Below are positions 1-64,000 of a DNA stretch of 64,000 nt, piece by piece (the first letter of the stretch is position 1; each line of letters begins with the position of its first letter). The stretch covers positions 7,678,207 through 7,742,206 of the forward strand of contig OZ037767.1 in the NCBI GenBank assembly GCA_964035545.1. The letters run 5' to 3'. The notes under the pieces are model-generated. The model searched no databases, was not told the origin of the DNA, and saw only the letters and a program-made list of their open reading frames with translations. Made by a program: the position numbers and the translations under genes. Source of the stretch: Bugula neritina (taxonomy: Eukaryota; Bryozoa; Gymnolaemata; Cheilostomatida; Bugulidae).

Positions 1-1007
1 ATTAATTTATTATTGAAGCAATACTGGTTACTTCTTCAAAAAATATAACTTAAAAGATTATTATAGGAAAGCATTATGTTTATACAAGTTTACTAACAAG
101 ATTATAGAATGCACTAAAAGCATAGACACATCAATACATTGGGTAAAACAAATTGCAATATAGTACTTTAATTTTAGATATGAGCCAACCAATAGGAGGC
201 AGCTTACAACTAAATTTATTAAACGACATGCTTCTAGCTAGGAATGCATGTATTGTGACAATGGCAGGTGTCACTTTAGGCTTGTTTTTTTTCTATAAGA
301 TCTATTTTAGAAGACCGTAAAAAGGAAAAACCTTTTAAAGTTATTAGCTTCAATGCAGAAAGTTCTGTTTTTGTGTGAGCAAAAAATAACATTTAATAAT
401 TGTAGTAGACAAAGGAAGAGACAACTAAAAACAACATTTGAAATAAAAGTTCAGACTGTAATGCAAACTTTCAAAAAAAGTTTAATCTTTATAATCTTTA
501 TAAGTGTTCAATGTCAAAACAAATTATTTTTGTGTATTGTGTATTATTTTCATTTTAAGTTATATTTCAATATGTTTTCATTTTAGATTCAAACACTGCC
601 TAAAATGGAGATCTATCAAAAATAAAATTTTTATAAACTTTGGAAGATTAAATGCAAATTGATGCCACAATTTTTATAAACATATTGTTGAGAAACAAAC
701 ATGCGATCCTATCGCTAATCACAGTCATGACAATCTTGTGACGATATAGTAACTAATTGCTGTACTAGAATCGCTGTATACTTGTTTTACCCCTTCTCTC
801 TGTTTTTCTGTTATACAGAACTATCAAGATGTTTTTCATTCTAATAACTATTTTATTATCAAATAATTAAATCGGTCAATCAGTTTGATGGATAAGTTAA
901 ATCAGCTATCAATATAAATACCCATGACGTATTTCGTAATTTATATTTTACACAATGGCAACACATTCAACACATATATTTGAGTGTAGGAAAACATATT
1001 CACTCAC
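1..1007. other. Gene A intron, partial
   Basis: AT-rich sequence with no exon that I can support. Positions about 290-720 align with the intron at 42430-42800 of gene B. About 780-990 is extra sequence in A, and 1-285 has no evident counterpart in B. Confidence 0.5.
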
Positions 1008-1593
1008 GTAAACTCTCTGTGATGACTGTGTAAGTAGCTGGTCTATCTGACTTCTTGTTACCACTATTTATAGCCCAGACTGAGAATGTTATAGAAACTC
1101 CTCCAGCATCAGCTGTGAATGTAACCATTCTATCTGATGTGACTTCTGTGGAACCACCAGTGACTGTCCATTCATAGCTCTTTATAGAATTACAGTTTAC
1201 GATCATTGGTGCCTATGAAATATGCATGCAATGTCATATTCTATATTTACACACGCGCAAACACATAATTATATGTGTGAATGTCCTTCATATGGCTCAT
1301 TATCAGAATAATCTGCAACTAATCAAAAATTCCAAAATAATTTGAAGTAAACTTACAATCCAGTTACAAGTTACGACACAGACACACTTACAGTAGAACT
1401 GGTTGCTATTTAAATAATTTATATATTACAGTGGCTTCGTCAAACAAAATAATTACCCTAACTATTTATACTGGCAGTAAACAAGTTGACAGCGAATATA
1501 AAATTTTGTTGATTCTTCATTAAAAAAAAAGTTTCCAATTAATTATATTTTAAGTTATTGTGCTATAGCAACTAAGCTAGTTGTAAATATTAT

Positions 1594-1635
<42 letters not shown>

Positions 1636-2367
1636 ACGCACACGCACACGCACACGCACACGCACACGCACACGCACACGCACACGCACACTCACGCGCG
1701 TACGCCAATTAATTATATTGATGCATGTCCTTTACAAGTTAAGTTTTGAAATTAGGAGCAAATATAGCAATTATAAAAAAAATTAATGTGACAGCCATCT
1801 GTAACAAGTTAAAAACTTTAAAATAGTTTGTAGTAAATTTACATTTCTGTTATAAAAGTGACAAAGCAGACAAATTTAGCACCTGTCGCTGTTTAAATGA
1901 TTTATAAATTACAGTGGTTTAGTCAAACGAAATAAGTAGGCTGACTTATACTGCCAGTAAAAAAATGACAGCACAACAAAAAAGTAGTTGTCGATTTTCT
2001 TACTCTTTCTGTAATAAAACTGTTTCCAGCTTATTTTATCTCAAAATATTGATCTGTAGCAACAAGTGGTTAGTTCTATGATAGCCTTGAGTGTGTGCAG
2101 CTACTGGTCAAAATAACCTCATATATTATTTGTGAGTTTTTATCGCCAATAACAAATTTCGACATCTCATACATTGGTATATAAATAGTTTAATTGGAAT
2201 CGCGTCATTTCAATTACAAATAATTATAAAAAATGCTTTCCAATTTTATAGAAAGATTTTAGTATTCCTCACCATCCAGGTTGCAGTGTATTTCCATAAT
2301 TTCTTAAAACCATTTAAGGGCTGCAGTCTTTCAGCTGTTAGTTCTATATCAGACGGAGGATTTGGTG
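1008..2367 (-). CDS. Gene A exons 10-11: second fibronectin III domain
   Basis: Exons 2273-2367 and 1008-1212 match 42827-43944 ([38 protein letters not shown]). The donor GTGAGT lies at 1002-1007. The next exon of the gene is not found before the window edge. Confidence 0.8.
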
Positions 2368-5300
2368 CTAAAGTAAGAAAACTGGCTATGTTTTAGAAAT
2401 TGCGCCTTTTTACTAATAATTTATTAAAATACAGGAAGTCCATCAAAATTTGACAATTGATTTTTCTCAGGCATAAAAATCTTACATAATAGCGCTATGA
2501 ATTTCACAAAATATAAATATATTTTTAGTGTGTAAAAAATGCTGTAAGATTTAACCAACTATACAATGCCTTACAAAAGTGTTGTGTACACTAAGTGTAC
2601 ATTAATTGTTATTATGTATGTATCAGAAATGTAACATTATATACTATATACAATTATAAAAGCTGGCACATACCTGTACAATGTTTAGTCATCACAAGTA
2701 GAGAGAAAACAGGTCCAGGACACATATCAGAATTTCCTGTATGATGAGATACTAGAAATCTGTAGAATGTGTCTTCATTCAACTGGGTGGCTGTAAAACC
2801 CACTCTACCATCTTTCTTATTAACATTTAGATTGTTTTCACCAGTCAAACTGACTTCATACCTGTATATTGTAAGAAAATACTAAGTAGTTACTGTTATG
2901 CATCCGTTTTGCTTTCTTTTTAATGATCAACATTTACTAATATAATATGGTATCAGTATTTGTTAGATGTTGATAGAAACATGCTGTTTCTCATATCACA
3001 TACTTACTGTAAGTCCGTATAATTACAGTCAGAAGCACAATTAAAAATCCAGGGCTGGGATTCACGATTCCATTGACTGAAAGATGCTGTCACAGAAGTA
3101 TAGTCTGGATATACTACGTCAGCATTCTTTTCTACACTGAATGTTGGGATATGATCTACAATATTTCAATAAGTGATTAGTTATAAAGTGGTTTGAATAC
3201 TTAACTTGACCAAGAATTATCTCAGCTTTGTAATAACTTTTATAAAATAAGCATTACATTTGAGTAATATAACATTAGGAATGTATAGGCAAATATTTAT
3301 GTATAAAATTTGTGCATTTACAAGTTCAAAGCTTTTTATTACTATACTATAAACCTAGTAAAAAATCATTCCACAATGAAAGTTAGTAAACAAAGACCAT
3401 ACTAATAATAACAAATTATTGATTTAACTGCAAAATTGGTTAAAAAATCACACAAATGATATTTTGTAATATTGCTCAGTTATTTTATAAATTTTGTAAA
3501 CGCATAGCAAAAAATGCTTAGAGTGAGTATTGCAACATTGAATAACATTTAAAGTCAGATTGCTAGTTAGCATGTGGGTGAGGACAGCTGTTTCCACCAG
3601 ATGCAAACCACATTTAAAAGATGTTTTGTTTTATAATCAAGACTAGTAAATAAATCAGAAAGCTGAAACAGAAATTCTAAAGAATAAAAAACTTTATATT
3701 GGTAAGCTAAATACAATAGACTCTGCTCACCATAGCCATATATTTCAACTTCTCTGAATGCTACTCCTAGAGTATTATCAGTGAGTATAGCAAACTGTTG
3801 TATGTATGGAGATACATTCAAGTCACATAACACATTAAACATAACTCCTTGAGAATTTGAAAAATCTCTACATTTCTTCCAGTTATTGCTTGACCCTTTG
3901 TTTGGTGGTTTGTTTACATCATGTGGCTCTGAGTTGGTCAGGTAGTGCATTTGCTTTAGTCTGTCAGCTATGAACCATAATTAAAATAGATAATTGTGGA
4001 ACAAGTTAGTGACCAAACAATATAACCAATAAATTTGTTGGTAATAACTTTAATGCATAATTGTTGGTCAAATGCACAGCACTTAGTAAAGAAAAATCAC
4101 ATATCTAAGAACTTTCATTGTGTTCAAAACAAAAGCAATCACAGTAGCCAGGGTATATTTAATAACTTTCTAATCTCCTTTAAATAAAGCTTTGCTCATG
4201 CTGCCAGATCGGCTTCCATATTATTCTGAAATTGTAACCAACAGCAGTTGGTTACTCAATTAACTGATAGAAGCTATTTTTAATAAAATCATTTGCCGTA
4301 TTACTAATCAAAAAAAGTTAAAGTGCACCCTTTTCACATGCAATAAATAAGCAATTTAGAAATCAACTATAGCGTCTATAATAAATTTGAGTTTGTACAT
4401 TATTATTATTTAGAGTTACACACTGCATTATTGAGCTGTAATTCTTCTACAAGAAAGGCAATGAGTTACTTAATAAAAAGTATATCTATAATTAATGAAA
4501 ATATTAGTAGGTAATACACATATATGTTTTATACTATTTTTGTAATGGCCATATGTAAGGGTTAATCAAAAGTTTTACACTGTAAATAAGATGATCAATA
4601 ATCAAGATATTAAATGTATTTAGCTAGTTTACAATCTTTCACTGTACATTTTATAAGGTTTGACAGAGAGAAATGGGATTAAATAAAAGTTGAGAAAAGG
4701 CAAAAATGATTTGTGTCATGTGTAGCACTAGTGCACCTAAACTCTGAACTACTATCAAATCAAATCAATAAAGGCTGAAGGTTTACGAAAGGCCTAAATT
4801 ACTTTTTCATTGTTAGTTTGTATATTAGTCACTATGCTATAACATTACTTTTGCTATTAGTATAAATATCATACCACAAGGGATTCCATTACAGTCATCA
4901 GTTTGCGCATATATTCTGGCAAACTGAAAGATGATTTTTCTTCCCAAATCTACTTTCCACCATTTACCAGCATTAGACCGTCCTGTGTTAGAGTAGCTAC
5001 TGTCTATTTTACCATCAATAGCAACTTCAGCAGACCAGTTACTGTCACCTCCTGTATAAGTTGACTCCTGATAGGCTGTGCCTCTAGTAGCATAATTTAT
5101 TCCTGAAATCACAAACATATTATTGCATTGAATAGAACTATGTATCCAGTGCATAAAAAATTTAGCCAATATAATATTTAAAGTAATTATTTATTGAAAA
5201 TATTCTATACAAAAGGTTGCATGAAAATGTCACTAACAAAAGAATATGCATGTTTTGTGTGATCAAAATTGCATTTTCTATTTAAGCTACCACTTAATAT

Positions 5301-8300
5301 TTATGAAACTTGGTCAGCAATGAGTTTTAATATTTTTGGTAGATTAGGTAGCATCAAAAACTAATAATACTGGAAACCTGTAAAAGACTTCACCCCACAG
5401 CTTTGACGTAAAAATCAACTTTGCAATGTTAATACTTTACCATTAAACGTTTCATGAAGACAGTGAAAAACTGCCACTGAAACTAGCCTTTTAAAAATAA
5501 ATAATTATGTCTGCTCTGCTTTGAGCAATAATTAAAGTTAGTTTCAATTGAAATAGCAGAATTAGGTAAGCTAAAATTTAGGTACCAAAGTTTGCTGCAG
5601 ACTAGAATTAACAATGGAATAAAAAAATTCTCTTTTTCTATTTATTTCTAAAATACAGTGGATCTTGTTGAATGTGTGGCCATGATGTAGAGTAGTAAAT
5701 ATGAAATATGTTTGTGATATTTATATTGATTGATGTTTTAACTCATGGAGCAAACTGGTTGACTAATTTGATTATTATTTAATAAAATATTTATTTGAAA
5801 AACAGCACGATGGCTTATTTTACAGAGAATAGAAGAGAAGAGGTAAACAAAAATACAGCGATTCTAATTATTGTCACGTGATTGTCATGTGATCAGCAAT
5901 GGAATTGCATGATTGTTTGTCAACAGATCTCTAATCCAATTAACAACAACTTGTATGAGAGAAACATCAATTGTAAAAATATTGACCTAAAAATAATATG
6001 TTGAATTATTAAACTTATGTAACACATAACACTAGTTATCAAGGTTTTTTTTCAACAAAAACTACATTAACTCTATTTTGTTAAGAAAAAGCCAGCCCCT
6101 AAAATATTGGGTGCATAGAGTTTTGCAAAATTGGAAAACGGTGAAGATTTCCAATGTAATAGCAACATCAAAGTTTTCAAAACACATATAAACAGAGTTT
6201 TATTCTTGAAAGAAGTACATGTGAATTATCTCAAATATTTCTACTATAATAAAACAAGAGAGCTCAACTAAAAATGCTTTGCTAAAAATTCATTGAAAGA
6301 GCTCTTTGCCAAGGTTATTGATTAGACTGCTGTAGCAGTAGCAAAAGATAACAGGAGATTCCCACTTAGTTAAAAACGTACTAAACTAGGTGCCTAATGT
6401 TTTGTAACTAAAACACTGTGAATGCTGCCTATAGCTGTAAGAATTATACACAAAATATGTAAATGTTATAGACCACTATCGTCAGACATTGGTTTTTATA
6501 CTTGATTATTTTGTAAAACTCACTTTTCTTTGAGAAGATTTGAACTTCTTTAAGTGAGATAATTCCTGTCTGCTCTTTAGAAACAGCAATGTACTTAAAC
6601 CTTCCTACATCACTGAGTTCAATGACATGGAGGTAGTTTATTGGATCATTCTGAGTAGAGATAACTTCCCAGTCAGATGTAGAGGGATATGAAGTAGTGG
6701 ATACTGTCTCTTTGTTAGAACCCCACACAGTTATATTTGATAGTCTGTAGCCTAAAATATAATGTCTGCCATACAAAACTTATACACTTATAACTCATTA
6801 TCATATGTTAAATAGTGTTCACAACAACTACTGTTTGATGCTAAAACTGTGTTAATAAACTCAACAGGCACACATTCATGCAGGCTTAGTGTTAACAACA
6901 AATTAAATTTTATACAGACAAACATCCTAAAGTGATGCAAATGGACATTCCAACATCATGCAGTTATGTTGTACATAAAAAATGATTTTTAATTAAGAGT
7001 TATAAAACAATGCTGAAATATGCTTTTCTATATATGTACCGCTAAATGTTAAAGCAGTTTTTAATCATGTTTGGTTATTGTAAAAGTTTTATATCATAAA
7101 TGTTTTGAACTTAAAATTTGTTTTCAGAGAATAAACTAATAGAGAAATTGAAGTCACATAGAATTTGTAAGCTTTAGAAAAAGAAGCTACACATGCAGTA
7201 CACCATTTGAGGAAATTGAATTTTAGCAGGTAAATTAAACAGTGGTATCTATTTTAGTGAACAATATGCAAACCTTATAAGTTGCATTTTGTCAATTTAT
7301 ATATGATGTTTTTTTCAGGCAAGCTGTGTCTACAGTAAATTCTTGGCTCTAAAAAACAGTCACTTTGCCAAAACCTGTGTTACTGGAGAGGTCATTTTGT
7401 AGACAGCAAAATAAGATTGAAGGCGCGCATGAAGTAGCGCTTAATATAGCGAAGAAGATTAAATGCGACAACAAGCCTAACTCCCTTATGTCATACAATA
7501 GTAATAGTTTGTTTGTTTGCTTTTATTTTGTCGCAGTCGAAAAAAATTAATTGAGAAAAAATAAACAAAATGACAGGGCCTATGACGCAATAGGATTGTA
7601 GCTAGTCGAGGCACCGTAGTGTCAGCCATGTAAATATACTAGACTTGGCTAGCAATTTATAGGTCAATAGATTTATTGAACAAAGTCAAGATGACAAATT
7701 AAACAAGATATTGTCATTTTAACTTAAACTCATGCAAGTTGATAGTCACCATTCTTGTTGTAAACCCTTGATAGGATGGGTTTTTGTCAAATTTGGCTAT
7801 AAAGACTTATTATGAAAGGGCACAAAAGAAATTATGACTGGATGCTTTTTTAACATCACCAATGACTTACATGTATGTCAGGTTAGAACCCATGACGTCA
7901 TGTTTACTGCGCAAACAATCTATAAATCCATAGACCAAGGCTGCTCTTTATTGTTGTTTAAGCATACTTTCCTAATATTCTCAAAAGCTAATAATTAGTA
8001 TCACATAGTTTTTAAAAGAAAAACCATTTATAGCACAAAAAAACATGATAACTCATTAGTGTTATAAAAAGCGATTAGGCCTATATAAATGAAAAAGTAG
8101 GGGTAAGAGGGGGCGGCACAACAGTATCATATAGGGGTACAAAAAGCCAAATTGTGAGAAAACCTATTAACTTAGAGTTGTGATTTTCTTTTCATAAAAA
8201 GGTATTGACATAGTTATTCAGCCATTGTAGTTTCAACATTTGTGAAACATACGTGTTGAAAAAGCAAGTAAAACTGGTTTTACCTATTTTTTGTAAATTT

Positions 8301-11300
8301 TTTAAGATTTTTAAGCTTTACAACTTTTTACACTCAAAGGCAAAAAGCCTATATTTTACTAATATTGTTGCCATTGCTTGTTTTTACATTGCTTAACTAA
8401 TATAACAGCAAACTCTAAAATAAATTTTTCTTGAGGCACATTTATTTTCAATTTTGCCACACGGGGCACAATGAGCCATGCTGACCGGGGCACAACTGAC
8501 CACCTGATTATTACACCCTGATCACTGTTATTAGTTTGTTTGCCCAAAAATTTGGTTGAAATGTTACTAAAATCTATAGATATAGCAATTTTTGATTTGT
8601 TTGTAAAATATCAGAGACATCATGGTAAGACTACAAAACTACAAGTTGAAGCTCCCTTAATATATACATCTGATGAGGTTAAAGCTTTGCCATTTTATAC
8701 TTAATGCAAAACACTCTGCAGTTGTTATTAGTAGATAGTCATGATATTCATTATATATTGAGAGAATATTCATCTATTTGACTAAAATAAATTGTGATTT
8801 GCTCATTTTCTTCCCCCTTCTCCCTTTCGTCATGAAAATTTAATTATTCTGAAAGTTGTGAGGGAGATAGAAACCAAAAAATATTACTTGTAATAGACAA
8901 CATGCAGATGCAGCATTAAGACTAAAGATTATTGAACTAGTAACTTGAAAAACAGAAGAATAAGAGCAAAAAATGCAAAATTCAACCTGTTGTGCCCCGC
9001 CCCCCCTCCCATTACCCCTAATGCTTGCGCCGCGCCGAAAGACAATTAACTTCTAGCTATAAAAGTTGTTTTTTATGACAGAATAAACAAAATATTGCAA
9101 TAAAGTAACTAATAAAGTTTTTTTTACCTAGCTGATAACAATGAAATAACTGACTTAAATTACATAATTACAAAATATTAACACTTATGTTGCAAATGTA
9201 AACTATCCTGTTGCATTGTGAAACTTAAGTTAGTAGCATGTAATAAAGAGGTCAGTAGAATATGAGTAAAAACACATGACTATTTATTATGGTAATAATC
9301 ATTATTGGCAGCATTAAATATAATATTGACGTCATTATTATTATGATTTAAAATACAATGGTGAGCTTATAACTTTCGAAGCAAATTTTTGATCTTACAG
9401 CATGTTTTCATCTTTCAGCATACAAAATGAGGGCAAAAAGTCCTAAATGTCAAAAACTATGCTGCAGGAGTAACTCGAGAAGTTTAATGCCGGCTTATAT
9501 GAAAAATTTTTGAATATCTAATATTAAGGAAATTAATTTTTGTGTTGGTTTCACATGCATGTTACTAAAGACTTATGATATATACTAACAGGTGTCAGTA
9601 AATAATTTTGTTAAGTCATATTACTTATTGTATATAATAAAAAATACAGTGTTAACAACTTGTTTTCAGAGTATAGAAACTAATTTGTCATGTCAACTTT
9701 AAATTACAATTATGCACTATATAATCAGATAGGTAGTGGATTGTCTTAAATCAATCAAGAAACAGTATGAAGTAAATTCAATGTCTTCCATATTTGAACT
9801 GTTTCTATCACTTGCATAAAATATTAAAATGCATATGTATGCTGTATGCAGTATATCTATCATTCTACAAATATATTAGTCATATAGTCAATGAATGAAC
9901 AGTAAAGATACTCAATATTTTTGTGAGTGAAAAACTTTTGAAAATTGATAAGCCTCGATTAAGTTGCAGAAGTACAGTAATAAATCTTATAGATAAATGT
10001 ATGCTTTTATGAGCCAAAAAAGTTTCTGTTTGCTATACATAATTACCTTTGAGCAGGAATATAACAACTCTATAAGTTGTTGAGTAAACAATATTAACGA
10101 AAGCAGATACTTACGGTATTGTCCCTGTCTATTGAAGAGTTCAATCCACTGAACAGTATACGTGTCTCCTAAATCAACCATCCAGAATTGTCTCGACTTG
10201 TTTTGTGTATGGGTCACTAAATTATCAGATGTATCATTAGCAGCTATTACTCCATCAACACCATAACTTGAAAAATGGTCGCTTGCAGATTCGATGTAGG
10301 TGCTGCTTTGACGTGTAGTTTTTCTGTACGCCAAATTATCTAAAAAGTACAAATAATGGAACAAATTAGTTGGGTGCCTCTACAAAAATGGGCAACCAAA
10401 GGACATAATACTGTTGTTGCTATATATACATCACTGTTGAGCCAACATTCTACTGTTAACAAAGCTGCAAATTTCAATTTTGTATCTGAGAGAGGGCCTC
10501 TCTTAAAAAGAGTGAATATAAAGGGGTTGGTTGAATTTCAAGAAGACATATTGAAATTTGTCCTACCACTAGCTAGAGACCTGGCCACGCTTGTGAGAAT
10601 CACATGAAAATTATGTGACGATTTTTGTGAGTTATCCTCTCGTTTTGACCAACTACACACTTGTCAGATGAAACACATGCATAATAGTCAATGAATGAGT
10701 CTTGCACAAGATATAAACAATAGGAAATTGCCCAAACAGAAAAACGAAATAGAAATGAAATAATCACTGTTGCTAAAATTCTATTGAACAATCAAATTGT
10801 TTGTGATTTTTTGTTCATCATCTTTGTTGGCAGTTGGATCTCAAAGAGGGCGGTTGTGTTTTCAATGCTTTCTGTATTCTAGTCTCTAGCTTTAATGCTT
10901 TTACGGTTTACATTGTGGTGCAGTTATTTCAGCCTTTGTTTATGCTGGCTTATAATCTCCCTTATCTACAAGCCAAAAGGAGTGAAAGGCTTTGACCATA
11001 TCATCATGGATTACCGAGCTCTGTTGGATATCAAAAGCTCCATGGCTTGACATCAGCTGAACGATATTTAGAACACTAACTACAAGTTGTGCTAACTACT
11101 GCGGGTTCTATAAAAAAAAAACTCAAAAAACTTCATGGTCTGCTTAAAACAAAACAACTTAGTAACCAATCTCAGTTAATTTGTGTAACGGAATCCTGGC
11201 TTACTCCATAAGTGCTACGTTCAAGAACTGAGGTTAAAGGTTGTGAACAGTTCCGTGTGGACAGACCTCTAGATGCTAGCGGTAAAACCTGTGGAGAAGG

Positions 11301-14300
11301 CATAACACACATTTAACAAATAACAAGAAAAACAACTATATGGTAGCCATGCAGCAATAAAAAAAAGCAAAAAAAATTGTACACATAAATAAAGGAAACA
11401 GAAAACAACAAACATATACATAATACTACATGCATCCGCCACTATTGTCAGGTAGTTGTAATGCTCATTGCCGGTCACCAGCTTGGCTCCGCTCCAGGCG
11501 ACTCATGCGCCTCCTTAGTTGCCCTAATTCTTCCTCGTATCTGCGTAGCCGTCTGTGTAGGTGCCGCACCTCCTCGTCTAGCTGAGCCGCCGTCTGACGT
11601 CTGGGGCGGTCAGTGGCACCATGGCTGGTCCGTCGCCTCTGCTTCTCGCTCGTCGGCGAGGGTCGGGGGCCCAGGTCCGAGAAGTCGGCCCTAGCGCCTG
11701 ATTCGACCAGTGCCAGCACGATGCGAAATGAATGGGTGGCTGCCGGTTGGGATGTTGCGACGGACTCCCCCACTTTTTCCTGAACAGGCCGACACGCGGG
11801 GAATCCCAGGGCGAGAGCAGCCTGTTTATGGGGATCAGCCACGTGTGGCAACACCAGGTCCCGAACTTCGGGAAAAGTAGCCTGGTCTACAGCAACTGTG
11901 TAGCCCGTGTTGCAGCGAGATATGCGCTGGTGTCTTAGCACATAATCCCGCTGGTAAGAAAACTCACCACACCGGCAAAACACGTTGATGTAGTGCTGAA
12001 GGGCGTGCACTCGCAAACGCCGTGCAGAAGAGAATTTCTTCTGGCACTGGTGGCAGATGCAGTTGCCCGGCTCACCGCATGCCTGACCAATCTTAAGATT
12101 GGTAGCTCCAAATATCCAATACTGGCGGGCGACCAGGGCCCGAGGCAGGGCCAGTTTTGGGGAATCGTCTTCCTCTCCTGCGGGGTGGTCGCCGTGTAGG
12201 ATGCCCTGCTCCTCTCCGGCTGCGAGCTGAAGCTCGACCGGTTTGGGGTCAGGGCCACTAATGCTGGAGGAACACACCTCAGAAGAGGGAGTGGCCTCCT
12301 GCTGGCTGTGGGGAGCCGGAACAGGAGCTGGTGGGGAAGGGGAGTCATATCGACTGACCTACTTGGTATCCATACGCTCCTCTGAAACAGATAGTAGAGG
12401 GCTAGAGGCTGTGATAAGCCGGTCTCACTATCATCGCAATTCGGCATACGTTTATATGGAGCCAAGTTGTAAACTGGGTGCTGAGAAGAGTCGCAGTGAG
12501 TAATCGAGCCCACGTCTTGACCCAACAAAAAATCGAGGGCAGGTTCATCTCCGAGATCCATCCCAGCCTCCGGTTCTAAGAAATTAGATCCCAGTGAATC
12601 TAATATTGAGTAGTATATATCAGGTTGGTTAGACTCCGTATTTGGAGAATCTAGCCTTAAAGAAGTACCTGTTTGAGCATCTGGTAATGTAATCCCCATA
12701 ACTGATGACAGAGTCTGAATGATAGAGTTCAAATTAACTTTCGAAGTATCAAAGTTGGAATTCAGTTCAACTTGTGAATTGCGTGCTAACTGCGTGATGT
12801 CAGAAGTAAAAATGGCTGAACCTCGTGCTTCAGAGTTAATACCTGTTGAAGCCCAAGTTGCGTGACCCATACGAATTTCTACCGGACTTCGAAAAGACAA
12901 CTCGTGCGATCGCGAGTCTCGCGAAATTCGGCCTGAAATATTTCCTTCTTGGTGTAATTCTCCGGGGAAATGGAGGGAATTTCCGACCAAGATGGGGTGG
13001 TCACCAGTACTGGGTGGGTTATCATCATGAAGGGGTAACTTTAGATGCCCTACAGCATAATCTGCCAGGTATCTGGGGAGTTTTCGTGACCGCTGGCTCC
13101 TCTCAGTTGGAACAGGCCTTGATGGTGCCAGTGGTTCCTCGGCTGCCATAGTAGGGGGCCCTGCCTTCACTCATCATGCGGGTTGGGGTGTCCTGCCTCA
13201 AGAAGGGTGGTTGCCCTAGGGCCTGTTGCTGCTCTCGTTTCTACTCCTCCCTTTGTTGTTGTTCCAGCTGCTCCAGCAAGGCGGCCTGCTCCTGATCCGC
13301 CTCCCTTAGGACGACAATTTCTGCCTCCCGGGACTGGGTGGCCTGTCCTCGACGGTTGGCCTGGCGGTTATGCTCCAGGAGGGGTGGAGCCTGACCCACC
13401 GCTACTCTGTGCTGGCATGGGAAGGTTTCAGGCGTTGCTCGATCTGGACTGAGATTTATCCAGAGCGCTCCACACGATACGTTTGGTTAGGCAGTACGTC
13501 GGCTCACCTACTCTCTTTCTCCGGGCCTAGACGTCGGGTTGGCTGCCTGATGGGAGTGGTGCCGGCTGCCAGAGGTATCTCGTGAAAGATAACCTTAGTC
13601 AGCCCCATGTCTCCATCGCCACGACTAAAGACATCACTGCACTCTGTGGGTAGTTGAGCCAGTGCTTGACGTTCAGTACTACTCGTACAGTTACCATACG
13701 CTCCAGCATACAGGTCAGCCATATGCTCCAGGACTGCTCCTCGACTGGTGCGGGGGGTTTCCCAGGGTGTCGGCCACTGTCTACAGTGCCGGACCCACAC
13801 CCGCCTCCTGGATGGAGTGGTACTACCCCACCAGCACTCCGGCCGATAATTGGACAGGTTCCGTGAAGAGGTTAATACACTGCACGAGGAGCTCTTGCCG
13901 GCAGTCTAGCCGATTCAGGCTGTTTGCTAGTCGAATCGCTCAGTGCGTTCCCTCAACCACCTCCAGGCCGGGGTCTTCCTTGCAGGTGACTCTGCAGTGG
14001 AGAGTTGCCTGGGATCCTCCTGGAACAGTGCAGTCCCGCACTACCTGGACTCCACCCACCAAGGGCCTGCCGAACTTGTCAACACAGACAAGTTCCCTCC
14101 CAGCATTCACCACCACTGACTTCTGGAAATCCATGCGAGACTGGTGTTTCTCCAGAAACGGCATTTCCAGGATGGCGTCCTCATTCAGCTGGCTGACTAT
14201 GAACGTCTCGTGAATTGGTTGATTACGGACGCGTCCAGACAATGAAATGACACCCTAAAAAGGAATGCATGATCCGTCCGCCAACGTATCATGCGCAACT

Positions 14301-17300
14301 TCATCTGGCTCCAGGCTCGCCCATTCTCAGGCACCAAGAGTGTCAAAGAGACGCCTACACAACAGGTTGGTAGTGCACCCAGTATCCAGTAGGAATGTGG
14401 CAGCTTTACCCGAAATTTTTCCGTGCAGGAAGTAGCTGCTTTCATACGGCTGGGTGCTTCTGGAGCGGTCAGTCTTTGGGGGAGACACAACTTTGGTCCG
14501 CACAGCAGGCCTCCTTTGGGTCGTCTTGGAGACGACGCCGGTTTTCTGAGATCGGGAGGGCAGCTTGGGGTACTTTTGCGAGTAAGCTGAGTCTTCTTCC
14601 ATGACCTCTTCTGGCAACCCTGCAAACCGGTTAAGGAGTGGCTAGGCCGGAGCATCGGGTAAACCTTGCGGTCTCCGAGATCTCCGTGGTGCCTGCCACT
14701 CGGTATCGGCAAACTCTGGGGAGGTCTTTTCTGTTACCCTCCAAGTCCTATCCCGAACGAGATTGGTATGAGGCCTACGAGTGGCGGAAGTTACCGTGGG
14801 CCTCGGGGTTTGAAGATTTCTGGCCCTTAGGGCAGTGCCTTCTCACATGTTCTTGCATCCCGTACTTCCAACAGGTGAGCAGAGAGGGGCGGACAGGGTC
14901 GTCCCGCAATCGGGGAGCCCGTCTGTTCGCCTGGTTGCGTTGTAACTCCATCACCATAGCCTGCAGGCCTTTCATCATCTTCATCAATATGGTGAGCTGC
15001 ATGTGCTCGGGCAATGGAGTTGCTGCTGTCGCCACCTGTGGGGTTGGAGGTGAGGGTGTCTCTTCTTCGTCTTTGACCACCTGGCAAGCTGTGTAGCTCG
15101 CCCTCCGAGGCTCTTCCACCTGGAAGTAGGCCTTCCCCATCTCCAGTGCTTCTTCTACGCTGCTGACCTTGGCGGCCAGCCAGTACCGCTGTAAATCCGG
15201 GTAGTTCACGCTGCGGAAAAACGCGTTATAAACGAGGCGATTCCGGTCGTCGCCAGTGGCGTGACCGAAAGCAGCCTGAGCCAGGTGCTCTACCTCGTTC
15301 GTGTGGTCTTCCAGAGGTGTCCTCCAGTCTCTCCTCATTATTTGTAGTTAGTCTGATGCTTCCTCGGCCGTCAGGCGGAACCGGGTCCTGAGAGCCCGCG
15401 TGATGTGGGCTTTATCGGGTCCAAAAGCGAAACTCTTGGCCCGGCCTTTCAGACAGGCCCGAAATTGGAGGATACGCACCCGAGCTGGCAATTCAGCAAT
15501 GGTGACCACATCCTCAAACTCTCAGATAAACTGTTCCTCATTTCCTTCTCCTCCGAAATTTGTTAGCTGGAGGGGGTACCTGTCACCAGGCGGTGCCTGA
15601 CCTTGCCCCTGCAACCTCTGGATGGCTGTGACCACTGCCTCGACAGTGAGGGTTGGTGTTTCCTCTGCCTCAGGGGCTGGGTCCCCTGGGGCCATCTTGT
15701 CCTTCTTGGTAACTAGCTATTCGAAAATCCCACCGCTGCCACCAATGGGATAAAACTGCGTGTTTGAATGTAGCTAGTTACCTTGCATGCTTGTTGTGCA
15801 GAACAAGTCAAGAAATTGAGTATAAGTGATAATAACTTTATTGAGTAGATAATTATGGTAGGTCTTCATCTAGCGAGCTCCAGTAGTAGACTGAACTACA
15901 CTGGAACTCGCTGGCTTTTATATGCATGCCTTAAAAAGATATTCCTTTGTTGCCGAATATCGGCACTTCAGGAATCCGAAATGCCGAATTGGCATCTCGG
16001 CACTTCGGTTGTCCGATATGCCGATTCTCGGCATATCGGTGTTTCGAAGAACCGAAGTGCCGATCTCGGCAACCAAGGACACACACACACATAACATAAC
16101 TCTACCACAATTCAACGTCACTTCCTACTTTTTGCTGGCTACACTACAGTTCACACTACAAATGCTGAACGCTAACTGTCTCTAGCCCCGCAGTAAACTT
16201 TTAACCAATAGAAATGCGATAACTCATTTTTTTGCAGTATCCACAGTAACCAACAATCAAATTTAGCACAATTTATTGAGATTTACTGGCATAATTTATA
16301 AAAAAATATTAGGTAATTTTATTTTAATTCACTAGTTTCAGTTATTCAAAATTAGCCTACTAGCTTTATTTGATGAGATTATTTAGCTTTATTTAAGCCC
16401 ATTCACCAGCCTAAAGAGTTGAATATGCTAGTGAAATTCAACCATAAATTAGCAAACTAAATATGCAAATAAAACTTAGCAAAATTTATCTAATAAATAC
16501 CAATTTTTATAATTTATCAATATTTTCATACATAATTTAATCATGATTATTTAAAAAGTAAAATGATAAAATTTTTGAAGAACCAACTCAAATAATGCTC
16601 GCTAATAGCAGAGTCAGTCAGTGATTGGCTGATTGCTGAAGTTGAGCGTTCAGCGTGTGACATGTTGAAATTTCATAGCATCGCAAAAAAAACTGATAGT
16701 TGCATTCAGAAATCAGACAGTTGTGACTTCACAGAGGTCAACGCTTAGCCTCGAAAATAGTTCCCAGTTGTGTTTCGACTGCAGTGTGGCAGTCCCATAA
16801 CTGTTCAATTAAAATTGAAAGAAATTCAACAGCTATAGCCACATTTACCCCATCACCATGATTACTCATAAGGGGAAATTTTTTTGCTGAGGCATGGGCC
16901 AAACCTTGCCCTACAGTGTGCTAGCCAATACCCAACCTTTGGACCACACAGGCTTTGCCACAAGCATAGCACTATATAAGTAATTTTCAATATATAAATA
17001 TCTGGAGACACAGATGGGTATATAATTATTAGGTTATAATATGTTGATTAGCAGTGGATAGCTGCTGATAATCTTGAATAATTAACCCAAAAGTTGAAAA
17101 ATAAGTAGCCGGTATATTACTATTTCCGATCTATTGTTGTAACTATAGTTACAACAATAGGTCGGAAATGGACCAGTATATAGCATGCTCTTGTCTATTA
17201 GAGTTTGCAGTTGTTCCCCAAAATATAAATTAAACTGTATGCTATCACATAAGCTTATGCATGCAAAATGTGCGTGATGACAATACTAAGTTTGAGGAAA

Positions 17301-20300
17301 ACAAAATACTTGGAGTAAACTTTGACAATAGTGTGTTATTTTCTTCATACAATAGCACTCGTTATAGGACCTATACTCTATAGCATGAGTCTCTATTCAT
17401 ATGAATTTTTATGAAGCCCACAGCTCATGTAAGGGTGGCAATGCAATTTGAAACTAAAAGTTATGTTGCTGCATTGTGTTTAAGGTATATTATGGAGAAA
17501 AATTTAGTTTTGGTAGCCTACCCCAACGGCATTCTAGAATGCAGCTCATATGCTAGCAGTTGTAATGAGTACTTATAATGGCAAGGTTACTATCATGGCT
17601 AGCTCTTTGTAGTATGTAACCTCTTGAATAAATGCGCCAATTTTGAACTCTTATGGAAGTTTTCCAAGTTATCATATCGCAGCCAGCCACCAGAAACAAA
17701 GCATCACAGTTATTCATAAGATATACTCATGCACTTGGTAGCAGATTGACTGATCAAGTAATATTTTATAGTTCAACACCCTTTACTTGGGAAATACAGC
17801 CTTTTTAGGTTTACCTAACAAACCATGGAAATATCAAAACTAATATTCTGATAATTCAGAGGTACATTTTGGAAACTAGGTTAATTGCAATTGTTTGCAC
17901 AATTACAATAATAAAATGTATATTATGCAATATGATAAAAAACAGATAATATTATATAATATATTATAATAATAATAAAATAATATTGTAGGTACCATGA
18001 CTGCATTTTATAACTCGGATGGTTGCCAAAGAAATCTGTTATACCTATTCTGTAATTACATCAAAAGTTATGATAAGAAAGTAGAACTAGCTAGGCAGCA
18101 GGTCAAAATAAAGCAGATTTCTAAAACACGACAACATGATTTGACAATTGTTTTATTTAGGCTAACCAACCTAGGAATACAAGATTGGGTTTTAGCCGAC
18201 AGGTTATAGCGTGTAACTTTTGAGCTAGCAGCACTGGCACTTGTAACGTATAAGCAAAGTTAGTGAAGTGAGACTAACAAGCACTCGACTACAGTATATT
18301 GAGATACAATAACAAGTCAGGAGCCTATAAATTAAAAAGAATGTGCAAGGGGGGCTATGTTTCTCAACAAGCTATAACTTAAACATGAATTGGGTTTTGG
18401 AAAAAATTAAAAAAGTATATTGGAGAACATAGGTTTCTTTATTCTTTCATATGTATTTTGTTGCTCTGACATTCAACCTATTCGAGCTATCAGTGGAACA
18501 TTGTTCATATAAAGGGTAAAGCACCTGGCAAAGAGCCAGAAACTGAAAAGCATAACCTTAAACTAACTATGATTTTCTTTTTTTATATATAATATTTCGT
18601 TCTTGTTTTGGGCTGATGCTTTATAGCAGGTGAATATGTCTGTCGATAGGTCGGGGCAGTGCAATGATTTGTGTAGAGGTATTTTTAATATTTCGAAAGG
18701 ACAACTCCCCTGCTACTCCTCTATTATCGTCATACGTACAAAAACCCTCGTTTATCAAGCTTGCTAGTAATTGCCTTCTAGGCTACTAACATGCCCTATG
18801 AACGATGGAAGCAGCTTAGTAATTAGAGCTCACAGCTATCATGCTGAGATAGCCAGCAATCAGACAGCAGGATAGCTATAGTTAGGTTGTACATATTGTC
18901 TGCAGTTATGTAAGTGTTTTTCTGATGTATAGTTTTACTCCTGTATATTGGAATTATTTAAAGCATATAATTAACTTTAACTTGGCATAGTGGCATTGGT
19001 TTAAATAACTTGACAATTAGTGAATGCACAGTTTCACAACAATACTGCTTTGTTATATTATTGCGCTGTTGAATGTGGATTATTATGTGATTTCAAATTT
19101 CACCAGCCTAATTAGGCATGATAAAAGAATAAATCCCATTCCAATTGGTAAAAATTGAATAGTTTCTATACGTCCTACATAGAGAGCTTTAAGACTAGAG
19201 CCCGCAAAATATAAAACAATATAAAATGGTAATCTGCATAAATTTCCACCTAGTAATCTGCATGAGTTGCTATATACTTGTTCAACTGTGAATAATGCCA
19301 ACGCATACCATTGCTTTGTTGTATTTCTACAAACATTTGAGCAGTGCTTTTATTATTTACTAGTTTCTAGAAATAATTTTTTTTTACAAAATTAACTGTA
19401 CGGCATGGTGATATTTCTCACAATTGGAAATATTTTGAGAAATTAGAATTATATTTCTATGTTTACCAATAAAACTAATTGATACAATATTTTATATTTT
19501 GAAACATCCATTTGTATACAAATTGATTCTCTGTGTTAGATTACTGCCAGCAGTTATAAAATTGTTCACAAAGCTACTAAGCTTACCTACATTGGTTCAA
19601 TTGCTCAACACAATGTTCACATTGTGGTAAACTTTCTAGTTACTGACACATCTCATTACATGAATTCTATACCAAGAAGAAGAAATAATCTGATAAACTG
19701 CACAACTTACAGTCCTGTTCATACACTTCTACTTCAGCCAATGAAAGAGGTTCTGTGTGAATACTGTATACAGCCACATGTCTAACAAGAACATCAGCTT
19801 CTAATATAACATTTGCTTCAGCTCCATACTGTTTATCTCTGTATGATCTGATCATCCATTCACTGTCCTTGGCTAGAGTCGGCTCCCCTGGGGTATCTTC
19901 CGGAGATGTGAGGATGTAAATCTTCTGAAGCCTGTGACCTAAAGTTATAAAAATGATCTCATAGCACTTGTGTATAACATGCTTAAAGGGTAAACAAAGC
20001 TTCATTTGGCAAAATTGAAATTGTTGCAACACACAACTTGTTACCTTAACAGATTAAACTAAAATTTGCTTTAATGAAAATCACACAGTAGTAACATATT
20101 ATACTTTCTTGATATACTTATATACATACACTGGTAGCAGTTATTATTCTGTCTGTTCCATATATTGATCCTGCTGACATGAAACTTCTTCTCCAAATCT
20201 ACCATCCACCATTTCTCAACAGGCACGCGTAAAGTGTGAGTGAAATCATCAATTTTTCCATTAACCGCATTTTTTGCCTCATACTGTCCATACATGTTTG

Positions 20301-21141
20301 ATTGTTGACATGGTTTGTTTAGAGCTAAATTATCTACAAATAGATTCTACTAGAATACTAATTCTGATCAGAAACTGTTTCATATAATGCACCAATATTT
20401 TATAGAATGTCTGAAGAGACAATCCTCTTATATAAAAACTTATATCTGAAGGTGCAACAAGCTAATTTTATTCTGCTGTGGTAAGTAGTATATAAGGAAG
20501 CAAACTAGGCACATTAATTAATGCTACTTGTATTACTAGAATAACAGTGAGATTTACTAAAAAAATTAGATGCGCAGCAGTTTAGCGTCAACCTGCAGTA
20601 GCTTCTATGACTTTTTAATGAAGAAATTGCTTGAAACAATCTATAAAATATTTTAATATAGTATATATAGGGTTAAAGGTTGACATAGTTAAGACTCGTA
20701 GAATTTGTACTCAATTTGAGAGAATGCTTAGTGATGCTACCAGCAATACACATTAATTAATAAAATATGTTTTGCACAAAACAATTGCGTTTTCTGTCTC
20801 AAACATAGCTTTTTACTTAATTCATTAAAAAAAAAATTCAAGAACGCATACTTGTTTATATACTGCAAGTTATAAAATATTTGAAAAAGTTAGTAGCAAC
20901 TCAATTAGTATTTTGTATGTACTGACACTGGTGCAACCACTCATCAGTATTTAACAAACTACAGCCTAACTGACTCGTTTATTACACCTAAATAACTACA
21001 CATAATTTTATAATGAAGCACTCAATTATAAAAAGAAATGCCTAAAACACTGTACCATGCATTACCTTGAGCAGTGCTGACTGAAAGACATACTGAGTAA
21101 ATAACAATCAGCAACCAGAATCTTTCTACACCAACCTTCAT
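1008..21141 (-). CDS. Gene A: 5' portion of a paralogous receptor gene (11 exons, runs off left edge)
   Basis: Exons: 21066-21141, 20130-20333, 19711-19938, 10115-10339, 6524-6751, 4875-5102, 3731-3967, 3008-3155, 2674-2861, 2273-2367, 1008-1212. Each aligns with the first 11 exons of the downstream complete paralogue (30158-60669), with the same boundaries and phases. Two exons differ in length by multiples of 3 (225 versus 234 nt, and 95 versus 89 nt). The encoded part is a signal peptide, three F-type-lectin/F5/8C domains and two FN3 domains, about 687 residues with no frame break. The remaining FN3, sushi, TM and tail exons should lie to the left. The exon matching 42208-42311 is not visible in positions 1-1000, where homology to the paralogue fades at about 285. 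Confidence 0.9.
1593..1704 (+). repeat. CA / CGCACA microsatellite
   Basis: About 30 nt of pure CA, then about 75 nt of CGCACA hexamer repeats, ending in CTCACGCGCGTACG. It sits in the intron between exons 10 and 11 of gene A. The equivalent intron of gene B lacks it. Confidence 0.95.
2674..3155 (-). CDS. Gene A exons 8-9: first fibronectin III domain
   Basis: Exons 3008-3155 and 2674-2861 match 44978-45464. The second exon reads [10 protein letters not shown]...FYRFLVSHHTGN with donor GTATGT. Confidence 0.8.
3731..5102 (-). CDS. Gene A exons 6-7: third F5/8C-like domain
   Basis: Exons 4875-5102 and 3731-3967 encode [43 protein letters not shown] and [12 protein letters not shown]. Same boundaries as 46118-47458. 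Confidence 0.83.
6524..10339 (-). CDS. Gene A exons 4-5: second F5/8C-like domain
   Basis: Exons 10115-10339 and 6524-6751 encode [43 protein letters not shown] and [11 protein letters not shown]. The donor is GTAAGT and the acceptors align with the downstream paralogue. The first exon is 9 nt shorter than its counterpart in gene B. Confidence 0.85.
8099..9020. mobile_element. Small TIR element, copy in gene A intron
   Basis: The left end AGGGGTAAGAGGGGGCGGCAC is mirrored at the right end by GTGCC...CCCCTCCCATTACCCCT, giving imperfect G-rich terminal inverted repeats. The interior is AT-rich, has a 'GGGGCACAATGRGCC'-type short repeat near 8458-8500, and encodes nothing convincing. The counterpart in gene B (50077-51481) sits in the same intron, so this element predates the gene duplication. 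The superfamily is unknown. Confidence 0.6.
11090..11306 (+). mobile_element. Non-LTR retrotransposon endonuclease remnant
   Basis: The plus-strand frame from about 11173 reads QLICVTESWLTP, the conserved block of the AP-endonuclease domain of CR1/L2-type LINEs. It is followed after one stop by V-x-GCEQFRVDRPLDA and G-x-GEGI, matching the 'GY-x-x-FRxDR...GGG' block. Only this part of the domain is visible; no reverse transcriptase is nearby. It abuts the gypsy element that begins at about 11460. Confidence 0.6.
11465..13170 (-). pseudogene. Element 1 pol C-terminus and zinc-finger third ORF
   Basis: The upstream part (13151 down) begins 'MAAEEPLAPSRPVP' and 'RSRKLPRYLADYAV', the usual tail of gypsy pol. 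An acidic, low-complexity stretch follows. After a frame change near 12345 comes a 270-codon frame with a canonical C2H2 finger (CX2CX12HX3H, starting CHQC), a second CXCX12HX5C finger, then a basic coiled-coil tail (LDEEVRHLHRRLRRYEEEL). Third ORFs in the env position occur in many Ty3/gypsy elements; here it is nucleic-acid-binding in look rather than an envelope. Its function is unknown. Confidence 0.65.
13200..13385 (-). pseudogene. Element 1 coiled-coil stretch
   Basis: The minus strand reads LEHNRQANRRGQATQSREAE, then leucine/glutamine-rich heptads (ADQEQAALLEQLEQQQREE) with one TAG. It lies between the RT junction and the pol tail. It may belong to the pol C-terminus or be a separate insertion; I cannot decide which. 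Confidence 0.45.
13504..13800 (-). pseudogene. Element 1 reverse transcriptase N-terminal fragment
   Basis: The frame carries 'ECSDVFSRGDGDMGLT' and 'HEIPLAAGTTPIRQPTRRL', the conserved lead-in of gypsy reverse transcriptase (DVF...D.G.T...H.I..G..PIRQP.RR). It stops making sense after 'GPEKES' at about 13505. The catalytic RT region is absent, which marks the deletion junction. Confidence 0.8.
13940..14617 (-). pseudogene. Element 1 protease and downstream region
   Basis: The frame 14617-14327 has the retropepsin active site in 'ATFLLDTGCTTNLL' (DTG with preceding hydrophobic residues). A shifted frame (14242-13940) continues with 'ILEMPFLEKHQ' and 'DFQKSVVV', the second half of a gypsy protease and its linker to reverse transcriptase. 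At least one frameshift separates the two. Confidence 0.75.
14775..15695 (-). pseudogene. Element 1 gag pseudogene
   Basis: The ATG at 15693-15695 starts a Ty3/gypsy gag (retrotransposon capsid; 'RYPLQLTNFGG', 'EQFI', 'RAKSFAFGP', 'FRLTAEEASD'). Two in-frame stops interrupt it: one TGA after EQFI near 15540 and one TAA after EASD near 15345. The C-terminal part, open from 15338 to 14775, ends in a nucleocapsid knuckle CWKYGMQEHVRRHC, in which the second Cys of CX2CX4HX4C has become Tyr. The protein would package element RNA; this copy is defective. Confidence 0.82.
15727..15744 (-). other. Element 1 primer binding site, tRNA-Leu type
   Basis: The plus strand reads ATCCCACCGCTGCCACCA, identical to the 3' end plus CCA of animal tRNA-Leu(AAG) as I know it. 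One base separates it from the LTR end at 15746. Confidence 0.7.
15746..16186 (-). repeat. Element 1 5' LTR (outer end uncertain)
   Basis: On the minus strand the LTR ends in ...TTTTATCCCA at 15746. It contains TATAAAAG at about 15912-15920 and AATAAA at 15835-15840, giving a plausible U3-R-U5 layout. The outer boundary is not fixed because no second LTR is present. The part from 15940 to 16085 is a cluster of palindromes. Confidence 0.6.
15945..16085. repeat. Cluster of interleaved palindromes in LTR U3
   Basis: CGGCA/TGCCG and ATATCGG/CCGATAT boxes alternate about every 10-20 bp, for example ATGCCGATTCTCGGCAT and CACTTCGG paired with CCGAAGTG. The pattern is self-complementary on several scales and could form a multi-hairpin structure. 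Confidence 0.75.
16187..19710. other. Gene A intron 3, right part
   Basis: AT-rich sequence without a supportable gene. From 16771 onward it aligns with 56630-59542 in gene B with small indels, so it is shared intron. From 16187 to 16770 it has no counterpart in B. Confidence 0.6.
17123..17168. repeat. 46-bp palindrome unique to gene A
   Basis: Arms of 23 bp with one mismatch around the centre TA|TA at 17145/17146. The equivalent place in gene B (near 56975-57005) has only a short, non-palindromic stretch. Confidence 0.8.
19711..20333 (-). CDS. Gene A exons 2-3: first F-type lectin domain
   Basis: Exons 20130-20333 and 19711-19938 encode the same domain as 59543-60165. It keeps NLALNKP, the FTHT histidine, WWMVDL and [11 protein letters not shown]. 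The candidate binding loop reads NRQNNNCYQC here, against [10 protein letters not shown] in gene B, so the Asp of the R-x-D loop and the following Arg are both replaced. Confidence 0.85.
21066..21141 (-). CDS. Gene A exon 1: start codon and signal peptide
   Basis: The ATG at 21139-21141 opens MKVGVERFWLLIVIYSVCL followed by SVSTAQ, nearly identical to the first exon of the downstream paralogue. The donor GTAAT follows at 21065. Confidence 0.9.
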
Positions 21142-22602
21142 TCTCCCATCTGTACTCTGTTAACATTCAGTGTAAAATAAACTAACAGAGAAAGAAGAAG
21201 GAAGTTAATCTGTAAAAACATTTACGTAAGTAAATCTATTTATTACATTCCTACATAATAAAGGGGGTGTTGTATTTAACCATTGTTACAAAGCAAGAAT
21301 ATCTTTAAATAGCTAAAAGGTTTTTGAATGCACTAAGCTCATTCGTTCATTTACTACTCAATTGTATGAGTCGCCTGTATTAAATAAATACAATCTTCAC
21401 AATTCTATACAATCACTTTCTCTTTTATTTCTAAACTTGCTTTCTTTTATAATGCATGCAAGCTTAGTAACTCAAGCATAATATGTGTCAACTAACTAAA
21501 ACAAGTTTTTGTAGCTATAGTGTTGTTTCACATGAAATAGAGTCTACAACAGTAGAATCTAAACTAACTATTGATTTCCAGGATTCACCAATACCATATA
21601 TTTACCCAAATACTCTAATTCATGACTGCTGAGTGAAGTTATTCTGTTTTTTTCAAAAGTACACTGATGTTTAGAGTATTAAAAAAACTTCTTGGCATCT
21701 CATTACTACAGTAGCTCTAGTAAAAATAGTTTTGAAATGCCTCAACATTAAACGCACAAAACACCAATGACCTCATTGACCCCAATAAAGTTCCTGTTTA
21801 TGCTTGCATGGGGGACATTACTCATCTACCTTGCACTGATTGTTAAATCTGTGGTTGTCAGAGTGGTTTGGGTGACTAGCCCATATTTTTGCCCCACAAT
21901 TTCCGCCAACGTTGATGTGGTGAGGTGATGCAGTAAATGTTCAAATATACTAAAAACTAAATGAAACCATATAACAGTATGTGAACACATGTTAACAAAA
22001 CTAATAGCAGTGTCATTTTGTTTTTGCTGTTACGGCGTAAGATACGGTAAGTGTGAATGAGGGGTGAGTGTGCCCAGGGGTGCTACCGCAATCAATTAAA
22101 ACTAATTAGTTTTGTACAATAATATACAAGCTCAATAAAAAATTCTAAGGAACGTCTCACTTGCAAATAATTTTCTATTTGACATATATTTTCATGCGGC
22201 TAACCAAACGCAAAAGTTTGTTGACATTATGAATTGATATGTTCTCTGAGGAAGAGATGTGTGTGCGTGTGTGTGTGTGTGTGCGTGTACATGTGTGCGT
22301 GTTATTTGTAGTCTTCAATGCAAAGATGCTTAATGACCATTGAAGCGTGGAAAGACAAGGGTATATAGTTTAACTTATAAGTCCTTCAGGCTTATGAAGC
22401 AAAAATAGTTGCTTCAGAGCTGTTGCGTATTATAAATATCTATACAAAAATGCTTCTTTTAATAAAAGTAGTTGTTAAAGTTCAATATTTTGCTATGAGC
22501 ATTTCTACAAATACTCAATTATAAGTTTCACTATCTAAATTCTAGACAACATTCTACAACATTTTTAATAAGTTATTTCATTTTAAAAGGCAAGTTACTT
22601 CA
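21142..22602. other. 5' flank of gene A
   Basis: The first 130 bp upstream of the start codon are nearly identical to the flank of gene B at 60670-60800, so they probably hold the 5' UTR and core promoter. I see no clear TATA box at a fitting distance. The remainder is AT-rich spacer, with a GT microsatellite at 22257-22302. Confidence 0.5.
22257..22302 (+). repeat. GT microsatellite
   Basis: GT repeats with GC and AC interruptions. The paralogous spacer near 61715-61750 has a shorter, decayed version. Confidence 0.85.
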
Positions 22603-22789
22603 TGCTCGGTGTTTATAATGTAAACGTTTATATATTTGCAATTTGTTACTTTATTATTTTACTATTTTTGTGCATTATCATAATAATTAATTGTCTCACT
22701 TGTTGTAATAATTTTAGTAATTAATTAACTTGAGCACGGTCTCTCTTTTTTACGATAGCTGAAATAGTATAACAAAATAACATAAAACA
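22603..22789 (+). repeat. Element 2 5' LTR
   Basis: 187 bp, starting TGCTCGGTGTTTATAATG and ending AACATAAAACA. Relative to the 3' LTR it lacks a block of about 46 bp that carries the TATATATA and AATAAA motifs. Confidence 0.9.
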
Positions 22790-22808
22790 TGGTGCCCCGA
22801 GTCTGATG
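22790..22808 (+). other. Element 2 primer binding site
   Basis: TGGTGCCCCGAGTCTGATG begins directly after the 5' LTR. TGG fits a tRNA CCA end. I do not identify the tRNA with confidence. Confidence 0.65.
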
Positions 22809-22833
22809 ATTATTAATATTACACTGAAACAAC

Positions 22834-23860
22834 ATGGAGCAATTACTAGCGCCGAAACCATCAGCAGATGGACTGAATCTACCTGAAGAGTGGAAGATTT
22901 TTTAAACGTGATTTCAAACTTTTTTTAACTGCCACATTAAAAGATACAGCCTAAGGCAAAATAAAAACTGCATACCTACTTATAACTATCGGTCGCCAAG
23001 GCAACTAAATATACGACTCTTTCAACTGGACTGTCAACAATGACAAAACTGACTACGACAAAGTTGTGACACAGTTTGATGACTACTGCAAACCAAGAAT
23101 AGGTTTAGTGGCTAATATTCACTAACTACTGACTTGTAAGCAAGGGAACAAAACTACTGACAAATTTTCGACTAAACTACATACCATTGCAGGACTGTGT
23201 GACTTAAAAGACATGTACAACCGACTGATACTACAGGCACTGATACTGGGAATTGAAAGTGACAAGATTAGAAAGAAACTGTTTTACTTGACTGACTTTG
23301 ACAAAGCAATTGAGCTCTGCAGACGGGAAGAAGCATCGGCTATTGACTACAAGACTATGACTAAGGATAACACTTATGGACTCGAACAAGTGAACTTGGT
23401 AAAACATAGACCTTTGACTCATCAATATCACTCTGACAACACTTGTAACACTGATAAACACAGAGGACAGCTCTCACACACTCGCTCTCAGCCCAACGTC
23501 AGAAGATCAGTTGGTGCTTCTAGGTGTGGAAACTGTGGAGGCAACCACCCACCTCGAGCATGCCCAGCATATGGGAAACAGTGCAATCATTGCAAAAAAT
23601 TTAACCACTTTGCCGCATACTGCAGGTCACGCATGCATCATTATCACGACTCAACCGGAACAGCCAATCAAGTCACCTGGAATTACTCTCCAGACAGTGA
23701 CTCTCAACATGTAAGTATTATCTCCACTACATTACAGGGTTGTAAATTATTAGCGATGCTCACTGCTAAGCAAGCAGATAGTATTTATAACATTGAATTC
23801 CAACTTGACACTGGTGCATCATGCAATACTTTGAATATACGGTTGACTACGGCAAGCTAG
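22834..23860 (+). pseudogene. Element 2 gag and start of protease
   Basis: The ATG at 22834 opens MEQLLAPKPSADGLNLPEEW, then frame breaks follow near 22900. Gag blocks such as 'DYDKVVTQFDDYCKPR' are still readable. From 23213 a 215-codon frame is open: capsid C-terminus, two CX2CX4HX4C knuckles (CGNCGGNHPPRAC and CNHCKKFNHFAAYC), then the retropepsin site LDTGASCN near its end. This is the structural and RNA-binding part of the element; it is not functional as one frame. Confidence 0.88.
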
Positions 23861-24327
23861 GTAGACCGAAATTTACACTGACTGATACTGTACTAACTTT
23901 ATATGACCAGAGCAAGTGTGCACCACTAGGGTGGACACAGATATACAGATACTAAGCAAGCAAGGATGGGACACTACATTAAAATTTCTAATTGTGGAAA
24001 CCACCCAACATAGCTTGCTGTCATGGGAATCATGTTTGCACCTGGATTTATTACAAATGCCCAGCACCAAAAGCGAAAATATAAACTTTGCCACTACTGA
24101 CCCAGACCTTCAGATGTTACTGACTGACTTTGATGACATATTTACTGGAGTTAAAAAGTTGAACAAGAATACAGGATAGAGCTAAGACCTGAAGCTGTAC
24201 CAGTGCAAGTCCGACCGCAGAAGGTGCCCTTGTCCATGAAATCAGATCTCATCAAGACTATTCTTGAACTAGAACAACGCCAAAAGTAGAAGCACCTACA
24301 GAATAGATAAGCCACCTACAGCCAGTA

Positions 24328-25083
24328 CACAGGATAGTTAAGGGCATCCTCACTAAGAATATCATAAATTTCTCTCAAAATGTAGTTTGGGTTCTTGAAT
24401 AATATTGCTCTGCGGGTGGCATGCGTGTTGCCTACTTGTAATTGTTTAGCCTAAGATTAAACTACAACCAATAAGCAGCAACCTTCGTTAGGGCTGCGTT
24501 ATCTATCAACATTCCATTATTGGTGCTACATAAACAAAGTACAAAGCAAGCTATTCATTATAGCCTGCCAGCTAGCTAGCCTGTAATTATTATGTAGGCG
24601 CCAATATCTTCTCATCCCTACGTGCTCAGTGAAGCGTGAAGTGCTGCGCGCTGCTAGTTTCTTATGAGAAAATATGGCATTTTCAGTGTATAAATCACCA
24701 ATTTATGAGCAATCTAGCAGAGTTATTGAAAAAAGAAAAAAAAATACACTGGAGAAATATCTTAGGATTCCAGCAGTGCAATTTTTATTCAGATATCATG
24801 CTTTGCTGCTGAGATATTTTACTGGTACTGAAAAGTCAGCTTTTCAGGCAAAATTGGCCAAAATTTCGGCAGTTTTTTGTCTATAACTTCGCAAAAAAAT
24901 GAAAATTGAAATTTCCAAAAAACTTACACTGGAGAAAAAGAAGATCTACAACATAGTTTTTAAATTTTGACTCTAGCACAATTAGGTGAGATTTTATTTT
25001 ACTGGTACTGAATTCTTATATGATTACAATGCAAACCTCAGCAAGGCAGTTGCAGCTAAAAGGTTGCCTTTAACTATCCTGTG
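24328..25083 (+). mobile_element. 756-bp TIR element, copy 1, nested in element 2
   Basis: The ends are CACAGGATAGTTAAGGGCA and its inverted match (one mismatch in 19 bp). The flanking dinucleotide TA is repeated on both sides. The full length is exactly 756 bp, as in copy 2 at 53772-54527, which is inverted. The interior holds a short frame (24674-24886) that is shared with copy 2 but has no recognisable transposase motif, so I treat it as a non-autonomous element. Confidence 0.85.
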
Positions 25084-26447
25084 TACGCAAGCCTAATTGA
25101 AAGATACGCATTTGCATAGATCCGCAAAATCTCAATCAAGCAATTTAACGAAACCACGCTGTCATGCCAACATTGGAAGATGTTATGCCACAACTCAACG
25201 GTGCCAAGTTTTTCTCCTTGTGTGACGCCAAAGAAGGTTTCTATCAACTTCCTCTAGCTGAAGAATCTACAGTCTTGACAACTTTCTGGACTCCCATAGG
25301 GAAGTACAAGTACCCAAGGCTACCCTTTCCGAATTTCATCAGTGCCGGAAGAGTTCAGAGAAGGCGCACGGAAAATCTTGCTGGTCTTGATGGCATCACC
25401 ATAGTTGCAGATGACATCCTAATTTTTGGAAGGACAAGGAAAAAGCATGATAGAAACCTTGAAGCACTTTTCATACGTGCTCGACAGACACGACTGAGAC
25501 TGAACAAGGAAAAATCCCGCTTCCTTCATGACGAACTACCTTACATTGGACACATACTGACAACTAATGGACCTAAACCAGATCCTAACAAATTAAATGC
25601 CATTCTTAAGATGAAACCTCCCTCATCTCCACAAGGAGTAAAACGGTTCCTTGGTCACATCACGTACATGTCGAAATTTATTAGCAATCTAGCATCGGAA
25701 TCTGAACCATTACAACGTTTACTGACACAAGACAATGCTCGAGACTTTCACTAGACTGACGACCAAATAAATGCTTTTAATAGACTGAAGACCTTACTAA
25801 CCAACTCGGAAACTCTACAATACTTTGACTGCAACAAGCCAGTAACTATACAAACTGACGCTTCAAATGCTGGTGTGGGTGCAACACTCATGCAAGGAGG
25901 CAAGCCTGTAGCATATGCATCTCACAGTTTAACAAAATCGGAACAGAACTATGTACCTCTAGAGCTTGAGTGCCTTGCCATAGTGTTTGGCACTGAACGC
26001 TTTGACCAGTATATCTTTGGTCACCAAGCTATCACTATCCAAACTGACCACAAACCCCTTGTATCTATTTTCAGGAAATCCATTCATAAGGCATCTTGGA
26101 GGTTGCAGGCTATGCTTCTTCACTTACAAAGATACCCCAACATTAAGGTAACTTGGCAAAAGGGTGCTGAACAGATCACGGCTGACTTACTCTCAAGATA
26201 CTCATACTTTGACTCTCCCAACTATCAACAACTACCAGAACACATTTTTTACGTTGACTCTCAAAATAATGATGCGCCTGTTTGTGATGACTTAATTAAC
26301 AACATAAGGACTGCTACTGCACAGGACAATGAACTTATGACACTGACAAATCTTATTAACCTTTACGCGATCAATGGACCATATATGTCCCTGAAAGCGA
26401 CACTATCCACAGATCAATGGACCATATATGGTCTTTTAGGTAAATAA
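25084..26447 (+). pseudogene. Element 2 reverse transcriptase and RNase H
   Basis: Reverse transcriptase blocks are readable: 'MPTLEDVMPQLNGAKFFSL', 'DAKEGFYQLPL', the catalytic 'IVADDILIFG', 'RLNKEKSRF' and 'YIGHILT'. After a stop at 25752 the RNase H follows: 'QTDASNAGVGATL', 'YVPLELECLAIVFG', 'QTDHKPLVSIF' and 'TADLLSRYS'. Frameshifts and the stop make it inactive. The two-Asp RT centre and RNase H acidic residues are still present. Confidence 0.9.
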
Positions 26448-27060
26448 ACAATAGCGCTTACTTTAAACTTCCAGTTTTCAACCAAAAAGCCTAAAAGTTT
26501 TTGTAATTGATGTTGATAGGGCAGCTTAGTAATTTTGGGATAATTATAGCCATTAAATTTGATTAAATTAATAGCTACCAAGCCAGCTAGTTGCTTTTCA
26601 ATTTAATCCCTTAATTTCAAAATTGTCGGTAAGTTTTAACGCTACTTTCAAATGCATGAAACTGATGTCCAATTATAGAGAGCCAGTTTATTTTATTCAG
26701 ATTTTATTTAGAAGAACATCTAAATAAACAGAAATGTTAAAGTCACTATATTTTGAATCATATTATAAATTAATTTTATTATTTTAAATTTTCAATTTTA
26801 AAATGGCGGTTTTGAGAGGTCAAATTAAAATGACTGATTTTAGCTAGAATTGAGGTCTCCCGTCACTTTAAGAAGCTTTTTATAAAAGAAAATACTCTTA
26901 AAATTATAATACCCAGTTTATTTAAGGCCAAAATCAAGTGTAACTTTTTAAAAATGAAAATGAAAGTTATGCAAAATTTGTTAGCAAATTTCGCGATAAA
27001 CTCCAACGAGGCTTAAAATTACGTAACTTCAAAGTTGATCGCGAAAGGGTTAAACATGAC
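26448..27060. other. AT-rich insert in element 2 pol
   Basis: The RNase H/integrase linker is interrupted here by about 0.6 kb of AT-rich DNA with no coding sense. A 19-bp direct repeat, GATCAATGGACCATATATG, occurs at 26369-26387 and 26412-26430 just before it. Probably another nested insertion; its ends are not resolved. Confidence 0.5.
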
Positions 27061-27089
27061 TGGAACACTACTGACTGCACAACTCATGA

Positions 27090-28227
27090 CAAGTACAAAT
27101 TTACTTTCAGGACGAACTATCTATTGACAATGGCATTGTTTACAAAGGACTAAGAGCCATTATTCCAAAGGCACTCCAGAGAAAGTTTCTCCAACTACTA
27201 CACACTGGCCATAATAAAATTACCTCCACACAGTGTTTTGGCTTGGCATCACTAATGACATCAAAAACAATATTGCTAGCTGTCTACAATGTCAACTAGA
27301 TGCTCCTGGCAACAGAAAAAAACACTTTTACTCCACACAGTTCCCCAACAACCCTGACAAAAGTAGGAATTGACTTGTTTGAATACAATCACACTCATTA
27401 CATTACTATTGTTGATTATACGACTGACTACCTTGAATACGACCGACTGGACAACCAAACAGCAGAGACTGTAATCAACTCCATAAAGCGCTGTTTTGGA
27501 CGCCTGGGAATACCCAGACAGGTTCACACTGGCAACAGACCACAGTTTACTTCACACCAGTTTTCTACTTTTAGCCAATCATAGAATTTCACACACCACC
27601 AGCACTCCATATCATCTTCAGTCTAATGGGAAGGCAGAGTCTGCTGTGAAGATATATAGTCAAACGCATACTCCGCAGATGTGAAGAGCTTGAACTTGCG
27701 TTGCTGGGACATCTCAATACCACCAAAGAAGGTCTGACAGCCAGTCCAATTCAGCAACTTATTGGAAGGCCCACCAGGTCAGTACTACCACAAGGCAGGA
27801 CAGAAACAGAGGACAACCAAGGTTGGTGGGAGACGCGGGGCCGCAATGAAAAACTACAGCAGAGATGCAATGACGGTGCAAGAGATTTGGCAGTGTTGAA
27901 AGAAGGGCAACCAGTTTTTGTTTGAGACTGGAGTCAGCATCGGAGAAAATGGCAGGAGGCACAAATTAACAAACAATTGAGTAGCAGAGCCTATGCTGAC
28001 AGCCCAACAACAACCTCTTTCGGAGAAACCGGCAAGATATCAGACCGCTCGTCACGGAGCCAGCGAGTCCTGAGACACCAAAGGATCCTAAACAAAATGC
28101 TAGTAGCACCCAGGTTGACACCACCGAGAGCGCCAATCATAGCGACAACCTAGCGCGTCCAACCAAAAAACGAAAGCCCCCTAGTTGGATGGCAGACTAT
28201 GTGCCCTCTTGGAACATTCATACCTAA
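27090..28227 (+). pseudogene. Element 2 integrase
   Basis: The fragment opens with 'DELSIDNGIVYKGLRAIIP' and 'LLHTGH' (zinc-binding lead-in). The core follows ('VGIDLFEYNHTHYITIVDY') with the second catalytic block degraded to HTGNRPQF (family form D-N-G-P-Q-F), then 'STPYHLQSNGKAESAVK', which retains the Glu. The pol tail 'KKRKPPSWMADYVPSW' ends at TAA 28225-28227. Stops and shifts occur at 27297, 27582 and 27923. Confidence 0.87.
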
Positions 28228-28253
28228 CTAGCTTTTTTCTATTCTGTGGGAGA

Positions 28254-28486
28254 TGTTCGGTGTTTATGTAAACATTTATTTGTCATTTGTTATTTTATTA
28301 TTTTACTATTTTTGTGCATAATCTTAATAATCAACTGTCTCACTAATTGTAATAATTTTAGTATTATCTTGTATATATATTGTGGTAATAAATCACGGCT
28401 GCGGCCTCTTCCATTAATCAACTAACTTGAGCACATTCTCTCTTTTTCACGAAAGCTGAAATAATATCACAAAATAACATAAAACA
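28254..28486 (+). repeat. Element 2 3' LTR
   Basis: 233 bp, starting TGTTCGGTGTTTATGTAAAC and ending AACATAAAACA. It contains TATATATA near 28373 and AATAAA near 28388. The purine-rich GTGGGAGA directly precedes it. Confidence 0.9.
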
Positions 28487-28491
28487 CTTCA

Positions 28492-30157
28492 TAAAATCTG
28501 AAACAATCACAATTTATGGTCTGCTGTGAAATAAAGCTAGTTCAATTAATTGTATGCTAAGCCTTTGAATAATAAATTTTATGGTCCTGTTTCTTTTCAT
28601 ATTTCAATATCTCTAGCTTGGAGACCGAGAAACAATTTTAAAGAATTTACTTACTGAACATTTGGCTTATCAAAAATTATTTTTGATACACAAATTTTGT
28701 TTATTAAAATATTTTTCAATGTCACAATTGTTCAAGTAAATTATAAAGGTAAAACTTAAGTTGAAGTAAAATTACCAGAAAATCTTTTTTTTTATATATA
28801 CAAATATATTTCCCAATGTTTTTTTTGGGCACCTGAGATTTATTTTTTGTAGCAACAGAAGTTGTTTGTCCATAAAAAGCAACAGATGCAGCACCAGCCA
28901 GCTAACAAGAAATTGCATGCTCTTAACTTCAAGTAGAGAAGCTATATTTAATCCTCGATTTTTTACCATAAGGCAAAACTGTGTCTTTTCTCAAAAAGTT
29001 GCCCCAACTGGTGTATATAAGTGCCATTCTCACGAAACAATCCTTTACAGGCAAAAATAGTTTTTGTCTATTTAAAACTAGCAGAACAAAAGCTTTGGAG
29101 TGACATAAAGCAAAAACAATTGCATCTATATGTCTAACCCACCCAATTTTGTGTGTCAGCACCCCTGCCACACCTAAATCTGGTCACAAGCTTTTGACTA
29201 TTGGTTATTATTAGGCTGCATGCTGTTTGAAATTTGATGGTAGTCAAAGCCATTGCATAAAAAACATCTTCACTAATTAATAAAAAATTGCTTGCTAATA
29301 AATTCAACCACAGGTATGATGTTTTGCAAATTTATTTGAAATAGTAACAACTCATTACTAAATGAACCAAATCCACAAAAAATGCATTAGAATGCATACA
29401 GTGAAGCAATAGAAATGCTACAGTTAAAACTAAAAATATTGGCTAATATTTTAGCAGTTCACATCAGCTACAAATTTGACATATAACAATATTGTTTATT
29501 CTATCCATATACACTGCGCATGTAAACACTGCAAAGAAAATTTTGTTTTTGCAATTAGTTGTTGCAAATAAATAAAGTTTTTTGTCTCCAAACATTCTTT
29601 TCTTGTTACAGAGCTAAACTAGCTTTATTTCATGTGACATATAACATGTGAATAATAAAACAGAACGCACAACTCAGGAAATTATATTGTCTTACAAATA
29701 AAAAATGTTTTTTCCCAGTCTCTATAATACTGTGCATAGATTTCACTATATAAAAATTATTATTTTAGTGCACAACTACTCTGTATAAAAGATATATAGA
29801 ATTAAACTTATCATCATGATCAATAGTCACATTTCTCAAGAATCATAATAATTACTCAAAACCATAAATATTATAGCTTACCTTCCACTAATAGAGTTCA
29901 TGAAACTTATTATAGAGAGTAATAACAATTTTTTTTTTCTAAATATTTGAAGATATTTCAGAATTTTTAAAGTTTTTGTTATCAAATTTTCAAATATAAA
30001 AAATAGTAAAAGCAGTAAATTTTAGGAGTTGGAAATATTAAATAGTTCGCCACCATAAAGAAGGAATACTAGATAGTTTTGTGTTATGTAATACTTGGCA
30101 GTCAGATTGGTTAGATTTTAAAATTAAAAGTCAGCTAAGAATGAATATATTGAATAT
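28492..30157. other. 3' flank of gene B / A-B spacer
   Basis: AT-rich spacer that aligns with 62045-63712. Short frames shared with that spacer (near 28866-29171) have different breaks in the two copies and look non-coding. The segment next to the stop codon is probably 3' UTR. Confidence 0.5.
29624..29629 (-). promoter_or_regulatory. Candidate polyadenylation signal of gene B (AATAAA)
   Basis: AATAAA on the minus strand lies about 530 nt past the stop of gene B. The same hexamer in a conserved context lies at 63176-63181, about 530 nt past the stop of gene C. This is a candidate only. Confidence 0.35.
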
Positions 30158-30474
30158 TTAATTAGAAACTGCAGCATAAACATGGTCTGAAGCAGCTGGT
30201 TGATCTATTTGCAGAACTTCATAATTTACATGCTCTTCCTTTTCAAAAGTTGTATTCATGTAAGTGGGTTGGCAAGCAGTTGTAGCAGACATGATATTAG
30301 AAGGTACTTCATAGGCTGATCCAATATTTCTATCATTGGCAACAGGTGCACGGAGGCCTAAATCTTTCATTGAGGCAATTTTTTTTCTTTGCATAAGACT
30401 TATGCCACCAAATACAACTGCCACCATAAAGGTCAATAATAAGGCTGCTGATAATCCAATCACAATAAACGAGT
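30158..30474 (-). CDS. Gene B exon 22: transmembrane helix and tyrosine-rich tail
   Basis: Residues about 1192-1215 form one hydrophobic helix ([12 protein letters not shown]...VVFGGI) followed by a basic stop-transfer QRKK. The tail carries tyrosines at 1244 (YEVP), 1261 (YMNT), 1274 (YEVL in VNYEVL) and 1289 (YAAV). VNYEVL fits the ITIM consensus (I/V/L/S)xYxx(L/V/I); YMNT fits the Grb2-type YxN; YEVP fits a YxxP SH2 site. YEVL and YAAV are separated by 11 residues, as in a loose ITAM. The stop TAA is at 30158-30160. Phosphorylation and partners are inference. Confidence 0.9.
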
Positions 30475-33400
30475 CTAAAAGTAACAAGTTATAAAATAAT
30501 GAAAATACTAAATCTTGCTGATTAAACAACCTACTTATATATACTCTTTAATTAAAGAAGGATATTCGATGAGTTAAATGCAATGATGGCATTCAAAAAC
30601 AATGTATTTAAGACAACTACCTTTAGACTCATTGCTATATACCTATAGTAATCACCATGCAACCAGAATGTTACTATGCAATGTACTACAAAAAGACCCA
30701 TTTAGGACTATATCTTATATATACAAAAGCTGTCTTACTAGAGTCTTTACAGATCAGCGGCTCTCCTAACCATTCAGTCATCAACTCAGTATTCACCACA
30801 CAGTGTAGGTGATGGTCTCCTCCTTCTTGTTCTTTTCCTTTTTCACATTCATAGAGGATAAACTCCCCAATCTGTACTGGATCTCTTGCAGATGATTTAG
30901 TGCCAACTCCAGCTGGTGGGTTTGAGCATGTGGTAGGAGGAACTACAATCAATTGTAATATAACAGCTATGTTTGAACGGCAAAAATAGTAAAAAACACT
31001 ATTGGAATTTCAATATGTATGAAAATAACATGCTCTCTGGTTTAAACATATAGAATGGTAACTTTGTGCTATAATTTTTATTGAAAGGTTGCAGTAAAAC
31101 CCTCAGTTTTTGCATATTATTATTACTCTTTACATAAAATTAAATAGTTGTGAGTATAACCTATTAGTACCACACAATCAAAAATGCTAACCTTTAAAGC
31201 TGTGTCCTTCCCCAAGTAGTTTCACATACTCATCGTCAGAGCCCTGTAAACATAATTACATTAAAGTATATTATATAAAGCTAATACAGATTCTCTGACT
31301 ATAACTAACTTGTTAGGTGGACCAAAGAGAGAAGCAGCTTTTGATATAAAAGAGAGTGCAGCTGCTAAAGCAGACCAGTTTGCAAAAGTTTACGTGAGCC
31401 TCAGCTGTTTAAAGATACGCTTCCGGAAGATGCGTCCGGAAGAACGATTCGTATATCAGGCTACACCGTTTTTTCTCCTTAGTGTGACTATACAGGGGAT
31501 AGTTAAGGGCATCCTCACTAAGGATATCATAAACTTTTTTCAAAATGTAGTTTAAGTTCTTGAATAAAATTGCTCTGGAGGGGGGGGGCATGCATGTTGC
31601 CTACTTGCAATTGTTTAGCCTAAGATTAAACTGCAACCAATAATCAGCAACCTTCATTAACTTTCTAATGCCTAATTATTGTGATTGTTGCTAAAGCTTT
31701 AAGTGCAATGAAATTTTTATGAAATATCCATTCCGGAGTTATATTACTATTGTTACCATTTTCTCGTTTTGTAATAATACCGATACTTGAAATTTATTGT
31801 TCAAATTTCGGGTCTTCCTAAGTGCAAACCCCTCCCCCAATTTTCGGACAACAAAGGATATTTTGTGAGCGTGTACTTTGTTCTGTTTGTATAAAAGCAG
31901 GTGAGTTTCCAGTGTAGATTCAGTCTACCACTGGAGCTCGACTTGTGGGTAATTGAATGAAATCAGCCAGGGAACATATTTCCTTGTTATAGAAGAGACA
32001 AGAGAGAGAATTGAAATAGCGGTGTGTGCTGTATCTTTATTGTATCTTTGATCCTTCAAGTTCGAGCTACAGTCCTCAAGTGAATGAAGCTCAAAAATAG
32101 GTTTCCTTTTATACTAGCCAGACAAAGGAACTCTAGAACTTTCTACCGACAGTAGGCAAAAGCTTGGTAGGGTATGGTGACATTTGTCATGTCGATAACC
32201 GACAGACGAATGTCGGCATCCACTTGCCAAACTCAGTCCAGCTGTCGCTTCACATGAATCAGCAAAAATGAACCCAACCAAGTGTATGCCTATTGTAACT
32301 TGTAATAGACCATGTAAAACTCAGCCAATCAGCGAAGTGTACCAGGTCAATGTCTTATAATTGTAACTGATATAAAATTCTGCAAGTTCAATTGCAAAAT
32401 GCATGCTCCTAAAAGCTAGTTGTGCAACTTTTTTTTCATGCATTATTTAATTTCATATCTTAAATTGATGATTCTTGAAATGATTTTTTAAAATGTCTAA
32501 ATTAAGTGTTTATAAAATGCAATTAAAAATTGCATGTCTAGAAAAATGACCTGGTACAAGTTTGCAACTTAAGGCCAATTATTACATAACTGCCAGCTTA
32601 GTAGTTATTTGTTGTTGCAGCTTGAATGGGTTATTGTTTAGCATTGGAAGCTTGCAGTAAACATCTGTAAATTTAGTACGTGACTTTGATTGGCTGGTTT
32701 TTGAATGGCCCTTTAGTATATGCATCTGGATGGCTGGGTAGTGTAGACTCCGCCTACATCTAGCTAATGTACAGTAGCCAATCCACAGTAGTATTACAAA
32801 ATTTCTGTTTAACAAATGAAATATTCTGGTCATTTGCTTTGTACTTTACAATAGTAAATATTCTATTCAACTAGAAATTTATTGTATGTAAGCCATGGGA
32901 ACTACTAAGAGGTTAAATCAACCACCCATGCTGGTAATATTGTTGCTCGCAGTAATAGCAAGTCTACACCATATAAATATACACATAAGCTATTATGTGC
33001 AGCTTATGAATGCTGAAATGACCCCATTTCTTACCTTCAATTTGAAAAATTAGTATTACATATTCTGCCACTTCTGCACCAGGAACTTGTTTTCCTTTCA
33101 AATTTTGAAAATAGTAGTCAGTTTCTGCAGCACTCAACATCCACAATAAACAACGTAAGCTTTCAAATAAACTACAAATATATGAAATATTAGTGTGAAA
33201 ACAATGTAATTTATTCATTGCTATGATGAAAAATTACAAGAATATTATATAAAAGCTAGATATAGATTTCTATAAAATGGCACAGGTAAAAATAACACAT
33301 TTTTACTTCAAATTCTAGATTTCATCAGTCACCAATGGTCATGGCTGTAGATTACAAAGAGCATAGCAGACTATCATAATCATAATCATAAGGATGGTCA

Positions 33401-36400
33401 GCCCACTGAGCAAAATCCAACTCCAACCCTTCATTTGGGTTACCAACGCACTAAAGCATATAATGTAAGACGCACAAAAAAACAGTGGTTTTAATGAAAC
33501 ATGTGAAGGAATCGAACAGAAAACGTTTTCAACAGAGTCAGCTGATATAGAGCAACAGAACTCATTTGACAGCCATCCTCATAGTCAGACTTCATCAGAA
33601 GTAACTGAGTTACCAGAAACATCAATTACTCAGAAAAAAGATTTGCACATTCTATTGATAGACAAAAATCAAAATTTGGAATAAAAGGCTCAAAAAGTTC
33701 CACGTTTAAACAAAAAGCAACTATTGAAAAAGTAAAAGTTTTTAAAACTTTCACCACTACAGATGAGCGAACTAAATTCTATACTGGAATAACTACACGT
33801 TCTCTATACTATTTTTTAGCAAGGTAAAAATTATGATTTTCTTTTTGCAAAGATAGACTATGGTTTATTACAAATAAACAATGCAAGTCTCACTATGCTA
33901 AAATTTGTACATTGATTAAATTTGATGTGTAGTAAAACTGTCATTTTAATTATATTTGTTGCAGTGTGAGTGCATCATTCATACATTTTTTATTAAAGAT
34001 GTTGTTTTATGTAAGATATTCATAAATACCACAGAGGTAATCTGCATGCTTTGACTTATTTAGTTTAGGGTTTTATTTAAACAAGCAGCAGTCTTTTATT
34101 TGTGGACAAATCACTTTCTCCAGGAAAAGTAAATTGTTTTGACCTAAATTCTTCTTGGTTATTTTAAAGCTTATCAAAAATGGCCTCCTAATCTAATTTT
34201 TAGCTGAAACTAACTCAGTGTTTAAAACTAAAATGGTTTACACTTGTTATTAGTTTCACTCATTCACAAACATTATTAAATGCTATTTTAGAAATAATAT
34301 GGGTTTGAATTAGTTATAGTATAATTATAAAAGGAAGTAATAATTGTTTGTCAACAGTATTTGTTTAAACTCATGACACCATTCAAAGCATGTACTCAGA
34401 CAACTAGCTTATTATGTACTTTTACAGTATTACGTAACACATGTTGACACACATTACATTCTGTTTGAATGGTGATATATTGGGTCAAGCCTTCAGCTAC
34501 CAGTTCTTGAACTTTATAGTTGTTGCAAAATATAACTGAAGCTACTTGCCAGAGGGTAAAAACTGCTGAATGAATACAAACCAAACACAAAATTTATTTA
34601 GCCCGTACAATATAATTTGAATCATAATTTAATTTTTATTTTTTATTTACTATATTTAGATTTATATGTCCAAAGATGAAAGTTCTCACTCTCAGAAAAA
34701 AGTTAACAAGACAAGATGAAATTTTATTGGCTTTGATGAAGCTGCGTCAAGGTTTACAATTTCAAATGCTTGCTGGCCTTTTTCATATCTCTAGATTGCT
34801 AGCAAGCAAAACCTTCAAAGACACATTAGATATTTTAGCAAGAGAACTGAACAATCTAATAGTTTTTCTACCAAGAGAGAAGCTGAACATTCCTCTGAGC
34901 TTTCAAAGCCAATATGCTAACATTAGGTGCATTATAGACTGCACAGAAATATTCATTTGCAAGCCTCAATCAAAGCTGGCCTAATCTTCAACATGGAGTG
35001 AATATAAAAAGACCAACACCATCAACTATTTGGTTGCAATTACACCCAGGGGCACTATCTGCTTTATGTTACATGGAATGGGAGGTAGAGCCCAAGACAA
35101 GTGTGTAGTGAATGACTGGGTTCTTAGACTTTATAAACCCAGGTGATGTGGTTATGGCAGATAGAAGCTTTCTTATTGAAAAAGAACTTATAGGCGCTGG
35201 AGCCAAGTTGGCCATACCACCTGGGAAAAAAGGCCATTTGCAAGTGACTAAAATGCAGTTACTGCAAACAAAGTTGATTGCTAACCTTGGAATCCATGTC
35301 GGAAAGAGCAATCAAAAGAATAAAGGAGTTCAATATTTTAAATGGTTCTGAAGGTGTGAACTTGGTATTGGCACCTCTATTAGACAAGATTATGATAGTT
35401 TGCTGTGCTCTGTGTAATCTACAGCCACCATTGGTGACTGATGAAATCTAGAATTTGAAGTAAAAATGTGTTATTTTTACCAGTGCCATTTTACTAGAAA
35501 TCTATATCTAGCTTTAATATAATATTCTTGTAATTTTTCATCATAGCAATAAATAAATTACATTGTTTCCACACTAATATTTCATATATTTATAGTTTAT
35601 TTGAAAGCTTACGATGTTTATTGTGGATGCAGTTGACTGCTGCAGAAACTGACTACTGTTTTCAAAATTTAAAAGGAAAACAAGTTCCTGGTGCAGAAGT
35701 GGCAGAATATGTAATACTAATTTTTCAAATTGAAGGTAAGAAATGGGGTCATTTCAGCATTCATAAGCTGCACATAATAGCTTATGTGTATATTTATATG
35801 GTGTGGACTTGCTATTACTGCGAGCAACAATATTACCAGCATGGGTGGTTGATTTAACCTCTTAGTAGTTCCCATGGCTTACATACAATAAAATTCTAGT
35901 TGAATAGAATATTTACTATTGTAAAGTACAAAGCAAATGACCAGAATATTTCATTTGTTAAACAGAAATTTTGTAATGCTACTGTGGATTGGCTACTGTA
36001 CATTAGCTAGATGTAGGCGGAGTCTACACTACCCAGCCATCCAGTTGCATATACTAAAGGGCCATTCAAAAACCAGCCAATCAAAGTCATGTACCAAATT
36101 CACAGATGTTTACTGCAAGCTTCCAATGCTAAACAATAACTCATTCAAGCTGCAACAACAAATAACTACTAAGCTGGCAGTTATGTAATAATTGGCCTTA
36201 AGTTGCAAAAGTGTACCAGGTCATTTTTCTAGACATGCAATTTTTAATTGCATTTTATAAACACTTAATTTAGACATTTTAAAAAATCATTTCAAGAGTC
36301 AACAATTTAAGAAATGAAATTAAAAAATGCATGAAAAAAAAGTTGCAAAACTAGCTTTTAGAAGCATGCATTTTGCAATTGAACTTGCAGAATTTTATAT

Positions 36401-39400
36401 CAGTTACAATAGTAAGACATTGACCTGGTACACTTCGCTGATTGGCTGAGTTTTACCTGGTCTATTGGGGGAAGAGAGATTAACTATTTACTATGCTGAA
36501 GGCTTAGCAATAGCCATAGTTTTTAAGGTGTTAGAAAATTATGCCACACACTTAGCTATATAACTACAGTATTTAGAAAATAGCCATAAGTATTGTCTCA
36601 AGGGAGACAACTGTGATGTTTACCACAATATGTTCAGCACTTAAGTTTTATTCAATCCACAAAGTTACTACAATGGTGGCAGCAGTGGGATTCTGAATAA
36701 CTAAGTATCACCAAAGAGAACAAGATGGCCCAAGGGGAAAAAGAGAGGACAACCCCTGGAGCGCCAGAGACAGTAGCCCACACAATTGAGGCTCTGGTGA
36801 CAGCCCTCCAAGAATTACAGGAGACTGGGCAAGCGCCACCTGGTGACAGGTACCACCTCAAACCCTCGATTTTCGGAGACGAAAGGAGATGTCGAGCAGT
36901 TCATCCTGGAGTTTGAGGATGTGGCCACCATTGCTGACTGGCCAGGAATGGTGAGCATCTTTCATCTCTGGGCCTGTTTGACAGGCCGGGCCAAGAGTTT
37001 TGCACTTGGGCCTGGCGAAGCTCACATCATGCAAGCTTTCAGGGCCCAATTTGGCCTGACGACCGAGGAGGCCTCAGACCAACTACAAGCTATGAGAAGG
37101 GATCGGAGGACGTTTTTGGAAGACCACGCTAACGCGGCGAAACGATTGGCTCAGGCTGCCTTTGGTCAAGTCACGGATGCCGAGCAATGCCTGCAAATAG
37201 AGAAACGGAACAAGGACCCGATCGCCTTGGCGTGGAGACAGAGCTATAGGGCAGGGCATCGTCTATCGGTGGGAGCACGGCCATCTTTCGACCGAATTCC
37301 ACTCATTTTGGTCAAATATTTAAGTTTTGGTATTATTTCAATTTATTTTATCAAACGCTTACATTTTTGTCACATGGACCCTATTTTTGATATATAATGT
37401 GGAAAAATGGAACATGTATAAAAAAACTGTTTATGTGGTTTCCAATATCTCGTTACTGCACCTACCCCATATCTACTGTACATTAAAAACTGATATCTAG
37501 ATTATAGCGTTTGTTTTTATATATGGTGCATGTTTGAGCTGATGCCTTAATATAAACTTGCAAATTACACTTTGAAATGTGCTGCAAAAGCCTCAATTTC
37601 AAGCTAAAACAGAAGATAATTTTGACCCGGGAGGGCTCTCTTCCACCCCTCCCGTACCCTCTCAGGCAGCCCATTGTGCGCGCCAGAGTTGTCCTTCCTA
37701 TTGTCCCAGAGTACCAGCTGATAAATTTTTATACCAACATGCCACTGGTCACTGCTGCTGGTTTTCTTGATTCTATTGGCTCTCCTTCTTTTGCTTCAAC
37801 CATCCTGCTTTGCTATTCTCGTATGCAAGCCTACCTAATTATTCTGAATCTCGCCGCTGCCACTAATGTACTGACTTTTTTGGGTAGAAAGGAATTAAGT
37901 GGGGAGCGTACCTCCACAGTATAAAAAACAAGATAGCTTGTCCGTGTTGAGTAGAATAATCTTTATTAGGTGCTACAAATTTATCTGTTTGTCTTTACCA
38001 GGCGAGCTCCAGTGGAAGACTGACCCTACTCTAAACCTATCTTTGCTTAACAATGTACTAAGAAATAAAAATCAGTTTATTGTTCAAAAAACATTTTTGG
38101 AAAAGATAATGTATGATTTCCTATCTCCTCCCTCATAGTTATATAAATAAAGAGCAAAGCCTAGATTACTAACAAAAATAATTGCCTGTAAGCCCATAAG
38201 TGTGTTTAGGACTGTATATAATATAGCAATTTGCTTACACTGTAATAACTTACATGGGGCACCCAGGTAGTAGCCATCCACACATCATAGTCTGCTGCCG
38301 AAGCTAGTTTTGTATTTTCGTAGCCATTGTAACTCTTTCCATCTCCAACAGTGAACTCATATCCACCAGGCGTAGAAAGCTTTGTGTCATCAGCCAGTAT
38401 CTCAGCTGTTATGTAACAATTTTGAGTGAGAGTAAGACTTGTTCTAGATACTGACTTGGAGCGAGAAGATGAGAGACAGCTACTATCAGATACAGCCCTT
38501 TTACTCCTGTTCTTTTTTTGAACCAGTATCAAGTAAGACCTGCAGCAAATGTTACTCAAAAGAATCATTTGGTCGTACTATTTACTATGTGATTTGTCTG
38601 ACAAAATCGTGGCTAGTCAATCACAAGAGAGGGGCTCATGGACTCATGGAAATTTTTAGAGAACTTCTAAGTGATTCTCAGGAGTGTGTGGCCGAGCCTT
38701 TAGGCTAATTATAATTACTATGCTTAAGATTCTATGTCCTTGACAGGTTGTCACATTAAAACTAATTTCAGACACTAGGTTATATTTTATTGTGACAGGA
38801 ATAATATTGATCGTTTTATTCATAGTTCAAAAACTGTGCTTATCTGACATAGAAAAGAAAGTTTGGGTAGCAGCCATGAAAATGTTCTTTCTCAAAATTT
38901 GAAGCAAATATTATCATTTATATGGTTTACTACTATTTATGTGCTTTATAAAGCATATAAATAGTAGTAAGCCATATAAATGATAATATTTGCTTCAATT
39001 TTTTAGAAAGAATAGGTTAGTTATTATACATTGTATAAACTAAAATTATTATACTAGATAAAAAATTTTTGTAGTGCTTCAATATTGGAGTTCTCTCAAC
39101 AACATTTTTTCTTTAAAATCACTGGCTTAACAAATTGGCTGCTGTCATAACGTAAAGATATCTTGCAAAGTTGCTTATAGATTACAACTGTGACTATAGC
39201 TCTAGCTGAAACACAGGTGTCATGCAGCTTCTTTTCTGCAAACATAACCAAAATGATCTTGATATAGTTTTTGCAGAGTCATGCAATCAAATTTTAAAAA
39301 TCAAATTTTTTCAGTGAACTGACATATGGAGATGCAACTTTTGGTTGAACACTGAATTATATCAAAGAATCAACTTGACAAGCTGAATCACCTAATCACC

Positions 39401-42400
39401 ACCATATTGCTTGATTATGATACAAAGTATATACAGTACAACCTTGCAATTTTTGTGGTTAAAATAAAATACTGAATAATTATACCTTATTTTAACAATT
39501 TCTGTCTGAAGTGGTAAAATGATGATTGTAACTTTTCCTGAAGACACCACAGGCTTGGTAAACCAGCTCTGATTCTTGACTAAAATTTATAATCAATTTT
39601 AAAAAAAAAGTGAAAATTAAACAAGGTCAGCAAGTTAAAAGTTATAATTTATAAAAAACAGCATGAGAAGAGCTGAAATGATTACAAAATGAAAGCGGTA
39701 ATATAATTGTCATTTGTCAATATAATCGCCTGTTTGAATGGCTGATAATAGTGATAAGACCAATTGTAGTTCTAGAAGAGCTTTGCGATCATTTTTATTT
39801 ACATATCATAAGCTTTAACCCAAATAAATTTAGCTATAGAATGTTGTGGACTTTATGAACTAATGCTGGGACAAAACCAAGAAAATTCAAATACGACTGC
39901 ATTGAGATATGTAGCCTTTGGTAGTGCCTTGAATAAAAATGTTAGTTATTATAGCAGATCGAACTAAGCTTGCAATGTCACAATAGATCTATTTATAAGA
40001 AAATGTTTTTACCATGCTATGTCTTATATAGTGCTTTAATTAAGAAGCAGCTGTGGTCTAGGGGTTAGAACATCTGCTTAGTAAGCAGGAAGTCATGGGT
40101 TCGAGCCCAGACAAAGACCATTGGTTATGTTAGGAAGAGCATCTAGCCATAATCGCTCCTGTCCCCATCTGAATGAATCTATAGCCCGATTTAACAAAAA
40201 AACTTTTTATCAAGGCTATCTCACAGGAATTGTGACTATAAATTTTTGCGTAACTTTATAGTGTTTTAATTGTAGGTGAAATAATTTTTCGACAAGACAA
40301 ATCATAAACCATATGTGTACTTTGCAATAAGCTTTGTACCTTGTGATGGTTGAAGATTCTTCGAAAAAAGTTGTTATTTATTGTTGCAGAGCATAGCAAT
40401 TAGTCCCAAAATTTGAAAAAAACTTTTGGAGAATATTACCCCACGATATAAAAAATTATATGAGATGGTAAGTTGAAATAAAATATAATACTAACTGATG
40501 AATTCAGTAACAGTAGTTGCTGGTAGACTGGCAGGACTTGGCGCATATACTGAACCAGCTTGAGCTGTGCATTTTATCACAGAAGCAGACGTTAGATTAC
40601 ATATAGAAGTCTTTTCTTCACCCTGATTGGTTAATGTGAAGTTTACTAATGGTATGAAACCAGTTGTTTTGTTGTAGCTACATTCGATCTAAAAGAGAAA
40701 ACATTTCTTTTACCACTAAACACTGCAATATGTACAAAATAATTATGCATTGATAACTTTGTGCTTTTTATCTACATCAGTAAACCAGCTATGTACAGCT
40801 GGCTGACCCATCAATGCAGTTTCAAGACAATACGCAATGTTGAATGCAGTTTTAGAAATATGTTGAAATGGATTCCTGCCAGAAGAAAATTATATAGCAG
40901 TAATCAGCGTTTGTTGTAATTGTAGGTAAACTCACTAAATAATAAGTATTTACTCCTGTGTATTCTCCAGGTTTGCTTAAGGATATATTTATGCAGTTTT
41001 CTTTTGCTGATTCCAAAACAATGCTGGGTGAAGTTGTTGGTTCTACAGCAAATTAAAGGTTTTGGAAAGTGATATTTCATATATTAGAGTAAAGACATAA
41101 TTTTGATACAAGTGAATTTAAACCAAATGCCAGTTTCTGAATATATTCATGCTATAATTTATGGCAAATTTTAACTGTTTGGTAAACTTCTCAAGAACTG
41201 ATTATAATATTGTAAATTTAAAAAATAGTTCTTACCAATATTTCCAGTCATAACTGTCAGCTCTTTGGTTGAATTCTTGTTTTGTTCATTTCTAGCCTCC
41301 ACTTCAAACTGGTAGCTGGTGTTGGCCATCAGATTAGAGAAAACATTTTGTTTACTGAACCCTGGCTGAGGAGAACTTTTCATCCTGAAACTCAATTCTG
41401 TTGTATCATTTGGTCCACACCAACTCAAAAGGGTCTATTAGAAAGTCACAAAACATTGCATACAGTCTAAAAGGGCATAAGAGACTACTGACATTTAGCA
41501 GCGCTTTTTTTGCCAAAATTACATTATAGAGATTATAATATTATGTTTTGTACAAATCAATGAATGAGCATACCTGGTTTTTGATAATTATAACTTTCCG
41601 GTAACTTTTCCAGTCATCTTGATAAACATACTCATCTATATAATCTATTTTTCCGACAAACTCTGGTGCTGAAAAAAAATGTCACTGAACATGTGTGAGG
41701 ATCTTGTGATACATTTGAAGGTTTAACCTGTAGACTTATGGTACATTTTTCAATGCTTCAGCTTTATAAAATTGTTGTGTAAGCTTTATAGTGGTCCCGT
41801 TGTTTATCAAGGTAACTTTGTAAGTTTGCAAAACAGTTTATCCGATAATTGACTAATTACAAACATAATTTAAAAGAAAACATCATTACAAATTTTGAGT
41901 TGGTATTTTAAATGTCTCTAACTCTAACAACCAAATTATTATCAAACCTTCACATGCCGTATGGCTGCTGGATTCACCTATATCTCCTTCACCAGCTTCA
42001 TATATCACTTTAAGTTGACACTCAACTAGCTGATAAGGTTGATATCCTTCTTTTACATCTTGACTCTTTGTAGTGTTACTAACGTTTTTCCAATCCATCA
42101 AATTAGTGCAAACAAACTGTAAAGAATTATTTAGCAAAGTCAAAAAAAAAAATCATGAGCATAAAACATATAATTGAGCGATTAGAACACAAGATGACAT
42201 ATCTCACTTGATAACTGATAATTGTGCCATAAGTATACTCTGGAGGTTCCCAGGATAAGGTTACAGAGTCTTCTGATTTTCCAAATACAGTCACTGCCGG
42301 TGCATCAGATGCTGAAAATAATGTAGAATGCTTGATCAAGATTTACAAAAACACTGTGTGAAACCTGTGGTCAGAAAAACAAATTAATAAATAACGATAT

Positions 42401-45400
42401 TAGACTTAGTTTCAATCTATAAGATTTTTTATAGAAGAGCATAAAAAGTGAAAACATTAAAGTTATTAGCTTCAATGCAGAATGTTTTGTTTTTGTATGA
42501 GCAAAAAATAACATTCATTTATTTTAGTAGATAAAAGAAGAGACAACTAAAGACAACATTTGAAATAAAAGTTCAGATGGTAATGCAAACTTTCTATTGA
42601 AATTTTAATCTTTATAGGTATTTAATGTCAAAATAAAATAATTTGTGTGATGTGTATTATTTTTACTTTTGATTTATATTTTGATATGTTTTTATTTTAT
42701 ATTCAATCATGGCCTAAAATAGGGAGCTATCAAAAATTGACAATATAAAAACTCCAGAAAATTAAATGCAAATTGATGCCAAAATTGTTACAAACATATT
42801 ATATGAAAAAAAGCACATTCGCTCACGTAAACTTTCTGTGATGACTGTGTGAGTAGCTGGTGTATCTGACTTCTTGTTACCATTATTTATAGTCCATACT
42901 GAGAATGTTATGGAAACTCCTCCAGCATCAGCTGTAAATGTAGCCATGCTGTCAGATGTGACTTTTGTTGAGCCACCGGTGATTGTCCATTCATAGCTCT
43001 TTATAGAAATGCAATTGATGGTAGTTGGGGCCTGTAAAATGTACATGTGCATGTATAGTGCTTGTTATTGGCTTCGACTTTTTTATGTCGAATTGCAAGA
43101 TACTAAACAGATGCAAAGTATGTTGTGCATCGGCATTATTTTTATGCGCTAAACAACATTTTACAAAAAAAATATATACTGATGTAGTGTCAGTATATAT
43201 TTATACACATCATTCTATGCACAGGAAACAAAATTATATTTATGGTTATGATGGATAGTTGCCGAATAATTATGTGTATGCATATCCTTCATACATAAAT
43301 TATGACAGAACCAATATAAGAAAATACTCTAATATTGAAAAAAGTAAATGTGAGAGAAATTTATAACCAGTTGAAAACTCCTAAATAACTTAGTAGGGTA
43401 AATTTAAAATACAGTTCATGCAAGTTACAACACAGACACATTTAGCACTGGTGGCAGTTTGAATAGTTCATGAGCTACAGTAGTTTAATCGAGTGAAATA
43501 ATCAGGCTAACTTGCACTGGCTGTGAAAAAATTGACAGCTAATATAAAATTGGTTTTCAATTTTATTACACTTTCAGTAGGTAATAAAACTGTTTCCAGT
43601 TGATTATAGTTTGAAATATTGAGCTGTAACAACGAATAGTTATATAATAACCATGGGTGTGCGCATGCATGCAGCTACTGGTCAAAGTAACCTCGTATAC
43701 ATTATCAATGAGTTTCTACCATCAATAATACATTTATATAAATCTCATATACATTATAATAGGCATATAAATAGTTAAATTAGATTTGCATCATATTTCA
43801 ATTATGAATATAGAATATATGCTTTCCAGTTTTACAGGAAGTGCTTATTACTCACCGTCCATGTTGCTGTGTATTTCCAAGTTTTAGCACCATTTAGAAG
43901 CAGTCTTCTAGCTGTTAGTACTATATCAGAGGGAGGATCTGGTGCTGAAGAAAAAAACTTGCCATGTTTTAAAAATTAGGGTTTTTCATAAGAAATTTAC
44001 TGAAATGCAGGAAGTTCAGCAAAACTTAACAACTATAATACCAGTTTAATTGAAGTTGTCAGCAGTTGAATTTTGATTTCTTTTAGGCATTAAAATTATA
44101 CATAATAGCATGCAGTGTGAATTTCACAAAATGTTATAAATACATATTCAGTACATGCTAAATATAATAAAGTCACCTACTGTTACAAAAGCTTTTGTTT
44201 CTAGCTTTTAATGAAATATTGTTTGATGAAAGCTTTTTGTGAAAGCCTTTGCAATAGCTTTTTAATGGTAGCTTTTTGCTGTTTTATGAGTCAGTACAAC
44301 TCAAGAACCAAAAGAAGAAAATTGGCTGTGATAATTTTCTGTCAATTTTCCTTTTGTTAAAGAAGCAGGCAACCTAAACTGTATTGCTCAAATGATCGTT
44401 AAAGTATTGTAAGAAATATAGACTGTTGGCATCAAGCAAAATGTTAAGTTGTATCCTGCATCTGTGTAACCAGCTATCACAACACGTACACATAGGCATT
44501 TGTGCCACTCAGCTGTCACACCCAGCTAAACTTTTTATAAAAGTTCTGTCCACACTAATTGTATATTAGTTGCTATTGTTTATCAGAGATATAACATCAC
44601 ATATACGGTTTTCATTACCAATGGCACCGTTAAAAAAAGCACAAGTAAAAATGGCACAAAGCATGGTAAAGTAGGTACAATGGCACAAAGCATGGTAAAG
44701 TAGGTACAATGACACATTATCGAGATACGGGTTTAGGATAGGATTGAGTGTTTGGAATAGGAGCTTAGGTTTGCAGAATGGGGGCTTAGGTTTGGATTTG
44801 AAGTTTAAGGGTTGAGGGTCTGAGTTTAGGGCTTGGAAAAGTTTGACGTTTGTGTGCCATTTCTTCGTATACTTTTATTTCCTATTTTATCTTATTTACT
44901 TTTTCATGCTATTATTACCTGTGCAACGTTCACCTAAAATCCATATATGCATCTATAACAGATGACGAGCAGCATACCTGTACACTGCTTAGTCATTACA
45001 TGCAGAGAGATAAAAGGTCCAGGACACGTATCAGAATTTCCTGTAGAATGAGACACTAGAAATCTGTAAGCTGTTCCTGAACTCAACTGAGGGGCAGTAA
45101 AACTCACTCTACCATTTTCCTTCTCAACATTCAGATTGGGTTCGCCAGTCAAACTGACTTCATACCTGTATATTGTAAAAAAATACAAAGTTATATAGTT
45201 ACTGTTATGCACAGATTTTGTTTTTTTTTATTGAGCAACAGACAATAATTAGTTTGGTATCAGTATTTTTTAGATGTTGAGAGAAACATGCTTTTTATCA
45301 TGTCACATATACTTACTGCAATTTGCTGTAATCAATTTTAGGGTTACAATTAAAAAGCCAGGGTTGGGATTCACGATTCCATTGGCTGAAAGATGCTGTT

Positions 45401-48400
45401 ACAAAAGTATTGTCTGTATATACTATGTCAACATCCCTTGCTACACTAAATGTTGGAATATGATCTACAATAATTATATAAGTGATTAGTTATAAAGTGG
45501 TTTGAATACACTACTTGACCAAGACTTATCACAGCTTTGTATTAACTTTTATAAAACAAGAACATATTACACTTGAGTAAAATACCAGTAGGAATGTATA
45601 GGCAGATATACATGTATAAACTTTGTGCATTTACAAAATCAGAGCGACTATGCTTTTGACTACTAAACCTAATAGAATGTTATTACATGATAAAAGTTAG
45701 TAAACAGAGTCCTAACTTTATAACATAAAATTAATGATTGAATAATTTTGAAATTAACCTTTGAAACTGCATTTCGGTGATATCATTTTATTCAGCAAAT
45801 TGTGATTGAATACTGTTAACATAATCAAAATAGTCTGAAAAAAATATTTGTATTATTGTTCAAGCGTTTTTAAAAATAATATTATAAATGCATAGCAAAA
45901 AATCCTTAGAGTGAGTCCAGCAACATTGAATAACATTTAATTGTCAGATTGCTAGTTAGCATGTGGGTGAGGACAGCTGTTTCTAACAGATGCAAACCAC
46001 ATTTGAAGGCTGCTTTGCGTTAATTGAGGCCAAGAAATAAATTAAAAAGCTGATTCAGAAATTTTAAGGGATAAAATAAATTATATTAGTAAGCTAAATG
46101 CAATATACTCTGCTCACCATAGCCATATATTTCAACTTCTCTGAATGCTACTCCTAGAGTATTATCAGTAAGTATGGCAAACTGTTGTATGTATGGTGAT
46201 ACATTCAGTGCACATAACACATTAAACAAAACCCCTTGAGGATCTTGATCATATCTACATATTTTCCAGTTATTGTTTGACCCAGTGTTTGGTGGTTTGT
46301 TTACATCATGTGGCTCGGAGTTAGTCAGGTAATACATCTGCTTTAGTCTGTCAGCTATAAATAAAGATTAAAATAGATAATTATAGAACTAGTTAGTGAC
46401 TGAACAATATAACCAATAAAACTGTTCTAATTTATGACTTTATTTCATATTTGTTGTTCAAATGCACAGCACTTGGTAATAAATATCACCGTATCCAAAA
46501 AATTGCAAATTGTGTTCAAATCAAAAGTAGTCAGAGGTAGCAATTATTTAGTGTTATTCTAATCGTTTTTAAAAAAAAGTGATGGGTTACTCAACTAACT
46601 GATAAAAGCTATTTTTATTATGAATATTTGCCCTACTAATGAAGAAAAGTAAAGGTGCAGAATTTTCACAGACTGCCAATAAGCACTGTTGAAATTACAT
46701 TAACAATTGTGATGAGAATACATTAGAGTTTGCACATTATTGATATTTGGAGTATGACACCCGGTTTTTAGAGCTTAGATTCTTTCACAAATATTGCAAT
46801 AATTTTCTTAACTTTCCGAAAAAATACAATATAATATAAGATAGAACTAATCATTGAGAATATTATTAATTTAGATCTATGTTTCATACTATGTTTTGTA
46901 TTAGCCATATGTAATTGTTAATCAAAGGTTTTGCAATGAAACTGCACAGATCAGTAAATAAAATACTAAATGTATTTAAGTAGTTCAAAATCTTTTACTT
47001 GGCATTTTATTAGGTTTGACAGTGACATACATAGAATTATATACAAGTTAAAAAAACAAAAAATGGTTCTTCTTATGGAGCACCAGTGCACATAAACTCT
47101 AAGATAATATCAATCAGATCAAAAGAGGTAATTAAAGGTTCATGGAAAGCTTAAATTATTTTGTTAATTGCCATTTTGTATATTAGTTATTATGATGACG
47201 TTATGTTTGTTATTAGTATAAAAATCGTACCACAAGGGTTTCCATTACAGCCACTATCTTGAGCATATATTCTGGCAAACTGGAAGATGATTTTTTTTCC
47301 CAAGTCTACTTTCCACCATTCACCGGCTTTAGACTGTCCTGTGTTAGAGTAGCTACTGTCTATTTTACCATCAATAGCAACTTCAGCAGACCAGTTACTA
47401 TCACCTCCTGTATAATTTGACTTCTGGTAGGCTGTGCCTTTAGTAGCATAATTTATTCCTGAAATTACAAAAATAATATGGCATTGTATAGAAATATACA
47501 TACATGTAGTGCATGAAGATGTTAGCCAATAATTCTTAAAGTCATTAAAGTTTTAAAGTCAATGTTTTAATAAAAGTATATCATGCAAAAGTTTGCATGA
47601 CAATATCACTATAACCAGATAATATGCATGTCTGGTGTGATCAAAATTGTATTTTCTATTAAGCTATGGCCATGTGATATTCATAACCTTTGATCAGCAA
47701 TGAGTTTCATGATTTTTAATAGAATAGTTGGCGCCAGAAACAAATATTACTGAAACCTTGTATGAGACTTCACCTCACAGCTTTGATGTAAAATCAGCCT
47801 TGCAATAGGCTAATTCTTTGCCATTCAATGATTTATGAATGCAGTGAAAAATTGGCACTGAACCTAGCTTTCTAAAAATAAACAACTCTGTCTACTTTGA
47901 ACAATAATTAAAATTATTTTCATATGAAATAGTAGAATTAGGTAAGGTAAAGTTTATTTACCAAAGTGTTCTGCAAAATATAATTAAGAATAAAATGAAC
48001 AAATTCTTTTTATTCTATTTATTTTAAGAATTTGATGGATCACTTATCCAATGTCTGATTAATTTGTGTAAGTAAAATACCAATCGGGAAAATCTTGATC
48101 TTGGAGTCATCTGTTGAGATAATAACTTTAGTAACATGCACAATTACATTTTTAGACAAAAACTATCATTGTTTTGTTAGGAAAAAACTAGCCTCTAAAC
48201 AATGGTTGTATAAGGTTTTGCAGAATTGAAAAAGGATAAAGATCTACAATGTAATAAAAACATCGAAGTTTTAAAAATGCATTCAAACAGATTTTCAATA
48301 TTGAAAGAAGTCTGGGAATTGTTTCAAACATTTTTACTTCCATAAAACACTGTAGCTAGTAGAAAATGCTTTGCTAAAAAATCAATGAAAGAGCTAATTT

Positions 48401-51400
48401 ATGAGACTATTGATCGGACTGCTGTAGCAGTAGCAGAAGATAACAAGAGATTCCCAGTAAGTTAAAAACATATTGAACTTGGTGCTCAATATTTTTTAAT
48501 TAAAACACTCTGCGAATGCTGCCTACTATAGCTGTAAGAATAATACACATATGTAAATGTTATAGGCCACTATGCTCAAACAATATTTTTCATGCTAAAC
48601 TATTTGTAAAACTCACTTTTCTTTGAGAAGATTTGAACTTCTTTAAGGGAGACAATTCCTGTCTGCTCTCTAGAAACAGCAATGTACTTAAACCTTCCTA
48701 CATTACTGAGTTCAATGACATGGAGGTAGTTTATTGGATCACTCTGAGTAGAGATAACTTCCCAGTCAGATGTAGAGGGATATGAAGTAGTGGATACTGT
48801 CTCTCTGTTAGAACCCCACACAGTTATATTTGATAGTCTGTAACCTAAAATATAATGTTTGCCATACACAACTTATACACTTATAACACATTATCATATG
48901 TTAAAAAGTGTTCACAACAACAACCACTGTTAAATGCTAAAACTGTGGTAATAAACTCAACAGTACATTTTCATACAGGGTTATATAGTGTTAGCAACTG
49001 AATTACACTTTATACAGACAAACATCCTAAAGTGATGCAAATGGACATTCCACCATCATGCAGTTATGTCAAAAGTAAAAATGATTTTAATAAAAAGTTA
49101 TGCACCAATGTTGAAATATGCTTTTCTATACATACAGCTAAATGTTAAAGCAGTTTTTAATCATGTTTCGTTATTGCAAATGTTTTATATCATAAATGTT
49201 TCAAACTTGAAATTTACTTTCAGAGAAATAAACTGTTAGAGAAACTGAATTCACACAGAATATGTAAGCTTTAGAAAAAGAAGCTACTCATGCAGTACAA
49301 ACTTTTAGGAAATCAAAATTCCGCTGGTATTTCAAACAGTCGTATCTATTGTAGTGAACAGTATGCAAACCTTATAAGTTGCATTTTGCCTATTTATATA
49401 TGATTTTTTTTCAGGTTAGCTGTGTCTACAGTAAACTCTTGGCTCTGAAAACGGTCAGTTTGCCAAAGCCTGTGTCACTGGAAAGGTCATTTTGTAGACA
49501 ACCAAATAAGATTGAAGGTGTGCATGAGGTAGGGCCTAATAGAGCGAGGAGGAATAAATGCAACCACGAACCTAACTTCCTTATATCTGTCATACAATGG
49601 TAATAGTGTCCGCAACGTCAATATACTAGACTTGGCTAGCATTTGATAGGTCAATAGATTTATTGAACAAAGTCAAGATGTGAAATTAAACAAAAAATAT
49701 TGTCATTTTAACTTAAACTCATGCAAGTTGATAGTCACCATCCCTGTTGGAAACCCTTGATAGAATGGGTTTTTATCGAATTTGGCTATAAAGACTTATT
49801 CAGAAAGGTCACAGAAGAAATTGTGACTAGATGCTTTTTTAACATCACCAATGACTTATGTCAGGTTAGAACCCATGACGTCATGTTTACTCGGCAAATA
49901 ATCCATAAACCCCTTAACCAAGGCTGCTCTTTATTGTTGTTTAAACATACTTTTTTAATATTTTCAAGAGCTAATAAATAATATCACGTATTTTTCAAAA
50001 GAAAAATCATTTATAGCACAAAAGAAACAGGATAACTCATTAGTGTTATAAAAACCGATTATATAAATGAAAAAGTAGGGGTAAGGGGGGGGGCACAACG
50101 GTCATAGGGGTACAAAAAGCCGCAGCCAAATTGTGAAAAAACTTATTGACTTAGAGTTGTGATTTTCTTTTCATAAAAATGTATTGACATTGTTATTCAG
50201 CCATTGTAGTTTCAACACTTGCGAAACATATGTGTTGAAAAGGCAAGTAAAACTGGTTTTACCTACTGTTTGTAAATTTTTTAAGATGTCATTAAAGCTT
50301 TACAACTTTTTACATTCAAAGGCAACAAGCTTAGATTTTACTGATATTGTTGCCATTGCTTGTCTCTACCTTGCTTAACTAGTATAACAGCAAACTCTAA
50401 AATGAATTTTCATTGAAGCACATTTATTTTCAAACAACGGAACACTCACTGTCACACACATGAGGCGCTCTACTAACGTCATATGATGGTCAAGAGCCTT
50501 CTACCTCATCAGAGGTAATCAGAAGTAATTTGACCACCCGGGCACAATTGGCCACGCTGACCGAGGCACAATGGGCCACCTGATTATTGCACCCTGATCA
50601 CTGTCATTAGTTTGTTTGCCCAAAAAGTTGGTTGAAATGTTACTAAAATCTATAGATATAGCCATTTCTGACCTGTTTGTAAAATATCAAAGACATCATG
50701 GTAAGACTACAAAACTACAAGGTGAAGCTCCCCTAATATATATACATCTGGAGAGGTTAAATCTTTACCATTTTATACATAATACAAAACACTCTGTTGT
50801 TGCTACTAGAACATAATCATGATATTCATTATACTCAGACATTGTATCATTGAGGGAATATACAAGTATTTGACTAAAATAAATTGTGATTTGCTCATTT
50901 GCTCCCCCCCTCTCCCTTCCGTACTCCAGCCACAAACTGAAGCTATGCACCTTAGCTAGTTCATAGAAAAAAGTCCACTCGGAATGTTGTAGTACATGTT
51001 ACTAAGGTTTTTTTCAGATAACAGTTCCTCTGAAGTGAAAATAAAAAAACATTTTTAGTTCTAAACAGTAATGATAATGGCACCGAAGAAATGAGGGATG
51101 TGCATTTAGTTTTGCCTTTCCCTGCTATCTGTGGTAGCACAAACTGTACAGCTAAAACATGAATAATTTTTATTTATTTGTAATATTAAATAAATAAATA
51201 TCAGATGCAACAAAATCTGCTAAGTTTCAATGTACTTGTTGTGTCCCACCCAGTGGCCCATTGCACCCCGGTACCTGGGCACAATGGGCCAATTTTTTCG
51301 TTATAAAAATTTTGTTATTCTGAAAGTTGTGAGAGAGATAGAAACAAAAATTGATACTTGTAATAGACAACAGATGCAGCATTAGGACTAAAGATTATTG

Positions 51401-52915
51401 AACTAGTAACTTGAAAAACAGAAGAATGAGAGCAAAAAATGCAAAATTTGGCCCGTTGTGCCCCCCCCTCCATTACCCTTAATGCTTGTGCCGAATGACA
51501 ATATTAACTTCTAGCTATAAAAGTTGTTTTTTACCACAGAATAAACAAAATATTGCAGTAAAGTAACTAATGAAGTTTTTTTTACCTAGCTGATAACAGT
51601 GAAATAACTGACTTAAATTACATTAATACTAAATTGTAGCACTTATGTTGCAAATGTAAACTATCCTGTTGCATTGTAACACTTATGTAAGCAACATGTA
51701 ATAAAAGCAGTCAGTAGATTATGAATAAAAACACATGACTAATTACTATATTAATAATCCTTATTAGCAGCATTAAATATGAGAGTGGCGTCATTATTAT
51801 ATTTTAAGATACAATGGTGAGCTTATAACTTTCGAAGCAAATTCTTGATCATACAGCATTTTTTCATCTTTCAACATACAAAATGAGGTCAAAAAGACCT
51901 AAATGTCAAAAACTATGCTGCAGGAGTAACTCCAGAAGTTAAATGCCGGCTTATATGAAAAATTCTTGAATATCTTATAATAAGCAAAAACTAATTTTTG
52001 TGTTTGCTTCACTTGTGTGTTACTAAAGACCTAAAACATATATTAACAGGAGTAAGTAAATAATTTTTTCAAGTCATATTACTTATATATATAATAAAAA
52101 ATACAGTGTAAACAACTTTTTTTCAAAATATAGAAACTAATTTGTCATGTTAACTTTAAATTACAATTATTACACTATATAATCAGATAGGTAGTGGTTT
52201 GTCTTAAATTAATCAATGAAGAAACAGTATGAAGTAAACTTAATGTATTCCATATTTAAACTGTTTCTATCACTTACATAGGATATTACAATGCATATGT
52301 ATGCTGTATGCAGTATATCTATCATTCTACACGACTATATTAAATATATAGACAATGTCAACAATGACAATGACAAGACAACAGTAAAGATATTCAATAT
52401 TTTTGTGAGTGAAAAACCTTTGAAAATTGAAAGGCCTCAGTTAATTTGCAGAAGTACAGTAATAAATTTTATAGATGGATGGTTTCATGAGCCAAAAATG
52501 TTTCAGTTGGCTATACATAATTACCTTTGAGCAGGAATAAAACAAGTTTATAGGTTGTTGAGTAAAGAATATTAACAAAAGCAGATACTTACTGAAATAT
52601 CCCTGTCTATTGTAGAGTTCAATCCACTGAACATTATACGTGTCTTCTAAATCAACCATCCAGAACTGTTTCGACTTGTCTTGCGTATGGGTTACTAAGA
52701 AATCAGCTGTATCAACAGCAGCTATTACTCCATCAACACCATAACTTGAAAAATGACTGCTATATGGGATGACAGTTTCGATGTAGGTGCTGCTTTCATG
52801 TGTTGTTTTTCTGTACGCCAAGTTATCTAAAAATTATAAGAAATAATATATATATAAGTATATATATAAGTATATATATAAGTATATATATAAGTATATA
52901 TATAAGTATATATAA

Positions 52916-53010
<95 letters not shown>

Positions 53011-53014
53011 AATA

Positions 53015-53098
<84 letters not shown>

Positions 53099-56000
53099 TA
53101 TATATATATATATAAATATATATATATATAATATACTATACTCTAATCTACACTATCACTACTATACTATATACTCTCATCACACCCATCCCCACCCTAA
53201 TAGTAGTGTACTATCTACCTGTACCTACAGAGTGCTGGACTGAGCAAATAAGGGGGTGCAAATGGAAGGGTAGAGCATAACAGGAATCATACTGAAAACA
53301 TGGAACCTATCAAGTGGCAGCATCATAAAATACATTGATTTATTCATATATTTAGCCTACTCATGAGAAAAAAAGATGCAAACATTGATTCTTTGAGAAA
53401 TAAAACTTTTTAGAAATAAACCCACAAGTGATAATTGTAATCATGGTCTTTTCTTATTTAGTAGATTTCTATTTACTAGAAATATTGTGCTTTTAAATTC
53501 TAAGAGTTTACCGGTTTTCTTAAAAAATTAAATCTGTTCAATCAATTTTACAAAATAGGTATACTTTTTAACAATATCCAAATTAAATGTTATGAAAATG
53601 ATTGTAGATAAAATGTAAACGTCTTTGGTCTTTTTTATGACTTTATCCACGTTGCAGTAACTGTACAAAGTCTAGTTTTAAATATAAGTAAAAATCAGTT
53701 TTTAATATAACATAATACATACCAACATCTTTAAAATGAAACCATTTTTAAAAAGATATTATTTATACCCACACAGGATAGTTAAGGGCAACCTTTTAGC
53801 TGCAACTGCCTTGCTGAGGTTTGCATTGTAATCATATAAGAATTCAGTACCAGTAAAATAAAATCTCACCTAATTGTGCTAGAGTCAAAATTTAAAAACT
53901 ATGTTGTAGATCTTCTTTTTCTCCAGTGTAAGTTTTTTGGAAATTTCAATTTTCATTTTTTTTGCGAAGTTATAGACAAAAAACTGCCGAATTTTGGCCA
54001 ATTTTGCCTGAAAAGCTGACTTTTCAGTACCAGTAAAATATCTCAGCAGCAAAGCATGATATCTAAATAAAAATTGCACTGCTGGAATCCTGAGATATTT
54101 CTCCAGTGTAAGTTTTTTTCTTTTTTCAATAACTCTGCTAGATTGCTCATAAATTGGTGATTTATACACTGAAAATGCCATATTTTCTCATAAGAAACTA
54201 GCAGCGCGCAGCGCTTCACCCTTCACTGAGCACGTAGGGATGAGAAGATATTGGCGCCTACATAATAATTACAGGCTAGCTAGCTGGCAGGCTATAATGA
54301 ATCGCTTGCTTTGTACTTTGTTTATGTAGCACCCATAATGGAATGTTGATAGATAACGCAGCCCTAACGAAGGTTGCTGCTTATTGGTTGTAGTTTAATC
54401 TTAGGCTAAACAATTACAAGTAGGCAACACGCATGCCACCCGCAGAGCAATATTATTCAAGAACCCAAACTACATTTTGAGAGAAATTTATGATATTCTT
54501 AGTGAGGATGCCCTTAACTATCCTGTGCACATTGAGTTTTCTCTTCATGAAATGGCGCTCAGTTACAAACTTTTAGGATTTCAGCACGCAATTGTGATGA
54601 AAATTAGGCTAGCAATAGGCTGAAAGTTTTTTAATGTGTTGTATATAATATAGTTGTTAGGCGCTAGAAATATCAAGATCGTAGCTATTTGTGAAAGGTG
54701 AGTTTGAGTCCCTGAAAATTGACAATTTTGAAAAATTGTCAAATTTTTGGCCCAAAAACGTAATGCAACAGAAAATTTTTCTCAACATCTATGGCATATT
54801 TGATGCTTTGATTTGAATGACAATAAATAGAACTATCACTCATAAAAGTATGAAAGGTTTGTCTTGAATCGACTCCGGGATATAAATTCATGAAGTTGAC
54901 CTACGGTACCGAAAACCATGAAAAAAGTATACCGATTTTTTACCAACCTATGCTCACAAAAAGTGCCATTACTACAAAGCTATTAAAAATTAAGGGCTAA
55001 TATTTGATATATTTTTATTTGACATGTCCTGGAATACTCTACTGAAATTTAAAAAAAAATTGATATCAGGTCGGTTTTGGCCTTTTTGCACGTCTACTCT
55101 CAACTGCATCAGCGTAAAAAAAGACTGGAAAATGTGGTTGTGGCACGTGACTGGGGCATCTCACAACCGGCGGATTAATTTCACTCGGTGTTCCGCCCAT
55201 GTAAAAGTCTGTTTCTACGTTGAGCCCACAACTCCTGTAATTGACTGATGGCTCTTCTGTATAGCATCCCGCTGGACTTACATACTCGCCGCTTTGATCG
55301 CAGTCACATATGAAGTCTTATAGGTATTGGGGGGGGGTTGCCTGGTACGTTGCCCTCGTCTTTATAGGAAGGCCGTGAACTCACCTGTAGACTATCAAGT
55401 TCAGGCTTCTGAAGTGACGGTGGCCGACCTGGCGCCGGAGGCGGTGGACTCACTTCCGTTGGGAGAAGCGGTCGTTCGTCTCTCACCAGATCCTCTTCCC
55501 ACGACACGACCATTTCACATTTGGGTTCATGCCGCTGTTGCCCACGCGTTGCTGTCAGCCTCCGGGGCTCCAAAAAGGTGGAGTGTGTCTTTCCCACCGC
55601 CTCAGGGCTGGCCCAATGCGGCTTCAAGCAAGCATTATCTTGAATGAACCCTTGTCCTCAGCGCTTAATCTTGTAGGTATGGTTGCGCATTGCCTCAACT
55701 ACTACGTAGGGCCCATGAATTTGGGCTGTAGTTCAGCCGCCTGTTCGAGACGGCTATGGTGGTTGACCATCCATACCCAGTCTCTCATTTGATAGAGGGG
55801 TGGTTTTTCTGAGTCTTCACACCACACCTGCAACTGGTTCTCTCGCAGCATTTCGTGTGCGGTCCTCATCCGTTCCACTGGCTCACTGACATACTCAGGG
55901 ACCGAGTTATCCTGCTCAGGGACATGATAGGTAAGGTGGTCGGGGACCCGAGTCTTTCGATTGAGCATCAGGATATTGGGGGTCTCACCACTACTGTTTT

Positions 56001-59000
56001 GTGGGAAACTGCGATAGGTACGCATGACTTGCGGCAGAACTGTATCCCATTCCTCCTGACTGTGGCGAAGGAGCAGACTCCGGAGGGCATTATCTAACAT
56101 TCGGTTATTGCGCTTCACCACCACGTTGCCTTGTGGATGGTAGGGGATGGTCTTGCTCTGATTTACTCCCCAGAGGCGACAGAAGTCACTCATTAGCTGA
56201 GACAAAAATTGAGCACCTTGGTCTGAATGTATCTGTTCGGCAAAGCTGAAATAACAGAACACATTTTGATCCAGAACCAGGGCCACCGGTCGGAGTCGAC
56301 GCATCTGAAATAGCCAGGGCGTCGGCTCACCTGGTAAAGTGGTTAGTCAACACTAGGATCTAGCTGTTGCCTCTAAGAGTTGGAGGCATGGGTCTGACCA
56401 GGTCGACAGCTACCACTTGCCACGGCCGTCCAGTGTGTAATCTCCGTCATTCCGCTTCACCAGGGAGATGACCATGTTTACTGGCCAGGCAGATTTCGCA
56501 CTGTCTTACTCTGAGTCGCGCGTCACATCCCATCCTAGGCCAATACCACCGGAGTTGCAACTTGGCGATCACCTTCTGGACTCTTGCGTGAGCCTGTTTG
56601 TGGGTATCCCAAATCAACCCTTGGCGTGTTTTGACTGTAGTGTGGCAGCCCCATGACTGTTGAATTAAAATTGAAAGAAATCCTACAGCTATAGCCACAT
56701 TTACCCCATAACCATGATTACACATAGAGAAAAAATCTTTTGCTAAGGCATGGGGGGCAAACCTTGCCCTACAGTGTGCTAGCCAGCGCCCGTAACCTCT
56801 GGACCACACAGGCTTTGCCACAACCATAGCACTATATGAGTAATTATCATTATATAAATATCTGGAGACACAGATGGGCATATAATTATTAGACTATAAT
56901 ATGTTGATTAGCAGTGGATAGCTGTAGATAATCTTGAAAAACTAACCCAAAAGTTAAAAAATAAGTAGCCTGCATATTACTAGTTACAAAAATATGTCTG
57001 AAATAGACAGGTATAGCATGCTATTGTCTATTAGAGTTTGCAGTTGTGGTCCAAAATATAAATTAAACTGTATGCTATTACATAAGCTTATGCATGTAAA
57101 ATGTGATGACAACACTAAGTTTGAAGAAAACAACATACTTGGAGAAAACTTTGACAATAGTGTGCTATTTTCTTCATACAGTAGCACACGTTATAGGACC
57201 TATACTCTATAGCATAACTCTCTAATCATATAAATCTTTATGAAGCCCACAGCTCATGTAAGGGTGACAATGCAATTTGAAACGAAAAGTTATGTTGCTG
57301 CATTGTGTTTAAGGTGTATTATGAAGAAAAATTGGGTTTTTGGTAGCCTACCCAACGGTATTCTACAATGCAGCTCATATGCTAGCAGTTGTAATAAGTA
57401 CTTATAATAGCAAGGTTACTATCATGGCTAGCTCTGTGCAGTATGTAACCTCTTGAATAATTGCGCCAATTTTGAACCCTCATAGAAGTTTGCCAAGATA
57501 TCATATCACAGCCAGCCACAGGAGACAAAGCATCACAGTTATTCATATAATATACTGATGCACTTGGTAGCAGATTGGCTAATCAAATAATATTTTATAG
57601 TTCAACACCCTTTACTTGGGAAATACAGCCTTTTTAGGTTTACCTAACAAACCATGGAAATATCAAAACTAATATTCTAATAATTGAGAGGTACATTTTG
57701 GAAACTACGTTAATTGCACTTGTTTGCACAATTACAATAATAAAATATATAATGCAATATGATAAAAAACAGATAATATTATATAATATACTATAATGAT
57801 CATAATATAACATTATAGGTAACATGACTGCATTTTATAACTCGAATGGTTGCCAATTCTGTAATTACATCAAAAATTAAGATAAGAAAGTTAAACTAGC
57901 TAGGCAGCAGGTTGAAATAAAGCAGATTCCTAAAACATGAAATCATGATTTGACAATTGTTTTGTTTAGGCTAACCAACCTAGGAATACAAAATTGGGTT
58001 TTAGCTGACAGGTCATAGCATGGAACTTTTGAGCTAGCAGCACTGGCACTTGTTAAGTATAAGCAAACTTAGTGAAGTGAGACTAACAAGCACCCAACTA
58101 CAGTATAATTATTAAGATACAATAACAAGTCAGGAACTAGAATGAGTTAGAAAAAATGTGGAAGGGGACTATGTTTTTCAACAAGCTATATCTTTGACAT
58201 GAATTGGCTTTTGAAAAAATTAAAAAATTATATTGGAGAACATAGGTTTCTTTATTTTTTCATATGTTTTTTGTTGCTGTAACATTCAACCTGTTCAAGC
58301 TATCAGTGGAACATTGTTCATATAGAGAGTAAAGCACCTGGCAAGCACCTGGCACAGAGCCAGAAACTAAAAAGCGTGACCTTAAACCAACTGTGATTTT
58401 CTTTTTATATATATATTATTCTGTTCTCTTTTTGGGCTGATGTTTTATAGCAGGTGAATGTGCCGTTCGATAGGTCGGGCAGTGTAATGATTTGTATAGA
58501 GTTATCTTTAATATATCGAAAGGACAACTCCCCTGCTACTCCTCTATTATCGTAATACTAGCGTCCATCGTTTACCCAGCTTGCTAGTAACTGCCTTCTA
58601 GGCTACTAACATGCCCTATGGACAATAGAAGGAGCTTAGTAATTAGAGCTGACAGATATCACGCTAAGATAGCCAGCAGTCAGACAGCAGGATAGCTATA
58701 ATTAGGTTGTACATATTGTCTGCAGTTATGCAAGTGTTTTCCTGATGTTGTATAGTTTTACTTCTGTATATCGAAATTAAATAAAGCATATAATTAACTT
58801 TAACTCTGCGTAGTGGCATTGCTTTAAATAACTTGACAATTAGTGAATGCACAGTTTCACAACAATTTTCTGCTTTGTTATATTATTATTGCACTGTTGA
58901 ATGTGGATTATTATGTGATTTCAAGTTTCACGCTGCCTAATTAGGCATAATAAAAAACAAATCAAATTCCAATTGGTGAAAATTAAATAGTTTCTAGAGT

Positions 59001-60669
59001 TTCTACATAGAGAGCTTTTAGACTAGAGCCAGCAAAATATAAAACAGTATAAAAATGAAATCTGCATAAATTGCTGCTTAGTAATCCGCATGAATTGCTA
59101 AATACTTGTTCAACATTGAATAATGCCAACTCATATACCATTGCTTTCTTGTACTTCTACAAACACTTGTGTAGTGCTTTTATTATTTACTAGTTTTGGA
59201 AAAGAAATCTTTTACAAAATTGACTGTACAGCATATAGTGATATTTCTCACAATTGAAGTACTTCTTTGAGAAATTATAATTATATTTAAATGTTTACCA
59301 ATAAAATTAATTATTGCAATATTTTATATTTGAAATATCCATTTTATGCAAATTGACTCTCTGAGTTAGATTACCGCCAACAATTATAAAATTGTTCACA
59401 AAGGTACTAAGCTTACCTACATTGGTTCAATTACTCAACACAATGTTCACATTGTGGTAAACTCTCTATAGTTACTGACACATCTCATTACATGAATTCT
59501 ATACCAAGAAAAAGAAATAATCTGATAAACTGCACAACTTACAGTCCTGTTCATACACTTCTACTTCAGCCAATGAAAGAGGTTCTGTATGAACACTGTA
59601 TACAGCCACATGTCTAACAAGAACATCAGCTTCTAATATAACAGTAGCTTCAGCTCCATATTGTTTATCTCTGTATGATCTGATCATCCAGTTACTGTCA
59701 TTGACTAGAGTCGGCTCCCCTGGGTTATCTTCCGCAGACGTGAGGATGTAAATCTTCTGAAGCCTGTGACCTAAAGTTATAAAAATGATCTCATAACAAT
59801 TCTGCATAATATGCTTAAAAAGCAAACAAAGCATCAATTGGCAAAATTTGAATTTCTGTAACTTACAACTTGTTACCTTAACAGATTAAACTAAAATTTG
59901 CTTTAATGAAAGTCACACAGTAGTAACATATTATACTTTTTTGATATACTCATATACATACACTGGCGACAGTTATAATCCTGTCTGTTCCATATATTGA
60001 TCCTGCTGACATGAAACTTCTCCTCCAAATCTACCATCCACCATTTCTCAACAGGCACGCGTGAAGTGTGAGTGAAATCATCAATTTTTCCATTAACCGC
60101 ATTTTTTGCCTCATACATTCCATACATGGTTGATTGACGACATGGTTTGTTTAGAGCTAAATTATCTACAAATATATTCTATTAGAATACTAATTCTAAT
60201 CAGAAACTGTTCCATATGATGCACCATTATTTTATTGAAGCCAATGAAGACAATGCCTAATATGATGCTACCTGCAATACACATTATTTAATAAAATATG
60301 TTGTGAATAAAAAAATTGCGTTTTCTGTCTTGAACAAAAAGTTTTCCAGTCGATTAATAACAACTTTTAAAAACACATACTTTTTTATATACTGCAAATC
60401 ATAAAACATTTGAAAAAGTTAGTAGCGACTCAATCGGTATTTTGTATGTGCTGACACTGGTGCAACCACTCATCAGTATTTAAAAAACACAACCTAACTG
60501 GCTCAATTATTACACCTAAATAACTACACATAATTTTATAATGAAGCACTCAATTATAAAAATAAATGCCTAAAACACTGTACCATGCATTACCTTGAGC
60601 AGTGCTGACTGAAAGACATACTGAGTACATCACAATCAGCAACCAGAGTTTTTCCACGCCAACCTTCAT
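30158..60669 (-). CDS. Gene B: complete lectin-FN3-sushi transmembrane receptor, 22 exons
   Basis: Exons: 60594-60669, 59962-60165, 59543-59770, 52593-52826, 48617-48844, 47231-47458, 46118-46354, 45317-45464, 44978-45165, 43856-43944, 42827-43031, 42208-42311, 41948-42116, 41574-41668, 41236-41434, 40936-41042, 40496-40688, 39486-39579, 38254-38539, 31192-31243, 30739-30942, 30158-30474. All introns are GT..AG and the exons sum to 3885 nt (1294 aa plus TAA), with codon phase kept at every join. Domain order by residue: signal peptide 1-25; three F-type-lectin/F5/8C domains 26-169, 170-323 and 324-478; FN3 units 479-590, 591-688, 689-779 and 780-877; an FN3-like unit 878-977; a phosphatase-receptor-like membrane-proximal region 978-1104; a linker; sushi 1122-1189; TM about 1192-1215; cytoplasmic tail to 1294. 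It is likely a cell-surface carbohydrate or protein receptor. The function is inferred from domains only; I do not recognise a named orthologue. Confidence 0.93.
30739..30942 (-). CDS. Gene B exon 21: sushi/CCP domain
   Basis: This single exon encodes residues 1122-1189. It has four cysteines in the sushi order: 'TTCSNPPAG', 'YECEKG', 'LHCVVN', and a Trp before the last Cys ('[12 protein letters not shown]'). A single-exon sushi unit flanked by phase-1 introns is the usual mobile form of this module. In complement and allorecognition receptors such domains mediate protein-protein contact. Confidence 0.85.
31192..31243 (-). CDS. Gene B exon 20: 17-residue linker exon
   Basis: This 52-nt exon encodes [17 protein letters not shown] between the membrane-proximal region and the sushi domain. 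It is supported by an acceptor at 31244, a donor GTTAGC and exact codon phase with both neighbours. It is separated from exon 19 by a 7-kb intron filled with mobile DNA, so its inclusion could vary between transcripts. Confidence 0.78.
31492..31659 (+). mobile_element. 756-bp TIR element family, truncated copy 3
   Basis: Matches the first about 165 bp of the copy at 24328, from ACAGG..GATAGTTAAGGGCATCC to the CAACCTTC(A/G)TTA block, then ends abruptly. A G-run (GGGGGGGGG) replaces a GCGGGTGG segment of the full copies. Confidence 0.8.
31800..31975 (+). repeat. Gypsy LTR fragment, plus orientation
   Basis: Shares with the element 1 LTR the run TTCGG.CAACAAAGGA, then TATAAAAGC and a block around CAGTGTAG.TTCAGTCTAC and ACTGGAGCTCG. 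It is an isolated piece in intron 19 of gene B. Confidence 0.6.
31985..32240 (-). repeat. Gypsy LTR-like fragment, minus orientation
   Basis: The minus strand has TATAAAAG near 32108-32115 and AATAAAG near 32036-32041 at LTR-like spacing, and it abuts the plus-oriented LTR piece. Similarity to other LTRs here is weak. Confidence 0.4.
32307..33388 (+). repeat. Left inverted arm of the ISL2EU-like element
   Basis: Pairs with 35383-36463 on the other strand. Open frames on the two arms mirror each other because of this repeat, not because of coding. Confidence 0.9.
33490..35351 (+). pseudogene. ISL2EU-like DDE transposase, inactive
   Basis: A first exon ends at 33823 with the family signature '[20 protein letters not shown]'; a GT..AG intron (33824-34659) follows. 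Exon 2 has the helix-turn-helix part ('[16 protein letters not shown]', 'LAGLFHIS'), then the DDE_Tnp_4 catalytic domain: first Asp in '[10 protein letters not shown]', '[19 protein letters not shown]', second Asp in '[10 protein letters not shown]', 'GAKLAIPP', and the last block as '[11 protein letters not shown]', where family members have Glu after IHV. A stop at 34982 and a frameshift near 35140 also break it. Confidence 0.85.
35383..36463 (-). repeat. Right inverted arm of the ISL2EU-like element
   Basis: Inverted copy of 32307-33388 with scattered substitutions and small indels. Confidence 0.9.
36630..37270 (+). mobile_element. Truncated gypsy element 3: LTR end, primer site, gag fragment
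   Basis: The primer site TGGTGGCAGCAGTGGGAT (36674-36691) follows LTR-like sequence. Gag starts at ATG 36725, shifts frame near 36880, and continues with [27 protein letters not shown] and [15 protein letters not shown] to about 37175, close to the element 1 gag. A further 60-90 bp ('[16 protein letters not shown]') may come from the RNase H/integrase linker, implying an internal deletion. Confidence 0.78.
37848..38030 (-). repeat. Inverted LTR and degenerate primer site facing element 3
   Basis: The plus strand at 37848-37865 is a mutated copy of the tRNA-Leu-type primer complement (ATCTCGCCGCTGCCACTA). Outside it the minus strand has AATAAA (37962-37967) and the CAGTCTTCCACTGGAGCTCG core shared with the element 1 LTR. 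Confidence 0.6.
38254..39579 (-). CDS. Gene B exons 18-19: membrane-proximal region resembling receptor tyrosine phosphatases
   Basis: Exons 39486-39579 and 38254-38539 encode residues 978-1104. The stretch 'SYLILVQKK', a basic RSKR patch, 'CYITAEI', 'YEFTVGDG', 'YNGYENTKL' and 'ADYDVW' follows the order of the membrane-proximal extracellular segment of metazoan receptor-type tyrosine phosphatases (Y-x-I-x-V, then YIAAE, then GDG..Y.GY.N..L, then Y.V). The RSKRA site could be a furin-type cleavage site, as occurs in that family. No phosphatase domain follows; a sushi domain and a short tail do. Confidence 0.72.
38885..39012. repeat. 128-bp near-perfect hairpin
   Basis: Two 64-bp arms meet at GCTTTA|TAAAGC (38948/38949) with no spacer and about five mismatches. 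It lies in the intron between exons 18 and 19 of gene B. It may be a foldback mobile element or a recent inverted duplication. Confidence 0.93.
40047..40205 (+). mobile_element. tRNA-derived SINE
   Basis: The tRNA-like head has a box A-like GTGGTCTAGGGGTTAGAAC, an anticodon-arm-like CTGCTTAGTAAGCAG (loop TTAGTAA) and a box B-like GGGTTCGAGCC. The acceptor stem does not pair, so it is not a tRNA gene. The body has GGAAGAGCATCTAGCC, similar to a central motif common in invertebrate SINEs, and ends in an A-rich tail. Confidence 0.82.
40496..41042 (-). CDS. Gene B exons 16-17: fifth extracellular unit, FN3-like
   Basis: Exons 40936-41042 and 40496-40688 encode residues 878-977. The start '[13 protein letters not shown]' resembles an FN3 linker, and '[21 protein letters not shown]' and '[17 protein letters not shown]' have the spacing of FN3 strands. 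Sequence identity to FN3 is weak, and three cysteines are unusual for that fold. I call it FN3-like from position and exon pairing rather than from a clear motif. Confidence 0.6.
41236..41668 (-). CDS. Gene B exons 14-15: fourth fibronectin III domain
   Basis: Exons 41574-41668 and 41236-41434 encode residues 780-877. Markers are '[11 protein letters not shown]', '[16 protein letters not shown]', '[19 protein letters not shown]' (the FN3 'L-x-P-x-T-x-Y' tyrosine-corner region) and '[12 protein letters not shown]'. Several N-x-S/T sites suggest an extracellular, glycosylated surface. Confidence 0.82.
41948..42311 (-). CDS. Gene B exons 12-13: third fibronectin III domain
   Basis: Exons 42208-42311 and 41948-42116 encode residues 689-779. 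The first has the strongest FN3 signature in the gene, '[21 protein letters not shown]' split over the A and B strands, then 'GTIISYQ'. The second has '[23 protein letters not shown]', equivalent to the YxVxVxAxNxxGxGxxS end of an FN3 domain. Confidence 0.82.
42827..43944 (-). CDS. Gene B exons 10-11: second fibronectin III domain
   Basis: Exons 43856-43944 and 42827-43031 encode residues 591-688. They start with the FN3 linker '[12 protein letters not shown]', continue with 'KTWKYTATW', and end with '[13 protein letters not shown]', '[18 protein letters not shown]' and '[11 protein letters not shown]'. The fold is recognised from the pattern; no partner can be inferred. The gene A copy (1008-2367) is two residues longer in the first exon. 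Confidence 0.78.
44651..44840. repeat. 29-bp tandem repeat followed by degenerate GGTTTAGG-like tract
   Basis: A 29-bp unit (starting ATGGCACAAAGCATGGTAAA) occurs at 44651-44679 and 44680-44708, with the start of a third. It is followed to about 44840 by G-rich variants of GGGTTTAGG/GGCTTAGGTTT. It lies in the intron between exons 9 and 10 of gene B. Confidence 0.75.
44978..45464 (-). CDS. Gene B exons 8-9: first fibronectin III domain
   Basis: Exons 45317-45464 and 44978-45165 encode residues 479-590. The second exon has the FN3 core pattern (YEVSLTGE..., then L-x-x-G-T-x-Y-R-F-L-V at '[11 protein letters not shown]'), followed by '[14 protein letters not shown]', the G strand and linker. 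The first exon carries the B/C strands ('[11 protein letters not shown]'). The A paralogue has the same two exons. Confidence 0.8.
46118..47458 (-). CDS. Gene B exons 6-7: third F5/8C-like domain
   Basis: Exons 47231-47458 and 46118-46354 encode residues 324-478. Markers are '[12 protein letters not shown]', '[14 protein letters not shown]', '[11 protein letters not shown]', 'RIYAQ', 'CNGNPC' and the closing '[12 protein letters not shown]'. The usual His and Arg-x-Asp sugar ligands are not seen. It is the most divergent of the three copies and is placed directly before the first FN3 unit. Confidence 0.82.
48617..52826 (-). CDS. Gene B exons 4-5: second F5/8C-like domain
   Basis: Exons 52593-52826 and 48617-48844 encode residues 170-323. 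Visible family features are 'NLAYRKT', 'GVDGVIAA', 'THTQ', '[11 protein letters not shown]', 'ELYNRQG', and '[10 protein letters not shown]' with the closing '[11 protein letters not shown]' pattern (here VSLKEVQIF). The R-x-D loop of sugar-binding members is absent (NRQGYF), so this copy may not bind fucose. Compared with the same exon of gene A it carries three extra residues near 'VIPYSS'. The intron between the two exons (3.7 kb) holds a small TIR element. Confidence 0.85.
50077..51481. mobile_element. Small TIR element, copy in gene B intron
   Basis: Left end AGGGGTAAGGGGGGGGGCAC; right end GTGCCCCCCCCTCCATTACCCTT. It is in the same intron as 8099-9020 in gene A but about 480 bp longer, including segments near 50430-50580 and 50930-51300 that are missing from the A copy. 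GGGCACAATGGGCC occurs internally at about 50545-50580 and 51275. Confidence 0.6.
52847..53135. repeat. AT minisatellite and TA tract
   Basis: About five units of TATATATAAG(TA), then about 200 bp of almost pure TA with a few interruptions. It begins 20 bp upstream of exon 4 of gene B. The A paralogue lacks it. Confidence 0.93.
53136..53771. other. Gene B intron 3, unassigned part
   Basis: AT-rich, no gene or repeat recognised. No counterpart is seen in the gene A intron. Confidence 0.4.
53772..54527 (-). mobile_element. 756-bp TIR element, copy 2
   Basis: Same length and nearly the same sequence as 24328-25083, in inverted orientation. The terminal CACAGGATAGTTAAGGGCA is perfect at both ends, flanked by CA on each side. 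The shared internal frame begins at the same offset (346 nt). Confidence 0.85.
54528..55303. other. Gene B intron 3, unassigned part
   Basis: Moderately AT-rich. No gene, domain or terminal repeat could be identified. It abuts the gypsy integrase fragment. Confidence 0.4.
55304..56884 (-). pseudogene. Gypsy element 4: integrase and pol tail fragment
   Basis: Reading leftwards: the zinc-binding part ('[15 protein letters not shown]', 'YWPRMG', '[10 protein letters not shown]', an HHCC arrangement), then the integrase core with '[11 protein letters not shown]' and '[18 protein letters not shown]', then the GPF-like C-terminal part ('[12 protein letters not shown]') and a proline-rich tail. The integrase joins retroelement DNA to the chromosome. 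Only the last third of pol is present; RT, gag and LTRs are not. Element sequence ends near 56630, where sequence shared with gene A intron 3 resumes; the apparent frame beyond it is intron. Confidence 0.85.
56637..59542. other. Gene B intron 3, right part
   Basis: AT-rich intron aligned with 16771-19710 of gene A. No exon or element recognised. Confidence 0.6.
59543..60165 (-). CDS. Gene B exons 2-3: first F-type lectin (fucolectin-like) domain
   Basis: Two exons (59962-60165 and 59543-59770) encode residues 26-169. The sequence has F-type lectin/discoidin hallmarks: 'NLALNKP' at the start, '[13 protein letters not shown]', 'WWMVDL', 'INIWNRQD' and the closing '[11 protein letters not shown]'. 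The family is a beta-barrel that binds fucosylated glycans through a His and an Arg-x-Asp loop. Here a His in 'FTHT' and '[10 protein letters not shown]' sit where the binding His and R-x-D...R loop are expected, with spacing slightly different from the canonical motif. Two loop cysteines are present. Sugar specificity cannot be read from this. Confidence 0.85.
60594..60669 (-). CDS. Gene B exon 1: start codon and signal peptide
   Basis: The ATG at 60667-60669 starts a 25-residue stretch with a short basic start (MKVGVEK), a hydrophobic core ([12 protein letters not shown]) and a small-residue cleavage region (SVSTAQ), typical of an N-terminal signal peptide. The donor GTAAT follows at 60593. 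The start is chosen because the paralogue at 21141 has the same ATG and the 5' flank is conserved in both. Confidence 0.9.
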
Positions 60670-63600
60670 TCTCCCATCTGTACTCTGTTAACATTCAGTG
60701 CAAAATAAACTAACAGAGGAAGAAGAAGGAAGTTAGTTTGTAAAAACATTTACGTAAGTAAATCTATTTATTAGATTCCTACATAATAAAGGGGGTGTTT
60801 TATTTAACCATTGTTACAAAGCAAGAATATGTTTAAATAGGTAAAAGGTTTTTGAATGCACTAAGCTCATTCATTCTTTTACTACTCAATTGTATGAGTT
60901 GCCTGTATTAAATAAATACAATCTTCACAATTCTATACAATCACTTTCTCTTTCATTTCTAAACTTGCTCTCTGCAAGCATAGTAACTCAAGCATATGTG
61001 CCAACTAGTCATAACAGGTTTTAGTAGCTAGTGTTGTTTCACATGAAACAGAGTCTACAGCAGTAGAATCTAAACTAACTAATTATTTCCAGGATTCATC
61101 AATACCATATATTCACCCAAATACTCTAATTTATGACTATACTGAGTAAAGTTATCCTGTTTTTTCAAAAGTACACTGGTGTTTAGAGTAATAAAAAAAC
61201 TTCTTGGCATCTCATTACTAGTAGCTCTAGTAAAAGTAGATTTTAAATGCCCCAACAGTAAACACAACAACCACCAATGACCTCATTGACCCCATTAAAG
61301 TTCCTGTTTATGCCTTGCATTGGTGGCATTACTCATCTACTTTGCACTGATTGTTAGATCTGTAGTTATGTGAGAGTGGTTTGGGTGACTAGCCCATGTT
61401 TTTGCCCCACATTTTCCGCCACAATATTGTGGTGAGGTGATGCAGGAAATGTTCAAATCTACTAAAATCTAAATAAAATCATATGACACTGAACGCATGT
61501 TAACAAAAGTAGCAGAAGTGTCATTTTGTTTTTCGCTGTTTTGCAGCTAAATGTGCCTAGGGGCGCTACCTCAATCAATTAAAACTAATTAATTTTGTAC
61601 ACTATTACACAAACTCAATCAAAATTCCTAAGGAAAGTCTCAATTGCAAATAATGTTCATAAAATGAAGTTTGTTGACACCATAAATTAGGATGTTCCAT
61701 AAGAAACAGTTGTGCAAGCATGCGTGTATGTGTGCGTACATGTGTGCCTGTTACTTATATTCTTCAACGCAATTGGATGCCTAATGGCAATTGAAGCGTG
61801 GAAAGACAAGGGTATATAGTTTAACTAATCAGTCATTTAGGCTTATAAGGCAAAAATGAGTTGCTTCAGAGCTGATGCGTATTATAAATATCTATACCAA
61901 AGTGCTTGTTCTAATAAAAGTAGCTGTTAAAGTTCAATACTTTGCTATGAGCATTCCTGCAAATACTCAATTAGGTTTCACTCTCGAAATTCTAAACAAA
62001 TCCACCATTTTTAATAAGTTATTTTAAAAGGCAAGCTACCTCAAAAGTATCTGAAGCAATCACAATTTACGGTCTGCGATGAAATAAAGCTAGTTTATTA
62101 ATTTTATGCTAAACAGTTGAATAATAAATTTTACTGTCTGGTTTCTTTTTGTAATTCAAGATATCTCTAGCTTGGAGACTGAGAAATAATTTTAAAAAAT
62201 TTATTTAGTGAAAATTTGGCTTATCAAAAAATATTTTTGATACACAAAATTTGTTTAATATAAAATAAATTATTTCAACAATTGTTCAAGTAAATAATAA
62301 AGATAAAACTCAACCTAGGCAAAAGTGAAAAAAAACATGTTTTTATATATATAAAAATATATTTCCTAATTCTTTTTAGGCACCTGAGATTTGATATTTG
62401 TAGCAACAGAAGTTTTCTGTCCATAAAAAGCAACAAATGCAGCACCAGCCAGCCAACAAGAAATTGCTTGCTTCTAACTTCAAATAGAGAAGCTACATTT
62501 AATGCTCAATTTTTTACAATAAAGCAAAACTGTGTCTTTTCTAAAAAAGTTGCCCAACTGATGTATATAATTGCCCTTCTCACAAAAGAATCCTTCACAG
62601 GCAAAAATATTTTTTGTCTATTTAAAACTAGCAGAACAAAAGCTTTGGAGTGGCATAAAGCAAAAACAATTGCATCTATATTATGTCTAACCCACCCAAT
62701 TTTGTATGTCAGCACCCCTGCCACACCAAAATCTGGATGGAAACTTTTGACTATTGGTTATTATTAAGCTGCATGTTTGAACTTTATTAGTAGTGAAAGC
62801 CATTGCATAAAAACACACTTGCTAATAATAAACCACTTGCTATTAAATTCAACCAGAGGTTTGATATTATGCAAATTGATTTGAAATAATGAAAATTTAT
62901 TTCTAAGTAGACCAAAGCCACAAATAAATACATTAGAATGCATACTGTGGAGCAAAAGAAATGCTACAATTAGAACTAAGAATATCGGCTAATATTTTAG
63001 CAGCTGACAGCAGCTACAAATTTAACAATATTGTTTATTCCATTTACGTATATACACTGTAAACAGATGTTATATGTCATAGAAAAAAACTTTGTTTAAA
63101 TGCAATTCATTGTTGCAAATAAATAATGTTTTCGGTCTCCAAACATTCTTGTCTCGTTACAGAGCTATAAACTAGCTTTATTTCATGTGACATATAACAT
63201 GTGAATAATAAAACAGAACGCACAACTCAAAAAATTATATTGTCTTACAGATAAAAAAATGTGTTCTCACAGTCTCTATAACGCTGTGTATAAATTTCAC
63301 TAAATAAAAATTAATATTTTAGTGCAAAACTACTCTGTATAATAGATATATAAAAATAAACTGATTACCATGACCAATAGTCATATTTCTCAATCATCAT
63401 AATAATAACTCAAAACCATAAATATTATAGCTTACCTTCCACAAATAGAGTTCATGAAACTTATTATAGAGAGTAGTCAACATTTTTTTTTCTAAATATT
63501 TGAAAGATATTTAATAATTTTAAATGTTTGTAATCAATTTTTTGAATATCAAAAATAATAAAAGCAGTGAGTATTAAAAGTGAGTTGAAAATATTAAATA

Positions 63601-63712
63601 GTTTGCCATCATAAAGATAGAATACTAGTTAATTTGTCTTATGTAATACTTCGCAGTCGGATTTGTTAGATTTAAAAATTAAAAGCCATGTTAGAATAAG
63701 TATATTGAATAT
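60670..63712. other. B/C intergenic spacer
   Basis: 5' flank of gene B followed by 3' flank of gene C. It aligns with the A/B spacer apart from the LTR element there, and near 62035-62060 it preserves the uninterrupted insertion site. No gene is supported. Confidence 0.6.
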
Positions 63713-64000
63713 TTAATTAGAAACTGCAGCATAAACATGATCTGAAGCAGCTGGTTGATCTATTTGCAGAACTTCATAATTTACATGCTCCTCTTTTTCA
63801 AAAGTTGTATTTATGTAAGTGGGTTGGCAAGCAGTTGTAGCAGACATGATATTAGAAGGTACTTCATAGGCTGATCCATTATTTCTATCATTCGCAACAG
63901 GTGTAGGGAGGCCCAAATCTTTCATTGAGGCATTCTTTTTTCTTAGCATAATAACTATGCCACCAAATACAATTGCAATCATAAAGGTCAATGATAGGGC
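63713..64000 (-). CDS. Gene C: last exon (TM and cytoplasmic tail) of a third paralogue
   Basis: An open frame runs from the right edge to a TAA at 63713-63715. It matches the final exon at 30158-30474 in the juxtamembrane basic cluster, the 'MKDLGL' segment and all four tail tyrosines. The YMNT motif becomes YINT, which keeps the YxN pattern, and YEVP, YEVL and YAAV are unchanged. By comparison with gene B the exon should end about 30 bp beyond the window, so only its 3' end is visible. The gene lies on the same strand as the other two, about 3.0 kb upstream of the start codon at 60669, so it is the next unit of a head-to-tail array. Confidence 0.9.
   Translation of the reverse strand, partial: ALSLTFMIAIVFGGIVIMLRKKNASMKDLGLPTPVANDRNNGSAYEVPSNIMSATTACQPTYINTTFEKEEHVNYEVLQIDQPAASDHVYAAVSN

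Follow-up and report, generated by a model that had tools for sequence, protein, structure and literature searches.

Lectin-headed receptors with phosphatase or tyrosine tails form a tandem array in Bugula neritina that looks like a two-way recognition switch

The fucose motif of F-type lectins is HX26RXDX4(R/K), and the Alr proteins of Hydractinia have Ig-like domains and tail motifs. The Alr proteins are regarded as homophilic adhesion molecules, and cnidarians and tunicates are named as the groups in which allorecognition genes have been identified (PMC11876637). Botryllus fester is described with three predicted transmembrane (TM) segments and one SCR exon (PMC3549757). The R2B receptor phosphatases (PTPRM, PTPRK, PTPRT, PTPRU) are said to appear first in chordates (PMC6440744). 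The literature gave no named bryozoan recognition gene among the matches listed. The bryozoan Bugula neritina carries a bryostatin-making symbiont (PMC11480708).

A 64,000-nt stretch of B. neritina DNA (the window) holds one complete receptor gene (B) and parts of two others (C and A). Gene B was remodelled independently by a core-guided procedure seeded from approximate core stretches. Strict scoring lost exons, permissive scoring produced chains of 96 and 161 exons with many false ones among them, and both models were dropped. The retained model has 22 exons on the minus strand (60669–30158) separated by 21 GT-AG introns, with all junctions in frame and a CDS of 3885 nt encoding 1294 amino acids; exon count and CDS length are those of the original prediction. 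The encoded protein consists of a signal peptide, three F-type-lectin domains, fibronectin type III (FN3) units, a phosphatase-receptor-like stalk, a sushi domain, a TM helix and a tyrosine tail, and the model and profiles bear out this order as first proposed. Besides the signal peptide there is one hydrophobic segment (residues about 1189–1219). Gene C is present in the window as exons 1–11 (21141–1009), and its exons 12–22 lie to the left and were checked on neighbouring DNA. Gene A contributes part of its last exon, and the remainder, to the right, was checked outside the window.

Table 1. Exons of genes B, C and A in the window
Feature	Position	Strand	Description
B exon 1	60594..60669	-	start codon, signal peptide; gene model
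B exon 2	59962..60165	-	F-type lectin domain 1, first half; model, profile match and alignment
B exon 3	59543..59770	-	F-type lectin domain 1, second half; model, profile match and alignment
B exon 4	52593..52826	-	F-type lectin domain 2, first half; HX26R kept
B exon 5	48617..48844	-	F-type lectin domain 2, second half
B exon 6	47231..47458	-	F-type lectin domain 3, first half; model and profile match
B exon 7	46118..46354	-	F-type lectin domain 3, second half; gene model
B exon 8	45317..45464	-	FN3-like unit a, first half; named from position and look
B exon 9	44978..45165	-	FN3-like unit a, second half; gene model
B exon 10	43856..43944	-	FN3 unit b, first half
B exon 11	42827..43031	-	FN3 unit b, second half
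B exon 12	42208..42311	-	FN3 unit c, first half; model and profile match
B exon 13	41948..42116	-	FN3 unit c, second half; weak donor GTTTGA
B exon 14	41574..41668	-	FN3-like unit d, first half; PTPRM match starts at residue 839
B exon 15	41236..41434	-	FN3-like unit d, second half
B exon 16	40936..41042	-	FN3-like unit e, first half
B exon 17	40496..40688	-	FN3-like unit e, second half
B exon 18	39486..39579	-	start of membrane-proximal stalk (Fn3_PTPRU); profile match and PTPRM alignment
B exon 19	38254..38539	-	stalk: furin-like RSKR and [11 protein letters not shown] stretch
B exon 20	31192..31243	-	stalk end; phase-1 junction to sushi in B, to TM exon in gene D
B exon 21	30739..30942	-	sushi (CCP) domain
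B exon 22	30158..30474	-	TM helix; tail with YEVP, YMNT, YEVL, VYAAV; stop codon
C exon 1	21067..21141	-	signal peptide (full codons only)
C exon 2	20131..20331	-	F-type lectin 1, first half
C exon 3	19712..19936	-	F-type lectin 1, second half
C exon 4	10116..10337	-	F-type lectin 2, first half
C exon 5	6525..6749	-	F-type lectin 2, second half
C exon 6	4876..5100	-	F-type lectin 3, first half
C exon 7	3732..3965	-	F-type lectin 3, second half
C exon 8	3010..3153	-	FN3-like unit a
C exon 9	2675..2860	-	FN3-like unit a
C exon 10	2276..2365	-	FN3 unit b
C exon 11	1009..1212	-	FN3 unit b
A last exon	63713..64000	-	TM and tyrosine tail; cut at window end

Pfam profiles matched gene B with F5_F8_type_C_2 (8.1e-22, three stretches), Fn3_PTPRU (2.5e-8) and fn3 (2.2e-5, two stretches). 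The sushi match in gene B (E = 0.015, 16.1 bits) is below the Pfam (PF00084) cut-off of 20.7 bits, but the profile matches 8/8 sushi exons scanned at E ≤ 1, with a best value of 6.1e-5. No MAM or Ig domain appeared in the gene B scan at E ≤ 1, and a protein database search (7993 candidates scored) did not find a homologue at E ≤ 0.001. The stalk aligns with PTPRM (PDB) and contains the basic sequence RSKR, a putative furin-like cleavage site, in six of the seven genes having exon 19; the exception is G3 (RIKG).

The window samples a tandem array of eight genes, all on the minus strand, that spans 294 kb and runs past both window ends. The proposed same-strand tandem arrangement was correct, and its size of three paralogues was too small. 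Five genes have a tyrosine tail (A, B, C, G1, G3) and three a phosphatase (G0, G2, D); G0 was read from the FN3 units onward and the other seven including the 5′ half. In each of those seven, three F-type-lectin domains are mounted on FN3 units, and six of them have the phosphatase-type stalk, stalk exons 18–20 being missing in the phosphatase gene G2. Exons 10–13 (FN3 units b and c) have no match in G1, G2, G3 and A.

None of the 143 exon matches across the array contains a stop, and of 256 projected splice dinucleotides, 42 of which are gene B's own, 254 are kept. The two exceptions flank G3 exon 21, with AG and GT lying 3 and 12 bases further out. The array copies are a firmer control of the model than the chance of open frames (about 4e-36, as the product over 22 equal-length segments from gene B's own long introns), a comparison in which the real exons had been chosen for openness. 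An assembly or model artefact, with false duplications or false exon joins, would fit the 9.2 kb that A and G1 have in common at 98.7% identity and a gene model built from genomic sequence alone. Such an artefact is nevertheless highly improbable, given the splice-site agreement, the identity of about 76–93% in most other aligned stretches between copies, and an assembly described as built on HiFi and Hi-C data (PMC11480708).

The array genes divide at a single point. G0, G2 and D are receptor tyrosine phosphatases with the sequences HCSAGVGRTG and WPDHGVP, and gene D matches the Y_phosphatase profile at 2.7e-66. The D1 catalytic signatures HC(X)5R and WPD are both present, the HC and SAGVGRTGT segments joining at a checked exon junction in all three genes, and the phosphatases are active-looking by sequence. 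The model of D retains some false short exons, and only the stretches named here were used. In A, B, C, G1 and G3 the same stalk exon is followed by a sushi domain, TM segment and short tail at the place the phosphatase would occupy. The phase-1 junction after exon 20 is identical in B and D, and the alternative exon of D enters there. Y_phosphatase was absent from the window among the matches listed (150 of 285 and 150 of 197 candidates scored).

The motifs QPxY(M/I)(N/D), YE(V/I/P)(L/M)Q and VY(A/T), which are putative SH2-docking motifs, are kept in 10/10 tails read. Loss of the phosphatase and the surrounding transposons would suit tyrosine-tail genes that are degenerate phosphatase receptors with no function of their own. 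This explanation is already weakened and very unlikely: the exon matches are free of stops, the dN/dS of the tail is 0.44 (10 pairs), and the motifs persist in five further tails that are only 37–52% identical to that of B. The phosphatase domain is also constrained, with dN/dS of 0.12–0.18 (3 pairs) against 0.41–0.61 in the ectodomains of the same pairs.

Profile and alignment, as sequence evidence, both assign the lectin domains of gene B to the F-type. By our placement, equivalents of the motif's His and two Arg residues are kept in domains 1 and 2 of 7/7 genes. Domain 1 has HX27R instead of HX26R, with the Asp in 5/7 genes. Domain 2 has HX26R and the later Arg, with Gly or Ser in place of the Asp, and domain 3 lacks the His. 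Fucose binding by the lectin heads is therefore uncertain.

Judged from the exon comparisons, ectodomain similarity does not follow tail type. A tree groups D (phosphatase) with B (tail) at 98/96, and the phosphatase genes form one clade in 0% of 200 bootstrap trees from exons 8, 9 and 14–17; the lectin-exon tree gives no resolved grouping. In 31 of the 39 gene-exon cells of exons 1–17, the copy closest to a phosphatase-class gene belongs to the tyrosine-tail class; about 29.5 such cells would be expected in the complete absence of sorting. Phosphatase-class genes are mutually nearest in exon 14 (3/3 cells), exon 16 (2/3) and exons 19 and 20 (4/4), and in one cell each of exons 11, 15 and 17. 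B and G2, from opposite classes, share 2.9 kb at 96.8% identity covering the 5′ flank and exons 1–3. Strong positive selection was sought, and mean dN/dS was below 1 in every domain. Single pairs exceed 1 in the signal peptide (2/21), lectin domain 1 (1/21), FN3 unit a (1/28), FN3 unit e (2/28) and sushi domain (2/10); these are short stretches, and some of the pairs have no synonymous change.

The selection data bear on two other accounts of the array. The genes may be a lineage-specific expansion of adhesion or developmental receptors that serve cell contact in budding and patterning and have no recognition role, much as vertebrate R2B receptors are described as working in homophilic cell contact (PMC6440744). 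Domain means of dN/dS that are all below 1 agree with this, as do other clusters in the genome with the same stalk, several of which give phosphatase matches. A partly read gene on C1 combines FN3 units and an RKKR site with the same stalk, and F5_F8_type_C_2 was absent from C1 among the matches listed (150 of 256 candidates scored). Multiple lectin domains, variation in domain number and exchange between genes are more usual in recognition families, and the three lectin domains, varying domain number and inter-gene exchange of this array make the adhesion account possible but rather doubtful. The array may instead be a bryozoan allorecognition locus in which the lectin heads bear self labels and acceptance or rejection is signalled through the two tails. 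Its host is colonial, its clustered membrane proteins have conversion-like tracts, allorecognition is reported in bryozoans (PMC3549757, PMC12018476), and the authors of the draft Bugula genome anticipated genes of this kind and described weak Alr1 similarities (PMC7576161). Variable lectin positions are few, however: when seven genes are compared, 5/142, 7/152 and 6/153 positions in the three domains show at least four different residues, and no domain mean of dN/dS exceeds 1, which makes this specific role unlikely. Because the host is a colonial bryozoan, allorecognition is still worth testing.

The explanation we favour, at a probability of roughly 55%, is that the three genes of the window belong to a tandem paired-receptor family derived from a receptor-type tyrosine phosphatase, with lectin heads and opposing tails. 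The array looks like a two-way recognition switch, of which no earlier description was found. The two classes would be co-expressed, and their lectin heads would recognise one shared glycan, borne by neighbouring cells, microbes or symbionts. The short tails, once phosphorylated by kinases, would recruit SH2 proteins, and phosphatase-class receptors drawn to that ligand would strip the tail phosphate. The ratio of phosphatase to tail class would then set the response, as in paired receptors. More tentatively, and with the odds against it, an exchangeable lectin ectodomain placed on either an active phosphatase or a tyrosine docking tail (maybe its substrate), and homogenised by gene conversion, could be the colony's discriminator of self from non-self or of symbionts and microbes, which would give the array an allorecognition or immune role. 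If the paired-receptor reading is true, a non-vertebrate paired-receptor cluster has receptor phosphatases as one of its arms, and neighbouring genes encode an enzyme and its possible substrate, each joined to the same lectin head. The array offers a concrete test locus for bryozoans, a phylum with reported allorecognition.

The original prediction knew of no named family with this exact domain order, and none was found in the literature among the matches listed. Assignment to a known conserved single-copy receptor fails because the family is multicopy. The proposed recognition receptors are indeed tandem receptors; they are not a stand-alone family. Receptor tyrosine phosphatases with an ectodomain of the same kind stand in the array too, so on present sequence the genes of the window fit best as a tail-swapped branch of the receptor phosphatase family.

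The array resembles the R2B receptor phosphatases in its FN3 units, its membrane-proximal FN3 stalk with the basic RSKR and, in D, G2 and G0 only, the intracellular phosphatase domain. It differs in having three F-type lectin domains where R2B has MAM and Ig, and in the sushi domain and short tyrosine tail that replace the phosphatase in the other five genes. Fester is likewise a sushi-containing membrane protein of a colonial animal and a recognition candidate, whereas the receptors here combine a single TM segment and a phosphatase-type stalk with lectin and FN3 domains. Hydractinia Alr proteins are also clustered membrane proteins of a colonial animal, but gene B has no Ig-like match in the Pfam scan at E ≤ 1. 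The F-type lectins eel agglutinin, FBP32 and Sm-hPAF align with domains 1 and 2, including the equivalents of the His and two Arg; the array proteins differ from them in being membrane receptors with an altered motif and a third domain without the His. With the vertebrate paired receptors (KIR, SIRP, PILR) the array shares sequence exchange and, at the level of its genes, the defining combination of alike ectodomains and two kinds of tail in one cluster. Unlike in those receptors, one arm here bears its own phosphatase, and the ectodomains are built of lectin and FN3 domains rather than Ig or C-type lectin domains.

The genome searched comprises 215,847,546 bases in 295 contigs, with 32,418,041 bases in chromosome 3 (C3) and 35,640,107 in chromosome 1 (C1). 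The Bugula neritina genome note gives nine chromosomes, 216.00 Mb in 320 scaffolds, 35.64 Mb for chromosome 1, and 32.42 Mb with a GC content of 34.5% for chromosome 3 (PMC11480708); the GC content of the window is 34.9%. Self-comparison of the window and comparison with the adjoining DNA show repeated gene units recurring along the minus strand. Most exons of gene B, which is complete in the window, were obtained from an exon chain scored on between-copy conservation, codon use and splice sites, and the remainder were fixed from core stretches of exon-chain runs. All 21 introns are GT-AG and the product has 1294 residues. The 22 exons and 3885 nt in frame of the original prediction were reproduced exactly by independent remodelling. 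The chance of 22 same-length segments all being open in B's long introns is ~4e-36, uncorrected for the choice of exons by their openness.

Eight same-strand genes (G0, G1, G2, G3, A, B, C and D) lie within 294 kb. Matches fill 143 of the 176 B-exon slots with stops in none, and AG or GT is kept at 254/256 tested exon boundaries (42 of them B's own); both misses belong to G3 exon 21, where AG and GT lie 3 and 12 bases further out. Searches with B exons gave no match to exons 10–13 (two FN3 units) in G1, G2, G3 and A, or to stalk exons 18–20 with their RSKR site in G2 (C3 near 7.81 Mb). G0 was read from its FN3 units onward, and lectin-domain counts cover the seven other genes.

The array genes carry two kinds of tail. 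In D, G2 and G0 a TM exon takes the place of sushi and leads through a juxtamembrane part into a phosphatase domain with WPDHGVP and HCSAGVGRTG, the latter spanning a checked exon junction; a second phosphatase domain looks degenerate by eye. The intracellular part of D matches PF00102 (2.7e-66) and receptor phosphatases in PDB, scores used without naming a subtype. The phase-1 junction after exon 20 enters the TM exon in D and the sushi exon in B; the phosphatase tail and the sushi-TM-tail are interchangeable at one junction. A genome-wide Y_phosphatase search (150 of 285 candidates scored) gave at least 153 matches, several inside the array; none fell within the window among the matches listed (best 150 of 285; best 150 of 197 candidates). 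The matches of highest identity to D's phosphatase are on C3 (best 150 of 197 candidates), as is every sushi-TM-tail cassette match (21, including 10 TM-tail exons; all 27 candidates scored). Ten tyrosine tails, five from the array and five from elsewhere on C3, all keep QPxY(M/I)(N/D), YE(V/I/P)(L/M)Q and VY(A/T); two of them lack the first tail tyrosine (YEVP in B). We interpret these motifs as Grb2-like YxN and ITIM-like sequences. Many R3 receptor phosphatases are reported to have a predicted YxN site at the C terminus (PMC5336234).

The heads of the array genes do not sort by tail class. Among the 39 gene-exon cells of phosphatase-class genes in exons 1–17, 31 have their nearest neighbour in the tyrosine-tail class, with ~29.5 expected without any sorting by tail; the other eight are in exon 14 (3), exon 16 (2) and exons 11, 15 and 17 (1 each). 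A tree of exons 8, 9 and 14–17 joins D with B (98/96) and groups the three phosphatase genes in 0% of 200 bootstrap trees. The seven-gene lectin-exon tree is unresolved, with the phosphatase genes together in 10%. Exons 19 and 20 separate the tail classes. A tract of 2.9 kb (5′ flank and exons 1–3) is 96.8% identical between B and G2, which differ in class; between A and G1, which belong to the same class, 9.2 kb are 98.7% identical, with identity falling to 80–87% upstream. These tracts look like conversion or recent exchange.

Mean dN/dS was 0.48 for the signal peptide, 0.58, 0.68 and 0.50 for lectin domains 1–3, 0.34–0.57 for FN3 units, 0.52 for the stalk, 0.49 for sushi and 0.44 for the tail (most means rest on 21–28 pairs, those of sushi and the tail on 10 each and those of exons 10–13 on 6). 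A few single gene pairs exceed 1, and no mean does among the domains compared. Pairwise comparison of D, G0 and G2 (three pairs) gives 0.12–0.18 for the phosphatase versus 0.41–0.61 for the ectodomain. Therefore, both tail types are kept by constraint and the receptor front evolves faster. Positions with at least four residues among seven genes number 5/142, 7/152 and 6/153 in the lectin domains, 6/110, 0/97 and 2/99 in FN3 units a, d and e, and 2/142 in the stalk.

Pfam finds F5_F8_type_C_2 in three stretches of gene B (8.1e-22), fn3 (2.2e-5) and Fn3_PTPRU at residues 992–1099 (2.5e-8); in PDB residues 839–1099 match PTPRM and the front part F-type lectins. B's sushi exon matches PF00084 weakly (E 0.015), and all eight sushi-exon copies scanned match it (best 6.1e-5). 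Lectin domain 2 has HX26R (spacing counted in B), kept with a later Arg in 7/7 genes. In domain 1 the spacing in B is HX27R; 7/7 genes keep both Arg and 5/7 the Asp. Domain 3 lacks His at the motif site. The HX26R-type pattern belongs to the F-type lectin motif, and a fucose-like ligand is plausible for domains 1 and 2. RSKR occurs in six of the seven genes having exon 19, inside the PTPRM-like domain. Because furin cleaves PTPRK (PMC6440744), array receptors may by analogy be cleaved, two-piece proteins.

The Fn3_PTPRU stalk has 46 matches genome-wide, and the Bugula genome holds a large receptor-phosphatase expansion. Some stalk clusters on C1 and C5 also have phosphatase matches. FN3 units occur together with an RKKR site in a partly read C1 gene, and a gypsy-like element was seen by eye in the same stretch. 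The 0.76-kb repeat, with further copies at several array sites, may help unequal exchange.

Coordinates of gene B, repeats, mobile-element-like frames (assigned by eye) and related clusters
Feature	Location	Description
Gene B	window 60669 to 30158	minus strand
Self-similar segments	window 0.3–30.4 kb and 42.4–64 kb	much of the first segment recurs in the second at 68–89% identity
Insert, intron of gene C	window 10400–16700	GC-rich (54%), broken frames, Ty3/gypsy-type look
Frames resembling this insert	near window 36801–37397 and 55705–56346	
Frames between genes B and C	window 23126–26447	zinc-knuckle, reverse-transcriptase/RNase H-like
0.76-kb repeat	window 24325–25084 and 53771–54530	98% identical
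1.08-kb inverted repeat	window 32304–33381 and 35388–36466	96.5% identical; between B exons 19 and 20
Frame flanked by inverted repeat	window 34628–34984	DDE transposase look
Sushi-TM-tail cassette	C3 7.107–8.095 Mb	
Further Fn3_PTPRU-stalk clusters	C1 2.8–2.9, 3.37–3.47, 3.96–4.23 Mb; C5 1.28–1.34, 2.19–2.32 Mb	
Phosphatase-domain cluster	C6 8.02–8.43 Mb	stalk match absent among matches listed

The anatomy, the array, the two tail classes at one junction, the alike heads and the constraint on both tails are directly supported. In the mechanism we propose, both receptor classes would recognise a common ligand and come together in the membrane. The short tail would be phosphorylated by kinases and bound by SH2 proteins, and the phosphatase class would undo the phosphorylation.

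Two sources report allorecognition in bryozoans (PMC3549757, PMC12018476), and a third names cnidarians and tunicates as the groups in which allorecognition genes have been identified (PMC11876637). In the draft Bugula genome paper, genes for allorecognition were anticipated and weak similarities to Alr1 were noted (PMC7576161). The array is a testable allorecognition candidate and nothing beyond that. No receptor-phosphatase family that combines lectin heads with a tail-swapped sister class is known to us, and none stood among the results listed for the literature searched, largely papers outside subscription. The closest known kinds are the R2B receptor phosphatases, Botryllus fester, Hydractinia Alr and vertebrate paired receptors.
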